IMG/VR virus record: IMGVR_UViG_3300032083_000594
Coordinates: 1-52,846 of that record
Strand: one strand, 5' to 3'
Source: a virus
Length of the DNA: 52,846 bases
In this document: piece after piece, positions 1 through 52,846 of the stretch
Layout of the letters: each line of letters starts with the position of its first letter
How positions within the stretch are numbered: the first letter of the stretch is position 1
Program-made: the position numbers and the translations under genes
The notes under the pieces: generated by a model
What the model was told of the DNA's origin: nothing
Database searches by the model: none
The model's input: the letters and a program-made list of their open reading frames with translations, nothing else

Positions 1-80
1 AACAGTATGAATACACTGGAGACCATAGCGGCTTCTGTGACGGTATTGAAGATGAATACCTGGAAGAGATCAAGAAGTGA
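1..80 (+). CDS. 3' end of an unidentified CDS (cut by window edge)
   Basis: Frame 3 is open from the window edge and ends at a TGA at 78-80. The visible tail is about 25 residues, acidic, ending EDEYLEEIKK. It is the most gene-like of the three frames and is followed by another possible start that overlaps its stop (GTGA). The product cannot be named from this fragment. Confidence 0.45.
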   Translation, partial: QYEYTGDHSGFCDGIEDEYLEEIKK

Positions 81-256
81 GTAGAAGGATTGAGAGCCCG
101 GTGGTTTTAATTAACCACTGGCGCTGGCTCGAGGCCAACGGCTACAAGAAGGAAGCGGCAAGCTGCAAGCGTCAAGCCTCAAGCTTGACAAGATTAAGAT
201 ATAATGATATAGGAGACTATAGGAGAAAGAAATATGAAAACAAACGAAGCTCTTAA
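77..256 (+). CDS. Possible small ORF reading through the first heptad-repeat array
   Basis: A 59-codon frame starts at a GTG (77) that overlaps the preceding TGA and ends at 254-256, inside the next gene. The middle (NHWRWLEANGYKK) looks protein-like, while the second half is translated from CAAGCNN repeats. There is no ATG and only a weak purine-rich stretch upstream. It overlaps the GP88 start by 23 bp. It could equally be untranslated leader. Confidence 0.22.
   Translation: MSRRIESPVVLINHWRWLEANGYKKEAASCKRQASSLTRLRYNDIGDYRRKKYENKRSS
152..186. repeat. CAAGCNN heptanucleotide array, short copy
   Basis: Five consecutive 7-bp units (152-158, 159-165, 166-172, 173-179, 180-186) share the core CAAGC, the first having G in place of C. 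The same unit makes up the longer array at 967-1080, so the two arrays flank the GP88 gene. The unit was not seen in tandem elsewhere in the window. Confidence 0.85.
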
Positions 257-836
257 AATTATAGGCGGCTCCCTGAGCAAGCCTTCAAAGATGCCTGGCT
301 GGTCGATAGGTTTACCTGCCAAAGAATGCAAGACTGGCGTCAAGCTACAGCAGGTCCCGGGCTCAGTGTGTTATGACTGTTACGCGCTCAAAGGTTGTTA
401 CGTCTTCAAGGTTGTTCAGGATGCACAATACCGAAGACTGGAAGCTATCAAGAGCTCAGACTGGGTCCAGGCAATGGCTCACCTGATCAACAGCAAAAAG
501 CCTGATGTGTTTAGATGGCACGATTCAGGTGATGTACAAGATCTTAATCATCTTAAAAAAATTTATGAAGTCTGTAAATTGACACCTACAAAAAAGCATT
601 GGATGCCTACCCGTGAAGCGTGGATAAAGGACCATCTTCAGGACAAGCCAAACAATTTAGTCATACGATTTAGCGCGCCCATGGTGAACCAGCGGGCGCC
701 TCAGTCGTGGCCTAACAGCTCAGAGGTTGTCGACTCAGGGGCCAGCTGTCCAGCTGCTTCTCAAGACAACGAGTGTCGAGACTGTAGACAATGCTGGGAC
801 GCCACAATTAAAACAGTTTCATATGGTAAACATTAA
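234..836 (+). CDS. GP88-family cysteine-rich phage protein
   Basis: A 200-residue protein resembling the phage 'gene product 88' family. The N-terminus carries SKMPGWSIGLPAKECKTG, followed by a Cys cluster (C32, C46, C49, C55); FRWHDSGD lies at 93-100; a second Cys cluster (C172, C181, C184, C187) lies near the C-terminus. Eight cysteines in two clusters suggest metal or Fe-S binding; the biochemical role of the family is not known to me. The ATG follows AGGAG (221-225) at good spacing. Base composition is clearly richer in G+C than most of the window: the 60 bases at 301-360 contain 33 G/C, whereas 9301-9360 contain 17. Heptad repeats lie on both sides, which suggests a separately acquired segment. 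Confidence 0.7.
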   Translation: MKTNEALKIIGGSLSKPSKMPGWSIGLPAKECKTGVKLQQVPGSVCYDCYALKGCYVFKVVQDAQYRRLEAIKSSDWVQAMAHLINSKKPDVFRWHDSGDVQDLNHLKKIYEVCKLTPTKKHWMPTREAWIKDHLQDKPNNLVIRFSAPMVNQRAPQSWPNSSEVVDSGASCPAASQDNECRDCRQCWDATIKTVSYGKH

Positions 837-837
837 A

Positions 838-1092
838 ATGACTTTAGTTTTTAGACATCCAAAGTATTATAAAGAATTACGCAAGCGTAATAAATCGGAT
901 CAGGCCATTAGCTACGAGCACTCGACGGAGTCTGAAGGCGTGCGCCCTGGTCCGGGCCAACAGCATCAAGCTTCAAGCATCAAGCTTCAAGCGTCAAGCT
1001 CAAAGAGCCTCAAGCTTCAAGCGGCAAGCATCAAGCCCCAAGCAGCAAGCATCAAGCTTAAAGCCACAAGCGGCAAGCTCCATGATACGTGA
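838..1092 (+). CDS. Small protein with repeat-encoded Ala/Ser/Lys/Gln tail
   Basis: An 84-residue frame starts 2 bp after the GP88 stop; an in-frame ATG at 823 is the alternative start. The first half (MTLVFRHPKYYKELRKRNK) looks like ordinary protein. From about residue 40 the sequence becomes a 7-residue repeat (QASSIKL, QAASIKP and variants), because 21 bp of the 7-bp CAAGCNN repeat encode seven residues. It overlaps the opposite-strand nuclease gene over 1000-1092. The function is unknown. It is judged probable, not certain, because the ribosome site is weak. Confidence 0.42.
   Translation: MTLVFRHPKYYKELRKRNKSDQAISYEHSTESEGVRPGPGQQHQASSIKLQASSSKSLKLQAASIKPQAASIKLKATSGKLHDT
967..1080. repeat. 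CAAGCNN heptanucleotide array, long copy
   Basis: The array runs in strict 7-bp register: five units from 967 to 1001, an irregular 9-bp spacer (1002-1010), then ten units to 1080, nearly all beginning CAAGC. Because 7 is not a multiple of 3, each 21 bp gives a 7-residue peptide repeat. The array is open on both strands and forms the C-terminal tails of two convergent genes. Confidence 0.9.
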
Positions 1093-1362
1093 ACCACGGA
1101 AAAGTTTCACGGTACCCGGACCGAGGGCCTCTGCTAAGATAAATGAGTTGTTAGGATGGCGTACATGAAACGCTATTTGGTGTGGTGAGAATCTAATTTT
1201 ATTCCCCTTGCATACCTTTAGTTCGACAGTGAAAAAGTGACCATTAGTATTATACCCCAATAGATCAGGAGTACCGGATAAGCTAAGGTTCTCAAGTCTG
1301 ATCCACGATATTTCAGGTATATATTTTTTAAGTTTTGCATATAATTTTTGTTCTGGTTTCAA
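1000..1362 (-). CDS. VRR-NUC-type PD-(D/E)XK nuclease
   Basis: A 120-residue protein with the small VRR-NUC layout: G30-T-P-D33 followed by E47-L-K49 and Q62, the expected metal-binding and catalytic residues of this nuclease fold. Such phage enzymes act on structured or branched DNA. The only start in frame is TTG (1360-1362); the frame continues upstream into the neighbour with just one TAA between. Residues 95-120 (ending LDACRLKLEAL) are translated from the heptad array and are not part of the nuclease fold. The fold assignment is good; the substrate is unknown. Confidence 0.7.
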   Translation of the reverse strand: MKPEQKLYAKLKKYIPEISWIRLENLSLSGTPDLLGYNTNGHFFTVELKVCKGNKIRFSPHQIAFHVRHPNNSFILAEALGPGTVKLFRGSRIMELAACGFKLDACCLGLDACRLKLEAL

Positions 1363-1368
1363 GGGAAC

Positions 1369-1608
1369 TTAGTAGTCTCTTTGAAGTTTTTCTGGCAAGA
1401 TAAGACGAGAAGGTTTTTCTGTTTTCAAAACCAATCTATGTGCATTTCGACCCGGCTGACCAATGATTGGAACTGTATTTTCATGCACTTCCATTCTTCT
1501 AATCGCATGTAGCTTTCCATCTTTCTCTACATAGATAACTGCATTCTTAATAGCGTCAGAACCTTTTGTAAAATTACTCAAGAATAATTGCAAGTCTTGA
1601 ACTCTCAT
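1369..1608 (-). CDS. Conserved-looking hypothetical protein, 79 aa
   Basis: A soluble 79-residue protein with no motif I recognise. It contains a central stretch EKDGKLHAIRRMEV and a basic C-terminus. The start ATG (1606-1608) overlaps the stop of the upstream gene as TAATG. The downstream nuclease lies in the same reading frame after a single TAA. It belongs to a three-gene leftward unit driven from the promoter pair at 1824-1857. Confidence 0.6.
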   Translation of the reverse strand: MRVQDLQLFLSNFTKGSDAIKNAVIYVEKDGKLHAIRRMEVHENTVPIIGQPGRNAHRLVLKTEKPSRLILPEKLQRDY

Positions 1609-1820
1609 TAATCTTTTCGTTTTAACTTGTTAGATAAATCCTCTATCACTTTTTTATAACCTTGCAACAAATTTTCTTTGCTTTGATTTTTATACCAAAA
1701 TTTTTTCCAGAAGTAGATTTGCTTTTGGGCATCTCTTAAAATCTGTTGATAAAACTTAATAGTATTTTTTAAGCTATCAATTTGTTTGGTTAAATCTAAA
1801 TTTCCTCGATCATCTTTCAT
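1608..1820 (-). CDS. Short coiled-coil hypothetical protein
   Basis: A roughly 70-residue, Lys- and Gln-rich protein predicted to be almost all helix (DSLKNTIKFYQQILRDAQKQ and onward), probably a coiled coil. I chose the ATG at 1818-1820; a GTG at 1821-1823 is immediately upstream. The predicted leftward transcription start is about position 1822, so the mRNA would be leaderless or nearly so. The function is unknown. Confidence 0.55.
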   Translation of the reverse strand: MKDDRGNLDLTKQIDSLKNTIKFYQQILRDAQKQIYFWKKFWYKNQSKENLLQGYKKVIEDLSNKLKRKD

Positions 1821-1823
1821 CAC

Positions 1824-1857
1824 TTGACAATATAGGATAGTTCCCTTAAATTGTCAA
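1824..1857. promoter_or_regulatory. Mirror-symmetric divergent promoter pair
   Basis: The inverted repeat TTGACAAT (1824-1831) / ATTGTCAA (1850-1857) forms two interlocked sigma70-like promoters. Rightward: -35 TTGACA at 1824-1829, 17 bp, -10 TAAATT at 1847-1852. Leftward: -35 TTGACA read from 1857-1852, 17 bp, -10 TATATT read from 1834-1829. Predicted start sites fall on or next to the start codons of the terminase gene (1859) and the coiled-coil gene (1820). The same architecture recurs at 15653-15687. Confidence 0.65.
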
Positions 1858-1858
1858 T

Positions 1859-2383
1859 ATGGGAGTACCAAAAAGATTAACAGAAATGCAACAAAGATTT
1901 GCTGAGTTTTTAGTCTTCGGAGGACCTGAAGGTCCTATGACTAAACGTGAGGCAGCGATAGCTGCTGGGTATAGCAAAGACAGAGCAATGCGTGAAGGAT
2001 CAGAACTAACCAACCCAAAATATTCTCCACTTGTTGTAAAATATATTGGTGAACTAAAAGAAGAAAGACTTAGAAAACATGAAGTGACTTATGAAGGTCA
2101 CGTTGCTGAGCTTGCAAGACTTAGAGAGGCCGCTTTAAAAAAAGGATCATTCTCTTCTGCAGTGAACGCGGAAGCAAACAGAGGAAAAGCAGCAGGATTA
2201 TACATAGATAGGAAAATAATAAAAACAGGAAAACTAGAGGACCTATCAGAACAAGAGCTAGAAGCAAAAATGAAACAGATTTTAGACGACTACTCACAGA
2301 TAATAAATGTAACTCCGACACCTATAGCTTCTGAATCTTCTTTACCCAATCACGAGGAATCATCGTCCGATCCCCAAAAGTAA
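1859..2383 (+). CDS. terS: Terminase small subunit
   Basis: A 174-residue protein with the small-terminase pattern: an N-terminal helix-turn-helix segment (LTEMQQRFAEFLVFGG, then TKREAAIAAGYS) for DNA recognition, a helical middle (residues about 60-120) and an acidic, disordered tail. It would recognise the packaging site and hand DNA to the large subunit. It is on the plus strand, unlike the large subunit at the right edge. The ATG (1859) is at the predicted transcription start with no ribosome-binding site, so it may be leaderless. Its last 62 bp overlap a convergent gene. The large repeat region at 2625-2903 lies just downstream. Confidence 0.8.
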   Translation: MGVPKRLTEMQQRFAEFLVFGGPEGPMTKREAAIAAGYSKDRAMREGSELTNPKYSPLVVKYIGELKEERLRKHEVTYEGHVAELARLREAALKKGSFSSAVNAEANRGKAAGLYIDRKIIKTGKLEDLSEQELEAKMKQILDDYSQIINVTPTPIASESSLPNHEESSSDPQK

Positions 2384-2609
2384 AACTACCATCATCTTCT
2401 CTATCGTAAGAGGCAAATAATTTAATTGATTTTTTATCTTTAGAATATAACCAACCCTCATTGACAGGTCTTGCTAACTTCATTTTGTCAAATTCTTTGT
2501 CGGTAGCCCAGCCCGAATCGCTCACACAATCGATCCACTCCACCCGGACTTTTGGATAAGGTATGTCGGGAGTTATTGAGGCAACAGCTTTTCTTCTTTT
2601 CCTAGGCAT
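2322..2609 (-). CDS. Conserved-looking hypothetical protein, 95 aa
   Basis: A 95-residue soluble protein beginning MPRKRRK, then a compact beta-rich stretch (VRVEWIDCVSDSGWATDKEF, then DREDDGSFTFGDRTMIPRDW). The coherent composition over the full length, including the part antisense to the small terminase, supports translation. Its upstream side is the repeat-dense intergenic region, which must hold its promoter. The function is not recognised. Confidence 0.6.
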   Translation of the reverse strand: MPRKRRKAVASITPDIPYPKVRVEWIDCVSDSGWATDKEFDKMKLARPVNEGWLYSKDKKSIKLFASYDREDDGSFTFGDRTMIPRDWVKKIQKL

Positions 2610-2624
2610 AAACTTTTTTACTCT

Positions 2625-2903
2625 TTCGACACCTAAATAACAATTTATTTTTTTCTTGCGCTAAAATAAAAAAAAAGTGAAAAGGTATCGCAAATGCCCA
2701 AAATGACCTATAAGCGTTGGTACATAAGGCTAATTTTTCGACACCCCCCCCCTCGCAAGGGTATCGCAAGGGTGTCGCAAGTGTCGAAAATAGTGGCCAA
2801 AATGTGGCAAATTGTACACTTATGTCGCATTTTTTTAGAATCATTCTAATCTAGGTGTCGAATTCGACACCCCCCCGATACCCTGCCGACACCCTTGCGA
2901 TAC
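2625..2903. repeat. Repeat-dense intergenic region, candidate origin / packaging or regulatory locus
   Basis: This gene-free stretch carries many copies of TCGACAC/GTGTCGA and GGTRTCGCAA. Clear elements are GTATCGCAAGGGTGTCG at 2761-2777 with its perfect 17-bp inverted copy at 2887-2903; a perfect 18-bp palindrome at 2854-2871 centred on GAATTC; TTAGAAT/ATTCTAA at 2835-2849; TTCGACACC at 2625-2633 and 2737-2745; GGTATCGCAA at 2684-2693; and C tracts of 9 (2744-2752) and 7 (2870-2876). Iteron-like direct and inverted copies next to the small terminase gene suggest an origin, a terminase recognition site or an operator array. The function is inferred. Remaining bases up to 2959 hold no gene I can support. 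Confidence 0.7.
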
Positions 2904-2959
2904 TTCAATCTCCTGGATAATATACATGATAATCCTATATTTAGGACAGTATTGTTGAC

Positions 2960-3187
2960 CTATAATACCTGTTTTTCTGCCTCTTTTTTGCCATAATATT
3001 TCCTCATTACAGCCACTTTGTCCTCAGCTTCAGCAATAATTTGTAATAATTTATCAACCTCACCTGTAATATCTATATGTTCAGGTATAATTATATTATT
3101 CTCATTGAAAGATTTTATCTTATATCTTGCATCTTCGATATCTGCTTCATACTTCTTTAGAAGTGTTCTAAATAACATATCGTTCAT
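2960..3187 (-). CDS. Small helical hypothetical protein
   Basis: About 75 residues, mostly charged helix (LLQIIAEAEDKVAVMRKYYG), likely coiled coil. The start is set at the ATG 3185-3187, not the ATG two codons upstream: a GAGGAG site ends directly against the upstream ATG but is 6 nt from this one, and the stop of the preceding 34-aa gene overlaps exactly here as ATGA. The function is unknown. It is the last gene of the leftward small-gene operon. Confidence 0.65.
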   Translation of the reverse strand: MNDMLFRTLLKKYEADIEDARYKIKSFNENNIIIPEHIDITGEVDKLLQIIAEAEDKVAVMRKYYGKKEAEKQVL

Positions 3188-3288
3188 TTCCATCTCCTCA
3201 TTATAATATTTCTATTTTCATCTTCGTACATGATCCATGATTTCTTACCATCAAAATAATAACCATGTATTTTTCTTTTTACTTTCAT
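3184..3288 (-). CDS. 34-aa small protein
   Basis: A short frame beginning MKVKRKIHGYYFDGKKSW. It has a strong AGGAGG upstream, its ATG overlaps the nuclease stop (ATGA at 3285-3288), and its TGA (3184-3186) overlaps the next start (ATGA). Coupling at both ends supports a real gene despite the length. Basic N-terminus; function unknown. Confidence 0.6.
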   Translation of the reverse strand: MKVKRKIHGYYFDGKKSWIMYEDENRNIIMRRWK

Positions 3289-4064
3289 ATATCCTCCTTT
3301 TTATTTTTAAAGTCTTCTGCTTTCATTGGTGTTGTTCTCTCTTTTTCATCATGTTTTAATTCATGATACATATCTAATCTTTTTAAAAATTTATGTTTCC
3401 ATTTACGAAGTTCTGCACCTTCAACTTTGAATTCTTGATAATATAAATCAGGAGTACAAATCATTATAACCCCTTGTTTTATTTGACTATTATGTACATA
3501 GTCATGGGCCATGCAGTATGCAGCAATCTGCATAAAGTAATCTTCAATCCAATCTTCTCTTTTTGGTCTATTTGATTGTTTAAAATCTACAACAGTATCT
3601 TTGCCATTATGTACGCAAACCAAGTCAGTAGACCCAGCGTATAACCCAGGATAATACAATGTGACTTCCGAGCCGTAATACTCTTCCACCGGTGCAAGAC
3701 CGATCTCAATAACTTTATCGGCCATGGCTTTCGCCTTCTGTCCGAGTTCTGTAAGATCATCGTAGCCAGTTCCGAGAACATAATGTTCGAGGAATTTGTG
3801 CATGGCAGTCCCCCGCCTACTACTAAGATTCTTGATTCGTTCTGCTTCTTGCTCTCCAACTTTAGCCGTCCAGTTTTTTAAAAATTGTTGATCTTTGGTA
3901 GCGCCTAATATCGTAGTTACACTAGGAAGTCTAGAACCATTTACATCATAGAGCCGTGTTCCGTGGTCCTCGATCCGTGAGGCATCGACGTAGGTATACT
4001 TACCATTGTGCTTGATCGCTTTACCAATGTTATGGTATTCTTTTATATCTTCATCACTCATCAT
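3285..4064 (-). CDS. PD-(D/E)XK exonuclease-like protein (RecB/Cas4-like fold)
   Basis: A 259-residue protein with the order expected for phage RecB-family nucleases: LPSVTTILGAT near residue 46, RRGTAMHKFLEHY (about 83-95), the GSTDLV segment (about 143-148) with its acidic residue, VVDFKQS (about 158-164) matching the D-hydrophobic-K catalytic half, and QIAAYCMAH (about 179-187) as the Q-containing motif IV. It would trim DNA ends in replication or recombination, or degrade host DNA. It overlaps tiny genes at both ends. A run of three GRTCCRT-like heptads lies inside it (3958-3978) and encodes the segment IEDHGT. Confidence 0.75.
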   Translation of the reverse strand: MMSDEDIKEYHNIGKAIKHNGKYTYVDASRIEDHGTRLYDVNGSRLPSVTTILGATKDQQFLKNWTAKVGEQEAERIKNLSSRRGTAMHKFLEHYVLGTGYDDLTELGQKAKAMADKVIEIGLAPVEEYYGSEVTLYYPGLYAGSTDLVCVHNGKDTVVDFKQSNRPKREDWIEDYFMQIAAYCMAHDYVHNSQIKQGVIMICTPDLYYQEFKVEGAELRKWKHKFLKRLDMYHELKHDEKERTTPMKAEDFKNKKEDI

Positions 4065-4152
4065 TTTTTAAAACATAATTATTAATTACATACCAGGTAA
4101 TCAAAGCCCCTATCAACAAAACACCCATACCTACAAAAAATAAACCTATCAT
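4054..4152 (-). CDS. 32-aa single-span membrane protein
   Basis: MIGLFFVGMGVLLIGALITW followed by YVINNYVLKNDE: one hydrophobic span and a short polar tail. The start overlaps the stop of the 60-aa gene (ATGA, 4149-4152) and the stop lies inside the start of the nuclease gene. The tight overlap at both ends supports translation. It could sit in the host inner membrane; its role is unknown. Confidence 0.55.
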   Translation of the reverse strand: MIGLFFVGMGVLLIGALITWYVINNYVLKNDE

Positions 4153-4331
4153 AATTTTTTCTTTAGCTCTTCAAGATAGGCACTATTTTCTTGGTGTCTA
4201 ATTAATTCTTCCATCTCTTTATTTTGTTTAGCTCTAAGAATCTTAGCATGTTTACACCAAGCCCAAGAATTAATCTGTCCACTCCATCTCATAATAAAAT
4301 GTAATCCTTCGTATATATATTTATCAAACAT
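4149..4331 (-). CDS. Hypothetical protein, 60 aa
   Basis: A small Trp-containing, basic, helical protein (MFDKYIYEGLHFIMRWSGQI, then NSWAWCKHAK) ending in a charged helix. Its start overlaps the LAGLIDADG gene stop as TAATG and its stop overlaps the next small membrane gene. No family recognised. Confidence 0.55.
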   Translation of the reverse strand: MFDKYIYEGLHFIMRWSGQINSWAWCKHAKILRAKQNKEMEELIRHQENSAYLEELKKKL

Positions 4332-4768
4332 TATTCTAAACTCATTGCTTGTTTATATTCATCTAATGATATTATTTTACCATTCATAACGGTGCCTTGA
4401 TAGTGTTCTAATACTTGATTGATCTTTGGTAACTTAGTATGCGCCCAAGGCCAAATCAAACAACACACATAGTATGCATCTCTAAATGTACAACGCCATC
4501 TATATTGCATCAAGTATTTAGTTCCATCAACACGTTTACCTTTTCTAGGTTTTTTATTTAACGTACCAACACCTAATACTTCATGGACCCACAACAACAC
4601 AGATTCATCTGTCATCGTGATCTCCATCGATAGTCGTAAACTATTTGATATACGATACCCTGGTTTACCTTTGTGTCTTTTTTTCTTTTCTGGTGCTCTT
4701 TTAAAATGAATACTACCCTCACCATCAAAGAGTCCTGCAATATATGCTTTGTCTGTATCTGGAATCAT
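4331..4768 (-). CDS. LAGLIDADG-type homing-endonuclease-like protein
   Basis: A 145-residue protein with YIAGLFDGEGSIHFKR at 9-24, the classic LAGLIDADG helix and following acidic residues, then an alpha-beta region rich in basic residues. A single motif copy suggests it works as a homodimer. It sits inside the small-gene operon with a TAATG junction below and an ATGA junction above, so it is integrated with its neighbours and is not within an intron I can see. A GGAG site precedes the ATG. It may be an active homing enzyme or a domesticated DNA-binding protein. Confidence 0.7.
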   Translation of the reverse strand: MIPDTDKAYIAGLFDGEGSIHFKRAPEKKKRHKGKPGYRISNSLRLSMEITMTDESVLLWVHEVLGVGTLNKKPRKGKRVDGTKYLMQYRWRCTFRDAYYVCCLIWPWAHTKLPKINQVLEHYQGTVMNGKIISLDEYKQAMSLE

Positions 4769-4890
4769 TTTTTATCTCCAGTTATAACCCATCTTACTAT
4801 TGACGTTGTTGGATCAAATCCTTCAAACTTTGTGCTAGTGCAGGCTGTCAGAAGTACCATCATCAATCCAACCCATATCATCGACTTCAT
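4765..4890 (-). CDS. 41-aa predicted lipoprotein, overlapping its neighbour out of frame
   Basis: MKSMIWVGLMMVLLTAC is a compact lipoprotein signal: Lys, a hydrophobic core and lipobox L14-T-A-C17. A mature tail of 24 residues follows. A GGGGA site precedes the ATG. The first 56 bp lie inside the zinc-ribbon gene in another frame, and the TGA overlaps the LAGLIDADG start (ATGA). Small phage lipoproteins include outer-membrane spanins (Rz1-like), but no Rz partner is obvious beside it, so a superinfection or envelope role is equally possible. Confidence 0.6.
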   Translation of the reverse strand: MKSMIWVGLMMVLLTACTSTKFEGFDPTTSIVRWVITGDKK

Positions 4891-5026
4891 AAAATTCCCC
4901 TTCCGAGTCACAGTCCCAGCACTGATGTACTTGGTCCTTTCCCTCTGTTGCTACTTTTAAATATCCATTGCCCTTACACGTTGGGCAAATAGTTATTGTA
5001 ACTTTAGCTTTTTTTAATTTTTCCAT
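4835..5026 (-). CDS. DnaJ-type zinc-ribbon small protein
   Basis: A 63-residue protein with two zinc half-sites: CPTCKGNG (14-21) and CWDCDSEG (36-43), the CxxCxGxG pattern of the DnaJ central domain. It probably binds one zinc ion and a protein or nucleic-acid partner; the J domain itself is absent. It overlaps the ribbon-helix-helix gene upstream by 23 bp and the lipoprotein gene downstream by 56 bp. Confidence 0.65.
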   Translation of the reverse strand: MEKLKKAKVTITICPTCKGNGYLKVATEGKDQVHQCWDCDSEGEFYEVDDMGWIDDGTSDSLH

Positions 5027-5177
5027 TTAATTTCTTTGCTTTCTCGTTTGCTATTGACTCAATTGTTTTACTTATAGATAATTTTGCATCGGGCAATAAT
5101 ATCTTTGATAACTTATCTAATGTAGCGTATGTTTCTTTTGTTAGAGAAACATTTTTATACTTTGTCATGTCTGTCAT
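5004..5177 (-). CDS. Ribbon-helix-helix-like small regulator
   Basis: A 57-residue protein whose segment KYKNVSLTKETYATLDKLSK, followed by SISKTIESIANE, fits an Arc/MetJ/CopG fold: one beta strand contacting DNA, then two helices. As first gene of the leftward small-gene operon, placed 30 bp from a good promoter (5205-5234), it may autoregulate that operon and the divergent gene. A GGAAA site precedes the ATG at 5177. The assignment rests on pattern and size only. Confidence 0.55.
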   Translation of the reverse strand: MTDMTKYKNVSLTKETYATLDKLSKILLPDAKLSISKTIESIANEKAKKLNGKIKKS

Positions 5178-5204
5178 AACTTGTTTCCTTTCATATTAAT
5201 AACT

Positions 5205-5234
5205 CATATATAGGTGATAATATAGGATTGTCAA
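5205..5234 (-). promoter_or_regulatory. Leftward sigma70-like promoter for the small-gene operon
   Basis: Read leftward, -35 TTGACA (5234-5229), 18 bp, -10 TATATG (5210-5205). The predicted start near 5198 leaves a leader of about 20 nt with a GGAAA site before the regulator gene. The -35 box overlaps the first base of the divergent secreted-protein gene start, so the two genes may be reciprocally controlled. Confidence 0.55.
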
Positions 5235-5446
5235 TGAAATTTTTGTTAAGTTTAATAATTTGTTCAAGTGTTGCAGGTGAATGTATGCCACCTTTTGATT
5301 GGCAAGAAACATTTAGAAGTAAGTATGATTGTATGACTTTTGGTTATGAAGAATCTCTTAATAAAATGAAAGAAATAGGTAGAGAAGATGTTGATAAATA
5401 TGGCATGTATATTAAGTTTTATTGCACACCTATAGAGATGATTTGA
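5234..5446 (+). CDS. Small secreted Cys-containing protein
   Basis: About 70 residues: MKFLLSLIICSSVAGEC is a typical signal peptide, followed by a soluble domain (CMPPFDWQETF, then GYEESLNKMKEIGREDVDKY) with several cysteines that could form disulfides in the periplasm. The ATG at 5234 is preferred over the TTG at 5228 because an AGGA lies 7 bases upstream. It is the only rightward gene in this neighbourhood. No function recognised. Confidence 0.6.
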   Translation: MKFLLSLIICSSVAGECMPPFDWQETFRSKYDCMTFGYEESLNKMKEIGREDVDKYGMYIKFYCTPIEMI

Positions 5447-5491
5447 CAATGTGTCTAAATTGTGTTATGGCGAGAGTAATTTCTCACCATT

Positions 5492-5526
5492 ACCTACCCT
5501 TATTTTTTTCCCTCTTTAGGGTAGGT
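5492..5526. terminator. Hairpin between convergent genes
   Basis: Perfect 9-bp stem ACCTACCCT (5492-5500) / AGGGTAGGT (5518-5526), with a T-rich loop on the plus strand. It lies between the stops of a rightward and a leftward gene, where a bidirectional terminator is expected. The lack of a T run directly after the stem makes it a weak intrinsic terminator, or an mRNA-end stabiliser. Confidence 0.4.
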
Positions 5527-5736
5527 CTATCTACACATACAGCCAACTAAACTACCACTACCATCATTCATGATGTGTAGGTTTAGTGTGTCGACGTATC
5601 CTGTTAATTTTAGTCTTAGTATCTCGCACAACTCAAAGCAATCGACTTTGGTTAACAACTCTATACCTTCTAACAGTTTATCTGTTACGGGTATCAGCTG
5701 ATACAGTCCGTCGTTTAGTATTATTAGATCCATCAT
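5527..5736 (-). CDS. Hypothetical protein, 69 aa
   Basis: A small hydrophobic-helical protein (DLIILNDGLYQLIPVTDKLL, then LLTKVDCFELCEILRLKLTG) ending GCMCR. AAGG precedes the paired ATGs at the start. It overlaps the upstream 75-aa gene by 59 bp in another frame, a large overlap that lowers confidence slightly. Function unknown. Confidence 0.5.
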   Translation of the reverse strand: MMDLIILNDGLYQLIPVTDKLLEGIELLTKVDCFELCEILRLKLTGYVDTLNLHIMNDGSGSLVGCMCR

Positions 5737-5905
5737 GTACCTTTGTTCCGTGATTCAAAACATTTTTTAATCCTGATGCTTTCATAGTTATGTCAACACC
5801 ATAAGACTTCCATGCTTGTTTCATTAAGTTAAGTTCTAACAACAGACTAGACCACTGGCCTTGTGCTGCACCTTCTACTTTTATTGTTACTATTTTTTCT
5901 TTCAT
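5678..5905 (-). CDS. Hypothetical protein, 75 aa
   Basis: MKEKIVTIKVEGAAQGQWSS leads into an amphipathic helix and a basic tail. The tail contains NHGTKVHDG, encoded partly by a GRTCCRT-like heptad pair at 5745-5758. A weak promoter candidate is upstream. No known motif. Confidence 0.5.
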   Translation of the reverse strand: MKEKIVTIKVEGAAQGQWSSLLLELNLMKQAWKSYGVDITMKASGLKNVLNHGTKVHDGSNNTKRRTVSADTRNR

Positions 5906-5911
5906 ATCTAC

Positions 5912-5939
5912 AATGTAGGATTTTATATGATTATGTCAA
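5912..5939 (-). promoter_or_regulatory. Weak leftward promoter candidate
   Basis: TTGACA read from 5939-5934, 16 bp, TACATT read from 5917-5912, just upstream of the 75-aa gene. The -35 is perfect and the -10 poor. The element overlaps the 3' end of the upstream basic-protein gene. Confidence 0.35.
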
Positions 5940-6064
5940 CCTTTCTTTTGATTTTTTTGTTGACGTTTTTCGTGTTTATTTCTTGACTTTTTGTGACGCC
6001 CCGGTCGTTTTTTAGGTTTATCACGAGGAGCTGTGTTTATACCAAATTTAGTTTTCTTTGCCAT
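5936..6064 (-). CDS. 42-aa highly basic protein
   Basis: Starts MAKKTKFGINTAPRDKPKKR and continues almost entirely with Lys, Arg, His, Gln and Asn. It looks like a short nucleic-acid-binding or ribosomal-like peptide. The ATG overlaps the stop of the zinc-ribbon gene. It is the lowest-complexity gene of the block but has normal start context. Confidence 0.5.
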   Translation of the reverse strand: MAKKTKFGINTAPRDKPKKRPGRHKKSRNKHEKRQQKNQKKG

Positions 6065-6270
6065 TACTCATTCCACTCTTTTACAAACACATTCATATCT
6101 GCAGGTTTATTTACATGTGGTAAATAACTTATCTTACCATTTATATGTTGTTCTAAATCAGAACCACAATTCATACATCTATATAATTCTTTTGTAAGTC
6201 CAACTAACATTGTATATTCATCGCAAGTAGGACACTTACCATTAACTATTTCTGCTGTAATTTTAACCAT
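6064..6270 (-). CDS. Zinc-ribbon small protein
   Basis: 68 residues with CPTC (13-16) and CMNC (32-35), a four-cysteine zinc ribbon, in a beta-rich frame (GKCPTCDEYTMLVG, then LYRCMNCGSDLEQHINGK). Such domains bind nucleic acid or polymerase. It overlaps the 36-aa gene upstream by 8 bp and the basic gene downstream by one base. Confidence 0.6.
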   Translation of the reverse strand: MVKITAEIVNGKCPTCDEYTMLVGLTKELYRCMNCGSDLEQHINGKISYLPHVNKPADMNVFVKEWNE

Positions 6271-6373
6271 TATATTTTTTTCTATCGTATGCTTTCTTAT
6301 TCTTTATCACTTTATTTTTAAAATGTCTAAGTTGTTTTGCAACAGGATTTCTTTTCTTATTTGCTTTCTTCAT
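6263..6373 (-). CDS. 36-aa basic small protein
   Basis: MKKANKKRNPVAKQLRHFKN followed by KVIKNKKAYDRKKYNG. Lys/Arg-rich, probably RNA- or DNA-binding. The start overlaps the upstream stop at 6373 (TAATG) and the stop overlaps the next start by 8 bp. Supported by coupling at both ends, not by homology I can verify. Confidence 0.55.
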   Translation of the reverse strand: MKKANKKRNPVAKQLRHFKNKVIKNKKAYDRKKYNG

Positions 6374-6591
6374 TACTCTAATATAAGCTTCTTGATCGAT
6401 AAACTTCCATCAATATTTTGCTCTAATTCCGCCATAGATTTTATGCACTGGTACTTGACATGTCCATCAGGTTTTAACTGACGTTTAGCTACACGTGCCC
6501 CTTTGAGACATTCAGACATCGACGGCTGGATACGTGCTTCCTTGATCTCTCCCTGTACAATCATAAGTAGGGCTACCACTAACTCTGTCAT
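6373..6591 (-). CDS. Small protein with hydrophobic N-terminus
   Basis: 72 residues. MTELVVALLMIV is a short hydrophobic start that could be a weak signal or membrane anchor; the rest (RIQPSMSECLKGARVAKRQL, then VKYQCIKSMAELEQN) is a soluble helical domain with two cysteines. It overlaps the upstream 56-aa gene as ATGA. Function unknown. Confidence 0.6.
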   Translation of the reverse strand: MTELVVALLMIVQGEIKEARIQPSMSECLKGARVAKRQLKPDGHVKYQCIKSMAELEQNIDGSLSIKKLILE

Positions 6592-6758
6592 ACTGTCTTA
6601 CCTTTGTTTATTCCTTGCTTTAACACATACTTTTGTGTACCATTCTTGCCAGTTTCAACTTCTTTTTTTAAATTTTTTACATAACTCATTTGTTTAGCTT
6701 TCTTTTCCATCGATTCGATGTAATCTATAATTTGTCTATTGATGCGTCCCGTTGCCAT
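6588..6758 (-). CDS. 56-aa hypothetical protein
   Basis: MATGRINRQIIDYIESMEKK followed by a basic helix and a Gly/Lys tail. The ATG lies 23 bp inside the end of the upstream coiled-coil membrane gene, and the TGA overlaps the next start (ATGA, 6588-6591). No motif recognised. Confidence 0.55.
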   Translation of the reverse strand: MATGRINRQIIDYIESMEKKAKQMSYVKNLKKEVETGKNGTQKYVLKQGINKGKTV

Positions 6759-7119
6759 TTGCTCTTACCTTATCTTTTAATTCTTCTACATCTTCTAGAA
6801 GTTTTTCTAATTGTTCTCTTAAAAATTCTATATTAACTTTGTTTGTCATATTCATCTCTTGAGTCGCCTCCATTTTTTCGACGGTCTTATAAAGATCCTC
6901 GATTAAAAAATGTTGTTCCTGGTCCGTGGGTATTTGTTCAGACTTCTTTAACAGATCATTTTCAAACAACTCACGTGATGTCTCCAGCGATACTAGCCTT
7001 GCCGTAAGCTCGGTATAAGCGAACACGCCGGCTGCGACAAGTAAAATTAACGATGCTACCGTCTTCATCGGCATCTGTACAGCTGCTTCTTCACTTATAT
7101 TTAAAGGTTTTTTACTCAT
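6736..7119 (-). CDS. Membrane-anchored coiled-coil protein
   Basis: 127 residues: a polar N-terminus, one membrane span (VASLILLVAAGVFAYTEL, about 21-38), then a long charged coiled coil (EFLREQLEKLLEDVEELKDK). The topology resembles i-spanins or membrane-tethered phage coiled coils. A lipoprotein gene exists 2 kb away (4765-4890), but the two are not adjacent. A GGTCCGT heptad lies inside at 6921-6927. Confidence 0.55.
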   Translation of the reverse strand: MSKKPLNISEEAAVQMPMKTVASLILLVAAGVFAYTELTARLVSLETSRELFENDLLKKSEQIPTDQEQHFLIEDLYKTVEKMEATQEMNMTNKVNIEFLREQLEKLLEDVEELKDKVRANGNGTHQ

Positions 7120-7727
7120 TTAATTTTGTTCCATTCTTCGTTATCAACACCAGTTGTAGGTTTTGGTAACGGAAGTATCATAACCTCTTTTGGAGGCATT
7201 TTCAATCCACTCTTGTTCAATTTGGGTTTTCTTGAATTTATAAATTTATCTCCCATTAAATTGACGTCTGGGTTCTCTTTTTTATAATTATCTTTTAAAT
7301 TATCCCAATGACTTTTAGTATCTTCAGGTCTAGTATTATCTCTTGTAGGAGTAACACCCCTACATTTAGCTACTAATAAATCAAAGTTAGAGTTATATGC
7401 AAGACTAGGATTACTATTAACCCTACCACACATCTTCATTAATTCTAATTGTTGTTTGATTGCTACGTTTTCTTTCGAAGTTTTACAATCTGTGCCTAAA
7501 TATTTTCTGTAAGTAAATCTTAAAGCTTGTTGTTCGTTTGTACTACCATCACTATAATTATAATCAGTATCACGTCTTTCTGTACTTACTTCCATTTCTC
7601 CACATCTTACACCATAGTCGTTAAGATATTCGTTTTTAGGATATGCAGGATCTGCAAAAAATGCTAGTGCACATAACATTAAAATAAGTATTGCTGTAAA
7701 TCTGTAATCCATCCTGGTGCTCTCCAT
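7116..7727 (-). CDS. Secreted protein, 203 aa, unknown function
   Basis: The N-terminus has a strong signal sequence (FTAILILMLCALAFFADPAY) followed by a periplasmic-type domain with cysteines (RCGEMEV, then TDCKTSKEN, MKMCGRV and VAKCRGV) and a proline/lysine-rich tail. M1 follows AGGTAA; M6 follows a GAG/AGG-rich stretch and is possible. Its stop overlaps the coiled-coil gene start (ATGA). It sits with other envelope-type small proteins. Confidence 0.6.
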   Translation of the reverse strand: MESTRMDYRFTAILILMLCALAFFADPAYPKNEYLNDYGVRCGEMEVSTERRDTDYNYSDGSTNEQQALRFTYRKYLGTDCKTSKENVAIKQQLELMKMCGRVNSNPSLAYNSNFDLLVAKCRGVTPTRDNTRPEDTKSHWDNLKDNYKKENPDVNLMGDKFINSRKPKLNKSGLKMPPKEVMILPLPKPTTGVDNEEWNKIK

Positions 7728-7733
7728 AATTCA

Positions 7734-8033
7734 TTACCTATTTAAATCTTTTATATCATAGTCGTGTTCTCTAACTTGATCTGCGAGTTGTCTGTATAAA
7801 TTTTCTGCCATCTGCCATGTTGCTTCAGCTGATGATAGTCTTGTGTTTTGGTCTGTAATTTTATCTTCAGCAACTTTTAAATTTCTTTTAAGATCTACAA
7901 TTTCTTGTTGATTAGTATTAATAGTATCTGTCAGATTAACAATATATCTAACACCAGTAAAAGTTCCGACCAAGACTGAAGCCACGACCGGAACTAATAC
8001 AAAATTTTTTTTTAATAAACTTGCTAAATCCAT
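7734..8033 (-). CDS. Membrane-anchored coiled-coil protein, 99 aa
   Basis: One span near the N-terminus (LVPVVASVLVGTFTGVRYIV), then a heptad-rich helix to the end (QQEIVDLKRNLKVAEDKITD). Similar topology to the 127-aa neighbour without obvious sequence identity. Start coupled to the upstream 33-aa gene by TAATG. Could be a spanin- or holin-accessory-type protein; not assigned. Confidence 0.55.
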   Translation of the reverse strand: MDLASLLKKNFVLVPVVASVLVGTFTGVRYIVNLTDTINTNQQEIVDLKRNLKVAEDKITDQNTRLSSAEATWQMAENLYRQLADQVREHDYDIKDLNR

Positions 8034-8134
8034 TATTTAATTAGTAAAGCTACTACTGCTACTGCAATAATAATCACACAAATTTTGTGATTCATCCAAT
8101 AAAACATAGCTTTGTCTTTTATTTTGTTAATCAT
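8033..8134 (-). CDS. 33-aa single-span membrane protein
   Basis: MINKIKDKAMFYWMNHK precedes a clean hydrophobic span (ICVIIIAVAVVALLIK) at the extreme C-terminus. A GGAG site lies upstream of the ATG; the stop forms TAATG with the next gene and the start overlaps the preceding gene by 8 bp. Role unknown. Confidence 0.6.
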   Translation of the reverse strand: MINKIKDKAMFYWMNHKICVIIIAVAVVALLIK

Positions 8135-8777
8135 TTTTTTTCTCCTCAATTTCATAGAAGAACTTGTCAGTATCTTCTGTACGCCAAGCTCTGCTATCTT
8201 CTACATTCCATTCAGATGTTTGCACTTTCCAATCAGGAATATCATCTTTTACAGTAAAAGAAGGTATGTCCCATATACATCTGTTGTTTGGCTGTGCTGC
8301 AAAATTACCATCATCAAGGGCAATTATGTGAGCGCACTTGTGTTCGTGCGGAATCTCTGAATGATCAGTGTCAAGTATATTACTTTCAGGATGTGCAAAG
8401 TCAACAGTAAATAAATATTTTCCTGGGTGCCATTTTTTATCTTTTCCTATGTATTTTCCTGCTTGTCCATCTAAAATATCCCAACGATGAACAGAAGGAT
8501 AATAACTAAAACAATTCCAAAGCTGTAATTCATCAAGTCTTCGGGTTGGTACATCCTCGATTTCAAAACCGCGTTGGATAAATGCGCTAATAGGGAGGCG
8601 ATAAAAGATTGCACCATTTTCCATAATAGCGTGAAATAATACAGCGTGACCTGTAAGAGCGCTAATACCAAAGATAATGCAGTCACTAACTTCTCCATGA
8701 TGTTTTTTAAGATCATATAAATACTCTTTTCTTATTTGTGCATAAGTCGGTGGTATGTTTGCATTTAAGTAAGCCAT
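8127..8777 (-). CDS. Conserved-looking phage protein, 216 aa, unknown function
   Basis: A soluble protein rich in His, Trp and Tyr, with SDCIIFGISALTGHAVLFHA in the first third, HPGKYLFTVDFAHPE in the middle and HEHKCAHIIALDDGNFAAQP later. It resembles a single folded enzyme-like domain but shows no motif I can name. GAGGA lies upstream of the ATG. It lies directly downstream of the DNA polymerase gene, 9 bp away. Confidence 0.6.
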   Translation of the reverse strand: MAYLNANIPPTYAQIRKEYLYDLKKHHGEVSDCIIFGISALTGHAVLFHAIMENGAIFYRLPISAFIQRGFEIEDVPTRRLDELQLWNCFSYYPSVHRWDILDGQAGKYIGKDKKWHPGKYLFTVDFAHPESNILDTDHSEIPHEHKCAHIIALDDGNFAAQPNNRCIWDIPSFTVKDDIPDWKVQTSEWNVEDSRAWRTEDTDKFFYEIEEKKND

Positions 8778-8786
8778 AATTTATCC

Positions 8787-10748
8787 TCATTTAATATTAC
8801 CCCAGTTTGGTCCAGATTCAAAGTCAACTTTATTCTTAACCTCTAGAGTTATAGTTTGTTCCATTGTTTGTTTGATCAACTCTGCTTCGTGGTCCGTGAT
8901 TGAAAAACAAAGTTCATCGTGAATTTGTATATGAGGTATTATACCTTTTTCATATAAATCTACCATAGCCTTCTTTGTCATATCTGCAGCTGAACCCTGT
9001 ATCAATCTATTCAAAGCTTTGTACGTAAATGCTGGCGTGTAGTATCTTTCAAACCAATCCATGTAATTTGGATCTATTTTCTTTTCTTTAAATTTATCTA
9101 AAATCTCTGCTTTAAATGCTTCTCTAGCCTGTTCTTCTGTATACAAAGTTACCTGATTAAATCTATTTGTTTCTGGGTTCCATTCTTTATTTGTTGTTTC
9201 CCATTTATCAAACCTGCAAAATCTATCGTACAGTGTAAATAATAATTTATTCTTTTTAGAAAATTCTATTAACTCTTGTGATAGTCTTCTAACAAAAGGT
9301 ACTCTATTATGATAATCGTTAAATAAAGTCTTTGCTTCTGTTGACTCTAATCCTAATTCTTTCTGTAATTTTATCTTACCCATACCATAGAAGAGACCTA
9401 GATTAATTGTTTTTGCCTGTTTCCTGGAGATATTAGCCATGTCAGCGACTATCTGATGAAAATCTGCATCATCCTTGTCAAATTCTTCTTGAAGGTTCTC
9501 TGTGCCTGGTAAACCAATTTTAATAGCATAGTGTACTACAATACGAGGTTCTTGTTGTGAGTAATCAAAACTGCCCCATTTACATCCATCTTCTGGTATA
9601 AACAGTTCTCTCATCTTAGCACCAATATAGCCTTTCGATGGAATCTGTTGTAAGTTTGGATTGCTCATTGAGAATCTTCCCGTAACTGTACCACCTGCGT
9701 CCGATCTAATTTGATTTATATCTGCATGTATTCTGCCTTCATGCACATAACCTAAAAGACCCTCAATGAATGTGTTAACTGCTTTGTCATACTCTCTTGC
9801 TTTTGCAATCATACGTAAGCATTTATTCTCGTGTGTTTTTAAATAATCTTTTGGTAGTTGTGGCATTTTAGATTTAGGAGTGACTTTGTAATCAGTTATG
9901 CCTTGATGTTGTAATAAATTTTTTATAGATGAAGCTGCCCAGATATCTACTCTGATTCCAGTCTTGTTCTGTATTGCTTTTACTATTTGATCTCTACGTT
10001 TTTTAAGATGTCTACCAAACAGGATAGCTTGAGCGGTATCAATTTTAACGCCTTTAAATTTCATGTCAACTAAACAAAGAAATAATTTTGTTTCTAATTC
10101 AAATATTTTTCTACAAGTCTTTTGCTCTCCATCTTCTTTAGTATATAATACTTCATCAATTTTTTTATTAAATAGATTCCATAACTTGTATGTTAGATCA
10201 ACGTCTTGCTTTGCATAGTCTTTTACAATAGATGCTGGTAGCTTATGCATATTAGTCATTGGGTCCTTAACTGTGCCACCAGACCATTCTAATGTTTTTT
10301 GTTGTAGATCGTATTTATATTTAGAATCATTAAGATAATCTTTTGATAATGCATCAAGTGAATATTTAAATCTATTCTCATCAATCACAGATGCTGCAAT
10401 CATTGTATCAACAATTCTACCTTTAATCATTTTACCAGTTACAGCTCGAATCCAACATACATCGTACATTGCATTATGAAATACTTTTGTAATCTTTTCG
10501 TTTTGAAATATTTTTTTATTAAGTGTGTCCCACATTTCCTGGGTCCTGTTAGGATCTAAATTAATATCAGAGTGTCTGATAGGAAAGTATGCTGTGTCTT
10601 TACCAGTAGTTACTGCAATACCACATATAAAACCATCATTTCTTATAGCACCTAAACCTTTTGTTTTAAGATTAGGATCATAAGTTTCTATATCTATTGC
10701 AACTGTGTCTATACCATTTAGGTCTAGGTCTTCTGGTGTATTACACAT
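8787..10748 (-). CDS. polA: DNA polymerase, family A, with 3'-5' exonuclease
   Basis: 653 residues. Exonuclease domain: motif I D19-I-E21, motif II with N92/D96 (VFHNAMYD), motif III Y178..D182. Polymerase domain: motif A FDYSQQEPR with D395, motif B R442..K446..Y454 (RKQAKTINLGLFYG), motif C H610-D-E612. No 5'-nuclease domain, as usual for phage enzymes. The residue matching E. coli Phe762 is Leu450, a substitution associated in the viral polymerase literature with slower, more accurate copying and often temperate phages. The start overlaps the DUF3310 gene by 8 bp. It replicates the phage genome together with the adjacent helicase and primase-like protein. Confidence 0.95.
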   Translation of the reverse strand: MCNTPEDLDLNGIDTVAIDIETYDPNLKTKGLGAIRNDGFICGIAVTTGKDTAYFPIRHSDINLDPNRTQEMWDTLNKKIFQNEKITKVFHNAMYDVCWIRAVTGKMIKGRIVDTMIAASVIDENRFKYSLDALSKDYLNDSKYKYDLQQKTLEWSGGTVKDPMTNMHKLPASIVKDYAKQDVDLTYKLWNLFNKKIDEVLYTKEDGEQKTCRKIFELETKLFLCLVDMKFKGVKIDTAQAILFGRHLKKRRDQIVKAIQNKTGIRVDIWAASSIKNLLQHQGITDYKVTPKSKMPQLPKDYLKTHENKCLRMIAKAREYDKAVNTFIEGLLGYVHEGRIHADINQIRSDAGGTVTGRFSMSNPNLQQIPSKGYIGAKMRELFIPEDGCKWGSFDYSQQEPRIVVHYAIKIGLPGTENLQEEFDKDDADFHQIVADMANISRKQAKTINLGLFYGMGKIKLQKELGLESTEAKTLFNDYHNRVPFVRRLSQELIEFSKKNKLLFTLYDRFCRFDKWETTNKEWNPETNRFNQVTLYTEEQAREAFKAEILDKFKEKKIDPNYMDWFERYYTPAFTYKALNRLIQGSAADMTKKAMVDLYEKGIIPHIQIHDELCFSITDHEAELIKQTMEQTITLEVKNKVDFESGPNWGNIK

Positions 10749-10959
10749 TATAATCTCTCTCCATAATCATTTCTAAAAAGTGTATCGCTTTTAATATGTC
10801 TTGCTTCTTTCCCTTGTCACGATGCCTTATAATATATTTTATAGCACAACCTTCAGGATAGAGCAACTCATTCTCTACTACAAACTTACTGGGTTGAATT
10901 TTATATTTTTGATAGTGACTCCCGCCGTGCTGCTTGTTCCAAACGTTTTTATTTTTCAT
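10741..10959 (-). CDS. DUF3310-type small protein
   Basis: 72 residues with the DUF3310 pattern: HYQKYKIQPSKFVVEN, then YPEGCAIKYIIRHRDKGKKQ and a C-terminal helix (DILKAIHFLEMIME). This family is common beside phage replication genes and is sometimes called a nucleotide-kinase-like protein, although a catalytic role is not established. TAATG junction with the helicase; 8-bp overlap with the polymerase. Confidence 0.8.
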   Translation of the reverse strand: MKNKNVWNKQHGGSHYQKYKIQPSKFVVENELLYPEGCAIKYIIRHRDKGKKQDILKAIHFLEMIMERDYNV

Positions 10960-12512
10960 TATCTAACTCCTAATGTATATGCTCGTTGTGATGATATTGT
11001 CCAACAATCAAACTTACCTCGACTGTATGCAACATATTTTAACCTTAATTGTGTAAAGTAATCTTCTATTCTTGTTGCTGTTAGATCTACAATTACATTA
11101 TCAAATGTTAAACCTTTTACTGTGTGTATGTTTCCATATCTAACTTTAACATCGCCTTCCAAGTTAAAGCCTCTTTGTAATATTTTTTGTATATAAAGTA
11201 TTCTATCTGAATCAGTTTTAGTTCTTATTAATGAAAAGTCTCTTTGATAAGTTGAGTTTTCTTTTAAATATTTATGATGTATTAAATAGTCTATTGTATA
11301 ATCTTTATTTACCCATTCATCAAAAGTTTCTTCTCCTCTACCATGCACTATTACTTTACTACCTATGTATGTCCAAAAATCTTTTATTTGTTTTAGTGGC
11401 ATAGGTTTACCCCTTGCAAACTCCGGCCACAGCTTATGACATCTTATTTCTTTTTTTGGTACGTGGGCCGTGTTCCCTATGTGTGCATACTCTATACCAT
11501 GTTGTTTAAAAAAAGTTTTGACCCAACCATCTGACGGATTACCTCGATACGTAAACAAAAATGTTTCGTCAGTATTTTTTATTTTATCTAACAACAGATC
11601 CATTGAAGTGCATCTGTGTCTTAAACTAGGTAAGTGATAGTGATTACCAATTACATCTGTTGGTTTCCAGATTCTGTGTGTACCATAGTGATTCCATATT
11701 GGTTTTATAATCTCTTTACACAAACTATTTATAGTCTGGCTACATCTATAACCTTCTTCTAATTCTTTAGCTCCCTTTGATAACTCATAAAATCTTGTTG
11801 CGTTGGCTCCTGCAAATTCAAATATTGTTTGATCTGGGTCTCCAACAAACCAATATTCTTTTGTGTTGGTTGCCATCTTATCTAATGCTTTTGTTTGTGG
11901 TACGTTACTATCTTGTGCTTCATCAACTATTAAAACATCTATGTCCGGCTCGTTAGCCTTTTCAATAAAGTCTCTTATCATGTCATCATAGTCACAAACA
12001 TGATTATCTTTTTTATATTTTTCGTATATCTCTTGCAGCTCTTCAATAACATTTAAACTGTAAGGTTTGTAACTAAGCTTATCACATTTTTTCCAATGTT
12101 CTTTTAAAGTATGATCTTTACCAAATGCATCTTTTACATATTTATAAAACTTATGTTTGTCTCCTTCAAAGTCACTAGCATTTATTCTTTGTAGTTTAAA
12201 TCTAGACTCCATCCTACATAGGTTTATATGGTCTTGATAACTAAATAAGTCTCTTTTTAATCCTTTATTTTGACAGTATGCATGTATTGTACAGATCTTA
12301 TATTTTAAAGATTTTTTAGTTAGACCTTTTTCTTTTACTTCTGGTAGTTTTAATATTTCATCTCTTATTTCTTCTGCTGCAACTTTTGTATGTGATAAAA
12401 CTATAATCTTTTCATGAGAAAACCTTAGTAAGAGTTCTGTATATTTTTGAGTTATAAACTTTGATGTCTTTCCTGTCCCTGGAGGACCCACCATAAAACT
12501 AGGTTGTTTCAT
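10959..12512 (-). CDS. UvrD-like superfamily 1 DNA helicase
   Basis: 517 residues from the chosen ATG (12510-12512). Motifs in order: Walker A GPPGTGKT near the N-terminus, LSHTKVAAEE (Ia), DEAQD (II), GDPDQTIFEFAGA (III), EGYRCSQTI (IV), HTVKGLTFDNVIV (V) and VAYSRGK (VI). It would unwind DNA at the fork or in recombination. The start is moved seven codons in from an upstream GTG because an AGGAG site sits 6 nt before this ATG. It overlaps the prim-pol-like gene by 14 bp. A heptad run (11458-11478) lies inside. Confidence 0.88.
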   Translation of the reverse strand: MKQPSFMVGPPGTGKTSKFITQKYTELLLRFSHEKIIVLSHTKVAAEEIRDEILKLPEVKEKGLTKKSLKYKICTIHAYCQNKGLKRDLFSYQDHINLCRMESRFKLQRINASDFEGDKHKFYKYVKDAFGKDHTLKEHWKKCDKLSYKPYSLNVIEELQEIYEKYKKDNHVCDYDDMIRDFIEKANEPDIDVLIVDEAQDSNVPQTKALDKMATNTKEYWFVGDPDQTIFEFAGANATRFYELSKGAKELEEGYRCSQTINSLCKEIIKPIWNHYGTHRIWKPTDVIGNHYHLPSLRHRCTSMDLLLDKIKNTDETFLFTYRGNPSDGWVKTFFKQHGIEYAHIGNTAHVPKKEIRCHKLWPEFARGKPMPLKQIKDFWTYIGSKVIVHGRGEETFDEWVNKDYTIDYLIHHKYLKENSTYQRDFSLIRTKTDSDRILYIQKILQRGFNLEGDVKVRYGNIHTVKGLTFDNVIVDLTATRIEDYFTQLRLKYVAYSRGKFDCWTISSQRAYTLGVR

Positions 12513-13941
12513 CTGTAATCTCCTGATAGTCACCTTCGATAATTAAATCATCTTTATCAACTTCTTGGTTTAACATTCGCCATGAAACACAAGACTTAGT
12601 GCCATACTTCCCATGATTTTTTTTAGCTTTTAATATTCTTTGACATTTAATAACTAAATCTACTCTAGGTAAATTTACTTTCTGTCTGTGTAGGTAATCT
12701 TCAAACTTATCTAAATTAAACTCTAAGATATTTTTTTCTGTATTAAAGTAAGGCATACCAAAGTATGCTAATTCTTTTTTACTTGTGTATGCTTTTTCTT
12801 CTGAAATATAATTTTTAAAATGTTTTACAAATCGTAAGTCTTCTTCTGCGTCTTCAACATAGTCTTTTGATTTTTCTCTTGCTTCATACTTTCTACGCAT
12901 AATCTCTTCAAAGTCAGAAGGTTTCATCTCTGGAATCCACACTGATGCTTTACTAATTACTGCATCATAAAATAATTTTTTGTTTCTAAGTGTAGGACCA
13001 TCAACTGTAATTGTTTTTTCTACAGGTTCTCCTTGTACAACTGCATTTATTTTTACAAAATATCTATCACTTCCATATTCTATTATTTGTCCAATAGATT
13101 GTTTTGCTTCTTCACTTGTTGCTTCTTGTACGCCAATCCAACTAAACATTGTTGCAATTGTTTTTGTAGAACAACCAATAATCTCTGCAAGTTTAGGCAT
13201 ACCAAATTTTCTATTTGCTTTTTTATGTGATGTACCTTTACTTTTTCTTTTGTGACTTTCTTCGTCTTTAGCTGCAACTGCAATTTTATAAATGTAATCA
13301 TCTATGTCTTCTGTATTCCATTCTGTATGTTTAAGTAATACACCTGCAATAGCAGTGCAATAATCATCTCTTTGTCCCGAACCTGCATATGTAATACATA
13401 AAGCGGCAGCAAGAGCTATTTTACCAAGATCAACTTTAATATTACCTGGATACTCATCAATACCTTCATACTTAACCCATTCAACAACTTCATTTGTTGT
13501 ATGATATTTTGTTTCTGGAACTAGTGTATATTTATTTGCCCCATGTCTTATCTCACACAAAGTTGCGCCGTGACCATAGTCTTTGTAATAGTTTTCTAAT
13601 TCTTTTGGTAATGCAAATTTTTTGTAGTCTGAAGTACCAGACCAAAGATAATGACTTGATGGATTATTTCTTCTACCAAAAACTGCACCACATGATTTAA
13701 TGTGATCATTTGTAAATCTTTTAACAACAGGATTATCAATATCGAAATCTATATATTGATCTAGTCTAAGTCCTATTTGTTTTGTTGTGTGTTCTATTCT
13801 CCATTCTTCTTTCGTAATCTTAAAATCTGGATCGGACCACTTTTCGACCACAGCCTGCTTTGTATCGCAGGGTATGATCACCCGTCCTAGATCTATCCAA
13901 TCTTCGTACGTAACCGGAGCTTTATTTATCTTATCATTCAT
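12499..13941 (-). CDS. Prim-pol-like (archaeo-eukaryotic primase fold) replication protein
   Basis: 480 residues. The N-terminal 130 residues look like the bifunctional primase/polymerase domain: GLRLDQYIDFDIDN (57-70) carries the DxD metal site and NPSSHYLW (93-100) the S-x-H motif. A middle helical region (GSGQRDDYCTAIAGVLLKH, about 187-205) resembles primase C-terminal modules. No Walker A motif is present, so the helicase function is supplied by the next gene. It probably makes primers or initiates replication. A terminator-like hairpin separates it from the upstream gene. Confidence 0.68.
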   Translation of the reverse strand: MNDKINKAPVTYEDWIDLGRVIIPCDTKQAVVEKWSDPDFKITKEEWRIEHTTKQIGLRLDQYIDFDIDNPVVKRFTNDHIKSCGAVFGRRNNPSSHYLWSGTSDYKKFALPKELENYYKDYGHGATLCEIRHGANKYTLVPETKYHTTNEVVEWVKYEGIDEYPGNIKVDLGKIALAAALCITYAGSGQRDDYCTAIAGVLLKHTEWNTEDIDDYIYKIAVAAKDEESHKRKSKGTSHKKANRKFGMPKLAEIIGCSTKTIATMFSWIGVQEATSEEAKQSIGQIIEYGSDRYFVKINAVVQGEPVEKTITVDGPTLRNKKLFYDAVISKASVWIPEMKPSDFEEIMRRKYEAREKSKDYVEDAEEDLRFVKHFKNYISEEKAYTSKKELAYFGMPYFNTEKNILEFNLDKFEDYLHRQKVNLPRVDLVIKCQRILKAKKNHGKYGTKSCVSWRMLNQEVDKDDLIIEGDYQEITDETT

Positions 13942-13984
13942 AAATTAAAAAGTGGGCGTTTCCACGCTAGCTTCGACGCCCACT
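13942..13984 (-). terminator. Rho-independent terminator
   Basis: Perfect stem AGTGGGCGT (13951-13959) / ACGCCCACT (13976-13984), 16-nt loop, followed leftward by TTTTTAATT (13950-13942). It lies just after the stop of the 250-aa gene and before the prim-pol-like gene, so it can reduce readthrough from the early leftward transcript into the polymerase block. Confidence 0.75.
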
Positions 13985-13994
13985 ACCTAGGATA

Positions 13995-14747
13995 CTATAA
14001 ATTTAAAGATTTTTTAGTTTGTTCCTGAGTTTCAGGTTTTGCTTGTATCTCACCCTTACCTACAGATTCAGCAAAAGATTTTGCCATATCATAGATTCCT
14101 TTATCTGTGACTGGTCCTACCTTTGCTACATCCCAACCAAACCATGTTCCTTTGTCATTAGACATCTGAACAGTAGATAGATTATAAATGTGGCTGTAAG
14201 TTGGCGGAGTAAACAAACCATTTTTACCTTGCATTTTTAAACCCATCATCATTGAATTCCATTTTCTACTAACTTTTAATTGAGTAGATTTCATAGAAAT
14301 CAAAGCTGTTGATGGATTATCACCTACAGTTAATACAAAGTGACTTGCAGTATTTTCAAGATAATTACCATTTGGTAATCTATCTTTATAGTCTTTACCT
14401 CTAGTGGTTTGACTAACTATATCACTGTCTGCCTCGTGAATTGCAACAGGTGCACCAGTGCTGGTACCTCTGTCTTGCCATTCAATGTATTGTCTTTTGT
14501 AGTGACAAGGTACGACTTGTAAAGAATCATATAACTGATTCGTTACAGTGTTTATTATTTTGCCTGGCTCTGCGCCCTCGACATATTTACCATCTCTTTT
14601 ATTTACCTCTGGAGATAGTTGGCCCAAAATTTTTAAGAAAGGCAACGCAAGATCTTCTTGCGATATATTTTGAGCGCCTTGTGCTGCATCAGCTTCCATA
14701 TCAAATGTTGCTAATGCTCCATTCTTTTTTTCTGTTACTTGGTTCAT
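13995..14747 (-). CDS. Conserved-looking replication-region protein, possible ssDNA-binding role
   Basis: 250 residues with no enzyme motif. It contains EDLALPFLKILGQLSPEVNK, then GNYLENTASHFVLTVGD and SMKSTQLKVSRKWNSMMMGL. A beta-rich core with aromatic and basic residues, an acidic start and a Gln/Lys-rich disordered tail is the general shape of phage single-stranded DNA-binding proteins. The position between helicase/primase genes and recombination-type companions fits. The function is inference; a structure prediction would decide. Confidence 0.6.
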   Translation of the reverse strand: MNQVTEKKNGALATFDMEADAAQGAQNISQEDLALPFLKILGQLSPEVNKRDGKYVEGAEPGKIINTVTNQLYDSLQVVPCHYKRQYIEWQDRGTSTGAPVAIHEADSDIVSQTTRGKDYKDRLPNGNYLENTASHFVLTVGDNPSTALISMKSTQLKVSRKWNSMMMGLKMQGKNGLFTPPTYSHIYNLSTVQMSNDKGTWFGWDVAKVGPVTDKGIYDMAKSFAESVGKGEIQAKPETQEQTKKSLNL

Positions 14748-14749
14748 GT

Positions 14750-15301
14750 TTATTTGTTCCTTTTTATTGTTGTCTTATTCTCTGAGAAAACCCCAAAGAT
14801 TTCCGTTGGCATTTCTTTACCTGCCTCAATACGCTCACGGACTAACGCTTTCAAAGTCATGGGTTCTACCTTCATCTTTTGTGTCGGTTGGAACCCTTGA
14901 CCTTTTGCAAGATCGGCATAATCAGCCGCCTTGTTATCTTCGTTGCGACCAAAGGATACGGATATCTCGTTTTTGATTATATCCCCTAGTCCATTATTAC
15001 GAAGCCAGTTAAACGCCGCTTCTTTATTTGCTTCTGTAATAGTAGCACGATACGACGTTGAAACTTTAAGATGAGATCCATCGTGCAGTTTTAATTCTGC
15101 AAGACCCATCTCAGACATCATTGTAGGTATTACTTCACCTGATATATGATCTCTTTTCTTTTTTAAATTTTTTAAATGTTCCTCATGGTTTTCTATTGTT
15201 CTCACCACCTCTTCTAAGTTTTCAACTTGATCTGCAAGAGACTGAATATTACCAGTTTTTTTCATTGCATCTTGTTGATCTTGTTCAAAATCAATTGTCA
15301 T
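14750..15301 (-). CDS. Replication-region protein with N-terminal coiled coil
   Basis: 183 residues. Residues about 20-60 form a charged coiled coil (VENLEEVVRTIENHEEHLKN). A compact domain follows, containing LAELKLHDGSHLKVSTSYRA, and then a conserved-looking end (KVEPMTLKALVRERIEAGKE). It sits between the putative ssDNA-binding protein (2 bp away) and the 119-aa gene (11-bp overlap). Probable DNA-metabolism accessory; not assigned. Confidence 0.6.
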   Translation of the reverse strand: MTIDFEQDQQDAMKKTGNIQSLADQVENLEEVVRTIENHEEHLKNLKKKRDHISGEVIPTMMSEMGLAELKLHDGSHLKVSTSYRATITEANKEAAFNWLRNNGLGDIIKNEISVSFGRNEDNKAADYADLAKGQGFQPTQKMKVEPMTLKALVRERIEAGKEMPTEIFGVFSENKTTIKRNK

Positions 15302-15650
15302 CTATTTCTCCTTTCTCATATAAATTAATAGATATAGGATAGTATTTTCTTTCTTGCTTATCCCACTTTAATAAATTGTATTTGCCATTAGTAATATCAG
15401 ATACAATAGAACATGCAACACCGATTAATGCAGGGTCACCTGTTAATAACAAATGATCTTTTTCATTAAAATTTTTTAACCCTTGTCTTAACTTAAAAAT
15501 TAAAGGACCAGGAGAAAAAATCATTTGTGAAAACTCTGGCAATAAAAATTTAAAGTCACCGTATTTTTGTGCGCCTATAATATTTATTTTAGGACTACCT
15601 GCTTGGCTTCCTGCAATATGTTGTATCACATAAACTATTCTTTCTGACAT
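15291..15650 (-). CDS. Conserved-looking hypothetical protein, 119 aa
   Basis: First gene of the leftward replication transcript. It contains RIVYVIQHIAGSQAGSPKIN, then KDHLLLTGDPALIGVACSIV and LLKWDKQERKYYPI. No family named. Its start codon lies at the predicted transcription start of the leftward promoter at 15653-15687, with no room for a ribosome site, so it may be translated from a leaderless mRNA. Confidence 0.62.
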   Translation of the reverse strand: MSERIVYVIQHIAGSQAGSPKINIIGAQKYGDFKFLLPEFSQMIFSPGPLIFKLRQGLKNFNEKDHLLLTGDPALIGVACSIVSDITNGKYNLLKWDKQERKYYPISINLYEKGEIDDN

Positions 15651-15652
15651 AC

Positions 15653-15687
15653 CTTGACATATAATTGTTTATCCCTTATATGTCAAG
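15653..15687. promoter_or_regulatory. Mirror-symmetric divergent promoter pair
   Basis: Perfect 11-bp inverted repeat CTTGACATATA (15653-15663) / TATATGTCAAG (15677-15687). Rightward: -35 TTGACA 15654-15659, 17 bp, -10 TATATG 15677-15682. Leftward: -35 TTGACA 15686-15681, 17 bp, -10 TATATG 15663-15658. Each -10 overlaps the opposite -35, so polymerases on the two strands would exclude each other. It drives the replication block leftward and the SNF2/oxygenase pair rightward. Confidence 0.72.
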
Positions 15688-15697
15688 TTAGAAAGTT

Positions 15698-17128
15698 ATG
15701 AATTATAAATTTAAAACAAAACCATATAAGCATCAAATGCTTGCTTTAGAAAAGTCATGGAATAAAGAAACATACGCGTACTTTATGGAGATGGGTACAG
15801 GTAAAACAAAAGTATTAATTGACAACATGGCTATGTTGTATGACAAAGGTAAAATTGATGGTGCTTTAATTATAGCTCCCAAAGGTGTTATAAAAACCTG
15901 GTACGAGCAAGAGCTTCCTACACACTTAGTAGACCACATAGAAAATGTGACCGTATTGTGGCAACCTAATATTACAAAAGGACAACAAGAAAAACTAGAA
16001 AGTTTATTTGAAATAGAAACAGCTTTACATATTTTAGTTATGAACGTTGAAGCATTTAGCACAGAAAAAGGTATGAAGTTTGCATCTAAATTTTTAAACT
16101 CACATAAAACTTTAATGGCTATTGATGAGTCTACAACAATTAAAACACCAACTGCAAAACGTACAAAAAATATTATTAGTTTAAGTAAGTTTGCTAAATA
16201 CAAACGTATTATGACAGGTTCTCCTGTAACTAAAAACCCACTTGATTTATATACACAATGTGAATTTTTAGATCCATACTTATTAGATCATGCATCGTAT
16301 TATTCTTTTAGAAATAGATACGCTGTAATGAAGTCTATGCATGTAAGAGGTAGAACAATACAAGTCGTACATGCTTTTCAAAATCTTGCAGAGCTATCTG
16401 ATAAATTACATGGGTTTTCTTACAGAGTATTAAAAGAAGATTGTTTAGATTTACCACCTAAAAATTTTACAAAAAGACATATTATTCTTACAGGTGAGCA
16501 AAGAAAAATTTATGATCAAATGAAAAAAACAGCACTTGCTACACTTAATGGTAAAGTCACATCTACTGTAACTGTGTTGACTCAGCTTATGAGAATGCAT
16601 CAAATAACTTGTGGACATTTTACTGCTGATGATGGATCTACACAATTAATACCAAATAATAGAATTACAGAACTAATGAATGTATTAGAAGAGACTGAAG
16701 GCAAAGCTATTATTTGGGCTAACTATCAAAGAGATATTACAAATATAATAGAAAGCATTGTAAAAGTTTATGGTCCGGGGTCCGTGGTCGATTATTATGG
16801 ATTAACGCCACAAGAGGAACGACAAGATAATATACGTAAATTTCAGTCCGACCCTAAGTGCCGGTTTATTGTTGGAACCCCCTCTACGGGCGGCTATGGG
16901 ATAACTTTAACAACTGCAAACACCGTAATTTACTATTCTAACGGATATGACCTTGAGAAGCGTTTACAGTCAGAGGACCGTGCGCACAGAATAGGACAAA
17001 CAAAATCGGTAACATATGTCGACATTATATGTGAAGATACGGTTGATGAAAAGATAACAAAAGCATTACGTAAAAAAATAAATATAGCATCTGAAGTATT
17101 AGGGGAGGAGTTAAAAGAATGGATATAA
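15698..17128 (+). CDS. SNF2-type superfamily 2 helicase/translocase
   Basis: 476 residues with the SNF2 motif series: KHQMLALEKSW (Q-like), MGTGKT (32-37), DEST at 143-146 in the DEAH position, TGSPVTKN (173-180), GGYGITLTTANTVIYYS (about 398-414) and QSEDRAHRIGQ (424-434). SNF2 proteins move on double-stranded DNA and displace bound proteins; in phages they may aid replication, recombination or resistance to host factors. It is one of the few rightward genes, with its own promoter, and overlaps the oxygenase gene by 10 bp. A heptad run at 16772-16792 encodes GPGSVVD. Confidence 0.88.
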   Translation: MNYKFKTKPYKHQMLALEKSWNKETYAYFMEMGTGKTKVLIDNMAMLYDKGKIDGALIIAPKGVIKTWYEQELPTHLVDHIENVTVLWQPNITKGQQEKLESLFEIETALHILVMNVEAFSTEKGMKFASKFLNSHKTLMAIDESTTIKTPTAKRTKNIISLSKFAKYKRIMTGSPVTKNPLDLYTQCEFLDPYLLDHASYYSFRNRYAVMKSMHVRGRTIQVVHAFQNLAELSDKLHGFSYRVLKEDCLDLPPKNFTKRHIILTGEQRKIYDQMKKTALATLNGKVTSTVTVLTQLMRMHQITCGHFTADDGSTQLIPNNRITELMNVLEETEGKAIIWANYQRDITNIIESIVKVYGPGSVVDYYGLTPQEERQDNIRKFQSDPKCRFIVGTPSTGGYGITLTTANTVIYYSNGYDLEKRLQSEDRAHRIGQTKSVTYVDIICEDTVDEKITKALRKKINIASEVLGEELKEWI

Positions 17129-17601
17129 AAGTACATGAAAATTTTATGAATCATTTTTTATTTTTAAAATTAAAAGAAACTATGAATAATGCATACTTTC
17201 CTTGGTTTAAAAGTCGTATTGTACCAGAAATTGAAGATATTCAATTAATTCATACTTTTTTTGAGTTTGATAAAATTAATTCTGAGTATTTTGAATTATT
17301 AAATTCTTGTATAAAATCTTTAGAAGTAAAAAAATTAATAAGAGTGAAAGCTAATTTAGTTTTAAGAACTCCTGAAATACAAGAACATGGTTTTCATATT
17401 GATAACGACACATATAAAAAATTTAGAACTGCCGTATTCTATATAAATTCTAATAATGGTTATACTCGTTTTGAAAAAAAAAATAAAAAAATTAAAAGTG
17501 AAGAAAATAAATTAGTAGATTTTAATGGTTATTTACGACATACAGGAACCAGTTGTACAGATGCTCCGTATAGAATAGTGATTAATTTTGTTTATATTTA
17601 A
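17119..17601 (+). CDS. 2OG-Fe(II) oxygenase-like protein
   Basis: 160 residues. The C-terminal half has the iron site H93-I-D95 with distal H141 (LRHTG) and the 2-oxoglutarate-binding R152 (YRIVINF), the order expected for this fold. It is translationally linked to the SNF2 gene: the start lies 10 bp inside its end behind GGGGAGGAG. The substrate is unknown; protein or nucleic-acid hydroxylation are both possible. It is convergent with the endolysin gene, overlapping by 4 bp. Confidence 0.72.
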   Translation: MDIKVHENFMNHFLFLKLKETMNNAYFPWFKSRIVPEIEDIQLIHTFFEFDKINSEYFELLNSCIKSLEVKKLIRVKANLVLRTPEIQEHGFHIDNDTYKKFRTAVFYINSNNGYTRFEKKNKKIKSEENKLVDFNGYLRHTGTSCTDAPYRIVINFVYI

Positions 17602-18077
17602 ACAAATATTTCTTTTGCTTTACCTAATATAGGTTTGTATTTTGTTTTACCTTCTGATCTGTATGCGTGTAAAAATTGTTTTCTATCCATGCCTTCTGTT
17701 ACGCTACAGTGGATCCAGCCCGAGTTGGGTTCGCCGGGCGTGTAGTATTCGAGGATCAATTGATCCCATTCTAATTCTCTATGTATCCAGTCTGCAAGTT
17801 CAGCATTGTCTACTCCAACACATTCGAAGTCTGCCGCTTCAGCTTTTGCATGCTGCGAATTAATCGAGCTGCCAATGGCTTGGCACAGCTCTGGGCTACG
17901 GAAACCGCTGGTCACCTTTACCCTGCCGAAGTGGTCACGTACTGGCTGTAAAATTTTTTCACACAACACTTTTAGTTTTTCTATTTGTTCTGCATTAGGG
18001 TTATTATTAATCCCTTTACGGATTGCTGTGTCCGATTTGGTTAACTCTTCTAAAGTAAAATTACGTGTAAGTTCCAT
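17598..18077 (-). CDS. Peptidase M15-type endolysin
   Basis: 159 residues from the ATG at 18077. Zn-peptidase signature: VTSGFRSPELCQAIGSS (55-71), H76 and D83 in SQHAKAEAADFE, and H123 in GWIHCS. This is the D-Ala-D-Ala carboxypeptidase/L-alanyl-D-glutamate peptidase fold that cleaves peptidoglycan cross-links. There is no signal peptide, so it needs a holin. The start is chosen because it forms TAATG with the membrane protein gene; upstream codons in frame lie inside that gene. It belongs to the lysis cassette. Confidence 0.85.
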   Translation of the reverse strand: MELTRNFTLEELTKSDTAIRKGINNNPNAEQIEKLKVLCEKILQPVRDHFGRVKVTSGFRSPELCQAIGSSINSQHAKAEAADFECVGVDNAELADWIHRELEWDQLILEYYTPGEPNSGWIHCSVTEGMDRKQFLHAYRSEGKTKYKPILGKAKEIFV

Positions 18078-18256
18078 TATTTTGTAATATCTGTAAGTAA
18101 AATTAAAAGTACGGCTCCCATTCCTCCGACTATCCAATACTCTACTCTCTTAATTCGTTCTTGCATTTCTTTTATCTGCTCAAACGTTTGCTTTTGCATA
18201 ATTCTGCAAAGCTTTTCATGAGATTCAATTTTTTGTAATGCTGATTTTTTTGCCAT
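18077..18256 (-). CDS. XhlA/holin-like membrane protein
   Basis: 59 residues: an amphipathic helical N-terminus (EKLCRIMQKQTFEQIKEMQE) then a C-terminal span (WIVGGMGAVLLILLTDITK). This is the XhlA-type layout found next to phage endolysins, and here it precedes the M15 peptidase with a TAATG overlap. It probably permeabilises or positions at the inner membrane for lysis. Identified from layout and context. Confidence 0.65.
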   Translation of the reverse strand: MAKKSALQKIESHEKLCRIMQKQTFEQIKEMQERIKRVEYWIVGGMGAVLLILLTDITK

Positions 18257-18426
18257 TACTTACTTGGGTTACCGTATTTATTAAACTTACCTGTTTTAAT
18301 TTTTTCTTTTGCTTTTTTTTTTAATTGTTTTTCAAAAGCAGTCATAGACTCATCAAATAATTGTTTTTGAGTTTTAGGTCCAAATTTTTTCATAACTGCA
18401 CCCATGCCCTTAGTTATAATTCCCAT
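18256..18426 (-). CDS. 56-aa basic protein sharing an N-terminal motif with a gene next to terminase
   Basis: Begins MGIITKGMGAVMKKFGP and continues as a Lys-rich helix. The first 12 residues nearly match those of the 83-aa protein at 51704-51955 (MGIITKGMGIIMK). TAATG junctions on both sides place it firmly in the operon between the ejection protein and lysis genes. An A10 run (leftward) encodes lysines near the middle and could slip. Function unknown. Confidence 0.6.
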   Translation of the reverse strand: MGIITKGMGAVMKKFGPKTQKQLFDESMTAFEKQLKKKAKEKIKTGKFNKYGNPSK

Positions 18427-21400
18427 TACGTTGTTCTCCTTAACCTTTGTCTGATTACTTGTTCTTCTGGGGATAGTAATGCAGTTTCAGTTGATGTCAA
18501 GTTTGTTGTAGGATCAATATTTTGCACATTTGCTTGTGTATTTACAGTTGGTTGTGGTAAATTTGGTAGCGGTGGTGTTTTAATACTATCAAATGAAAAA
18601 TCATTTAAATCAATATCAAACGTATCATCTAAACTTAAAAATTTCATTTGTGTTCTCATTGCTCTTAACGTTGGTCTTACGGCAATAAATGGATTAGCTG
18701 ATCCTAAATTTTTTGAAATTTCTTTAAATCTATCTTGTATATCTTTTGATGGAAAGTATGGTTCATATTTACCTCTACTTAAATTATTAAAAGTTTCTGT
18801 TGATAATTGTCTATCTTCAAACTCTCTTCTTAATAAAGAAGAACTTGTTCCTAATGTTTGAGCTGCATTAATGTCTTTATTCATTTCTTTCATAACATTA
18901 AATCTTGCTTTGTTTGACTCATAGTACCTTGTAATAATATCATTAGGATCAATTGGTCCACCTCTTAACAATCCAAAGAAACCACCAGTAAACTCTCTTC
19001 GTGCATTTCTTATACCTCTTTGATACTCTGCAATTTTAAATCCCATAGCATCTAATGGTTCTACTTCTATTGGTCTAAACCCTGCAAACCCTGCAACTTG
19101 ATCTCCTAGTTCTAAAATTTTTCCAGACTTATTTGGTTTTTCTAAAGCTGCCTGACCTATTCTTATATATTGTTTGTAAGATGGTAATAATGCGTTCATC
19201 AAATGTATAAATTTAATTTTCATTCTATCACCGATTGGTGTTTGATCAGTGTATAAAACTCTACCATCTCTAGTTCTACCACCTCTGCCTGGTAGCAATG
19301 GATATAAGCTTATATCTGCTGAAGCTTCTGTCCAAATAGATTCATCAATAAATGGCGCAGCTACTTCTCTCACAGCTTCTTCTACACCATTAACAAATCC
19401 TTTTAATATTGTGTCACCATCGTTTGTGGCTGCCATTATTTCATTAGCCATTGTTCTGTACGGTCTAGCAATTAAATCGTATGCATTGCTGTGACTAAAA
19501 TCTACATATTTTAATTTACCATCATCACCACGTACTGGGACTAATGTAGAATTTTTTGACCAATCAGGAACAAATCTACGTAAAGCTTGTAGTTCATCTT
19601 CAGTAACATCATATAATGCTTTAGCTCCCTCAACAAACATCGTCGGCACAGCTGTTAACGTAAAAGCCATACCAGTAGCCCTTTTTACACCTATTGAATA
19701 CATAGGATTATTATTTTTAACAAAACCTTTACCTTCAATATAAACCACAGGTGCAATGTCCGTTCCTCTAATTATTTCTCCTGGACCAGGTAAATGTTTT
19801 AATTCTTTCATAGCTTGTCCACCGATGTTAGTAGTTGTTCTAATCATCTCTGACGGAAATGACATAAAGTTACCCACCGGTAATACTCTGGCTGTTCTTA
19901 CAACATCTCCAACAAAGTTATAGTTAGGTACAGTATTTTTAACTATGTCTGCTGCTTCTTTTTTTAATTCATCAATAGGTTTTTTAATATTTGCAGCTCT
20001 GTATGCTGCATCTCTTCTGTTTAATTCAACAAAGTAATTTGTAATTTTCCAAAAGTCATCTTCTGCAACATATTTACCTTGTAAGTATTCAGGTATTTTT
20101 TTAAGTTTTGTTAACATAGGATTAACAACTTTATCTAAATCCATGATACTGTCACCAAAGTTTACATCTCTCATTAGATTTCTTAGATCTCCTATTTGTA
20201 CTTGTGAGTTTACAACACCAAGTTCTAATAGCTCTCTATATGCTTTTTCAAAATCTGCATCTTTAAATCTAGTATTTTTTAAATTAGCTACGCCAGATAT
20301 TTGCCAACCTTTTCTAAAAGATTGTCCTAATAATCTAGGGTTAACTAAACCTTCAGTTAATATACCATTAGCTGCAGCAAATGCTCCTGCACTTATTATG
20401 TTACGTAAGTGTGTTGGTATAGACAAAACTGTTTTTGCTAACTGTGCTGTTGCTTTTGGAAACAATAAAAGATTTCTGTAAAGAAATGATGCACCCTTTT
20501 CTGCAGATGTTGCACCTTCTCTCCCTCTTACTGCTGCTGTAAAAAATCCTTCTGTAAGTCCATTTGCTCTTGCTAAACCGTCAGCTATATCTTCTGTAGT
20601 GTATTTTGCACCAAGAGGATTACTTATTCTACCAGCTCTAAAGTCTGCAAGTCCTGATAATTTGTTATCTAGTTTTACTATCTTTACTACATTGTTTGTT
20701 GCATTCTCTGCTTCTTTTCTTGAATTCCAAAATGATCCTCTGCCACCAGCTGCTTGTGTAGCAGCATTAGTATCAAACATCTCTTTGTACATAGCACTAG
20801 TTCTTGCCATACCTGATAATTCTGCAATAGCATTAAACACAGAATATCTTGGATCTTTCATTTCACCCATTAATTTTCTAATTACAGCAGGAGGTGCTCC
20901 TGTTTTTTCTATAAATCTTTTTACAAATTTTTCTCCAGGTAAATCTTCTAATGTTTTTGCAACATAGTTTGGATCTGCTAAACCTTTTTTAGATTTAGCT
21001 GCTTTAAGACCGTCTTCTATTATTCTATCTACAATATCTTTTGCATCTTCATAATACTTTGCGCTGTTTGGATCAAATGTAGCATCTTTATTAGTCTGTG
21101 CAATTTGTCTTCTAAAAAAAGCTATGGCACCTTGTATAGAATCATCTGTAGGTTTATATCTTCCAAGCATTCCTAACACTGGTTTAGTTTCAAATATTTT
21201 ATAAGTATTTCCAACTAATCCTTTTATTCGTTCTTGTAATATATCTTTTAATTCTTTTGGATTATATTTTCCTGTGGTATCAATTAAATTACCTATTGTT
21301 AATCTTGCTTCATCAATAGTTTTAGTAAGTTCAGTAACAACTGAATCAGCAACATTTTTCTTTTTTAATGAATTAACAAACGCTTCTGTTTTTTTAGGAT

Positions 21401-22361
21401 CAGATATTTTAGTTAAATCACCATCTAATATTAAATCATTTATTTCTTTGTAAAAAGCATCTTTTTCTTTATTTGTTAATGATCTATCCAATGCATCTTG
21501 CATTTGTGGAAATGCTCTTGACATTGATCTATCTAAATTTTTTACAAGTTCAGTTGCTCTATTTAAATCTGCAGATCTAAACCCTTCCATAACTTTTTGT
21601 GAACCAAATATAGACTTGGTTAATGGTCCCTCGGGCGTGAATGCTTCTGCAACTTTATTAAAAAATCTATCTAGTTTAGAATTACTATATGCAAGTTCTT
21701 TTCCTTTTGTTGCAATAGCTTTTGCTCCTTTACCAATACCAGCTGCAAAAGGTGTCAGTAATACTGCTTCACTACCAAACTTTAATCTGTTCATTAGTTT
21801 TCTAGTAGCATCTTGTCGACCACCATCTAATGCAAACACATCTAATTGTGTTGGACCTCTATCAAATATATCTCCAAAACTTCCGATCTCTTCAACGTCA
21901 GCAACAAATGCTTCTCCGGCTGCACCACCTACAGCTCCTACTGCAAATCTTGGCACACCAGATTCTTTATTTAATTTATCTGCTATTTGTTTTTGTTTTG
22001 CTAAATTTTTAGAACCAGCACTAACTAATTTACCAGCTTTTTTTGCTTCAAAATATCTGTTATATAATTTTGTACCTAATTTAAAACCAGCACCACCTGG
22101 TACACCAATTTGTACTAATGCTTGTGTTAATTTACCAACACCTGTTTGTTCTGCTATTTCTTCTAATGGATTTAATTTATCGAAAAATATTTCTACTTGT
22201 GCTGCTGTGTTTGTATCTAAACCTAAATCAACTAATTCTGCGCCTAATGAAAAAGCTCCTTCAACAACTTTAATACCACCAGATACTATACCTGCTAAAC
22301 CAGAAGTATACCAAGATACTTCATTATTTTGCTCTGCTGGAATTAGTGGTTGTAGAGCCAT
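18426..22361 (-). CDS. Very large internal virion / DNA-ejection-like protein, 1311 aa
   Basis: The longest gene in the window. Mostly helical, with an N-terminal Gly/Ala-rich hydrophobic stretch (YTSGLAGIVSGGIKVVEGAF) and similar segments at about 80-95 and 140-155 that could insert in a membrane, then long charged helices and a Pro/Thr-rich end. No lytic transglycosylase motif was seen. Its size, position after the Gln-rich protein and the absence of a tape measure suggest a podovirus internal protein that leaves the capsid with the DNA. This is inferred from context. Confidence 0.6.
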   Translation of the reverse strand: MALQPLIPAEQNNEVSWYTSGLAGIVSGGIKVVEGAFSLGAELVDLGLDTNTAAQVEIFFDKLNPLEEIAEQTGVGKLTQALVQIGVPGGAGFKLGTKLYNRYFEAKKAGKLVSAGSKNLAKQKQIADKLNKESGVPRFAVGAVGGAAGEAFVADVEEIGSFGDIFDRGPTQLDVFALDGGRQDATRKLMNRLKFGSEAVLLTPFAAGIGKGAKAIATKGKELAYSNSKLDRFFNKVAEAFTPEGPLTKSIFGSQKVMEGFRSADLNRATELVKNLDRSMSRAFPQMQDALDRSLTNKEKDAFYKEINDLILDGDLTKISDPKKTEAFVNSLKKKNVADSVVTELTKTIDEARLTIGNLIDTTGKYNPKELKDILQERIKGLVGNTYKIFETKPVLGMLGRYKPTDDSIQGAIAFFRRQIAQTNKDATFDPNSAKYYEDAKDIVDRIIEDGLKAAKSKKGLADPNYVAKTLEDLPGEKFVKRFIEKTGAPPAVIRKLMGEMKDPRYSVFNAIAELSGMARTSAMYKEMFDTNAATQAAGGRGSFWNSRKEAENATNNVVKIVKLDNKLSGLADFRAGRISNPLGAKYTTEDIADGLARANGLTEGFFTAAVRGREGATSAEKGASFLYRNLLLFPKATAQLAKTVLSIPTHLRNIISAGAFAAANGILTEGLVNPRLLGQSFRKGWQISGVANLKNTRFKDADFEKAYRELLELGVVNSQVQIGDLRNLMRDVNFGDSIMDLDKVVNPMLTKLKKIPEYLQGKYVAEDDFWKITNYFVELNRRDAAYRAANIKKPIDELKKEAADIVKNTVPNYNFVGDVVRTARVLPVGNFMSFPSEMIRTTTNIGGQAMKELKHLPGPGEIIRGTDIAPVVYIEGKGFVKNNNPMYSIGVKRATGMAFTLTAVPTMFVEGAKALYDVTEDELQALRRFVPDWSKNSTLVPVRGDDGKLKYVDFSHSNAYDLIARPYRTMANEIMAATNDGDTILKGFVNGVEEAVREVAAPFIDESIWTEASADISLYPLLPGRGGRTRDGRVLYTDQTPIGDRMKIKFIHLMNALLPSYKQYIRIGQAALEKPNKSGKILELGDQVAGFAGFRPIEVEPLDAMGFKIAEYQRGIRNARREFTGGFFGLLRGGPIDPNDIITRYYESNKARFNVMKEMNKDINAAQTLGTSSSLLRREFEDRQLSTETFNNLSRGKYEPYFPSKDIQDRFKEISKNLGSANPFIAVRPTLRAMRTQMKFLSLDDTFDIDLNDFSFDSIKTPPLPNLPQPTVNTQANVQNIDPTTNLTSTETALLSPEEQVIRQRLRRTT

Positions 22362-22369
22362 TTATACTC

Positions 22370-23161
22370 CTACGCCCCACCAACATCTTCTATATTAGGT
22401 GAAAAAGGATCTATTACCTCTATTTTTTTCTGTTCTGTTGTGGCTGTTAAATCTGGAAATTTAATTTCTCCTATTGAATTAAACTCATCAAAATATACTT
22501 CACCATCTTTAACAACTATGTATTTATAGTTATCTTCATATGGGTCATAAACAACTTTACCATCTAAATTTTTACGAATTTGTTTTTGATTGTTAGGATC
22601 TCTAATATCAAACGTTAAAACACCACCATATCTAGTTCCAGTAACCGCACTTCTTAACGTGTCTGCATTTTGTGTAGAAAATAAAGCTGCTCTTTCAGCG
22701 ACTTGTGGTGGTAAGTCGTCTTCAATGTATTGTTCTAGCATTACATTGTACAATGCATCATTTGTTTTATTTCCTGCTATTCTTTCATCAGAAGCTATTT
22801 TTGTTTTTAATCTGTCCATAGCAGATTCATCGCCAGCTATTCTTTCACCTCTTAAAAAATCTCTTTCACCTTGTTGTTCTCTAGCCCTTGCTTGACTTAC
22901 TTGTAATTGATTAAATGGATCTCTTGCAGCTGTTGCAGCTGTTTGAAATATATTACCTTGTGGTGGCGTTGCTAAAAGATTTAAACCAAAGCTAGTTAAA
23001 AAACCTGGTAAACCTTCTGTTTGAAACGTTGGCATTGATCCTTGTTGATAACCTGTTCTACCACCATTAGCCATTTTTTGTGGTTGATCTAGTCCTGATG
23101 TAATACCAGTACCAGCTGATCCACCTATTCTAAACATTGGTCTTTTTAAAGTTCTATTCAT
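22370..23161 (-). CDS. Virion-region protein with GGRTGY motif
   Basis: 263 residues. The N-terminus, KRPMFRIGGSAGTGITSGL then NGGRTGYQQGSMPTFQ (GGRTGY at 33-38), carries the glycine-arginine motif shared by seven proteins here. The remainder is helical and charged, with a beta-rich end. TAATG junction with the Gln-rich gene upstream. Likely part of the ejection or internal virion set; not assigned. Confidence 0.55.
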   Translation of the reverse strand: MNRTLKRPMFRIGGSAGTGITSGLDQPQKMANGGRTGYQQGSMPTFQTEGLPGFLTSFGLNLLATPPQGNIFQTAATAARDPFNQLQVSQARAREQQGERDFLRGERIAGDESAMDRLKTKIASDERIAGNKTNDALYNVMLEQYIEDDLPPQVAERAALFSTQNADTLRSAVTGTRYGGVLTFDIRDPNNQKQIRKNLDGKVVYDPYEDNYKYIVVKDGEVYFDEFNSIGEIKFPDLTATTEQKKIEVIDPFSPNIEDVGGA

Positions 23162-24312
23162 TATTTTCTTGGCACCCCTAGTAAAGAAAAATCCCTAGCT
23201 CCTTGTCCTAAAGCTCCATATACACCAGCAAGTGTTGTACCAACACCTAATGCAGTTTGTAATGGTGTAGGGTTAGGTATGTTTGTTGTTTGTGTTTGAC
23301 CAGGATATCCACCCATGATTCCTGTTACTTGACCAGCAAATCTATCTAACTGTTCTTGTGGTAAGAATGTTGCTTGTCTTGCTGCCTCTCTTGTTGCATC
23401 AAGTTGTGCTTGTTGTTGCGCCTGGTTCAGTGCGCCCAACTGACCTAAACGTGAAATATCTGTACCTGTTGCTTGTTGTTGTACTTGTCCAAGTTGTGCT
23501 TGTTGTCCAGCTAATCCAGATTGAAATGCACCTAAACCTTGTGTTGCTCCTGCAAACCCTGCTCTTTGTCCAGCAAGTCCTGATTGTGCTTGACTTATAC
23601 CAAATCTATTTGCAATATCTTGTTGTCTAGCTTGTTGCGCTTGACCAAAACCTTGTTGCAAGAGACCGGCTTGTAATAACGCTCGTTCTCTCGCAGCCCC
23701 TGTGCCAAACTCTGCGAGTTGCACTCCCGCTCGACCACTGCCGAGCGCACCCAAAGCTGCCTGCTGATCTCTGATAGACTGTTCTTGTATAGCCTTGTTC
23801 CGATCAAATTCTGAAAGTGTTGCATCAATTACTTGTGATTGATAAGGGGACATAAAATCTTGTACACCTTGTTGAAAAGATGTTGCTCCAGTTCCAATTC
23901 CGCCTAATGTTGTTCCAGCACCAGTTAGTTCTGTTCCTGCAGTTCCTAATTGTCCTAATGCTTGAGTTCCTAGACCAGCAGCTAATGTTGCTTGTGTTTG
24001 TGCTTGTTGTAAAAACGGTTGAAAAGATCCTACACCTTGTTGAGCTAGTGTTTGTGCTTGTGTTTGTAATGCATCTTGACCTGCTACTTGTGGTGCAAGT
24101 CCTGATAAACTTTGTTGTCTTGTTGTAAATTGTTGAGCAGCACTTTGTCTTGCTGCAAAATCACCTGCTGATTCACCAGGTTGTTGTGATATACCAGCAA
24201 GTCCTGTTGATACAACAGGTACACCTGATTGTGCTACTACTTGTTTTGCTAAATCTTGTCCTAGATCTTGAACAAATTGTGCAGGTAAAACTTGTGATTG
24301 TTGAATAGCCAT
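23161..24312 (-). CDS. Gln/Ala/Gly-rich DNA-ejection-like protein
   Basis: 383 residues with very high Gln, Ala, Gly and Leu content, organised as long helices with irregular repeats (GLAGQRAGFAGATQGLGAFQ and similar) and only a few acidic residues. This composition is typical of P22-like injection proteins that form a conduit across the envelope. The gene is flanked by TAATG junctions and by two GGR-motif proteins. Its reverse strand carries long open frames, which are composition shadows. Confidence 0.62.
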   Translation of the reverse strand: MAIQQSQVLPAQFVQDLGQDLAKQVVAQSGVPVVSTGLAGISQQPGESAGDFAARQSAAQQFTTRQQSLSGLAPQVAGQDALQTQAQTLAQQGVGSFQPFLQQAQTQATLAAGLGTQALGQLGTAGTELTGAGTTLGGIGTGATSFQQGVQDFMSPYQSQVIDATLSEFDRNKAIQEQSIRDQQAALGALGSGRAGVQLAEFGTGAARERALLQAGLLQQGFGQAQQARQQDIANRFGISQAQSGLAGQRAGFAGATQGLGAFQSGLAGQQAQLGQVQQQATGTDISRLGQLGALNQAQQQAQLDATREAARQATFLPQEQLDRFAGQVTGIMGGYPGQTQTTNIPNPTPLQTALGVGTTLAGVYGALGQGARDFSLLGVPRK

Positions 24313-25712
24313 TATAATACTTCCTCTAGTCTTTGTGATGTTTGAAACATTTTACGTGCGCCTTCTAATCCTTGCGATTCCTCTGATACTTCACCTCCGG
24401 ATTCGAGGTTCTTCATCATGTTATACATAACTTCTGCACCTTTGTCTACATCTCCTTCACCTGCATTTCTAACAGCATCAGCTGTAAATACAAACTCATT
24501 CTTTGATAATCTTGCAGGTACGTCATCTGCTTTTTCCATACGTCCTATTGGAACGAATCCACCTTCAGCTCTTAAATCCATTTCTTTACCATCCATATCT
24601 AATAGTGGCATTGTTTTTTTTGCAACCGGTTCGTTCATAGATCCACCTTCAGCTTTAAATCTTCTTGCTAAATATTCATCAGGATTAGCTCTAATAGTTT
24701 CTATAGGTATTCCTGTTTCATCTGAAATTTGTTGTGCCTCTGCCTCTTGTTCAGGTGTTAAAGCACCTGCTATTGTTGATGCAAGAGTAATACCACCCGT
24801 TACAGTTGGCATTAAAGATCCACCACCTTTTGTTAAACCTAATGCAGGAAGTATACCTTCCTTAAAAGGAACAAATGCTTCACCCACTTTTGATCCTGCT
24901 TGACCAAGTAATGTTCCTCTTAAACCACTAAGTCCACCAAATTGTGTAGCTCCTAAATATCCTAATCCACCTAATAATGCAGTCCTACCTAATGGTGACT
25001 TTGCAATCTTCTTGACTGTTCTTCCAACTTTCTTAACAAGTTTACCTAAAAAATATTGTTGTCTTCCTGTTTCAAGGTCCATGATCCCACCTTCGTAAGG
25101 CATGCCACCTCCTGCTAGTCCTGCTCTACCACCTTCTGCTGCATACCTAAGTCTTAAACCTTCTAAACTTTCTAAATCTTCAGTATCTTGTTCTGGTTCT
25201 TGTGCCATGATGCTTGGTGCTTGAGCTACCATTGGTGATAAAATTATTTCTGGCCCTTCTGGATTACCGCCCACGTTATCATCTTCATCGTTATCATCCA
25301 TTAAAGTAACCGTACGTGTTTTTTTTGGTCCAAAAATACCTCTTGCTACTACTGTACCTAAAGTTGTTGGAATATCCAAAACCTTTGCTATTCCAAGACC
25401 GACTGTGTTTACAATTGGATTAAATTTATCAAGGAAGTTAAAAGAGCTAGATTTATAAGCATCAGGATTTTTTTCAAAATTTTTTTCAAAATCTTTTTGT
25501 CTGTCTGTTTGAATTCTACTTCTAGTTAAACCAGATGATGTCACAAAATCTCTTCCAGAGTCCCGTTGTGTTGCACCACCACCTGGAGGTCCACCATAAG
25601 CACCTGTACCTTTAGCTTCATCTCCACGATCTTGTGGACCACCAGATCTAAGTCCTATTCGTCCACCGTTTGCTAATAATTGTTTTGCGATTTGAGTTCT
25701 AGTTATGGCCAT
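24312..25712 (-). CDS. Virion-region protein with two GGR motifs and a conserved C-terminal block
   Basis: 466 residues. GGRIGL at 16-21 and GGRAGL at 194-199, further Gly-Gly motifs (KAEGGSMNEP, RAEGGFVPIGR), hydrophobic Gly/Leu-rich middle (LGRTALLGGLGYLGATQFGG) and a C-terminal block DVPARLSKNEFVFTADAVRN that looks conserved. The membrane-like middle plus glycine motifs suggest an internal or ejection component. Function unknown. Confidence 0.55.
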   Translation of the reverse strand: MAITRTQIAKQLLANGGRIGLRSGGPQDRGDEAKGTGAYGGPPGGGATQRDSGRDFVTSSGLTRSRIQTDRQKDFEKNFEKNPDAYKSSSFNFLDKFNPIVNTVGLGIAKVLDIPTTLGTVVARGIFGPKKTRTVTLMDDNDEDDNVGGNPEGPEIILSPMVAQAPSIMAQEPEQDTEDLESLEGLRLRYAAEGGRAGLAGGGMPYEGGIMDLETGRQQYFLGKLVKKVGRTVKKIAKSPLGRTALLGGLGYLGATQFGGLSGLRGTLLGQAGSKVGEAFVPFKEGILPALGLTKGGGSLMPTVTGGITLASTIAGALTPEQEAEAQQISDETGIPIETIRANPDEYLARRFKAEGGSMNEPVAKKTMPLLDMDGKEMDLRAEGGFVPIGRMEKADDVPARLSKNEFVFTADAVRNAGEGDVDKGAEVMYNMMKNLESGGEVSEESQGLEGARKMFQTSQRLEEVL

Positions 25713-25721
25713 CTTACTATT

Positions 25722-25901
25722 CTATTTTGTTTCTCCAAATAAATCAAGGCTTGGCATCACTAAAGTAACATCTTTTCTGATATCATCTGGTGAGATACCT
25801 TTAGCTTTCCATTCATTATCATCTTTATATTGTTCGCCTGTCTTTTTGTTTGTTATTTTTTCTATTATTTTATCAGGTGTTATTGTTGGTAAATCAGTCA
25901 T
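25722..25901 (-). CDS. 59-aa hypothetical protein
   Basis: MTDLPTITPDKIIEKITNKK then a polar stretch ending VMPSLDLFGETK. The start overlaps the upstream stop as TAATG; the stop is 9 bp before the next start codon. Small soluble protein in the virion operon; no family recognised. Confidence 0.6.
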   Translation of the reverse strand: MTDLPTITPDKIIEKITNKKTGEQYKDDNEWKAKGISPDDIRKDVTLVMPSLDLFGETK

Positions 25902-26242
25902 TATGTTGTTACCTCTCGTGGCTGTATTTCTAATATTGAAGCTATAACGTGCAGCTCATTCGCTTCAGCAGCTTGTACTTTTAACACTTCACTTTCTTCC
26001 ATAATTAAAGGCTGTGTTAAAAGTTCTGTTGTTGCTTTAGACCCTATTGCTTTATCTTTAAATAAATTAAAGATAGTGCCACTAGCATTTACTAGGGTTA
26101 TTGTTATTGTAGTTCCTGATCCAGCATCCTCAGATACTATTAATGATCTTATAACAGATGACTTAAAACTAGGCACTGTATACAATGTTGTTAAATCTGT
26201 TGTAGTTAAATCTACTTTTTTATTTATAAAACTATTTGCCAT
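25901..26242 (-). CDS. Small beta-rich virion-region protein
   Basis: 113 residues, Thr/Ser/Val-rich, alternating beta pattern (LTTTDLTTLYTVPSFKSSVI, then TTITITLVNASGTIFNLF). It has the look of a virion decoration or tail accessory domain. TAATG at both ends. Confidence 0.55.
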   Translation of the reverse strand: MANSFINKKVDLTTTDLTTLYTVPSFKSSVIRSLIVSEDAGSGTTITITLVNASGTIFNLFKDKAIGSKATTELLTQPLIMEESEVLKVQAAEANELHVIASILEIQPREVTT

Positions 26243-26406
26243 TAATTTAAAAAGAAGTTTTGTGCTTCTACTTCATCCTTTAATTCTTCTTGAAACGTCG
26301 TGTTTAATTTTTCTACAATTGCATCTAAATCTCTAACTTGAGATTCTGCAACAGTAATATCATATTCTCTACTAGCTCTTGTTAAAACTTGTACTATTTT
26401 TGCCAT
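26242..26406 (-). CDS. 54-aa helical protein
   Basis: MAKIVQVLTRASREYDITVA followed by a charged helix ending QNFFLN. Linked on both sides by TAATG overlaps between the tail protein gene and the 113-aa gene. Function unknown; consistent frame and start context support it. Confidence 0.6.
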   Translation of the reverse strand: MAKIVQVLTRASREYDITVAESQVRDLDAIVEKLNTTFQEELKDEVEAQNFFLN

Positions 26407-28583
26407 TATCTTCTTCCATCTGGTTGTGTATCTAGTCTAAAAGTTCCTAGTTTCCAACTTTGACTACTTGCTGTATTTTCTACTTTCATTGCTATTGCTC
26501 TTGCTCTTGCACGTGTGTCTATTTTTTTAGTAGAAGTTGTAAGATCAAATGGTCCAAGAGGTGAACTTGATTGCGAATCATTAGGGTAATTTTTTAATTG
26601 TAATGTAACTCGAGTTGTTCCAGTCTGACTTATAAAGTCAGGTACAAATCTTCTTATCTTCATTAAATATTCACCATCTCCTCTAAATGTTGCAACACCT
26701 GTTTGTTGACCCGTTTGAGCCCTTGCTTGTGTAATATCAAAATCTCCTGATGAGATATTTGAAGTGATTGCAGTTATGACTCCATTTTTATTTTGGTCAG
26801 TTCCTATTTCATGTTCATAATAAGTTGTTATACCTTCTGTATTTCCAACCACATCAAACGATGTATCCGTATCTGCATCGTATTCTGTTGCATGCGGAGT
26901 TCCAAATACAGCAGAGTCTCTCCACATAGTTCTAGAGAGTGTTCCATTAGTCCATACAGGTCTTTGTGGTGATGAATCAAAATAATTATATGTAACTTGT
27001 CTATTTACAACTGATGATGTAGATGTTGGATAAAACCATATTACTTCACCAAACAAGTTATTTAATCCAGCAGACACCATTTGATTACCAGAGTCTAGAT
27101 TGATGTCATCAAAAACAAAATCTTCTACCAAACAAGGTAATGATTCTAATTTACCAGCATATCTAAAGAAACCATTCTCTGACATCCAATACGCAGCACC
27201 ATCAACTTCTACACATGCATTCTGTCCAACCAAACCACAGTTAGTTCCAACTTGTGCAAACGCAAAAGTAAATGGTTGACCAACAAAACGTTGAGTAAAC
27301 AATGCAGTATCAGTCCAAACATAAAGTGCATCTCTACCTCTGATTGCTCCTATGATCCGTGATCCATCGGCCAATCTCTGTGTGCCAGCGGTATTAGTTG
27401 CTGTAGGTGTGTATGTGTTTATATCTTCTTGGTCCGAGAACCTAATGAACATATCGTCTTGTGTTGACGTATCACCAATAGTTGTTTCAGTACCATAAAA
27501 TACTAAGTGACGATCGGGAGTAGATACAACCATATGTCTTGATGCTGTAGGTGCGCCTGATATAATTGTTGCTCTTGTTGTCGTTGCATTTGATAATGAA
27601 GAGTCCCATTCAAAAACAGCGTTGTTATGTATTAAACAAATTGCTTTGTCTCCAAAATTATCAATCGACCACATACCTGGTTCAATAATTAAATCTCCAG
27701 ATGCTGCTTCACCCCATGCAACATAATCGGTTGAATTTGTAACTGTTGCACCATCACTATGAGATGCTGCTGTTGTTCCAGCAACTCCTCTTGTTAAACC
27801 CGTTAGTGTATTACCACTAACTCCAGTGTAAGAAATTTCTTCTGATCCTATAATAATAAAATTAGTTCCAGTGCTAGGAAATAAAGAAGCGTCCGCTAAA
27901 GTAAGAGTGGTTACAGAATCGTTGATTGCACCATCTAAAGTAGTTGTAACTGCTCCAGCAGCTTCTCCACCCCATGAACCTAATCCATATCCAAATCCTT
28001 TTGCTTGTACTGCTGGACCCACAGTGTAGTAATGTTGAACTCTAATGCCACCTGATGTTGTTGCACCAGATCCTGATTCGTTTGATGGCATTGTAATAGT
28101 TAAAGTTGTAGTTGTAGGTACAGATGTCACCATAAATTTTTTATCATCAAAATCAGAAGCACTAAAATTTGAATTAGTTATTGAAGTAAAACTATCTAAA
28201 AGAATAATATCGTCCTCTTGTATATTGTGTGCTGATGAAAATGTTATTGTAACTGTAGGAGATCCATTAGTTGTACTAAATGCGTTTGTTAATGTTGTAG
28301 TAGATTTAATAGGATGTATGTCATAAAATATACCCCCTGAATATGCATATAAAATTCTATTTGTTCCTATAATAGCATATTTTCTACCTAAACTATTTAC
28401 AAAATGATGAAGACCTCTAGCGGCCCCTGTTAATTCATCTGTTCCTAGTTGTTTCCAACCTCCTATTTTTTCAGGTGTTCCGTATCTAAATCTAACGTTA
28501 TCACAATCCACCCATTGGCCCTCAGCTGTGGTTTCTGAAATTTGTTTATTTATACCTGGTTGAAAACCTATTTTCTGTAACAT
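26406..28583 (-). CDS. Large tail/virion beta protein, 725 aa (P22 gp10-like candidate)
   Basis: Begins FQPGINKQISETTAEGQW, then VDCDNVRFRYGTPEKIGGWK and GLHHFVNSLGRKYAIIGTNR, suggesting repeated blades of a beta-propeller. Two Thr/Ser-rich beta insertions follow, one containing IIIGSEEISYTGVSGNTLTG, a turn-rich module of a kind common in phage tail proteins. The length and position in a P22-like set suggest a tail needle/hub or stabilisation protein like gp10; the identification is tentative. AAGGA precedes the ATG. A heptad pair at 27354-27367 encodes part of DGSRII. Confidence 0.55.
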   Translation of the reverse strand: MLQKIGFQPGINKQISETTAEGQWVDCDNVRFRYGTPEKIGGWKQLGTDELTGAARGLHHFVNSLGRKYAIIGTNRILYAYSGGIFYDIHPIKSTTTLTNAFSTTNGSPTVTITFSSAHNIQEDDIILLDSFTSITNSNFSASDFDDKKFMVTSVPTTTTLTITMPSNESGSGATTSGGIRVQHYYTVGPAVQAKGFGYGLGSWGGEAAGAVTTTLDGAINDSVTTLTLADASLFPSTGTNFIIIGSEEISYTGVSGNTLTGLTRGVAGTTAASHSDGATVTNSTDYVAWGEAASGDLIIEPGMWSIDNFGDKAICLIHNNAVFEWDSSLSNATTTRATIISGAPTASRHMVVSTPDRHLVFYGTETTIGDTSTQDDMFIRFSDQEDINTYTPTATNTAGTQRLADGSRIIGAIRGRDALYVWTDTALFTQRFVGQPFTFAFAQVGTNCGLVGQNACVEVDGAAYWMSENGFFRYAGKLESLPCLVEDFVFDDINLDSGNQMVSAGLNNLFGEVIWFYPTSTSSVVNRQVTYNYFDSSPQRPVWTNGTLSRTMWRDSAVFGTPHATEYDADTDTSFDVVGNTEGITTYYEHEIGTDQNKNGVITAITSNISSGDFDITQARAQTGQQTGVATFRGDGEYLMKIRRFVPDFISQTGTTRVTLQLKNYPNDSQSSSPLGPFDLTTSTKKIDTRARARAIAMKVENTASSQSWKLGTFRLDTQPDGRR

Positions 28584-28615
28584 ATATGTCCTTATTTATT
28601 AAAAATCTTAATAAA

Positions 28616-28648
28616 GCAAGTGAGTATGTGTGGTGTAATACTCACTCG
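28616..28648 (-). terminator. Terminator-like hairpin
   Basis: Perfect 9-bp stem AGTGAGTAT (28619-28627) / ATACTCACT (28638-28646), extended by outer GC pairs around one mismatch; leftward it is followed by TTTATTAAG and then a second AT-rich inverted repeat. It lies after the oxygenase genes and before the 725-aa tail gene, the largest gap in this region. The T run is imperfect. Confidence 0.5.
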
Positions 28649-28672
28649 CCAATGTTTTATATCAATCTTTAC

Positions 28673-29296
28673 TTATAAAATCAACTCAGCTAAGTCTCGA
28701 TTTGGCCCTATTTTACCTTTGAGGAAAGTATTAAATGCAAGACTTATTCTAGTATTAGAACCCCTTTTATTATCCACTTGATGAGTTGTAGAAGATGGAA
28801 ACATTATTATCTCACCAGTTTCTACCGGAAAAAACCAAGAAGAAGAATTATATGGGTTATATTTATCTTTATTAATTTCAGGGGATATTTGTTTATATGA
28901 TATTGGATTAAAAAATTTTATTAAATCAGTTTCTTTGTTTGAATCAATATACAAAACACCTGATGCAAATGAATTAGGATGTTCATGTTTATGATGAAAT
29001 TCATTTTCTTCCGTATAATTTAACCAAGACTGAGTTACATAAATTTTTATATCTTTCTTTGGACAAACAACATTATTTAAATAACTTTGACAAACTTCAT
29101 CCACAAATTGTTTAATATTTTTAAGTTCAGGTCTATTTAAAATATAATTATCTTTAGTATGAATATTACCTGAGTTGTTTACACAGTAATTTTTTTGATC
29201 ATTTACAAATTCTAATTCTTTTTCTGTAAATTCTCTACCTATATCTGTCATGTAAACAGGAATTGGAAATAGTCCATGAATTTTATAATCTTTCAT
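28673..29296 (-). CDS. 2OG-Fe(II) oxygenase (TIGR02466-like)
   Basis: 207 residues from the ATG at 29296 (TAATG with the upstream oxygenase). The start GLFPIPVYMTDIG is typical of this family; iron ligands lie in HHKHEHPNSF (101-110), with distal H172 (STTHQVDN) and R183 (NTRISLAFN). It hydroxylates an unknown substrate using 2-oxoglutarate and oxygen. The upstream TTG/GTG-type extension of the frame is rejected in favour of the coupled ATG. It forms a two-gene oxygenase unit. Confidence 0.78.
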   Translation of the reverse strand: MKDYKIHGLFPIPVYMTDIGREFTEKELEFVNDQKNYCVNNSGNIHTKDNYILNRPELKNIKQFVDEVCQSYLNNVVCPKKDIKIYVTQSWLNYTEENEFHHKHEHPNSFASGVLYIDSNKETDLIKFFNPISYKQISPEINKDKYNPYNSSSWFFPVETGEIIMFPSSTTHQVDNKRGSNTRISLAFNTFLKGKIGPNRDLAELIL

Positions 29297-29883
29297 TAAT
29301 AACACCAAGATACAAATGAATATCTTGTTCCTTTTGTAACTGGTTTAACTAAATGTGGATATAAAAATACTGATGGAAATATTATAACATCTCCAGGTTT
29401 AAATTTTATTTGATAGTCATCAAACATAATAAATTCTCCACCTTCATAATCATCATTTAAAACACCAACAATACTTAAAATTGGTATACCTCTTTTTTCA
29501 CCTGTAAATAAACTATGAATGTGATCACAATGTTTAGACATTATTTGATTTTTATTATATCTATTAAATCTTAATTTGTAAAAACCTTTCCAACCATCAA
29601 ATTGTGGTCCACTTATTTTGTCAATAACAATATATTTTTCTAATGCTTTCCAAGTTAATCTCATTAACTCTTCTATATAAGTTAAATCATCTCCATAGCA
29701 AACATCAAGTTCTCTTTCACCATTTTTATCAAATTCATTATAATTCTGTGTGCTTGTATAAAAATGTCTTTGCCATGTTTTATTTTTTTTTAATTCTTTT
29801 AAAGAATCATCTAAAATATTTTGAGGAATCCAATTATCTAAATGAAGTATGTAATTTTTTAAATCTAAAGATTGTTTTTTCAC
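29296..29883 (-). CDS. 2OG-Fe(II) oxygenase (prolyl-4-hydroxylase-like)
   Basis: 195 residues. Iron site H118-C-D120 (SKHCDHIHS), distal H177 (LYPHLVKPV) and R187 (TRYSFVSW), with the jelly-roll stretch GVLNDDYEGGEFIMFDDYQI and FKPGDVIIFPS. All catalytic residues are present, so activity is expected. Located just downstream of tail fibre genes, it might modify virion proteins or glycans, or act on host targets. Confidence 0.82.
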   Translation of the reverse strand: MKKQSLDLKNYILHLDNWIPQNILDDSLKELKKNKTWQRHFYTSTQNYNEFDKNGERELDVCYGDDLTYIEELMRLTWKALEKYIVIDKISGPQFDGWKGFYKLRFNRYNKNQIMSKHCDHIHSLFTGEKRGIPILSIVGVLNDDYEGGEFIMFDDYQIKFKPGDVIIFPSVFLYPHLVKPVTKGTRYSFVSWCY

Positions 29884-29907
29884 ACCACTAAAAATATATT
29901 TGTTTTA

Positions 29908-30285
29908 TTATTCTCGTAAATCCCAAGTTTGATCTGTTTCATTCCAATTATATACTTGACCATCTGTAGGATAAGAAACAGGTGCTTCCCATTGACAAGT
30001 ATCTTCATTTATTGTCCAACTGTCATAAGGTTTTATTGGAATAAAAGCATCTCTTGTTTGATCGTATCTTCCACCAACAGTAGCATAATTTTTTCTAAAA
30101 GGTGTACCACCCAATTTATGTTCACCAGCAAAAGTATTGTAAGACGTCTGTATCCAAGTGTCAGCTGTATTGTAAATACTATTTAAAAAATCCGCACCAG
30201 CTTGTTCAGTTGTAGCAATATCATTGTGTACCACCTCGACTCTTTCAACTATGCTTCCAGTTCCTATTTTTGCAAAATGTGCCAT
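29908..30285 (-). CDS. Tail-associated protein (marine phage type)
   Basis: 125 residues: MAHFAKIGTGSIVERVEVVH, EQAGADFLNS, RKNYATVGGRYDQTRDAFIP, KPYDSWTINEDTCQWEAPVS, ending YNWNETDQTWD. This arrangement is familiar from small structural proteins of marine cyanophages and related viruses, placed beside tail fibres. Likely a fibre or baseplate accessory. It is 9 bp downstream of the fibre gene. Confidence 0.6.
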   Translation of the reverse strand: MAHFAKIGTGSIVERVEVVHNDIATTEQAGADFLNSIYNTADTWIQTSYNTFAGEHKLGGTPFRKNYATVGGRYDQTRDAFIPIKPYDSWTINEDTCQWEAPVSYPTDGQVYNWNETDQTWDLRE

Positions 30286-30294
30286 AATAATCTC

Positions 30295-32541
30295 CTACGC
30301 TGTGTAAGTTCCACTTCCTGTAAATTTAATAATTGTATCTTCTCCGTCTGTTGTAACAGTTGGAGAACCACTTGTTGTGCCTGGATAAGCCGCTGTTCTT
30401 ACTCTTAAGATAACAACTCCACTTCCACCATTTCCAGATGAACCACCACCATCTGTTCCACCAGATCCACTTCCTGTATTTGCAGCTGCAGCAGTTGAAT
30501 TTCCTGAAGGTAAAACACCATCTGTTCCGCCACCAGCACCACCGTCTCCCGGTGCGCCACCTCCACCGCCACCAAAGTTACTTGCAGTTCCTGTTATTCC
30601 AGATACTAAACCATCTCCACCATTTTCTGAAGGTGCTCCAAAACCAGCTTCTCCAGTTCCTCCACCGCCACCAGTTCCACCAATACCACCATCAAAACCT
30701 TCTCCTGCAGTACCTAAACCATTTGGTGAACTACCTGGTGCAGAACTACCGCCACCACAACCGCCGTCTTTTGCAGCTACTGCTGATGGAGAATTATAAC
30801 CACCTCCACCTCCGCCACCTGTAGTTACTGAAATAATTTTTCCTCCCTTTTGAGCACGAAGAGAAGAACTTGAACCATTATTACCAGCATTGTTTGGACT
30901 AACGCCCCCACCTCCACCACCAACAGTTACAGTATAAACATCTCCTGCGGTTACCACTCCTGTGCCTTGTTTTAAACCTCCAGCACCTCCGCCACCACCA
31001 GAGTTTGCACCACCAGATGCTCCTCCAGCAAGATTTAAAAAACGTAAAATAGTTTGAGTTTTATCTGCAACAACACTATCTAGTTTTGGAATCCAACCTT
31101 TTGTTGAACCAGAATAAACTAATATGACGTGCTGTCCATTTTCATTATATACTGGAACAGAAGAACCTGTGCCTTGAAAATTTAAACCATTGTCAGCTAA
31201 AGTTACAGAATGAGTTCCCCATGATCTTGAATAATCTGCAAGTTCTATAATATCTCCAACACTAGCAGAAGATGGTAAAGTTACTACTACATCTCCAGAA
31301 GCAGTATTAATCCAAAAACCTTGTCCGGCTACTGCTGTAAAGTCAGCAGTTTTTATAGATGATTGCCATTGTGTTCCACCAGATGCATCAGTAAAAGATA
31401 AAGCACCTGATCCATTTGTTTTTAATACTTGATCTGCTGATCCATCAGCATTTGGAAAAGTTAATCCATCAAGAACAATGTTTCCTGAACCATTTGGTGT
31501 AATAGCAATATTACCATTAGCTGCATCTGTAATTTGAATTACTCCAGAATCTGTTCCACCATTTGTATTTAAAATTAAATCAGTTGCTCCACCAGTTGTT
31601 AGTGTAAGTGTTCCAGCACCATTTGAAGCTATTGTTGCCGCAGCACCTGAGTCACCAACTGTTAATGTATCAGCAGATGCTACTACATCTCCAGTTCCGT
31701 TTGGAGTAAGAGTTATGTTACCGTTTGAACCATCTGTAATTGTTATATTTCCAGAATTTGTTCCTGAGTTAGTATCTAATATTAAATCATGTGCTCCACT
31801 AGATGTAACAGTAGCGTTTGCAGATCCTGTTCCAACTTTAGTTTCACCACTTCCTTTTGGAATAATAGCTACGTCAATATTTGTATCTCCACCTGTTGCA
31901 GATATACTCGGTGCATTACCAGTTGCTGCATTTGTAATATCAAATTGATTTACTGCAGAAGCTGTAGTTTGAAATATAATTTGTTCATTACCATTCTCAT
32001 CAGTAATGCCATGAGCATCATCAAATGAAATATTAAATGAATTAGTATCTAGATTGCCACCTAATTGTGGTGATGTATCGTCAACAACATCACTTATACC
32101 AGTTCCAATCGCTAGTGTATCTATATCAGGATTAGTTCCATCGTTTGCTGTTGCAAATACAATTTTGTCTCCTTTATTTGTTGCTGAAAAAGTAAATGAA
32201 TCTCCTGATCCAGAAGCATATTTAAATTGTACTGTGTAAGCTCCTGAAGTTGAATTTCTTAAAATATAAAAGTTTTGTACATCAATTGGAATTGTAACTA
32301 TTTGATTACCTGTGATCGTTCCAGTAAATTCTATCATTCTGTGTGCAAGTTCTGCACCAGTTGATCCATCAGAAACAGCTAAAGCTGTAGTTTGTGCACC
32401 ACCTGCTATTGATTTTGCAATGTAGCCACCTGAAATTTGTTCAATAACCTGTAAATTGGTATTAGTTTTTGTTCCCCATGTACCGGCATTTTCACCAGTT
32501 GCTTGAAGTTCTACACCAAGAGGTGTGTATGTTGATGCCAT
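30295..32541 (-). CDS. Tail fibre / adhesin with glycine-rich tip, 748 aa
   Basis: The N-terminus (TYTPLGVELQATGENAGTWG) is typical of marine phage fibres. The middle is a run of beta repeats (NGNITLTPNGTGDVVASAD, NGNIAITPNGSGNIVLDG and similar), likely a triple beta-helix. From about residue 508 to 710 the chain is dominated by glycine runs (GGGGGAGG, GGGGGGGY), then GNGGSGVVILRVRTA and a short beta end. Glycine-rich tips form polyglycine-II bundles in T-even adhesins and carry receptor specificity. DNA for this part spans about 30,415-31,020. Confidence 0.78.
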   Translation of the reverse strand: MASTYTPLGVELQATGENAGTWGTKTNTNLQVIEQISGGYIAKSIAGGAQTTALAVSDGSTGAELAHRMIEFTGTITGNQIVTIPIDVQNFYILRNSTSGAYTVQFKYASGSGDSFTFSATNKGDKIVFATANDGTNPDIDTLAIGTGISDVVDDTSPQLGGNLDTNSFNISFDDAHGITDENGNEQIIFQTTASAVNQFDITNAATGNAPSISATGGDTNIDVAIIPKGSGETKVGTGSANATVTSSGAHDLILDTNSGTNSGNITITDGSNGNITLTPNGTGDVVASADTLTVGDSGAAATIASNGAGTLTLTTGGATDLILNTNGGTDSGVIQITDAANGNIAITPNGSGNIVLDGLTFPNADGSADQVLKTNGSGALSFTDASGGTQWQSSIKTADFTAVAGQGFWINTASGDVVVTLPSSASVGDIIELADYSRSWGTHSVTLADNGLNFQGTGSSVPVYNENGQHVILVYSGSTKGWIPKLDSVVADKTQTILRFLNLAGGASGGANSGGGGGAGGLKQGTGVVTAGDVYTVTVGGGGGGVSPNNAGNNGSSSSLRAQKGGKIISVTTGGGGGGGYNSPSAVAAKDGGCGGGSSAPGSSPNGLGTAGEGFDGGIGGTGGGGGTGEAGFGAPSENGGDGLVSGITGTASNFGGGGGGAPGDGGAGGGTDGVLPSGNSTAAAANTGSGSGGTDGGGSSGNGGSGVVILRVRTAAYPGTTSGSPTVTTDGEDTIIKFTGSGTYTA

Positions 32542-32552
32542 AAATTTTTCTC

Positions 32553-33668
32553 CTATGCAGCGTCAGTATAACTTGTATTTGATCCAGTTGCAACATTTGA
32601 ATACGAACTATCCGATCCTGTAGATAGACCAGAATAAGAAGAATTCGATCCTGTTGATGAGGTGTTATACGAAGTATTTGAACCAGTGTCAATATTTTGA
32701 TAAGATTTAATTCCTAATATTCCTACACTTGATGTTATTTCAAGTCCTGTTAAACCCATTACATCAGCTGGTGATAAAGAGCCAACATTAGTTGTAGAAG
32801 ATTGACCAGATATTTCATATGTAAATTCAAGTGTAAATGAACCTACACTTGTAGATGCTGATACACCTGATATATTAATTAATTCTGCACTTGCAATTTC
32901 AAGAGTTCCTACACTTGTTGTTGCAGATACTCCTGTAATTATTTCTTCTGGACCAAATTCTAAACCTAGTGTGCCTAAACCTGAAGTAGCAGCTACTCCT
33001 GATAATGCTCCAACTGTACCAAATTCTAAACCTAATGTGCCTTGATTTATTGTAGATGATTGTCCTGTAATTGCTGGTGTTGAATCTAATCTAATAGTTG
33101 TTGAGCCAACATTTGTTGTAGCTTCTTGACCAGATAAACCCATTACATCTGCAGGAGCTATTGAACCTACACTTGAAGTTAAACCTTGACCAACTAAAGT
33201 TATAATTTCATTTGGAGATTCGCCCCAAGAATTATCTCCCCATGCATCTCTACCCCAACCAACTAAAGTCCCGGCATAAGACATTGTTGGAGTTGCAAAA
33301 GTTGCAGCAACTCCTGTTACAGCAACTCCTAATTCTGCATCTATATCAAGACTTCCTACTTCTGCAGTCATGGAGTGGTTTGCACCAACCATTTCTAAAG
33401 AAACAGTAACTGTAGTTGCAATAGATATAGATCCAGGCGAAGCTGTAGCCTCTACACCACTTATAGCTACTGTTTCATCTGCACCTTCACCCCAATCAGC
33501 TGTATTCCAAGTTAATCTACCCCAACCTGTTTCATTAAACTCTGTTAAATCACCAAGTGAAGTTGTTGCAGATACGCCTGTTAAGTCGACAGTTAAAACG
33601 TTAGATTGCCATGAGTTTTGATTCCATGCAACTGAGGGGTTGTCTCCGCCCCAAATTGATGTAGCCAT
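32553..33668 (-). CDS. Tandem-repeat virion protein, 371 aa
   Basis: About eleven copies of an 18-27 residue unit with core hG(V/Q)xATTSVGxL are spread over the protein, for example ITGVSATTSVGTLEIASA and ISGVSASTSVGSFTLEFT. Trp-rich linkers (GWGRLTWNTADWGEG, GWGRDAWGDNSWGES) interrupt them. The last 40 residues carry four copies of TGS(N/D)(T/S)SY. Probable fibre or receptor-related virion component placed directly upstream of the adhesin gene. The ribosome site AAGGAG sits in a 6-bp hairpin (33668-33684) with the start codon. Confidence 0.6.
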   Translation of the reverse strand: MATSIWGGDNPSVAWNQNSWQSNVLTVDLTGVSATTSLGDLTEFNETGWGRLTWNTADWGEGADETVAISGVEATASPGSISIATTVTVSLEMVGANHSMTAEVGSLDIDAELGVAVTGVAATFATPTMSYAGTLVGWGRDAWGDNSWGESPNEIITLVGQGLTSSVGSIAPADVMGLSGQEATTNVGSTTIRLDSTPAITGQSSTINQGTLGLEFGTVGALSGVAATSGLGTLGLEFGPEEIITGVSATTSVGTLEIASAELINISGVSASTSVGSFTLEFTYEISGQSSTTNVGSLSPADVMGLTGLEITSSVGILGIKSYQNIDTGSNTSYNTSSTGSNSSYSGLSTGSDSSYSNVATGSNTSYTDAA

Positions 33669-33681
33669 AAGGAAATCCTCC

Positions 33682-34119
33682 TTACGCTATACGAATGATT
33701 GCGTTACTTGCGTCTGCTGTTGGAAATTGAATTGTGAATGTTCCACTTGATACTGTCTTATCACCACCGAATGCTATAACAGCAACAGCTTTGTCAGATT
33801 GATCATCATTATAAATTAATGCACCATTAGCTGTAAAAGATGCTGAAGTATAACTAACATCTGCAAAGTCACAGAATGCAGTTGTTCCAGAAGTAGTTGG
33901 CGTAACGCTTGTTAATGTTGCACCACCTGCAGAGTATGCAGATCCTGATGTGTTTGAAATTTCATTTGATGTTGAATAAGCAGTTGTACCTGCACCTAAA
34001 GATGCATCACTTGTAAATAAAGCTATCTTAAAAGTATCACCACTTGTTGCTGTAAAATTATGTGTTCCAACTAAAATCTCTTGTTTGAAACTTGTACAAA
34101 TTGCTGATGATATAGCCAT
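33682..34119 (-). CDS. Small beta-rich structural protein, 145 aa
   Basis: Ser/Thr/Ala-rich throughout: ATSGDTFKIALFTSDASLGA, then SAGGATLTSVTPTTSGTTAF and VAVIAFGGDKTVSSGTFTIQ. The pattern of short strands and turns fits a jelly-roll or Ig-like virion domain common in marine phages. Likely fibre-attached or head decoration protein. Confidence 0.58.
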   Translation of the reverse strand: MAISSAICTSFKQEILVGTHNFTATSGDTFKIALFTSDASLGAGTTAYSTSNEISNTSGSAYSAGGATLTSVTPTTSGTTAFCDFADVSYTSASFTANGALIYNDDQSDKAVAVIAFGGDKTVSSGTFTIQFPTADASNAIIRIA

Positions 34120-34129
34120 AATTTATCTC

Positions 34130-34837
34130 CTACGGGTTTGCTGAGTTTACTGGAATACGAACAGCACCATCAGTGTAGTCATCTCTTCGTCTTCTACCAA
34201 CTTGCTCGTTAGCAAACTTCTGTATCTCCTGTTTATATTTATTTTCATACAAAGTCAACATATCTATTGGGCCTTTTAAATATCCATAAGTTTCAGATAA
34301 ACAACAATATAAAAGACCATTTGGAAAATTAAGACTAATATAATTAGTTTGATTACTAGATTCTAGAGTAGCTGGCATTTTATTAAAATGAACTCTAAAT
34401 TTATATGTTGTATCGGGAACTGGTGCTAAAAATAAACGTCCTGATGTTGAATCAGTATTTCCTGTTGCTCCGCCATACATAGCATAATATTTAGGTTGTC
34501 CTCTTTTAGAAGACTCTGTTGATGGTACATATTCTTGTAAATATGTTACATCTTTTTTTTCTAACCAAATATTAGCTCCTGTTGTAGCAGATGTTGAATC
34601 ATAAACTTGAACACCTCTTATAAATAATGCTCCAGCTGGAGCATTTATTGTTTCTTGTCCTGCAACTAAATTACCAGTTTGTTGAACTCTATCTGAATCA
34701 ATCGGCACATCTCTCATAATTCTATATTGAGCATTTAAAATAATATTTTCTAAAACAGCTGTTGTTAAAACATTAGAATCTGTTTCAGTGTAATTTCTAA
34801 TATTTGTAACTAAATCACTGTAACTTAATCCTGCCAT
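34130..34837 (-). CDS. Probable connector / tail adaptor protein, 235 aa
   Basis: N-terminal helices (LSYSDLVTNIRNYTETDSNV, then LENIILNAQYRIMRDVPIDS) followed by a beta domain and a helical end (LSETYGYLKGPIDMLTLYEN) with a basic RRRR stretch. Such an alpha-beta-alpha layout is seen in head-tail adaptor and tail tube-like proteins of podoviruses. Assigned by layout and position only. Confidence 0.5.
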   Translation of the reverse strand: MAGLSYSDLVTNIRNYTETDSNVLTTAVLENIILNAQYRIMRDVPIDSDRVQQTGNLVAGQETINAPAGALFIRGVQVYDSTSATTGANIWLEKKDVTYLQEYVPSTESSKRGQPKYYAMYGGATGNTDSTSGRLFLAPVPDTTYKFRVHFNKMPATLESSNQTNYISLNFPNGLLYCCLSETYGYLKGPIDMLTLYENKYKQEIQKFANEQVGRRRRDDYTDGAVRIPVNSANP

Positions 34838-34986
34838 TATTTATTATCTCCTTGATGTTTTAAACGTATTTTTTTCTGTTTCGCAGTTTCCTCTACAGGT
34901 GCATCTACTTCTTCAGATAATTCAAGATAAGAATCTTGTTTTGTAGGTTTAAAAATATTTTTTATCCAATTCCAAATTTTGTTCAT
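34837..34986 (-). CDS. 49-aa small protein
   Basis: MNKIWNWIKNIFKPTKQD, then an acidic linker and a basic end (KQKKIRLKHQGDNK). The start is set at the ATG 34986, which makes a TAATG with the upstream stop; an in-frame codon 33 bp upstream lies inside that gene. The amphipathic Trp-rich N-terminus may bind membrane. Confidence 0.55.
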   Translation of the reverse strand: MNKIWNWIKNIFKPTKQDSYLELSEEVDAPVEETAKQKKIRLKHQGDNK

Positions 34987-35573
34987 TATGCTTCTATGGT
35001 TACGGGTCCAACAGAACAACCGTATCCTCCTCCTTTTATATTACCTGTTGTAGCAGTATTTGTGTCCACTGTAAAAAAGAAAAAATTACTAGTTATGTAA
35101 TCACTTGATGCATCTCTAGCATCACTTTTATATCTACCTGTTCTTATTGTATATCCTGTAGATTTAGCAATATTTGATCCTGCTATACCATCAAAACTTT
35201 CTGGGTTAGCATAAGTAAAAGAGCTTCCTGCAGAAGTAGTTGGGGGTCCTCTAAATCTATAAGTAGTGTTATCTGTTAATCCATGACCAGGTGAGAATAC
35301 ATTTATAATCCCGGACCCTGCTGCATATGTTTCAAAACCATTATTTGGTATTCTTACAGTTGTAGCTGGTTCTGTTCTATCACTTCTAACGTTTCTTAAT
35401 GCAATGCCATCAGCAGAAAGAGGTTTTGGTTCTAGTTGTGGCTGTTTTGGTTCAAATTCAGAAACATGTACAAATGCACCATTCCATTCTCTGACCATTT
35501 CTCTATATGGAAACTCCATACCAGATCGATCAGAAATTGCTTTTGCATGTTTACCTGTTGAGTATTTTGCCAT
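34986..35573 (-). CDS. Structural protein, 195 aa
   Basis: The basic N-terminal stretch MAKYSTGKHAKAISDRSGME is followed by EMVREWNGAFVHVSEFEPKQ, which looks strongly constrained. The C-terminal two thirds are a Gly/Ser/Thr-rich beta domain (GIINVFSPGHGLTDNTTYRF). Likely a virion surface or neck component, in the block between connector-like genes. Confidence 0.52.
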   Translation of the reverse strand: MAKYSTGKHAKAISDRSGMEFPYREMVREWNGAFVHVSEFEPKQPQLEPKPLSADGIALRNVRSDRTEPATTVRIPNNGFETYAAGSGIINVFSPGHGLTDNTTYRFRGPPTTSAGSSFTYANPESFDGIAGSNIAKSTGYTIRTGRYKSDARDASSDYITSNFFFFTVDTNTATTGNIKGGGYGCSVGPVTIEA

Positions 35574-36325
35574 TATGTTCCTGGGTAATAAGCTTTTGGT
35601 GTTATATATGTACTAGAAGCAGAACCATCTTCTGCTAATGCTCTAGCTAATTCATCTTCGTAAGCTAATTTCATAGCTTGCATTAATTGTGGTTGATATT
35701 TTTGTGATAAATAATATGCAAGTCCTGATACCATGCAAGGCACAAATCTAAACGGCACATCAGTTGCATTTGTATAATCACCTACATCTTGAATTCTTTT
35801 GATAAAATAAAAATGCATATCTTTAGATGCATTTGTAGAATCTGGTGTTGGGTAAATATGTATTCTAACTTTATCAATAAATCTTTCTACCCAATATTGA
35901 TTAGGTGTACCTTTTGAAAGTTTATTTGAAAAACCTGCATAAGTAGATCTGTCTACTTTAGACATTGGTGAATCTGATTGAGTAGTTTGAGTTCTATTAG
36001 ACCTTAATTGTGCCTCAAGAACATCGGACATACCATATATTCCATTAGTAGGTGTAGTTGTTGCAGAAGTTCCATCACCACTAGCTCTAAAAAAATCATA
36101 GTCTGACTGTCCTTCAATTAAATCGAGATTAGTTTCAGCTATTTCCCAATAGTGAATACCTCTATTACCCCATTCTTGAAATAAAATATTAAGGGACCTT
36201 CTTGCAGATTTAAGTTGATAACCGGCAACTGAATTTAATCCTATACGTTCGAAAGCATCTTCTATTATTTCTTCAATAGAAAAAGTTTTGTCGAACGTTG
36301 TTGTTCCCGAAGTAGTATTAGCCAT
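35573..36325 (-). CDS. Probable tail accessory / connector protein, 250 aa
   Basis: IEEIIEDAFERIGLNSVAGY, then LKSARRSLNILFQEWGNRGI, a beta region and a C-terminal helix bundle (AYYLSQKYQPQLMQAMKLAY). The helix-beta-helix plan with an aromatic-rich middle is typical of podovirus adaptor proteins that dock beneath the portal. The position close to the capsid genes supports this, but the family is not named with certainty. Confidence 0.52.
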   Translation of the reverse strand: MANTTSGTTTFDKTFSIEEIIEDAFERIGLNSVAGYQLKSARRSLNILFQEWGNRGIHYWEIAETNLDLIEGQSDYDFFRASGDGTSATTTPTNGIYGMSDVLEAQLRSNRTQTTQSDSPMSKVDRSTYAGFSNKLSKGTPNQYWVERFIDKVRIHIYPTPDSTNASKDMHFYFIKRIQDVGDYTNATDVPFRFVPCMVSGLAYYLSQKYQPQLMQAMKLAYEDELARALAEDGSASSTYITPKAYYPGT

Positions 36326-36333
36326 TTAAACTC

Positions 36334-36741
36334 CTACGATTCGTAAACTTTAATCCATTCACAAACAATTGTACCTGTATCTCCTGCGGTGCAAGCTGGT
36401 AAAACAACATTTACATCACCAGTGAATCCACTAGCATCAGTGTTTTTTAATCCACCAAAAGATGAATAGTCATATTCCATTTCACCTGCTAAAGTTTGAA
36501 ATACAACATCTGTTGTTGCATCCCATTGCATTCTAATTGCATCTGCTGGTGCTGTTACAGAAACGTTAAAACTAACTTTGTTTAGTCTTACAGTTTTGCA
36601 AGTTTTACCATTATTTGATGCTAATTCAGAAACGTCAACTATTTTAGTTGTGCTTCCAGAGTTATCAGAAACTACATTGTAGTGAGTGATTAGTTTTTTT
36701 GCTCCGTCAAATACAGTTGTATTTAATACTGTGTCTGCCAT
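36334..36741 (-). CDS. Small beta-rich structural protein, 135 aa
   Basis: Alternating strands (KTCKTVRLNKVSFNVSVTAP, then AIRMQWDATTDVVFQTLAGE) and an acidic end. It is preceded by AAAAGGAGG and by a hairpin at 36765-36782. Probably a capsid-surface or tail domain. Confidence 0.55.
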   Translation of the reverse strand: MADTVLNTTVFDGAKKLITHYNVVSDNSGSTTKIVDVSELASNNGKTCKTVRLNKVSFNVSVTAPADAIRMQWDATTDVVFQTLAGEMEYDYSSFGGLKNTDASGFTGDVNVVLPACTAGDTGTIVCEWIKVYES

Positions 36742-36755
36742 GTTTTTGTCCTCCT

Positions 36756-36782
36756 TTTAAAGGACGCCTGCATTACCAGGCG
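36756..36782 (-). terminator. Attenuator-like hairpin before the 135-aa gene
   Basis: Stem CAGGCG (36777-36782) / CGCCTG (36765-36770) with a 6-nt loop, followed leftward by TCCTTTT. The T run then forms part of CCTTTTAAAAGG next to the ribosome site of the following gene. It could partly terminate transcripts coming from the highly expressed upstream gene, lowering expression of distal tail genes. Confidence 0.45.
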
Positions 36783-36797
36783 CCCCGAGTTAATTTA

Positions 36798-37316
36798 TTA
36801 CGCGTCCGCGTATGGTGTTACTATTGTACCTGATCCAATCAATAAAGAATTGTGAACCATGTATGTAGCAGTATCAATCGCAGTGAAAGATACTATACTA
36901 CCAGCGATTCCACCTTTTGTAGAACCATTCATAGTAATAACATCGTTAGTTGCAGCTGGTACGAAAGCTTTTTTCGCACCGTCGTCTACACCAATTAAGA
37001 TTGCACCTTTGAATTTATCAGTACCGTCTGTTTTGATGTCCATATCAGTTGCAGCTGTTTCAACAAAAAAGTTAAAAGTTGCACCGATGTTGTTTAAGTT
37101 ATTAAAGTCATTATCACCTGCTGATGCGCCATTTGCATTTACATTGATTGAAGGTAAAGTAAATTTACCGTCAGCGTCATTGCAAAGTAAAATTCTACCC
37201 GCATGTGCAGCAACTGTTAATGTTGTGTCAGCTGTTAAGCTAACAGTCATACCAGGACCTGTACTTGTAAAGCCATTTTTAGAAATGACTGGTCCTGAAA
37301 ACGTAGTGTTTGCCAT
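36798..37316 (-). CDS. Capsid decoration-like protein, 172 aa
   Basis: Starts MANTTFSGPVISKNGF; the body is Ala/Thr/Gly-rich with strands (MTVSLTADTTLTVAAHAGRI, then GATFNFFVETAATDMDIKTD). It has its own promoter candidate (37401-37429) and a structured leader, unusual in this operon, suggesting abundant late expression. A head-fibre or decoration role is inferred. Confidence 0.55.
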   Translation of the reverse strand: MANTTFSGPVISKNGFTSTGPGMTVSLTADTTLTVAAHAGRILLCNDADGKFTLPSINVNANGASAGDNDFNNLNNIGATFNFFVETAATDMDIKTDGTDKFKGAILIGVDDGAKKAFVPAATNDVITMNGSTKGGIAGSIVSFTAIDTATYMVHNSLLIGSGTIVTPYADA

Positions 37317-37336
37317 AGTATTATCCTCCTAGTTAT

Positions 37337-37381
37337 TTGAATATCGTCTCTAGGCCGTCGACTATACGCGTCGATATTCAA
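37337..37381 (-). promoter_or_regulatory. Structured 5' leader hairpin
   Basis: Perfect 10-bp inverted repeat TTGAATATCG (37337-37346) / CGATATTCAA (37372-37381) with a 25-nt loop holding GTCGAC and ACGCGT. It lies between the promoter candidate and an AGGAGG ribosome site. It could protect the mRNA 5' end or bind a regulator. Confidence 0.5.
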
Positions 37382-37400
37382 TTTAATGTATAGTGTGTTT

Positions 37401-37429
37401 TTTATATACTAGATTTGAGTAGAGTGCAA
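37401..37429 (-). promoter_or_regulatory. Leftward late-promoter candidate
   Basis: Read leftward: TTGCAC (37429-37424), 17 bp, TATAAA (37406-37401). The -10 is strong and the -35 half-matching. The predicted start near 37394 gives a leader of about 78 nt containing the 37337-37381 hairpin. Confidence 0.45.
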
Positions 37430-37477
37430 GAGAGCCTGTAATGTGGAGTGGATTTATTCCAACGATGTAGCTTTTTA

Positions 37478-37687
37478 TTAAGTAGCTACTGAAACTTGTG
37501 GAGCTGCTCCTTCAACAGTATTCTGTCTATGGGCAATAGCTGCTTCTTCCAGCTTGATCTTTGTGATGACTTCTCTAACTTTGTCATCGATCCGGACCAT
37601 TTCAAGAGTATATCTACCATTAGATAGATGCTCCTGTTCCCACTTCAACTCCAAGGACCTTTTTGCTTTGTATAGGTCTTGTATCAT
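37478..37687 (-). CDS. Small helical protein, 69 aa
   Basis: From the ATG 37687: IQDLYKAKRSLELKWEQEHL, then LEMVRIDDKVREVITKIKLE, an amphipathic helical protein with an Ala/Val-rich tail. Start chosen because AGGAGG lies 6 nt upstream; an earlier ATG in frame overlaps that site. It overlaps the 83-aa gene by 68 bp. Confidence 0.5.
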   Translation of the reverse strand: MIQDLYKAKRSLELKWEQEHLSNGRYTLEMVRIDDKVREVITKIKLEEAAIAHRQNTVEGAAPQVSVAT

Positions 37688-37872
37688 TAACAACCTCCTC
37701 ATAGGTTATTCTATTCAACGGACCAAACATTCCCGTTTTTTCCCAAACTATACTATTTTCTCCAAGTTTGTCAAGGATTGATTGTTCCAGTGAATTAGGA
37801 TCATCTGCTGACTCTACTTCAAATTTTGAGTAGTGGCCGTACGCATTTATTGTTACTAAGAATTTTTTCATA
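37620..37872 (-). CDS. Hypothetical protein, 83 aa
   Basis: MKKFLVTINAYGHYSKFEVE gives an alternating beta start, followed by DDPNSLEQSILDKLGENSIV and a basic tail. The start is set at the ATG 37872 behind GGTGAG. First gene after the capsid hairpin. Function unknown; the long overlap with the next gene is unusual. Confidence 0.5.
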
Positions 37873-37895
37873 AGTCTCACCTTTTGTATTGTAAA

Positions 37896-37921
37896 TGAGG
37901 CGGAACTATGTCCGCCTCATA
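37896..37921 (-). terminator. Strong hairpin downstream of the major capsid gene
   Basis: Perfect 10-bp stem ATGAGGCGGA (37896-37905) / TCCGCCTCAT (37912-37921) with a 6-nt loop. It sits 11 bp after the capsid stop. Leftward it is followed only by TTTACAA, so it may act as a partial terminator or as a 3' stabiliser that raises capsid mRNA levels. Confidence 0.6.
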
Positions 37922-37932
37922 AAATTTAGTTA

Positions 37933-38844
37933 TTACGCACCTTCAACGCCGAAGATACCTCTAGGGTCTGATACTCCAAATGAGTATCTTTCTCTAGCTT
38001 TGTATCTAACGTTTCCAGTATCGAAGTCACCTTCCATTGCAGTTGTCAATGGAGCTCTGTTGAACATTTTCATTCCATTAGGAATGTCTGTAATGATGTA
38101 AAACGCATCAGTGTCAGTTAGGTAATTGTTCACTCTGTATCCTTGAGGAATCATACCCATAGACGCAATTGCGTTAATGTCATTATCAGCTGTTCCAGTT
38201 CTACCTTGAGATTTCATTAATCTCTCAGCTGTAAACTGAAGCTCAGAAGGAATGATCATTTTCACTCCTCTTGCTGCAACTCTAAGACCTCTTTCGTCAG
38301 TCATTTGACCGATGTCGATCAAAGATTGCTCTAACGAAGTTTCGTTAAGGTCTGCTTGAGTAGAAAGTGTGTTCTGGAAAGTTCCAGCCACTGTAGGGTG
38401 TGATGTATTAAATAAAGATACACCGTCACCTGAATCAAAACCATCCGTTGAAGGAAGACCTTGAATTAGAGGCTCGACAGCTTTTACTTGCTTAGCATTA
38501 CTCATAGATCTTGCTAAAGCTTTTGTATATCTAGACGCGAGTCTATCATACAAGTTATCCTCGATTGCTTCTTCAGTAATCGCGAATGCTAAAGCTACAG
38601 TCTCGTGAGTGTATCTAGCTGTAAAAGTTTCTTGTGCTTCATCGAATGAAACTCCTGAACCTTCACCTTTTACTTGTGCGTTTGCAAAACCACTTAACAT
38701 TACTTCTTCTTCAAAAGCTCTGTCAGATGATTCTGTAGTATAAATCTCAGCATGCTGATTTTCATACCTTTTATATTCCAGGCCGAATAGTGCATTCAAT
38801 CCTGGCTCTAGTTCTTTAACTAGTTGTGATCGTGATATAGCCAT
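37933..38844 (-). CDS. Major capsid protein (HK97-like fold)
   Basis: 303 residues. MAISRSQLVKELEPGLNALF is followed by an E-loop-like region (GEGSGVSFDEAQETFTARYT), a long helix (LYDRLASRYTKALARSMSNA), a P-domain-like segment (RVAARGVKMIIPSELQFTAE) and the end RYSFGVSDPRGIFGVEGA. The length, single copy and position between scaffold and connector genes fit the major capsid subunit. No protease gene is adjacent, so the scaffold may leave uncleaved, as in P22. AGGAGA precedes the ATG. Confidence 0.85.
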   Translation of the reverse strand: MAISRSQLVKELEPGLNALFGLEYKRYENQHAEIYTTESSDRAFEEEVMLSGFANAQVKGEGSGVSFDEAQETFTARYTHETVALAFAITEEAIEDNLYDRLASRYTKALARSMSNAKQVKAVEPLIQGLPSTDGFDSGDGVSLFNTSHPTVAGTFQNTLSTQADLNETSLEQSLIDIGQMTDERGLRVAARGVKMIIPSELQFTAERLMKSQGRTGTADNDINAIASMGMIPQGYRVNNYLTDTDAFYIITDIPNGMKMFNRAPLTTAMEGDFDTGNVRYKARERYSFGVSDPRGIFGVEGA

Positions 38845-38865
38845 AATTTATCTCCTATTCTCCTA

Positions 38866-39426
38866 TTACGATTGTAACTCAATCAGATTTGGAACTACTA
38901 CAACAGATCTGAAAGCCGCATTTTCATCGTTTTCAGGATCTTCAGCAGATCTTAGTAATCTGAAAGAAGCAGCATCTGCACTTGTGTCTCCGATATCTAG
39001 TGTAGCTGAAGACTTACCAGTAGTTGTACTACCAGCAGAAGTATTCATGTCATACGTTTCTAAATATCCAGATTGAGCCACAGCAGCATCAGTTGCTACT
39101 ACATATTGTTGTTGAGGGTTATCGAATACAAATGCATCGATATCTTCTGAGTTAGCTGGTGTTACCTGAACGTAATGATTCGAAAACGTTGGCTTTAAAG
39201 TTGAAGCCGCGTTGTAGAATATTCCGTTTAATACACCTAAAATAGGTGCATCAGTCGTTTGACCGTCGATAATGTAACCAGCGTTAGAAGCAACAGCACC
39301 ACCATTATAAATAGTAGTTGCATAACCCGCATCGATTTTGTATTTACCTTGCCCAGAAGTCGCTGGAGTTGATCCAAGCGTTCCTGCAGCAATTAAACCA
39401 AAACCTTGTGTGTTTCTATTTGCCAT
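38866..39426 (-). CDS. Head decoration-like protein, 186 aa
   Basis: Ala/Gly/Thr-rich: NTQGFGLIAAGTLGSTPATS, then GYIIDGQTTDAPILGVLNGI and a beta end (AFRSVVVVPNLIELQS). Immediately upstream of the major capsid gene, where phage decoration or head-stabilising proteins are often encoded. AAGGAG before the ATG. Confidence 0.58.
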   Translation of the reverse strand: MANRNTQGFGLIAAGTLGSTPATSGQGKYKIDAGYATTIYNGGAVASNAGYIIDGQTTDAPILGVLNGIFYNAASTLKPTFSNHYVQVTPANSEDIDAFVFDNPQQQYVVATDAAVAQSGYLETYDMNTSAGSTTTGKSSATLDIGDTSADAASFRLLRSAEDPENDENAAFRSVVVVPNLIELQS

Positions 39427-39497
39427 AGTTGTTTCTCCTTATGTACCTGCCCCGAAGGGCCTCCAGTACGGTTTATTAAATTCAGTGATTGAAAAAA

Positions 39498-39956
39498 TTA
39501 TTTTTTCGTACCACCGAAGGTTACACGAGATTGCCTTTCAACATTGATCGGCATTCTATTGTCCTGCTCCTTCATAAGGTCGTTATTTACAGCTTCGTCT
39601 TGTTGTTTATGGCGGTTAGCCATATACTGTTGTCTCTGCTTCGCGATCTCTTCAGGTACCTTCGCAAGTAGAAGGCCTCCTACCCCAATCACTCCCTTGT
39701 ATTTGCCCTCATCGAGGACTGGATAATCAGCTGCGTTTACAACTTCTTCGGCTCTAACTAATTCATAACCTTCTCTAATTCGTCCGGTTACATTTTTAGT
39801 GTCCTGAAAGCCAACGCTTTCTGCTCTTATCCATCTATACCTGAATCCATCAGGCGCAGGGGGTGCATCTAGAGAAGATGGTGGAACCCACACTTTAGGT
39901 CTTTCAGATTTTGACCGTGTGTCGTTCGCACGAGAAGTGTTTTTGTCTTTTTCCAT
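39498..39956 (-). CDS. Conserved-looking head-module protein, 152 aa
   Basis: Polar N-terminus, then PPAPDGFRYRWIRAESVGFQ, RIREGYELVRAEEV, GVIGVGGLLLAKVPEEIAKQ and a helical Gln/Asn-rich tail. The ordered pattern suggests a small capsid-associated protein seen in several marine phage head clusters. It is 1 bp after the scaffold gene. Confidence 0.55.
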   Translation of the reverse strand: MEKDKNTSRANDTRSKSERPKVWVPPSSLDAPPAPDGFRYRWIRAESVGFQDTKNVTGRIREGYELVRAEEVVNAADYPVLDEGKYKGVIGVGGLLLAKVPEEIAKQRQQYMANRHKQQDEAVNNDLMKEQDNRMPINVERQSRVTFGGTKK

Positions 39957-39957
39957 G

Positions 39958-40923
39958 TTACGCTCCTTCCGTGTTTTTTAATTGTTTTGCGTATTCTTCG
40001 AGTGGCACACCTAATTTTTTAGCTATTGCTACCTGTGATGATGTGAGTCTCACAGTTTTGCGACCAGGCTTTACGCTTCTTTGTGCTGAAGCGACCGTCT
40101 GAACGGGAGCTGTCGTATTTGTTTTAGTATTACCAAATTTATGTGGAAAGTCAATCTTAATTCTCTTATCAACTTCCGCATAATACTCGTCAGAACTTGG
40201 ATCATACCCTTCTTTTTCAGTAAGATCCTTGTGTATCTCAAACGCAGTGTAAGTCATTGCTCTATCTGATCCAAACCATGGGTTTTTTGAAGCCCATGCT
40301 TCAGCTCTTGGATCCGGATTAATCGGATCATCTCTTTGAGGAATGTTTACATTATTTGCTTGAGAGAGTTGTTGTACAGGATTCTCAGCCTGTGTTTTAT
40401 TTTCTCTACCTTCTTTAGCTGCTTCAAGTTTTGCATTCTCAAATGCGAGTGTTGCAATTCTTTTGTTAGCCTCAACTTGAGCGTTTGCATCACCAGCTTC
40501 AATAGCTGCTGCTAATTCTTTTTGTGCAGCTTCTAAACCTGACGATATAGTTGTCTCAAATTTTTTAATATAATCAGAATCCGTTTTTTCAAAACGTTTT
40601 TCTAATTGTTGTCTTTTTTCTTCTACAGCTTTTGCATACTCAACAGCAGCTTGTTCTCTTCGCTCTGCTTCTCTCATCTTACGAGTTAATTTCGCAATAC
40701 GAGATTGTACACCTTTACTATAGTCTTCTAAAGTTTCATCTGATTTTTTTTCATCTAACTTTGTTTCTCTTTCATTTTCAAATGATTTATCTATTCCTTG
40801 TTCTTGATCATTTTTTTCTTCTGGCTGTTCGATTACAGCTTCTTCTTTTTTTTCTTCGATATCAATTGTGGCATCGGGACCCGATGTATCTATATCAACC
40901 GTCTTCTTTTCTTCTTCTGGCAT
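39958..40923 (-). CDS. Scaffolding protein
   Basis: 321 residues with the classic scaffold composition: an acidic, Glu/Asp/Lys-rich N-terminus (about 1-65), a long coiled coil (RIAKLTRKMREAERREQAAV, then EEKRQQLEKRFEKTDSDYIK), a less ordered middle and a basic C-terminal helix (KKLGVPLEEYAKQLKNTEGA) of the kind that contacts the capsid floor. It lies just upstream of the decoration and capsid genes. No sequence family is claimed; the call rests on composition, size and location. Confidence 0.72.
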   Translation of the reverse strand: MPEEEKKTVDIDTSGPDATIDIEEKKEEAVIEQPEEKNDQEQGIDKSFENERETKLDEKKSDETLEDYSKGVQSRIAKLTRKMREAERREQAAVEYAKAVEEKRQQLEKRFEKTDSDYIKKFETTISSGLEAAQKELAAAIEAGDANAQVEANKRIATLAFENAKLEAAKEGRENKTQAENPVQQLSQANNVNIPQRDDPINPDPRAEAWASKNPWFGSDRAMTYTAFEIHKDLTEKEGYDPSSDEYYAEVDKRIKIDFPHKFGNTKTNTTAPVQTVASAQRSVKPGRKTVRLTSSQVAIAKKLGVPLEEYAKQLKNTEGA

Positions 40924-40941
40924 AGTTACTCCTTCCTATGA

Positions 40942-41346
40942 TTAAAACTCATGCAAGATGTCCTCTGGACTATCAATTGTTGCTAACACTTCATCGTCGT
41001 TTAGCAGACGCATTTCCCCACCATCTATTTTGATTCGACTACCTGCATAACGTGCAAACATAATCCAATCTTTCTCCTTGCACCATGGACCTTCCGGATA
41101 CCTCTCTTTATCCTTATAACATTGTGAACCCATGGCCATAACTAATCCTACTTGAGAAGCAACTTGTTGTCTTTCCAATGTAGTTTCAGCTAAATGTAAT
41201 CCACCTTTAGTTGTTTCTTTCATTTTGAAAGGTAAAACTAAAAGTCTCCAGCCTGTTGGCTTTGGTAATTTTGGTTCTTTTTTTGTAGGTTTTACACCAA
41301 CAAGTTTATTTTTTGGTGTTAATATCGATGACTGTTCCTTTTTCAT
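40942..41346 (-). CDS. GroES-like co-chaperonin
   Basis: 134 residues, longer than the usual 95 for GroES. PTGWRLLVLPFKMKETTKGG is the start of the Cpn10 fold, the mobile-loop region follows (LHLAETTLERQQVASQVG), then GLVMAMG, DWIMFARYAGSRIKIDG and LLNDDEVLATI. It should cap host GroEL so that the capsid protein can fold, like T4 gp31. It sits directly upstream of the scaffold and capsid genes. AAGGAG precedes the ATG. Confidence 0.8.
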   Translation of the reverse strand: MKKEQSSILTPKNKLVGVKPTKKEPKLPKPTGWRLLVLPFKMKETTKGGLHLAETTLERQQVASQVGLVMAMGSQCYKDKERYPEGPWCKEKDWIMFARYAGSRIKIDGGEMRLLNDDEVLATIDSPEDILHEF

Positions 41347-41533
41347 TTTGCTCCTTGTCTTCTAGCAGGTTAGAGATTTCCTGTAGTGTTGCCTCGTAGG
41401 CATTTATTTGTCCTATAATATACTTGTAATTTTCCATATTGTCAACACCACCTGATGTGACTGATATAGATAAATTATCTAATCTATTTCTTAAAAATTT
41501 AAGAAGTCGATTTATTACGTTTTCTAATTGCAT
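41306..41533 (-). CDS. Small helical protein, 75 aa
   Basis: MQLENVINRLLKFLRNRLDN, then GGVDNMENYKYIIGQINAYE: two or three amphipathic helices that look like a structural adaptor. The start is set at 41533 behind AAGGAAAA. It overlaps the GroES gene by 41 bp and the 94-aa gene by 35 bp. Confidence 0.6.
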   Translation of the reverse strand: MQLENVINRLLKFLRNRLDNLSISVTSGGVDNMENYKYIIGQINAYEATLQEISNLLEDKEQNEKGTVIDINTKK

Positions 41534-41783
41534 TTTTTCCTTTCTTAGCAATTGATGCAACTTGGCTTTTACCCATAACTTTAGCTCTTTGTTCCATCAC
41601 TGTTAGTATTTGTATTTTACGTGCAAAAGGTTTATTTACACGTTTTACTTTTGCAACAGTTGCTTTTGCATCTGCTGGTGTTGCAAATTTTATTTTAACT
41701 GTGTCTCTAGGATTTTCGTCTGTGTAGAGTCTTCTACCAGAACCTTTAGGCTTTTTTCCCGTTCCCTTTTTTGGATCCGCCAT
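41499..41783 (-). CDS. Basic small protein, 94 aa
   Basis: MADPKKGTGKKPKGSGRRLY then TDENPRDTVKIKFATPADAK, a Lys/Arg-rich protein with a likely alpha-beta core. It is the first of seven consecutive basic proteins upstream of GroES. It may bind DNA or RNA in the virion. Overlaps the 45-aa gene by 38 bp. Confidence 0.62.
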   Translation of the reverse strand: MADPKKGTGKKPKGSGRRLYTDENPRDTVKIKFATPADAKATVAKVKRVNKPFARKIQILTVMEQRAKVMGKSQVASIAKKGKNAIRKRNKSTS

Positions 41784-41883
41784 TGATAGCTCCTTTCAAC
41801 ATTTTAGCTTGTTTAGTATGAGCTTTAACTGCTTTGCCCAATCCTTTAATCACTTTTTTAATTGCATTTTTTTTCTTTAACAT
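41746..41883 (-). CDS. 45-aa Lys-rich protein
   Basis: MLKKKNAIKKVIKGLGKAVK, then a Lys/His/Gln helix and a Gly/Lys tail. It is read in a different frame from the genes on both sides; the start overlaps the stop of the 97-aa gene and the end overlaps the 94-aa gene. Highly basic; DNA binding is plausible. Confidence 0.52.
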   Translation of the reverse strand: MLKKKNAIKKVIKGLGKAVKAHTKQAKMLKGAINGGSKKGNGKKA

Positions 41884-42170
41884 TTCCATCTTCTTCTTGC
41901 CTGACGGATACGTGAATTAGGATCGTTTCTTGTTTTAGCTGACGCTCGTTTTAATTGTCCAAGCGATCTTGCGCAGTATGATTTTCTACGTTTAGCAGCT
42001 TTTGATCCTGGTTTTACTTTTCCAGTCACGGCTGTTTTTAGTTTAGAGCCAGGATTTAATCTTCTGTAGGCTTTGACCCCGGCTTGTGTCATACCTGCTC
42101 CAGACTTTGTAGATCTAAAGTTCTTTTTGTTTCTTGCTGGCATAGTGCCTTTTGAATACTGTCTTCTCAT
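41877..42170 (-). CDS. DUF6321-like basic protein, 97 aa
   Basis: GAGMTQAGVKAYRRLNPGSK, then LKTAVTGKVKPGSKAAKRRK, SYCARSLGQLKR and the end RIRQARRRWKC. This pattern (NPGS-LKTAVT, KRRKS-CAR, RRWxC) matches a small phage family I know as DUF6321. Strongly basic; probably binds nucleic acid inside the head. TAATG with the upstream gene. Confidence 0.66.
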   Translation of the reverse strand: MRRQYSKGTMPARNKKNFRSTKSGAGMTQAGVKAYRRLNPGSKLKTAVTGKVKPGSKAAKRRKSYCARSLGQLKRASAKTRNDPNSRIRQARRRWKC

Positions 42171-42445
42171 TATGCGGTCTTCTTTTTCTTAGCAAATGTT
42201 GCAGCTCTACTTGGAGTAGGACCTGTGTTTGCTTTCGCTTGTTTTCTTCTTACGGCACCCGCACGCTGCCCTTTGGACATCGCTCTTGCTTTTGCAATAG
42301 GCACGCATTTTGGATAATTTTTTCTTTTTTCGCCACCACTTCTTCCACACTTCGGGTATGAGCCATCTGATTTTTTGTTTGCAATATCGACCCAATTGTC
42401 CTTGACCCATTGTCTTAAACCACCTTTTGAAAAATGCGTTCGCAT
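42170..42445 (-). CDS. DUF5872-like basic protein, 91 aa
   Basis: GLRQWVKDNWVDIANKK, then YPKCGRSGGEKRKNYPKCVP, AKARAMSKGQRAGAVRRKQA. Paired YPKC motifs around a Gly/Arg stretch and a long basic tail resemble a small T4-type-phage family (DUF5872, from memory). Cysteine pairs could bind zinc. TAATG at both ends. Confidence 0.62.
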   Translation of the reverse strand: MRTHFSKGGLRQWVKDNWVDIANKKSDGSYPKCGRSGGEKRKNYPKCVPIAKARAMSKGQRAGAVRRKQAKANTGPTPSRAATFAKKKKTA

Positions 42446-42834
42446 TACGAATTCTTTCCGTAAGCTCTTCCTTTGCCTTTAGTAGCTAACTTACAACCTT
42501 TAGATCCAGATTTAAATCCTGCTCTTCCACCTGATTTGTAATGTCTTGCTATAGATCTTTTAGTACGAGTTAATTGTTTATCATCTGTTGCAGCATCTAC
42601 AATATTTTTTAAACCTTTTTTAGTTATTTTTTTACCATCTCCAATATTTTCAGAACTTAAAGCAGCATCTAATTGGTCAAAAGCAATTTCACCTTTAGGT
42701 CCTTTTTTATCAAAAACAGGTTTAATAATTTTTAAGGCTTCTTTTTCCGTAATTTTATCTACTCCATAACGTTCACTATCTTTTTTATTTTTTTCTTTTC
42801 TAGCTGTTTTTGTTGATGGGTATTCAAATGCCAT
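42445..42834 (-). CDS. Basic protein with GGRAGF motif, 129 aa
   Basis: An N-terminal two-thirds of charged helices includes a possible EF-like helix pair (PKGEIAFDQLDAALSSENIG). SGGRAGFKSGSKGCKLATKG follows (GGRAGF at 102-107), with the end KGRAYGKNS. One of seven proteins sharing the GGR motif. Basic, TAATG junctions both sides. Function unknown. Confidence 0.58.
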   Translation of the reverse strand: MAFEYPSTKTARKEKNKKDSERYGVDKITEKEALKIIKPVFDKKGPKGEIAFDQLDAALSSENIGDGKKITKKGLKNIVDAATDDKQLTRTKRSIARHYKSGGRAGFKSGSKGCKLATKGKGRAYGKNS

Positions 42835-43418
42835 TATACTTGTCCTCCTTTTAAATATTTCATTCTAGTCATATCTATCATTCCACCACCCATTTTTTTA
42901 GTTTGATTTCTAAGTTTTTCATTTTTAAATTTTAAATCTGGTCTTGGACCTTTATTCATTTTTAAATTTTCATTTTTAAATTTTTTACTAATATTTTTTG
43001 CTGTTCCAACAGCTTGTTTAACTCCTGTTTTAACAAATTCTTTTATTTTATCAGGAACACGTTTATCTTTATAACGTCCTTGAAATTTAGTTCCAAGTTT
43101 ATAATCTTTAGATTCAGAACTAATATTTTTTGCTGTTCCAACAGCTTGTTTAACTCCTGTTTTAACAAATTCTTTTATTTTATCAGGAACACTTTTATCT
43201 TTATAACGTCCTTGAAATTTAGTTCCAAGTCTATAATTTTCAGATCCAGAGCTGTATCCTATTCGTCCACCCATAGCTTTTTTATTACGATTTTTTTTAC
43301 CACCGGGTGTAATTTTACCTGAACATACTCCAGATGCATACATATTAGCATATGCTGATGGATACACTTTGAATTTTCGTTTCGCTGCTGCTTTTCCTTT
43401 TGGACACAATTTTGCCAT
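42834..43418 (-). CDS. Basic protein with internal 44-residue duplication and GGRIGY motif
   Basis: 194 residues. The N-terminus has CPKGKAAAKRKFKVYPSAYA then NMYASGVCSGKI, a Cys-bounded basic segment. GGRIGY lies at 50-55. Residues 62-105 and 106-149 are near-identical repeats (YRLGTKFQGRYKDK / YKLGTKFQGRYKDK onward). The C-terminal Lys/Asn-rich end finishes MGGGMIDMTRMKYLKGGQV. Probably a DNA-associated virion protein; role unknown. Confidence 0.6.
   Translation of the reverse strand: MAKLCPKGKAAAKRKFKVYPSAYANMYASGVCSGKITPGGKKNRNKKAMGGRIGYSSGSENYRLGTKFQGRYKDKSVPDKIKEFVKTGVKQAVGTAKNISSESKDYKLGTKFQGRYKDKRVPDKIKEFVKTGVKQAVGTAKNISKKFKNENLKMNKGPRPDLKFKNEKLRNQTKKMGGGMIDMTRMKYLKGGQV
42972..43235 (-). 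repeat. 132-bp tandem duplication inside the 194-aa gene
   Basis: Two copies of a 132-bp unit (43104-43235 and 42972-43103) differ by only a few bases over most of their length, keeping the reading frame (44 codons). The near identity at third codon positions indicates a recent duplication or ongoing homogenisation. Confidence 0.85.
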
Positions 43419-43861
43419 TATCTATTCCTTAATTTTTTAAAATCAGCACCATCAATCTTATTTGGATTACCCGCTAATTTTGCTATCTTCATTTGTTTTG
43501 GTGATAAGTTTTTCTTTTTAGGACCAAAAGTTTCTTTTATTTTTTCAACACTTGTTTTTGGTTTTGGTGTACCAAATCTTCTACCAATTCTGCCCCCATC
43601 AGCTTTTTTATCATATATGTCGGCTATCTTTTTATTAATTTTAGGTTGATTAGATTTTTTTCTTAATTCAATTTTTTGTTCATCAGATACCTTATAACCA
43701 CTATGTATCTCACTTCTTTTTGTAGTGATGTCATCTTGAACTTTTCTTTTCTTTGCTAAATTTTTTCCCGGTTTGATAGATGTAATAGTAGTTGGAACTT
43801 TACTTTTGTTTCCTTTTAATATTTTTCCTACAGTTTTAAATACATTAAAATATCCAGACAT
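43418..43861 (-). CDS. Basic protein with GGRIGR motif, 147 aa
   Basis: MSGYFNVFKTVGKILKGNKS start, Lys-rich body, KKADGGRIGRRFGTPKPKTS (GGRIGR at 89-94), and the end LSPKQMKIAKLAGNPNKIDG with KKLRNR. Low complexity but clearly in the operon (TAATG both sides). Predicted nucleic-acid or capsid-inner-surface binder. Confidence 0.55.
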   Translation of the reverse strand: MSGYFNVFKTVGKILKGNKSKVPTTITSIKPGKNLAKKRKVQDDITTKRSEIHSGYKVSDEQKIELRKKSNQPKINKKIADIYDKKADGGRIGRRFGTPKPKTSVEKIKETFGPKKKNLSPKQMKIAKLAGNPNKIDGADFKKLRNR

Positions 43862-44250
43862 TATTTTTTTCCTCCGCCGTTTCTAAAAATTTGTGTACCC
43901 TTTATACCATAAATACTCGCCACGACAAGGATCCAAAGATTGGTGAACCATGACGGGAGCTGTGAGAACATCTCGAAGAACAATTTTACCTTGTCCATCG
44001 CTGTTGGATCATCCGATATCACTGCCCAAGCGAGCACCAAAACGGGCAAACTGAGAATTATCAAAACTGCCTCGTCTTTCCAGTCTGATTGTCTAGCTTC
44101 TAGCAATTTTCCCTGGTAAGCTTCGTCACCTCGGGCCATCTTTTCAGCATGCATTAATTGTGCATCTGACATTGCCATTTTCGTTCTCTGCTTGTTAGCA
44201 TAAATCTTACTTCCAGCAGAAACGGCTAGTTTAATTGCCGATAACCACAT
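43861..44250 (-). CDS. Holin-like membrane protein (GTA-type 3TM family resemblance)
   Basis: 129 residues: an N-terminal helix (LSAIKLAVSAGSKIYANKQR), a charged linker (DEAYQGKLLEARQSDWKDEA), then two clear spans (VLIILSLPVLVLAWAVISDD and WFTNLWILVVASIYGIKGT). The W-x-DE entry into a span and the 'LPSWF-N-- ... ASIYGIK' end resemble the three-TM holin family of gene transfer agents. Its location in the head module, far from the endolysin, is unusual. A membrane role is certain; holin function is likely only. Confidence 0.62.
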   Translation of the reverse strand: MWLSAIKLAVSAGSKIYANKQRTKMAMSDAQLMHAEKMARGDEAYQGKLLEARQSDWKDEAVLIILSLPVLVLAWAVISDDPTAMDKVKLFFEMFSQLPSWFTNLWILVVASIYGIKGTQIFRNGGGKK

Positions 44251-44252
44251 GA

Positions 44253-44435
44253 TTAGTAAGCCTTAGATTTTCTTTTTTTGTCTGCTCTTACAGCACCTTG
44301 GCCTTGAACTTCTTCTTCAGGTTTACCAGTGCCAATTAAGTTAAAAGCACCATCTGCAGTTGTTTTAGATCTTGGATCGACCTCAACTTCTTGTTCTGGA
44401 ACGTTAACTATTTGTATTTTATCAAGTTTTTGCAT
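44253..44435 (-). CDS. 60-aa small protein
   Basis: MQKLDKIQIVNVPEQEVEVD, then a Gly/Glu/Gln-rich linker and a basic end KKRKSKAY. AGGAG precedes the ATG. It sits directly after the portal gene (16 bp gap). Possibly a small head-completion or connector peptide; no family recognised. Confidence 0.55.
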   Translation of the reverse strand: MQKLDKIQIVNVPEQEVEVDPRSKTTADGAFNLIGTGKPEEEVQGQGAVRADKKRKSKAY

Positions 44436-44451
44436 TTTTTTACTCCTTTTA

Positions 44452-46911
44452 TTAATTATCCTCTACCATAACTTGTGCTTGTTGTACACCAGACTTTGCA
44501 AGACTGACTCCAGCTCGTAATTTTGCTAAATCTTCGTTCTGATCCATCTTATCTTCTGCAATTTCTTGTGCTTGCATCAATTTTGCTCTGTTTAAATCTT
44601 GAGTTGCCTCGTCATTTTGTTTTTTACGCTCATTTTCCATCGCTCGAAGGTCAACTTCACGTGATTTTAACTTTAATAGAGGGTCGTTATCGAATTGAGA
44701 TGTAATTTGTTTCTCTTCTTTCATGTATTCTTCTGTCATCTCAGCAATTAAAACAGCTTTTCTTGATTCTATTTGATTTGTTAGTGCTTGAACCTGTGCT
44801 TGTATTTGTGGATTAGTTGCTGCTTGTTGTTGCATCATCATCATTTGTTGCATTTGTTCTCTAAACTCTAATTGTACCTGTTCTTGTGCCATTAAACTAA
44901 TATGTTCTAGAATATTTTTCTGTATCGCTGCCATAACTGCAGGATTATTTCTAACAATATTAGTTGACATAAAATTTAAGTGAGCTGTAATGTGTGCTCT
45001 GTGATCTTGACCAGGAAATGCCTGAAAAGGTTTGCCACCTAAAGCATTAATGTGTTCTAAACTTGGGTCTATCGGTGCTGTTGGTGCCGGTGGTGGTAAA
45101 ACTGCATCAACATCTTTTACACCTATTGCATTATACATGTTTCTATAGATTTGATACATGTTATGTAATTGTGGATTTGATGTTGCAATCTGCAACTGTG
45201 TTTGTGCTAAAGTAATTCTTTGCGACATTGAAAAAATATTAGGGTCCGCTACAGGAATTACATCAACTCTATTATCAAAGTCAGCTTGTTTTATATTTCT
45301 TGCTCCACCTACAACATCATATGGATATTCTGGTGGTAAATATTGTGAAACAATTTTACCAAGTAATCTAAATTCATTTTTCATTGCCGCATAACATCTT
45401 TTGTGAATTGCAGACATAACTCTTGAACCACGTTCTAGTAATGCAATCGTTGTTCCAACAGCAGCACCTTGATTACCATCACCCACTTGCATATCAGCAA
45501 TACTCGCGAATCTCTGACCAGCTTGTACTACAATACCAAGTAAGTTTAATAAAGTCTGTGATGGTTCTTTGTAAGGTAGTGGGAAGAATGCATCTCTTAA
45601 ATTACCACCTGGTGCATCAACATCTTTAAATTCACCTGGTTGTATTGGAGCTGCTTCATCTCTAACTCTAACACCTCTTTGTTTAAATCCTGCTGGCAGG
45701 TTTGATAACGTACCTGCATCTAATAATTGACGGAGAGCCGCCGTTGCCGTACGACTCAATCCGCCAATCATGTGAATGAGTCCAAAGCCATAAAATCCTA
45801 GTCCTGGCAGAAACTTGAAGTGGACAAAATATTGGATTTTATTTTTCTTTAGATCATCGGGCGCATAGTTCCTTCTAATAGAAAGAACTTTTCTATTGCC
45901 TTCTTCTACAGTTACTATGTAGGGCAATTTTATTCCAGTTGGCTCACCTTGAGCATCAACTTCTTCAAAACCTTCTAAGTCTAAATTTACATGACACTCT
46001 AACAAAGTATATACAGGTTCGTTCTTACCTGTTTTTTTTGTACCATCTAACTCACGTTCTTTTTTGTCGAGTTCATTATTTGTATCTGTTCCTGGTGGAC
46101 CCAATTCTACATCTCTGTAGAAACCACTGACTTGTTGTTTTCTTAATTCATTTTCAGAAATTTTTACTTTGTGAATAACTGCCTCCGCATCGTCTAATGA
46201 GGTAGCCGTATACGGGACAATTAATTCATCTGCAGGCACAAACTTTGATACTGCTCGTCCCATTGGAACATCGTAGTATATTTTTTTAAAAGTTGATCCT
46301 GCTAATGGTAAATGAAATAACATAGAATCGAATTCTGATTCATACTCTTTCATTTGATCCATAATTAAGTAATTCATAAAATCTTTAACACGATTTGCCT
46401 GCTGTTCTGTTGCAGTATTTTTAATTCCTACAACTTGTGTTCTAACTGGTCCATCTGATGGTAATAATTCTTTGTAAGCTTGTGCTTGAAATTGTGTAAC
46501 AGCTTCTGCAAGAACTGGGTGAGTTGCACCACTAGCTCCTTGAAATGGTTCTGTTCTGTTTTCGTATTTAAAACCTAAAAGATCTAAACCTGTAATGTAT
46601 GATTGCTCCCATTCTTTTCTTGAAGTTTTGTAATCCATGTAGTTTTGAGTCATCTCGTTGCCGATTGGCTCTAAAACGTCATCAGGTAAAAGTTCTGCTA
46701 AGTTGTCAAAGTGTGATTCTGTTCCTGGTACATTGATTGCACCTGGTTCATAATCTAAAGTTACACCACCATCTTCTTCTGGTATAACCTCAATTGGTTT
46801 TCTTAAATCTTGTTCTGTTTGTTCCTGAACAGCTATTTCTTGTAATTCCTCCTCTGAAGGAATTTCTTCTTTGTTTCTAGTGTTCGGGAGTCCTTTATCT
46901 ATATCTGCCAT
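44452..46911 (-). CDS. Portal protein (P22-like)
   Basis: 819 residues, close to the length of large podovirus portals. Characteristic segments: GFKYENRTEPFQGASGATHP (about 113-132) and AVTQFQAQAYKELLPSDGPV near the N-terminus; FKFLPGLGFYGFGLIHMIGG and the RLLDAG/QGAAVGTTIALLERGSRVM region in the middle; a Gln/Met-rich helix (EQMQQMMMMQQQAATN) and a long charged coiled coil at the C-terminus, probably the barrel that extends into the capsid. It forms the dodecameric gate for packaging and ejection. GGAG before the ATG. Confidence 0.88.
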   Translation of the reverse strand: MADIDKGLPNTRNKEEIPSEEELQEIAVQEQTEQDLRKPIEVIPEEDGGVTLDYEPGAINVPGTESHFDNLAELLPDDVLEPIGNEMTQNYMDYKTSRKEWEQSYITGLDLLGFKYENRTEPFQGASGATHPVLAEAVTQFQAQAYKELLPSDGPVRTQVVGIKNTATEQQANRVKDFMNYLIMDQMKEYESEFDSMLFHLPLAGSTFKKIYYDVPMGRAVSKFVPADELIVPYTATSLDDAEAVIHKVKISENELRKQQVSGFYRDVELGPPGTDTNNELDKKERELDGTKKTGKNEPVYTLLECHVNLDLEGFEEVDAQGEPTGIKLPYIVTVEEGNRKVLSIRRNYAPDDLKKNKIQYFVHFKFLPGLGFYGFGLIHMIGGLSRTATAALRQLLDAGTLSNLPAGFKQRGVRVRDEAAPIQPGEFKDVDAPGGNLRDAFFPLPYKEPSQTLLNLLGIVVQAGQRFASIADMQVGDGNQGAAVGTTIALLERGSRVMSAIHKRCYAAMKNEFRLLGKIVSQYLPPEYPYDVVGGARNIKQADFDNRVDVIPVADPNIFSMSQRITLAQTQLQIATSNPQLHNMYQIYRNMYNAIGVKDVDAVLPPPAPTAPIDPSLEHINALGGKPFQAFPGQDHRAHITAHLNFMSTNIVRNNPAVMAAIQKNILEHISLMAQEQVQLEFREQMQQMMMMQQQAATNPQIQAQVQALTNQIESRKAVLIAEMTEEYMKEEKQITSQFDNDPLLKLKSREVDLRAMENERKKQNDEATQDLNRAKLMQAQEIAEDKMDQNEDLAKLRAGVSLAKSGVQQAQVMVEDN

Positions 46912-46920
46912 TTAATACTC

Positions 46921-49572
46921 CTAGTAGTTTTTAACACGGTTTTTAAGGGATAGCAACCCTTGTGAATTTGGCCCTCTTACTGGTGCTGGACCTGATGATA
47001 CACCAGCTTCTTTTGCTATTCCCCCACCTGCTGCCGCAAAACCTCTTAAACCGCTACCTATATCAGAAATGTCAATATCAAATGGATTAATAACTTGTCC
47101 TTGTGTATTTACATTTGTTCGACCAACTATTTCATTTTCCATATCACCTATAACGTTTTGTGGTTTTTCCATAGGTGGTTTATTTATCGGCTCACCCACA
47201 GTTCCTGACGCTCCGTAAACTGATTCTGGATTAAATCGTTGTGCTAACTCTGATAGAGAAGCATTTCTTAATGAATCTCTATAAGCTAATATATCTTTTG
47301 CTGACACTTTTGAACCTTGTGCTCTAATTCTTTGTGCTAAATTTATTGCATCTGCAGTCGACATAGTTATAAAATCTTTTTCATCTCCAAATGCTGGGAG
47401 TATTTTTTCATTTAATTGTTTTTGTGTTTGTTCAGACATTCCTAAAGTTTCGATATCACTATCAGGTTCTACATCTCTAAATTTAGATTTTAGTTTGGTA
47501 AAAAACGATCCCGAACTTCTAGCATCATCAACTTCGTCCTGCATTCTATCTGCATAAATTCTTTCAGCCTCTGGCATTTTAAACTTATTGTTTAAATCAT
47601 CAGTTGCCTGTTTTAATCGAGCATCCACATTTTTTACATTTTGACTTAAATCACTAATATAATCAAAATCACCTCCCCCTGATAAATTTTCAAGGTTTGC
47701 TTTTTGATCTTCTAAACTTTGTATTTTTGTTAGTTGATTTTTGTAATCAAGAGATTTACCAATGATACCTGCAACCTCTGGTCCAAAGAATCTACCTGCT
47801 TCTAACATCTCGGCTTTTTTAGTTTGATTACCTGGTAACAAATAATCAGACGCTCTTAAAAAAGCTTCGTTAAGAGTATCACCCATACCCATTCTAATTA
47901 CAGAATCAGCAGCAACATATAATGCTTCAGGTATGACACCAAACTTTATAACATTTCTACCCAAACTTGCTGCTCTATTTGCAAATGCTGCAAAGTTTTT
48001 AGCTTGTGCGGGGGTTACATTTTTCATTCCAGAGTTAATATTTTTTATACCTCCTTGATAACAAACATCTAGACTAGGGAGGCTTCCTTCTTGAAAACCT
48101 GCTCGTCCTCCTTGTGAGTTAAATCCCCTACTACATCTTGGATCTTTACTTAGTGTTGCTATGAGTTTTTTGTCAACTCCTGATATTTCTAATTTTTGTC
48201 CTCTAGGAAAAATTTCTTTTAAAAGTTTTTTTCCTTCGTCTGTTTTTTTTAATTTTTCTAAATTTTTTTTTGCAAGATTTTGTTCTCTTAAATTTTGTGT
48301 TAATTCTTTTAATAAACCCTCTTGTGTTTTTTTAGCTATGTTAGTTGCACCAAAATTAAATTTTTTAGTTGATCCTTTTCCTATATTAACATTAAGAGTT
48401 TTAGCAAGGTTTTCTATTTGTTTTATTTTTTTAATATCTTTTACATCGGCTAGTAAAGCTTTATCATAAGCTTTACTTAAACTTTCTTTAAAACCTCTAT
48501 TATATCCTCTACTAATAGGTGTTACATACAAAAGTTTTTCTGGAGATACATTCGATCCTTTTAAAAAAGCTTTTGATAAAGGGTGATCTAAATCTAATTT
48601 TAAATCACCAGGTAGAGTATTAAGAAATTTATTATACTCTGATAATCCTTGTAAAGCTGCTACATATTTTTTAGGGTCTTTTCCTCTTCCAAAAGCATCC
48701 ATAATTAATGTTCCAATATTTTCTGACTGTACTTTTCTTAAACCTTTTATATTTGAAAAGTTATCTAAGAAATTATCTGTAGTATTAAAGTCATCAGGTA
48801 ACCATGATTTTAAGGGTTCTTTAGATAAATTTTCTTTACTTATTGCAACATTTTGTGCGTACACATTATTTAATAATTTACTTGATTGTTTTACAATTTC
48901 TTTTTCGGTTTTATTAAATTTTTTAGCCATAGATTTTACGGTGGCATTAGGGTTTTTTAATATTTCATCAAATAATTTTTTTTGTGTTATTATTTTTTTT
49001 AATGCTAGTTCTGATTGTTTTTTTGATTTACCCGTTTTTGTAAACTCAAGAGCTTCTTTATAAGTATCAATCATATACCTACGATTAACTCCTAATTTTT
49101 TAGCTAATGCATTTTGTGCCTTAACATCTTTACCAAGAATAATATTATTAAATAATGTAGTATCTTGAGTGTTTAAAATTCCACCAGCGTCTACAGCTCC
49201 TTTTGCCATTCTAGCTGTTCTTGTTTTAACTTTTAATTTTTTATAATCTTGTTCTATAAAAGCTTTACCTATTTTATCAAACTTTGCTTTTATTTTTGCA
49301 ACATTTCCTGCTTGTTGTGCAGCTTTAATTGCTTTATCACTTCTATACCCCTGCCTCGTGCCACCAAAACCTGGTTGCACTAACATACCACCGCCTGCTT
49401 TCTGTTGTCGTTCACGTCTTAGAAATGCGTTGACTGCTTCTCGCTGTTCAACTTCTGGTTTAATTGGTGGGATAGGTGCTTTGCTTGCAGGAAAGACATT
49501 AGGAAGTTCTGGTTGTGTTTTCTTAGCTCGTGTTAAATATTTATATATCTCTCTTAATTTATATGGGTTCAT
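46921..49572 (-). CDS. Large Lys-rich virion-region protein with GGRAGF motif, 883 aa
   Basis: N-terminal region with a Gly motif (GGGMLVQPGFGGTRQGYRS, 60-78), then some 380 residues of Lys-rich helices containing repeated helix-turn-helix-like units (NATVKSMAKKFNKTEKEIVK). A Cys-flanked GGRAGF block (C480...488-493...C504) follows, then helices and a glycine-rich end (GGGIAKEAGVSS, then LLSLKNRVKNY). No enzyme motif recognised. Its size and place between portal and terminase suggest a virion-packaged protein that is injected or lines the head. TAATG with the next gene. Confidence 0.55.
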   Translation of the reverse strand: MNPYKLREIYKYLTRAKKTQPELPNVFPASKAPIPPIKPEVEQREAVNAFLRRERQQKAGGGMLVQPGFGGTRQGYRSDKAIKAAQQAGNVAKIKAKFDKIGKAFIEQDYKKLKVKTRTARMAKGAVDAGGILNTQDTTLFNNIILGKDVKAQNALAKKLGVNRRYMIDTYKEALEFTKTGKSKKQSELALKKIITQKKLFDEILKNPNATVKSMAKKFNKTEKEIVKQSSKLLNNVYAQNVAISKENLSKEPLKSWLPDDFNTTDNFLDNFSNIKGLRKVQSENIGTLIMDAFGRGKDPKKYVAALQGLSEYNKFLNTLPGDLKLDLDHPLSKAFLKGSNVSPEKLLYVTPISRGYNRGFKESLSKAYDKALLADVKDIKKIKQIENLAKTLNVNIGKGSTKKFNFGATNIAKKTQEGLLKELTQNLREQNLAKKNLEKLKKTDEGKKLLKEIFPRGQKLEISGVDKKLIATLSKDPRCSRGFNSQGGRAGFQEGSLPSLDVCYQGGIKNINSGMKNVTPAQAKNFAAFANRAASLGRNVIKFGVIPEALYVAADSVIRMGMGDTLNEAFLRASDYLLPGNQTKKAEMLEAGRFFGPEVAGIIGKSLDYKNQLTKIQSLEDQKANLENLSGGGDFDYISDLSQNVKNVDARLKQATDDLNNKFKMPEAERIYADRMQDEVDDARSSGSFFTKLKSKFRDVEPDSDIETLGMSEQTQKQLNEKILPAFGDEKDFITMSTADAINLAQRIRAQGSKVSAKDILAYRDSLRNASLSELAQRFNPESVYGASGTVGEPINKPPMEKPQNVIGDMENEIVGRTNVNTQGQVINPFDIDISDIGSGLRGFAAAGGGIAKEAGVSSGPAPVRGPNSQGLLSLKNRVKNY

Positions 49573-51704
49573 TATTCTCCTAACATTCTAGCGATACCAC
49601 CTGATGCAAAGGCATCATCTGGCACATCATAATCAGACTCATTTACCTCGCCCTGTCTTCTGACAACTGCATCTGATTGAGCCTCAGGATCTGTCGTTAG
49701 TCTTCTAGCCTTATCTTTTCTTTTTTTGTTTTGAATAATCTCTCTAATCGTAGGTCCTTTGCCTGTCGCATATTCTTTTAGTTTAGATACATCAGAATCT
49801 AGATCTCTGATACTTGAACCACCGATCTCGTCGACCTCTATCTCATAATCATCTGGTCCATATCTTCTGCCAACAGGACCTGCCTCTGCTGTAGAAAACT
49901 CTGCTGCAGGGTTTGGTGCTCCTTCATCAGGTAATGGTTTTTTATATTCCATTTGTACTGTGTCTTCAAAAACATTATCAGGACTATCATACTCAACTCT
50001 TACAGCACCATCGTCCACGTCCTCTGTAACTCGGACCACGGAACCATCATTAAGTGTTTTCTGATGAATAGATTGTCTTTCCCCTGTTGCAAATTTTTTA
50101 GTAACGTCATCACCTTCAATAATAACTTTATTAACTAATGCATCAAACCATTCTGGTTTACCAGCAACGTTATCTGTTTTAATAATTGGAACGCTCTTAA
50201 TACCTTTTGCAGTTTTAATTGGTTTTAAAAATTTACCAACAATAGGTATTGATGCAAGACCACCTAATATTTTTAAGAAACTTCTTCTGCTCATGCCAGA
50301 CCCATTTTTAAATTGTTTTCTAAAATTAAAACCAATACCAGTATCATCTCGTCCAAAACCTTTGTTGATACCAAAACTTAACTCACCACCGCCAATATTT
50401 TTTTGTCCACCAATCTTTGCTCTATCTAAGTCAAACATTAACATCATGTCTTTTGATAAAGGAACTTTAGCAGGATCAACGTTTATCATTCTTTTAACTA
50501 TTTCTTTTAAAGCTTCTTCAGGATCATTTGTTTCAAAGGTAGGTCCCATCGATTCTTGTTTTTTATCAAAATCATATTTAATACTTGGTGCTCCTGTGCC
50601 ATTTGCATAACCAATACGTCCGCCGTCTGCTCTCTTTTCACCAAACATTCTTTCCGTATAGGCTTCAATTGTTTTATCTTTAAGTTCTGGATTTTTTTTA
50701 TAGAAAGGATCTGCATTTAATTCTTGTATAAATTCTTTTAAGTTTTGTTCTTTCTGCTCTTCGTTCATAGCTTCTAATTTTTTTCTTAGTTGATTATTTA
50801 TTAAGGCTCCAGTTGTTGCAGGAATACCAACTTCTGCAAGAGGTAGGTCCATAAACTTACCTGTCTCATTTGCTTTTAATGTTTTATCTTTAATATTTTT
50901 TAAATAATCTTTACCTGCTTGATATGGACTTTTTTTATTAAAAAAATTTAATAAAGTTTGAATACCTTTTTTACCTGTACCTAATTTATATCCTGCACGA
51001 CCGCCTGTTGCTAAGTCTTCTGGTGGATCAAATTTCTGTTTAGTTAAACCTTGATAGGCTTCATCGTAAAGTTCCATTTGATCTATTTCATCTAAATCAT
51101 AAAACTCTTTACCAAATCTTTTTTCTGCTAAATCATCTGCAACAAGTTGTGCATCGTATTTTCTATCTCCTGCAAATCCTGGTGAAGCATTGTCGATTGC
51201 TTCTTCAATCATTTTTCTATTTTTTATTCTTTGAACAGCTGCTTTGTTATCTTTTTCCATACGAGCTAATACTTCTGCTTCTCTTTGTTTAAGAGTCTTA
51301 GGTCCTTGTTCAGTTGTCTTCACTAAATCTGAATATGGATTATCTGTTTTCATTAATCCTTCTTTTAAAGTCTGTTCGTTTATTTCTTTACCACCCATAA
51401 TACCTTTTGATGGATTTATTTTTTTACCCGTCATATCAAAGACTTCACCTTTTCGATCAAACTTGCTACCCCCTAGCATATCACCAAAACGTTGTTGAAA
51501 CGCTTGGTCCTCAGCTTGTTTAACATAAGACAATATTTGATTTAATTCTTTTTCACTTGTGATCGCATTTGGATCAATGCCTAAATTTTTTAATCTATTC
51601 TCTAAAGCATTCGCAGAAAATTCTACTGCTTTGTTATTAGCAATCGCTCCCTGTTTTTTAAAAAGGGCTTTTGCTATAAAATTTCTGATAACTGTTACTG
51701 CCAT
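49572..51704 (-). CDS. Large protein with two GGR motifs and an internal twin-arginine-like signal, 710 aa
   Basis: Charged helical N-terminal half; GGRAGY at 234-239 and GGRIGY at 361-366. Then M471-SRRSFLK (472-478) followed by ILGGLASIPIVGKFLKP, an almost perfect twin-arginine signal in the middle of the chain. The last 210 residues form a separate beta/acidic domain (VIIEGDDVTKKFATGERQSI, then GSVVRVTEDVDDGAVRVEYD) ending SGGIARMLGE. No known family. Either it is cut or restarted at M471, giving a Tat substrate, or the motif has another role. It lies between the terminase-linked small gene and the 883-aa gene. Confidence 0.55.
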   Translation of the reverse strand: MAVTVIRNFIAKALFKKQGAIANNKAVEFSANALENRLKNLGIDPNAITSEKELNQILSYVKQAEDQAFQQRFGDMLGGSKFDRKGEVFDMTGKKINPSKGIMGGKEINEQTLKEGLMKTDNPYSDLVKTTEQGPKTLKQREAEVLARMEKDNKAAVQRIKNRKMIEEAIDNASPGFAGDRKYDAQLVADDLAEKRFGKEFYDLDEIDQMELYDEAYQGLTKQKFDPPEDLATGGRAGYKLGTGKKGIQTLLNFFNKKSPYQAGKDYLKNIKDKTLKANETGKFMDLPLAEVGIPATTGALINNQLRKKLEAMNEEQKEQNLKEFIQELNADPFYKKNPELKDKTIEAYTERMFGEKRADGGRIGYANGTGAPSIKYDFDKKQESMGPTFETNDPEEALKEIVKRMINVDPAKVPLSKDMMLMFDLDRAKIGGQKNIGGGELSFGINKGFGRDDTGIGFNFRKQFKNGSGMSRRSFLKILGGLASIPIVGKFLKPIKTAKGIKSVPIIKTDNVAGKPEWFDALVNKVIIEGDDVTKKFATGERQSIHQKTLNDGSVVRVTEDVDDGAVRVEYDSPDNVFEDTVQMEYKKPLPDEGAPNPAAEFSTAEAGPVGRRYGPDDYEIEVDEIGGSSIRDLDSDVSKLKEYATGKGPTIREIIQNKKRKDKARRLTTDPEAQSDAVVRRQGEVNESDYDVPDDAFASGGIARMLGE

Positions 51705-51955
51705 TATCTATACTTCTTGTTAATTCTTGCATCAATTTCAATAGCGCTCTTACCTGGTAGTTGCGCTCCTGTTTTCATATCTTTACGCATTTTAAGAGGA
51801 CCTTCGACTTTATCCGGTCCTTTTAATTTACTTTTTTTCAATGCTTTATTTAAAAGATCCGTGGCTCTTGGACCTGGAAAAGTTGGTTTTTTAACGCCAG
51901 CTGCTTTCATCTTAGACTTCATAATGATGCCCATACCTTTTGTAATTATACCCAT
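51704..51955 (-). CDS. 83-aa basic protein directly after terminase
   Basis: Starts MGIITKGMGIIMKSKMKAAG one base after the terminase stop; AGGAG lies about 12 nt upstream. An in-frame upstream ATG at 51985 lies inside terminase and is less likely. The N-terminus is shared with the 56-aa protein at 18256-18426. The rest is basic (KALKKSKLKGPDKVEGPLKM) ending INKKYR. Function unknown; the location suggests a packaging-complex accessory. Confidence 0.58.
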   Translation of the reverse strand: MGIITKGMGIIMKSKMKAAGVKKPTFPGPRATDLLNKALKKSKLKGPDKVEGPLKMRKDMKTGAQLPGKSAIEIDARINKKYR

Positions 51956-51956
51956 A

Positions 51957-52846
51957 TTAATAATAACTCCTTTTTTGTTTTTCAACTTTTTCGTCGATGT
52001 AATCTTCAGGATGATCTATTAATCCACCTTGTCTGAATCGCATGATTGCTTGTGTGGTTGAGTCCACAAGATCGTCATGATCACCATAAGGAAACGCAGC
52101 ACATTCTTCAATAACGTCATCTGCGAATTTCTGCTCAGGTGCCCATATCATACCAGATTCAAATAAAGGTGCAACAGCATTTACACGTGCATGCTTATCA
52201 TTTCCACGTGAAGGTGTGAAGTTGACAACAGGTATATCCATTTGCCTAAGCTCGTACGTTAAGGGTAGGCCAGATGCTTTTGCTTCAACAATAACAGATT
52301 CTGGCATCCAATACTTATATTGATCTAATGCTAAACGTCGAAGTTCTGGAAACTCATATCGTCCTTTGATTGCATCGAGTAATATTAAATTAGCACCTGA
52401 GTCTTCATCAGGATAAAAAATACCCCAAGTAGTGATTGCACTATAATCAGCTGTCTCCTTTTTTAAAAATGCAGTATCATAAGATTGTATCACATGATGT
52501 AGTTGTGGAATATCATTACCTGTATAAGTTCGCCACCACTCACGTTTTAGTATAGCTCCTTCTTCTGCGGTTGGATTCTGCATCCACTGCGCGTTCCATT
52601 TGCCCGTGGGCAGTGTTGCTTGGACCTTCTCTAACTCATCTAACTTCCAATATTCTGGCCATACAGGTTTTTGGTCCTTTGATCCGTGGTCCATGATTGC
52701 TGGAAATTCGACCACGTGCCACTGATCAGCTTTCGCTTCTTTTTGATTCTGTATCAGTTTTCCTGTTAAATCTTTATTACTCCATCTAGTCATAACCAGC
52801 ACGATCTTACCACCTGGTTGTAAACGCTGACGTGGACCTGACGTGT
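51957..52846 (-). CDS. terL: Terminase large subunit (C-terminal part, cut by window edge)
   Basis: About 295 residues, open to the right edge. The first visible stretch, SGPRQRLQPGGKIVLVMTRW, is the end of the ATPase domain (the conserved LxPGGxxVLVxTRW segment). The RNase H-like nuclease follows: SYDTAF (first Asp), VIVEAKASG (Glu), and FPYGDHDDLVDSTTQAI (final Asp). Walker A and B lie outside the window. It is the motor and nuclease for DNA packaging. The heptad run at 52674-52701 encodes AIMDHGSKDQ, an apparent surface loop. Encoded opposite to the small subunit. Confidence 0.92.
   Translation of the reverse strand, partial: TSGPRQRLQPGGKIVLVMTRWSNKDLTGKLIQNQKEAKADQWHVVEFPAIMDHGSKDQKPVWPEYWKLDELEKVQATLPTGKWNAQWMQNPTAEEGAILKREWWRTYTGNDIPQLHHVIQSYDTAFLKKETADYSAITTWGIFYPDEDSGANLILLDAIKGRYEFPELRRLALDQYKYWMPESVIVEAKASGLPLTYELRQMDIPVVNFTPSRGNDKHARVNAVAPLFESGMIWAPEQKFADDVIEECAAFPYGDHDDLVDSTTQAIMRFRQGGLIDHPEDYIDEKVEKQKRSYY

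Follow-up and report, generated by a model that had tools for sequence, protein, structure and literature searches.

The locus described here raises the question of what tandem repeats of only seven base pairs are doing on both sides of a single phage gene. The window that we analysed, a virus record of 52,846 bp, is kin to the cultured SAR11 phage HTVC027P (TerS 58% and GP88 52% identical), SAR11 being the commonest bacteria of the ocean. The preliminary description had reported two arrays of one unit, CAAGCNN, around one gene, and both are indeed present, with four exact units plus a degenerate one on the left and 14 plus one on the right. The left or short array (152..186, plus strand) opens with the first of its five units, a degenerate GAAGC at 152, and the other four, with exact CAAGC cores, start at 159, 166, 173 and 180. 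The right or long array (967..1080, plus strand) has a first block of five exact units at 967-995, then one step of 16 nt, and a second block of seven units at 1011-1053 followed by a degenerate AAAGC at 1060 and two further units at 1067 and 1074. A search of the window with CAAGCNNCAAGC gave 14 matches in the two arrays and one stray match (25212, minus strand), and dinucleotide shuffles of the window lead to an expectation of 0.05 tandem pairs by chance. Both in the window and in HTVC027P the tandem arrays are restricted to this locus and lie on one strand throughout. Far from it, at 42987-43284, the window also carries a 132-bp tandem duplication (two copies, 96%) within a leftward gene. 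Our search of the literature found no account of these repeats in phages, and they are not mentioned in the accessible parts of the papers on HTVC027P.

The arrays belong to a layout that is widely shared. In the window, the short array is followed by the GP88 gene (Gene product 88; 234..836, plus strand, 200 aa, G+C 47%), by the small ORF P36 (838..1092, plus strand), which has an F[KR]HPK[FY]Y N-terminus, is the equivalent of HTVC027P gp32 and owes its C-terminal part to read-through of the array, and by the long array, placed where the 3' ends of rightward and leftward genes converge. The leftward gene encodes a VRR/PD-(D/E)XK nuclease (1000..1362, minus strand), and the terminase small subunit gene TerS (PF03592; 1859..2383, plus strand) is the conserved right-hand neighbour. 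A small ORF with a GTG start (77..256, plus strand) crosses the short array rightwards; its coding status is uncertain, and ORFs resembling it are found at the equivalent site in relatives (MSR(R/K)PG..HWRWLQ.QG.SYK..QAASCK). HTVC027P and clearly more than 100 marine viral contigs share the order array, GP88, long array, VRR nuclease and TerS. In fact, a scan for four consecutive units returned at least 120 viral stretches, nearly all of which show this order with the VRR gene leftward, and further short arrays often lie upstream of it. The HTVC027P locus (gp29-gp34) reads array, gp34, array, GP88 (gp33), gp32, long array, VRR, gp30 and TerS, its three arrays standing at the corresponding places, and this common layout makes the window a member of the HTVC027P phage group. 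In the HTVC027P record the VRR gene over the long array (L323:4766-5134) is unannotated, and only a shorter gp31 is given at 5143-5367.

The preliminary description had tied its interpretation to the presence of the arrays in relatives with the same gene order and to their association with GP88. Among close relatives the arrays are constant, since an array lies on the 3' side of VRR in 60/60 TerS-defined loci with enough sequence, whereas 023Pt-type phages lack the 7-mers. The association with GP88 is not strict either, as in about 17 relatives of the 023Pt type GP88, VRR and TerS occur without 7-mer arrays, and repeats of another kind take their place. The gene order is unchanged in 023Pt_psg01 and close contigs, where GGGTGGGCCC/GAGC repeats occupy the same places instead of the 7-mers. 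The contigs L343, L377 and L395 show CAAGC with a mostly 8-bp period, and CAAGCTTGACA is retained at the end of the arrays of L377 and L343. It would appear from this that position and topology outlast sequence, a behaviour that would suit sites whose partner protein itself changes. Three copies of the GGGNGGGTGGGCCC type in 023Pt_psg01 (L324:3118, 3875, 4688) correspond to the three places of the CAAGC arrays of HTVC027P. In the 023Pt-type contigs L341, L343, L377 and L339 the GP88 promoter region is preceded by an inverted element, GATCCCTGGTCC ... GGACCTGGGATC.

The short arrays are promoter-abutting elements, a property that the preliminary description had overlooked. A promoter adjoins the end of the short array in 145/226 unique arrays, compared with 4/135 long arrays and 190/3000 random positions (6%). 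In 104 arrays the -35 hexamer TTGACA begins at the base right after the last CAAGC, and this exact CAAGC|TTGACA junction, which occupies 180-190 in the window, is found in about 100 relatives; about a third of the short arrays have no recognisable -35. The promoter predicted from sequence in the window (185..213, plus strand) consists of TTGACA at 185-190, opened by the TT of the last array unit, a spacer of 17 nt and TATAGG at 208-213, ahead of the GP88 start at 234. It is absent from the promoter prediction listing because its -10 is weak, and TTGACA-N17-TATAGG recurs behind arrays in relatives. We found 209 sites with an ORF behind an array and TTGACA, 103 of them with GP88 and 106 with members of 34 other small ORF families. 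The start codon typically lies about 50 nt past TTGACA (mid-distribution 48-56 nt; 35 ORF families).

The published transcriptome of HTVC027P bears on these promoters. This phage has an array and promoter ahead of gp34 and again ahead of gp33, and RNA-seq during infection placed gp33 and gp34 together in 'extra cluster 2', with a peak at 6-9 hpi (PMC12753301). The genes behind array-promoters, gp33 (GP88) and gp34, match exactly that private temporal class, and gp32, directly downstream of gp33, is not named in it (PMC12753301). As the link between arrays and promoters was drawn from sequence ahead of the RNA-seq data, the two lines of evidence are independent.

The repeats themselves are conserved in an uneven manner. 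Across 565 unique phage arrays each position of the CAAGC core is 95-98% conserved and both N are nearly uniform in composition. The unit-to-unit step is by far most often 7 (3966 times), followed by 14 (257 times), and the 16-nt step of the window (9+7, with a degenerate unit at +9) was seen 117 times inside arrays, which means that the +2 register shift is itself recurrent. Between relatives whose flanks are 12% diverged, the NN and spacers are 28% diverged and the cores 2.7%, a figure that is biased downwards because the cores anchor the alignment. Judged by these comparisons, the core is under purifying selection at the DNA level. The folding of the array as RNA is somewhat more favourable than that of shuffled sequences (z -2.3 for the plus strand and -3.6 for the minus strand), as expected from the self-similarity of CAAGC and GCTTG. 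No known RNA family was detected at the arrays at E<=1, and a search for a terminator at the array found none. In one subgroup (contigs L345, L346 and L364) palindromes of the TGCGACAAWTTGTCGCA type lie between CAAGC units and near the promoter.

The long array is coding DNA as well, at least in one direction. According to the preliminary description, it forms the C-terminus of a protein on both strands, and this holds for the leftward gene and not for the rightward one. The leftward gene is, by PHROG and by its predicted fold, a PD-(D/E)XK/VRR-type nuclease, although Pfam gave no hit for it. Its fold neighbours in Foldseek are Hjc, RecU and VRR_NUC 4qbn (one entry from the 'phages' collection was left out of this fold prediction), and E24, D33, E47 and K49 are invariant. 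Residues ~92-119 (about 1003-1089) are array-encoded, and the predicted structure gives the tail two helices, 90-102 and 110-119, on a PD-(D/E)XK fold (block pLDDT 92-96). Among 200 unique long arrays, the median codon to which the frame stays open is 27 for VRR, as against about 5 for the other two frames of the minus strand, and the tail consensus IxELVACGLKLxACCLGLxACxLxL is conserved among relatives. In the rightward direction an open frame is trivial, because CAA GCN NCA AGC NNC AAG CNN is stop-free in every frame. We considered the P36 'repeat protein' as a selected product and rejected it in favour of incidental translation, as P36 takes a random register relative to VRR (22/20/29) and ends at scattered stops. 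As a small ORF immediately 3' of GP88 (838-960 in the window), P36 is nevertheless found conserved in relatives, with the motif F[KR]HPK[FY]YxELR.

Several other explanations of the arrays have to be weighed against these data. One is a neutral slippage satellite of the kind seen in Pseudomonas, Alcanivorax and other bacteria, whose CAAGCNN repeats share the pentamer core and the 7-bp period and are numerous; array length also varies between phage relatives, being unequal in 90% of pairs. We regard this explanation as highly improbable. Adjacent phage units share their NN in 5.9% of cases, where 7.5% is expected, against 74.1% in the bacterial satellites, and since neighbouring units are thus no more alike than chance, slippage is ruled out as the origin of the phage arrays, and with it the generating mechanism that had been suspected behind the 7-bp period. 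Furthermore, array position is fixed across phages and the arrays are co-oriented at the locus, whereas the bacterial units are homogeneous and often form inverted pairs 30-130 bp apart; among the 60 bacterial arrays listed, none is followed by TTGACA. As for the common origin proposed with the GRTCCRT 'runs' of the window, these come down to four sites of 14 nt, none with more than one mismatch, and we saw no relation to the CAAGCNN arrays. In Alcanivorax sp. S6407 we counted 190+241 three-unit matches and none for a control pattern, and the inverted heptad pairs of this strain and of Pseudomonas mediterranea resemble hairpin or MITE-type elements. It could also be argued that the repeats are primarily protein-coding, as the tail of the nuclease and/or of P36, and that the short arrays are relics. 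The VRR tail, which is conserved, stop-free and predicted to fold, agrees with this, as does the identity of NN at lag 3, which is raised to 15% in the phage arrays. As sole cause, coding is contradicted by the codons of the tail, where Ala is GCT in 159/175 cases (47/171 in the body) and Leu is CTT or TTG in 323/359 (321/582 in the body); synonymous codons frozen in this way to the choice of the array indicate two selections on the same bases. With a random P36 register, and with short arrays that lie outside the VRR gene and at promoters, we find this explanation very improbable too. A function as packaging (pac) site or as replication-origin iterons, recognised by TerS or by an initiator, seems to us quite improbable. 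The tandem repeats lie about 0.8-0.9 kb from terS, TerS forms oligomeric rings, and 9-17 units could suit such a ring. Nevertheless, a search for arrays in HTVC023P, of the same phage group, found none although this phage has TerS, so that the element is dispensable and not group-wide; highly divergent TerS proteins coexist with the same repeat type (e.g., L337-L342 vs L324); cumulative GC skew runs on monotonically across this region, with no switch, which speaks weakly against an origin; and the promoter-linked arrays would be left unexplained.

A further explanation starts from GP88 itself and takes the arrays as a cassette-exchange platform, that is, as short homology or recognition sites where phages that infect one cell together would swap genes. 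The adjacent nuclease, with a fold near that of RecU, Hjc and VRR and thus like that of Holliday-junction resolvases, may assist in this. GP88 matches PF17338 at 2.6e-25 (90 bits, against a curated cut-off of 24.4); its predicted model has a pLDDT of 92.9, its cysteines 32, 46, 49, 172, 181, 184 and 187 are invariant, and the fold has no match in the PDB below E=0.17, so that it is possibly, as far as the model goes, an uncharacterised metalloprotein fold. The flanked segment is G+C-rich, as had been stated, with 0.468 for GP88 and 0.351 for the whole window, and in 178 relatives GP88 (0.470) exceeds the downstream DNA (0.353) in every case. Pairwise identities of GP88 correlate poorly with those of its right-hand neighbours (0.20 with VRR and 0.30 with TerS, vs 0.65 between VRR and TerS); GP88 is less than 75% identical in 23/134 pairs whose VRR and TerS are at least 88% identical, and 16/194 complete array pairs enclose genes other than GP88. 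From this decoupling and these other genes it follows that the region exchanges genes, and the 34 other families found in the same kind of slot fit such a platform. The bordered segment is therefore exchangeable, as the preliminary description had supposed, but its breakpoints do not demonstrably fall in the arrays. Of 44 swapped pairs, 27 have the border of their conserved block within the long array, a proportion close to that expected from the length of the array, which makes up roughly half of the interval where this border can fall; both block edges lie in arrays in 0/2203 genome pairs, and the enrichment of block ends near arrays is mild (0.42 vs 0.22, n=60). Moreover, pure homology accounts neither for free NN beside a constant core nor for the exact -35 register. 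We thus consider a platform of this kind rather unlikely. It is unlikely, too, that the arrays and the resolvase-like nuclease make up an integron-like platform in lytic ocean phages, in which promoter-bearing accessory cassettes would each be bounded by CAAGC arrays serving as operators and recombination zones, and the nuclease, array-encoded at its own C-terminus, would act on recombination intermediates there.

On balance, we favour the explanation that the CAAGCNN arrays probably constitute a multi-site operator, made of tandem head-to-tail sites for a putative DNA-binding protein. The position of the arrays, their register, the selection on the core and the diversity of cassettes behind the same module can all be read in the sequences compared here. 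A 5-bp core every 7 bp would suit a sequence-specific binder, of phage or host origin. The short arrays (3-7 units), which directly precede, in register, the -35 of promoters that look sigma70-type, would be the regulatory sites, and these promoters would drive a gp34-like gene, GP88 and members of 33 other families, all of them small accessory genes. As a single regulon, these genes could then be either switched on or repressed by the bound protein, and the island between TerL and TerS would swap such genes, each with an array-promoter in front of it. No promoter accompanies the long array (9-17 units), which lies where GP88/P36 and VRR meet with their 3' ends, and so the role of this array is guesswork; it would most likely be a high-occupancy partner site for looping, titration or a transcriptional roadblock, and its right two-thirds seem to have been co-opted as coding sequence for the last two helices of the nuclease. 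A Pfam scan of the 48 window ORFs gave no RHH or HTH regulator family and no ParA family, nor did a binder emerge among the 25 families listed out of 57 that matched in PHROG; a divergent or a host protein may still be the binder.

Among known systems, the closest working analogue of such an operator is the heptad arrays of omega (ParB-pSM), the ribbon-helix-helix protein of plasmid pSM19035. Its operator/parS sites consist of contiguous, non-palindromic 7-bp units, WATCACW, in which a 5-bp core stands between loosely defined outer positions; each site has 7-10 units, a replicon has several sites, and the sites overlap promoters (PMC9499535). The phage arrays are likewise contiguous 7-bp units with a conserved core and abut promoters. 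However, the phage core is CAAGC and not WATCACW, and the units are all head-to-tail whereas those of omega are mixed in orientation, so that the phage locus would work like an omega/parS site but is not a member of that class. The phage NN are almost fully free, and the Pfam scan of the 48 window ORFs found no omega-like protein. The host replicon also differs, a lytic phage and not a plasmid, and the phage has the extra long array at a convergent junction, which is also protein-coding. Heptanucleotide repeats of four or five units (GGGACCG, MTYCTGA) are also described for Geobacter metallireducens in the accessible part of that report (PMC2700814). There they are, like the phage arrays, tandem heptamers, proposed to be global regulator sites or RNA elements, but their sequence is different, they are dispersed over the chromosome and, in that part of the report, no promoter register is given (PMC2700814).

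As a cis element that recurs with a private regulon and its accessory cassettes, the arrays would give a handle on the timing of expression in these phages. Phages of the HTVC027P type have been reported to be globally abundant, and most of their genes are without known function. CAAGCNN arrays before TTGACA could serve as a simple tag for finding accessory genes in metagenomes. Finally, the long array would be a clean example of double selection on the same DNA, for the spacing of operator-like cores on the one hand and for the terminal helices of a nuclease on the other.

Follow-up and report, generated by a model that had tools for sequence, protein, structure and literature searches.

The capsid-targeting sequence of phage T4 is a short N-terminal peptide that is shared by different head-internal proteins and removed by the prohead protease. 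Polyvalent proteins are large, modular and variable, many are coded in a portal-terminase context, and they are thought to be packaged and injected, according to passages of Iyer et al. 2017 (PMC5512222). A word search of the main text of that paper found neither 'linker' nor 'glycine'. In T-even gp38, Gly-rich motifs flank hypervariable segments, with a polyglycine-II sandwich in this tail-tip receptor-binding protein, as described in passages of PMC12892980. The cargo protein gp45 of crAss001 docks to the portal inside the capsid by part of its chain, and the passages of PMC10172136 that describe it hold no short motif common to many cargo proteins.

The stretch of DNA analysed here (the window, 52,846 nucleotides) comes from an HTVC027P-like pelagiphage. 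Phages that carry the peptide described below are an oceanic family, kin of those infecting abundant marine SAR11; according to PMC10504331, phages of SAR11 are ubiquitous and very abundant. The late genes of HTVC027P are mostly annotated as hypothetical. Like polyvalent proteins, the carriers of the peptide include large modular proteins beside portal and terminase. Unlike them, 64 carriers gave at most two weak Pfam hits at E 0.01, with no known effector, peptidase or anti-defence domains, and the modules are joined by one common peptide. The likeness to the gp38 motifs, as far as passages on them go, is a conserved short Gly-rich stretch at the borders of exchangeable segments; the difference is that the motif here is strict, contains Arg and lies in linkers of low confidence in many cargo-slot and ejection-slot proteins, not in one tail-fibre adhesin. 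In contrast to the motif carriers, crAss001 gp45 docks by a compact domain in the account given in passages of its paper. As in the T4 capsid-targeting sequence, one short peptide occurs in otherwise different proteins. Unlike that N-terminal sequence, the motif lies at residues 16 to 488 in the window and has one to five copies per carrier, mostly internal. Pfam scans of the window's proteins named no prohead-type protease gene (for one scan, among the best 25 of 28 families). No description of the joint motif was found in the titles, abstract beginnings and passages searched, nor in passages of PMC12753301, PMC9599517, PMC12892980, PMC5512222, PMC10172136 and PMC10504331, and six motif strings occurred in two of the papers searched, neither of them on phages by title.

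The first-pass annotation placed nine GGRxG copies in seven proteins. A six-frame scan recovered all nine at those residues (the 147-aa position by arithmetic), in frame on the minus strand, and none in other frames. The motif occupies variable slots: the terminase-portal "cargo" slot, small genes after the portal gene, and the ejection-gene block. Between terminase and portal, a 710-aa cargo-slot protein (49572..51704; this and all following features are on the minus strand) carries GGRAGY at residues 234-239 (50988..51005) and GGRIGY at 361-366 (50607..50624), and an 883-aa cargo-slot protein (46921..49572), whose gene adjoins that of the portal, carries GGRAGF at 488-493 (48094..48111). The portal protein (44452..46911), the landmark of this slot, is without the motif. 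After its gene come three small carriers, basic by eye (42445..43861): a 129-aa protein with GGRAGF at residue 102 (42514..42531), a 194-aa protein with GGRIGY at residue 50 (43254..43271), which matches a PHROG of unknown function, and a 147-aa protein with GGRIGR at residue 89 (43580..43597). The remaining carriers are a gp82-like 466-aa protein (24312..25712), with GGRIGL at residue 16 (25650..25667), GGRAGL at residue 194 (25116..25133) and a C-terminal part weakly like tape-measure PHROGs, and a gp84-like 263-aa protein (22370..23161) with GGRTGY at residue 33 (23048..23065). The last place is Tyr, Phe or Leu in eight of the nine copies because the 147-aa copy has Arg there. Arg codons differ among the nine, as had been noticed (AGA in four, CGA in three, CGT in two).

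The motif far exceeds composition-matched expectation. The nine copies in 70 window ORFs compare with a mean of 0.43 and a maximum of 4 in 2000 residue shuffles. In 2030 ORFs there were 378 GGR.G[FYLMW] matches, in a set that includes 120 loci picked by an AGA-containing motif pattern, against 3.28 (maximum 11) in 100 shuffles. At 89 loci selected for homology to the portal or the 883-aa protein, all 151 GGRxG lay on the portal strand, and upstream of gp85 at 55 loci chosen by gp85 homology there were 74 motifs on the coding strand versus none on the reverse strand.

In relatives, the peptide is an Arg-dependent linear motif of roughly 13 residues, [FMYK]-A-[DNEK]-G-G-R-[IVA]-G-[FYL]-x-x-G-[GTS]. 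Conservation is at least 1 bit at positions -3 to +6, +8 and +9, and below 0.45 bit outside -3 to +9. At loci not chosen by pattern, the Arg place held Arg 155 times and Lys once, +4 was Gly in 155, Asn in 9 and Ala in 5, and +8 was Gly in 148; Asn, like Gly, suits left-handed turns. In the gp85-selected set, Arg was found 72 times and Lys was absent from the eight residues listed; since the Arg place also held Leu (13), Tyr (13) and Phe (8), and +4 also Phe (19), near-matches of other origin exist.

Placement is also restricted. In ten motif-bearing genomes or contigs with virion arcs delimited by hand, 27 of 399 virion-arc ORFs held 39 copies, and the 343 other ORFs held none. The limit to the virion region seen in the first pass holds in these ten, where the motif is not equally common in non-virion genes. 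Seven of the ten were found via loci from the pattern scan or other searches, so the presence of the motif in them is partly by choice; its placement is not.

The motif is nearly confined to the HTVC027P-like lineage. A codon-pattern scan, biased to the AGA codon for Arg, gave at least 120 viral contigs, of which 119 of 120 match the HTVC027P-type gene set and 116 of 120 match a non-carrier gene of it, about 6 of the 120 being pieces of records within that set. In genome contigs totalling 257 Gb, the same DNA pattern gave just 43 stretches. HTVC010P and HTVC008M, SAR11 phages with the same host, have no F/Y-form match in their whole records and no GGR.[GN][FYLMW] in the 34,000 and 50,000 bases examined, and a host factor alone was rejected as the reader of the motif on this ground. 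Three relatives, HTVC023P, CRP-901 and DSL-LC04, are motif-free, with genes called over 50 kb each and whole records searched by a DNA pattern that covers Phe and Tyr, not Leu, at +5; DSL-LC04 has a protein related to gp82 that is without the motif. No homologs of the 710-aa and 883-aa proteins were found in named phages by tblastn.

What joins the carriers besides the motif? It had been claimed that they share nothing else visible. Among the 64 diverse carriers, columns conserved at 90% or more are indeed found only in the motif. The claim gives way where single linkage joins 214 of 260 carriers through shared modules, in one of the 16 groups left after motif masking, and this group includes the 466-, 710- and 883-aa proteins. 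PHROG matches among the 64 were weakly tape-measure-like in eight, endolysin in two and DNA-binding in one; nothing exceeded a curated cut-off in Pfam, PHROGs or NCBIfam for the carriers tested. An HNH-like reading by eye of the 883-aa segment around LDHPLS was unsupported by Pfam. The 710-aa model had no Foldseek match in the PDB at E 0.001 and matched one uncultured-virus protein in BFVD. The carriers are probably cargo or ejection proteins that are shipped into the host cell, and the peptide, which ties together about 260 of them in the loci sampled, would be the common label of these probable cargo or ejection proteins.

A second shared element is formed by the related Gly-Gly C-termini that the first pass had pointed out. 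The 710-aa protein ends in tail A, GGIARMLGE (49575..49601), and the 883-aa family has a conserved tail B (46924..47031); the two conserved tail forms are GGIARMLGE and GP-x(4)-GL-x(2)-L-K-x-R. The motif is not obligatory in these proteins. Among 139 ORFs that lie before the portal gene and reach 150 aa or more, 33 of 40 tail-A proteins carry it, compared with just 9 of the 39 strictly called as tail B; the tail classes are regular expressions, and the 32 ORFs classed as 'none' contain, by eye, 5 terminases, 14 tail-B and 2 tail-A proteins.

In cargo-slot and ejection-slot proteins, the motif stands where exchangeable modules meet. When it was masked, 1941 of 5699 internal BLASTP alignment starts fell 5-20 residues after it, compared with 366 of 6013 for random masks (the alignments counted are redundant). 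Alignment ends before the masked motif were hardly enriched (471 of 2120 versus 389 of 2619). DNA alignments of 80-90% identity started at the motif in 141 of 674 cases and at random sites in 33, and for those of at least 90% identity the figures were 10 of 40 and 1. The 65-80% class counts against such joints, as its 327 starts at the motif (116 at random) were nearly matched by 278 in an interval 70-105 bases downstream. The modules comprise 590 segments in 167 families (114 singletons), with 324 junctions of 188 kinds; the 710-aa protein also has a third joint without GGR. AlphaFold models of two proteins, the 710-aa and 883-aa ones, suggest that the motif sits in low-confidence linkers. 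The two 710-aa motifs fall inside segments with pLDDT below 50 (225-246 and 358-391), as does the 883-aa motif (485-495), in a model that is itself weak (mean pLDDT 57).

How might such a peptide act? It looks like the common coupling of a mix-and-match toolkit of late proteins, and a docking, sorting or processing role is possible. We infer a location in the virion, a receptor and docking. Tentatively, and at slightly less than an even chance, the motif is a docking element read by one phage-encoded virion partner. The peptide would be exposed in a flexible linker and adopt a defined turn once bound. Candidates for the partner would be the portal or a gp85-like 1311-aa protein of the ejection block (18426..22361), which has no motif in the window. 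Docking would let the modules between joints be packaged, or threaded out, together with the DNA. Modules may also recombine at the joint DNA, and a new module would therefore arrive with its coupling. Each cargo protein may be addressed by its tail, GGIARMLGE or GP-x(4)-GL-x(2)-L-K-x-R. If the peptide is a loading handle, it would show how modular phage proteins stay deliverable despite reshuffling. A broader version is unlikely: cargo would be combinatorial, with effector-like modules swapped between genomes by way of a universal 13-residue coupling, both a DNA crossing-over point and a handle for loading or threading by the gp85-like protein or the portal, and with the tails as address. Any module that gained the coupling would then become deliverable.

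The gp85-like protein is a candidate because it co-occurs with the motif. It is present in five of five full motif-bearing genomes and in none of the three motif-free relatives (about 50 kb each compared). Five small ORFs show the same pattern, and the co-occurrence may reflect shared descent. Of 80 gp85 loci, the 55 that extend 3.3 kb or more before gp85 were used, and the motif lay upstream in 41 of these, down to 35% gp85 identity; the 14 without it include 7 of the 13 in the most distant class. One motif match came from a reading frame within the region of a gp85 gene. A point against docking is that no receptor is required for modules to be exchanged at linkers.

A processing site, at which a protease would cut cargo polyproteins and free the modules, is a doubtful alternative. 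Polyvalent phage proteins are proposed, in passages of PMC5512222, to be cut by metallopeptidase domains. In the 710-aa family a cut would leave the C-terminal module with a Tat-like signal at its N-terminus. The exchangeable C-terminal module of the 710-aa protein has SRRSFLK at its start (residues 472-478; 50271..50291), and 33 of 43 Tat-like [RK]RxF[LI][KR] sites, a few being duplicates of one sequence, lie 8-15 residues after a motif. The second Arg and the Phe are invariant in 31 sequences, and TAT_signal (PF10518) is found in eight of nine family members, always below cut-off (best 16.5 bits versus 22.7). The site resembles a Tat signal in its consensus, [ST]-[RK]-R-x-F-L-K together with a stretch of moderate hydrophobicity, within the module that follows the motif; it differs in being internal (residue 472 of 710). 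Translation starting internally, at the Met that precedes the RR, is not general, since several homologs are without that Met. However, the Tat-like sites are mostly in one module family and therefore not independent, and they also occur without a motif, as in the window. Furthermore, usual protease sites are shorter than the 13 residues that the motif spans, and Lys hardly replaces Arg. M15 is the sole peptidase named in the Pfam scans of window proteins (for one scan, among the best 25 of 28 families), and the capsid protein matches head-protease fusion PHROGs only over their capsid part.

Quite unlikely, too, is a passive joint, that is, a flexible linker whose DNA is preferred for crossing-over and which is conserved by copying or recombination with no receptor. 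The DNA breakpoints at the motif favor it, as do the Arg codons, from whose counts the 120 loci picked by the AGA pattern were excluded. CGT makes up 0.53 of Arg codons in the motif core versus 0.09 at the remaining Arg positions of those ORFs (p 1e-63 if motif copies are taken as independent), with 87 of 123 in large carriers and 4 of 28 in small ones. In the gp85 set, CGT was found at 23 of 72 motif Arg versus 0.07. A neighbour or conserved-residue effect was not supported by control codons: CGT was 0.22 at conserved Arg of the portal, stood in 1 of 31 cases at the Arg in the tail, and, in non-motif Gly-Arg pairs, was 0.17-0.19 after GGT or GGA and 0.34 after GGC. Codon agreement at shared residues was 0.657 within a protein and 0.509 between contigs, with 0.451 expected. 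This abnormal codon indicates that DNA copying or recombination contributed, contrary to the first-pass view that the repeat is not copied DNA. The other half of that view, that it is kept at protein level, stands, because silent sites vary around fixed Gly, Gly, Arg, Gly, Phe/Tyr/Leu and Gly. This constraint argues against a passive joint, as does retention of the motif where gp85 falls to 35% identity.

An RGG-box-type contact with nucleic acid would suit the Gly-Arg-aromatic composition and the small carriers, which look basic, yet it is very improbable given single GGRxG[FYL]xxG units in place of RGG clusters, the near lack of Lys for Arg and the absence of the motif from the 343 ORFs outside the virion arcs. 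Chance or composition of Gly-rich basic proteins is hardly credible, with nothing found in its favor and against it the shuffles, the one-sided strands and the paucity of the DNA pattern in genome contigs compared with viral ones. A variant, GGTRQGY, occurs at residues 70-76 of the 883-aa protein (49345..49365) and was found by a variant search; its class was observed 21 times in the 2030 ORFs versus 3.4 in shuffles.

All nine GGRxG copies that the first-pass annotation had reported in seven proteins of the window were found on the minus strand, in frame at the positions given. A six-frame scan detected no GGRxG in the other five frames of the window, and residue shuffles within each ORF gave a chance level of 0.43 copies on average (maximum 4 in 2000 trials). 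In 89 loci picked by homology to the portal or to the 883-aa motif-bearing protein (carrier) of the window (46921..49572), the portal strand held 151 of 151 GGRxG. Another 55 loci were picked by homology to the 1311-aa protein of the window (18426..22361) that resembles gp85 of phage HTVC027P, whose gene numbers are used here. At least one motif was present upstream of gp85 in 41 of these loci, and 74 motifs lay on the coding strand before gp85. One motif occurred in a reading frame inside the gp85 region, and none occurred after gp85 or on the opposite strand of the DNA before it.

A stretch from position -3 to +9 is conserved and reads [FMYK]-A-[DNEK]-G-G-R-[IVA]-G-[FYL]-[KA]-x-G-[GTS] in 357 distinct instances, which include loci chosen by pattern. 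Position +7 is free, and information is below 0.45 bit outside the stretch. Single positions were opened one by one in 1026 ORFs from loci selected without the pattern. The Arg place held Arg 155 times, Ile 15 times, and Lys once; position +4 held Gly (155), Asn (9), or Ala (5); position +5 held Phe (61), Leu (58), or Tyr (35); and Gly was found 148 times at +8. The Lys form GGK.G[FYLMW] was observed 4 times in 2030 ORFs versus 6.4 in shuffles. Judged from the sequences, the substitution rules in these loci fit a recognised peptide and not a loose Gly-rich basic linker. In the gp85-selected set, the Arg place held Arg 72, Leu 13, Tyr 13, and Phe 8 times, Lys being absent from the eight residues listed, and Phe (19) appeared at +4 and Val (34) at +5. 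The non-Arg and off-type residues were taken as other Gly-rich stretches; GGREGV, for example, which is motif-like without the F/Y/L, occurs in gp83-type genes (sampled loci L092 at 2580, L093 at 39151, and L094 at 44578) and in the motif-free HTVC023P.

The motif is nearly confined to particular places in one phage lineage. Ten genomes or long contigs that bear it (the window, HTVC027P, 023Pt_psg01, and seven IMG/VR records) held 39 strict copies in 27 of 399 virion-arc ORFs (0.68 in shuffles) and none in 343 ORFs off the virion arc (0.1 in shuffles). Carrier genes lie in the terminase-portal interval, or cargo-slot (gp41 and gp42 of HTVC027P; the 883-aa and 710-aa proteins of the window, the latter at 49572..51704), among the small genes that follow the portal, and in the block ahead of gp85 (the gp82 and at times the gp84 place). 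The gene listing of the compared genomes showed no motif in portal, capsid, scaffold-like, or tail genes, or in gp83 and gp85. A codon pattern for GGRIG[FY]xxG was run on viral contigs and on 257 Gb of genome contigs. At least 120 stretches matched in viral contigs, and 131 of 131 among the viral matches listed lay in open frames 60 codons long or more. The genome contigs gave 43 matches; 17 were in frames below this length, and about 11 are, judged by eye, presumably 5-formyltetrahydrofolate cyclo-ligase. Of the 120 viral contigs listed, 119 match by BLAST the lineage gene set (the ten genomes plus three relatives, of whose records about 6 of the 120 are pieces), and 116 match a non-carrier gene. 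The degenerate DNA pattern, which covers F/Y and not L, had no match in the whole genomes of HTVC023P, CRP-901, DSL-LC04, HTVC010P, and HTVC008M. The sole listed viral contig without a match to lineage genes, L104, has one GGRIGF in a 1014-aa frame on its reverse strand (ORF 6578-9622; 2132 aa in a longer record), perhaps a tape-measure protein. L222 (CALHTV010000083.1, 5,582 bases), filed under an uncultured Dictyoglomus genome, is probably a misbinned phage contig; its gp85-like protein (30% identity over 1,415 columns) is encoded next to a motif-bearing gene.

Within carriers, the motif lies at joints between exchangeable modules. When carriers were cut at the motif, the 590 segments fell into 167 families, 114 of them singletons, and the 324 junctions were of 188 kinds; one mostly C-terminal family had 30 different left partners. 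The motif columns were the only ones conserved at 90% or more in 64 diverse carriers. After masking of the motif, 1941 of 5699 internal starts in BLASTP alignments between carriers fell 5-20 residues past it, versus 366 of 6013 with random masks; the excess of ends before the motif was small (471 of 2120 versus 389 of 2619). The masked comparison is the less biased, because the shared motif itself draws alignments to its own edge: without masking, 682 of 6457 starts coincided with -2 and 171 of 2767 ends with +8. The 710-aa protein was modelled with AlphaFold (31 sequences, mean pLDDT 68); both motifs fell in segments of pLDDT below 50 (225-246 and 358-391) between helical parts, and residues 505-690 were mostly well predicted. 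The 883-aa motif likewise fell in a segment below 50 in a weak model.

How might the motif act? Because silent sites vary while the residues are constant, the data call for either a reader that acts on the protein or a structural role that demands Arg. Our tentative reading of these sequence patterns is that the motif may be a docking or joint peptide. It would be read by a protein encoded in the phage lineage itself, which fits best because no match was seen in other phages that infect this host. A candidate partner, from co-occurrence, would be the gp85-like protein, the only large protein that all 5 full motif-bearing genomes have and all 3 motif-free relatives compared lack. Descent alone could explain this co-occurrence, and five small ORFs (window 44253-44435, 26242-26406, 6064-6270, 6736-7119, and 10741-10959) share the distribution. 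The nearest known systems are polyvalent proteins, T4 capsid-targeting sequences, the glycine-rich borders of T-even gp38, and the portal-docked cargo of crAss001, none of which matches on all defining features tested. Literature searches covering open-licence PubMed Central papers turned up no account of this motif.

Two conserved tails end most cargo-slot proteins, A (for example GGIARMLGE, GGVAYMLGE) and B (GP....GL..L.KR). Upstream of the portal, 67 loci held 139 ORFs with a length of 150 aa or more. Regular expressions classed 40 of them as tail A, 39 as tail B, and 28 as terminases and left 32 unassigned; visual inspection places 21 of these 32 with the terminases or among tail variants. 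Of the 40 tail-A proteins 33 carried the motif, and of the 39 tail-B proteins 9 did. In the 710-aa family, a Tat-like [ST][RK]RxFLK segment opens the C-terminal module; its second Arg and Phe are invariant in 31 sequences, and 33 of 43 such sites follow a motif at a distance of 8-15 residues. The Pfam Tat profile scored below cut-off in eight of nine tested members and was missing in the ninth. This downstream segment hints at the main rival, a processing site at the motif, and so do proposals made for polyvalent proteins (PMC5512222). Among the families listed in Pfam scans of window proteins, an M15 peptidase was the sole protease candidate. We regard processing as rather unlikely. Residues ~320-365 of the 883-aa family hold a conserved LDH...N...GFK stretch that by eye looks HNH-nuclease-like; Pfam gave no support for an HNH-nuclease reading.

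The motif also bears traces of copying as DNA. Motif-core Arg is CGT at a frequency of 0.53 versus 0.09 at other Arg of the same ORFs, and the motif Arg itself in 86 of 148 cases. CGT was used in 87 of 123 motifs of large carriers and 4 of 28 of small ones, and in the gp85-selected set in 23 of 72 motifs versus 0.07. The comparison sites gave 0.22 at conserved portal Arg, 1 of 31 at conserved tail Arg, and, in non-motif Gly-Arg pairs, 0.17-0.19 after GGT or GGA and 0.34 after GGC. Codon agreement between motifs was 0.657 within one protein and 0.509 between contigs (0.451 expected). Thus, motif copies spread at least partly as DNA, with the protein constrained too. The first-pass annotation, from the codons of nine copies, had held the repeat to be kept at protein level and not copied as DNA; the constraint stands, and the exclusion of copying does not. 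DNA alignments of 80-90% identity started at the motif in 141 of 674 cases (33 at random sites) and ended there in 64 of 296 (10). At 90% identity or more, the starts were 10 of 40 versus 1 and the ends 2 of 28 versus 1; at 65-80%, 327 of 3254 starts fell at the motif versus 116, and 278 more fell 70-105 bases past it. A passive recombination joint would account for these DNA traces but leaves the residue rules unexplained, and is an unlikely reading. The 194-aa carrier (window 42834-43418) contains a 44-residue tandem duplication, probably internal and recent because 37 of 44 residues and 123 of 132 bases are identical.

The window is a virus record of 52,846 bases. Over 94% of its length, the window portal (44452..46911) shares 68% identity with its counterpart in Pelagibacter phage HTVC027P; identity to the HTVC023P portal is 52%. 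Gene order parallels HTVC027P, and these relatives point to SAR11 as the host. Among the replication-half genes, a 145-aa protein (4331-4768) scored above the Pfam cut-off for LAGLIDADG_1 and is a probable homing endonuclease. The Pfam scan, whose table names no gene, also listed two 2OG-Fe(II) oxygenase families, which by gene order are probably two adjacent genes at 28673-29883.
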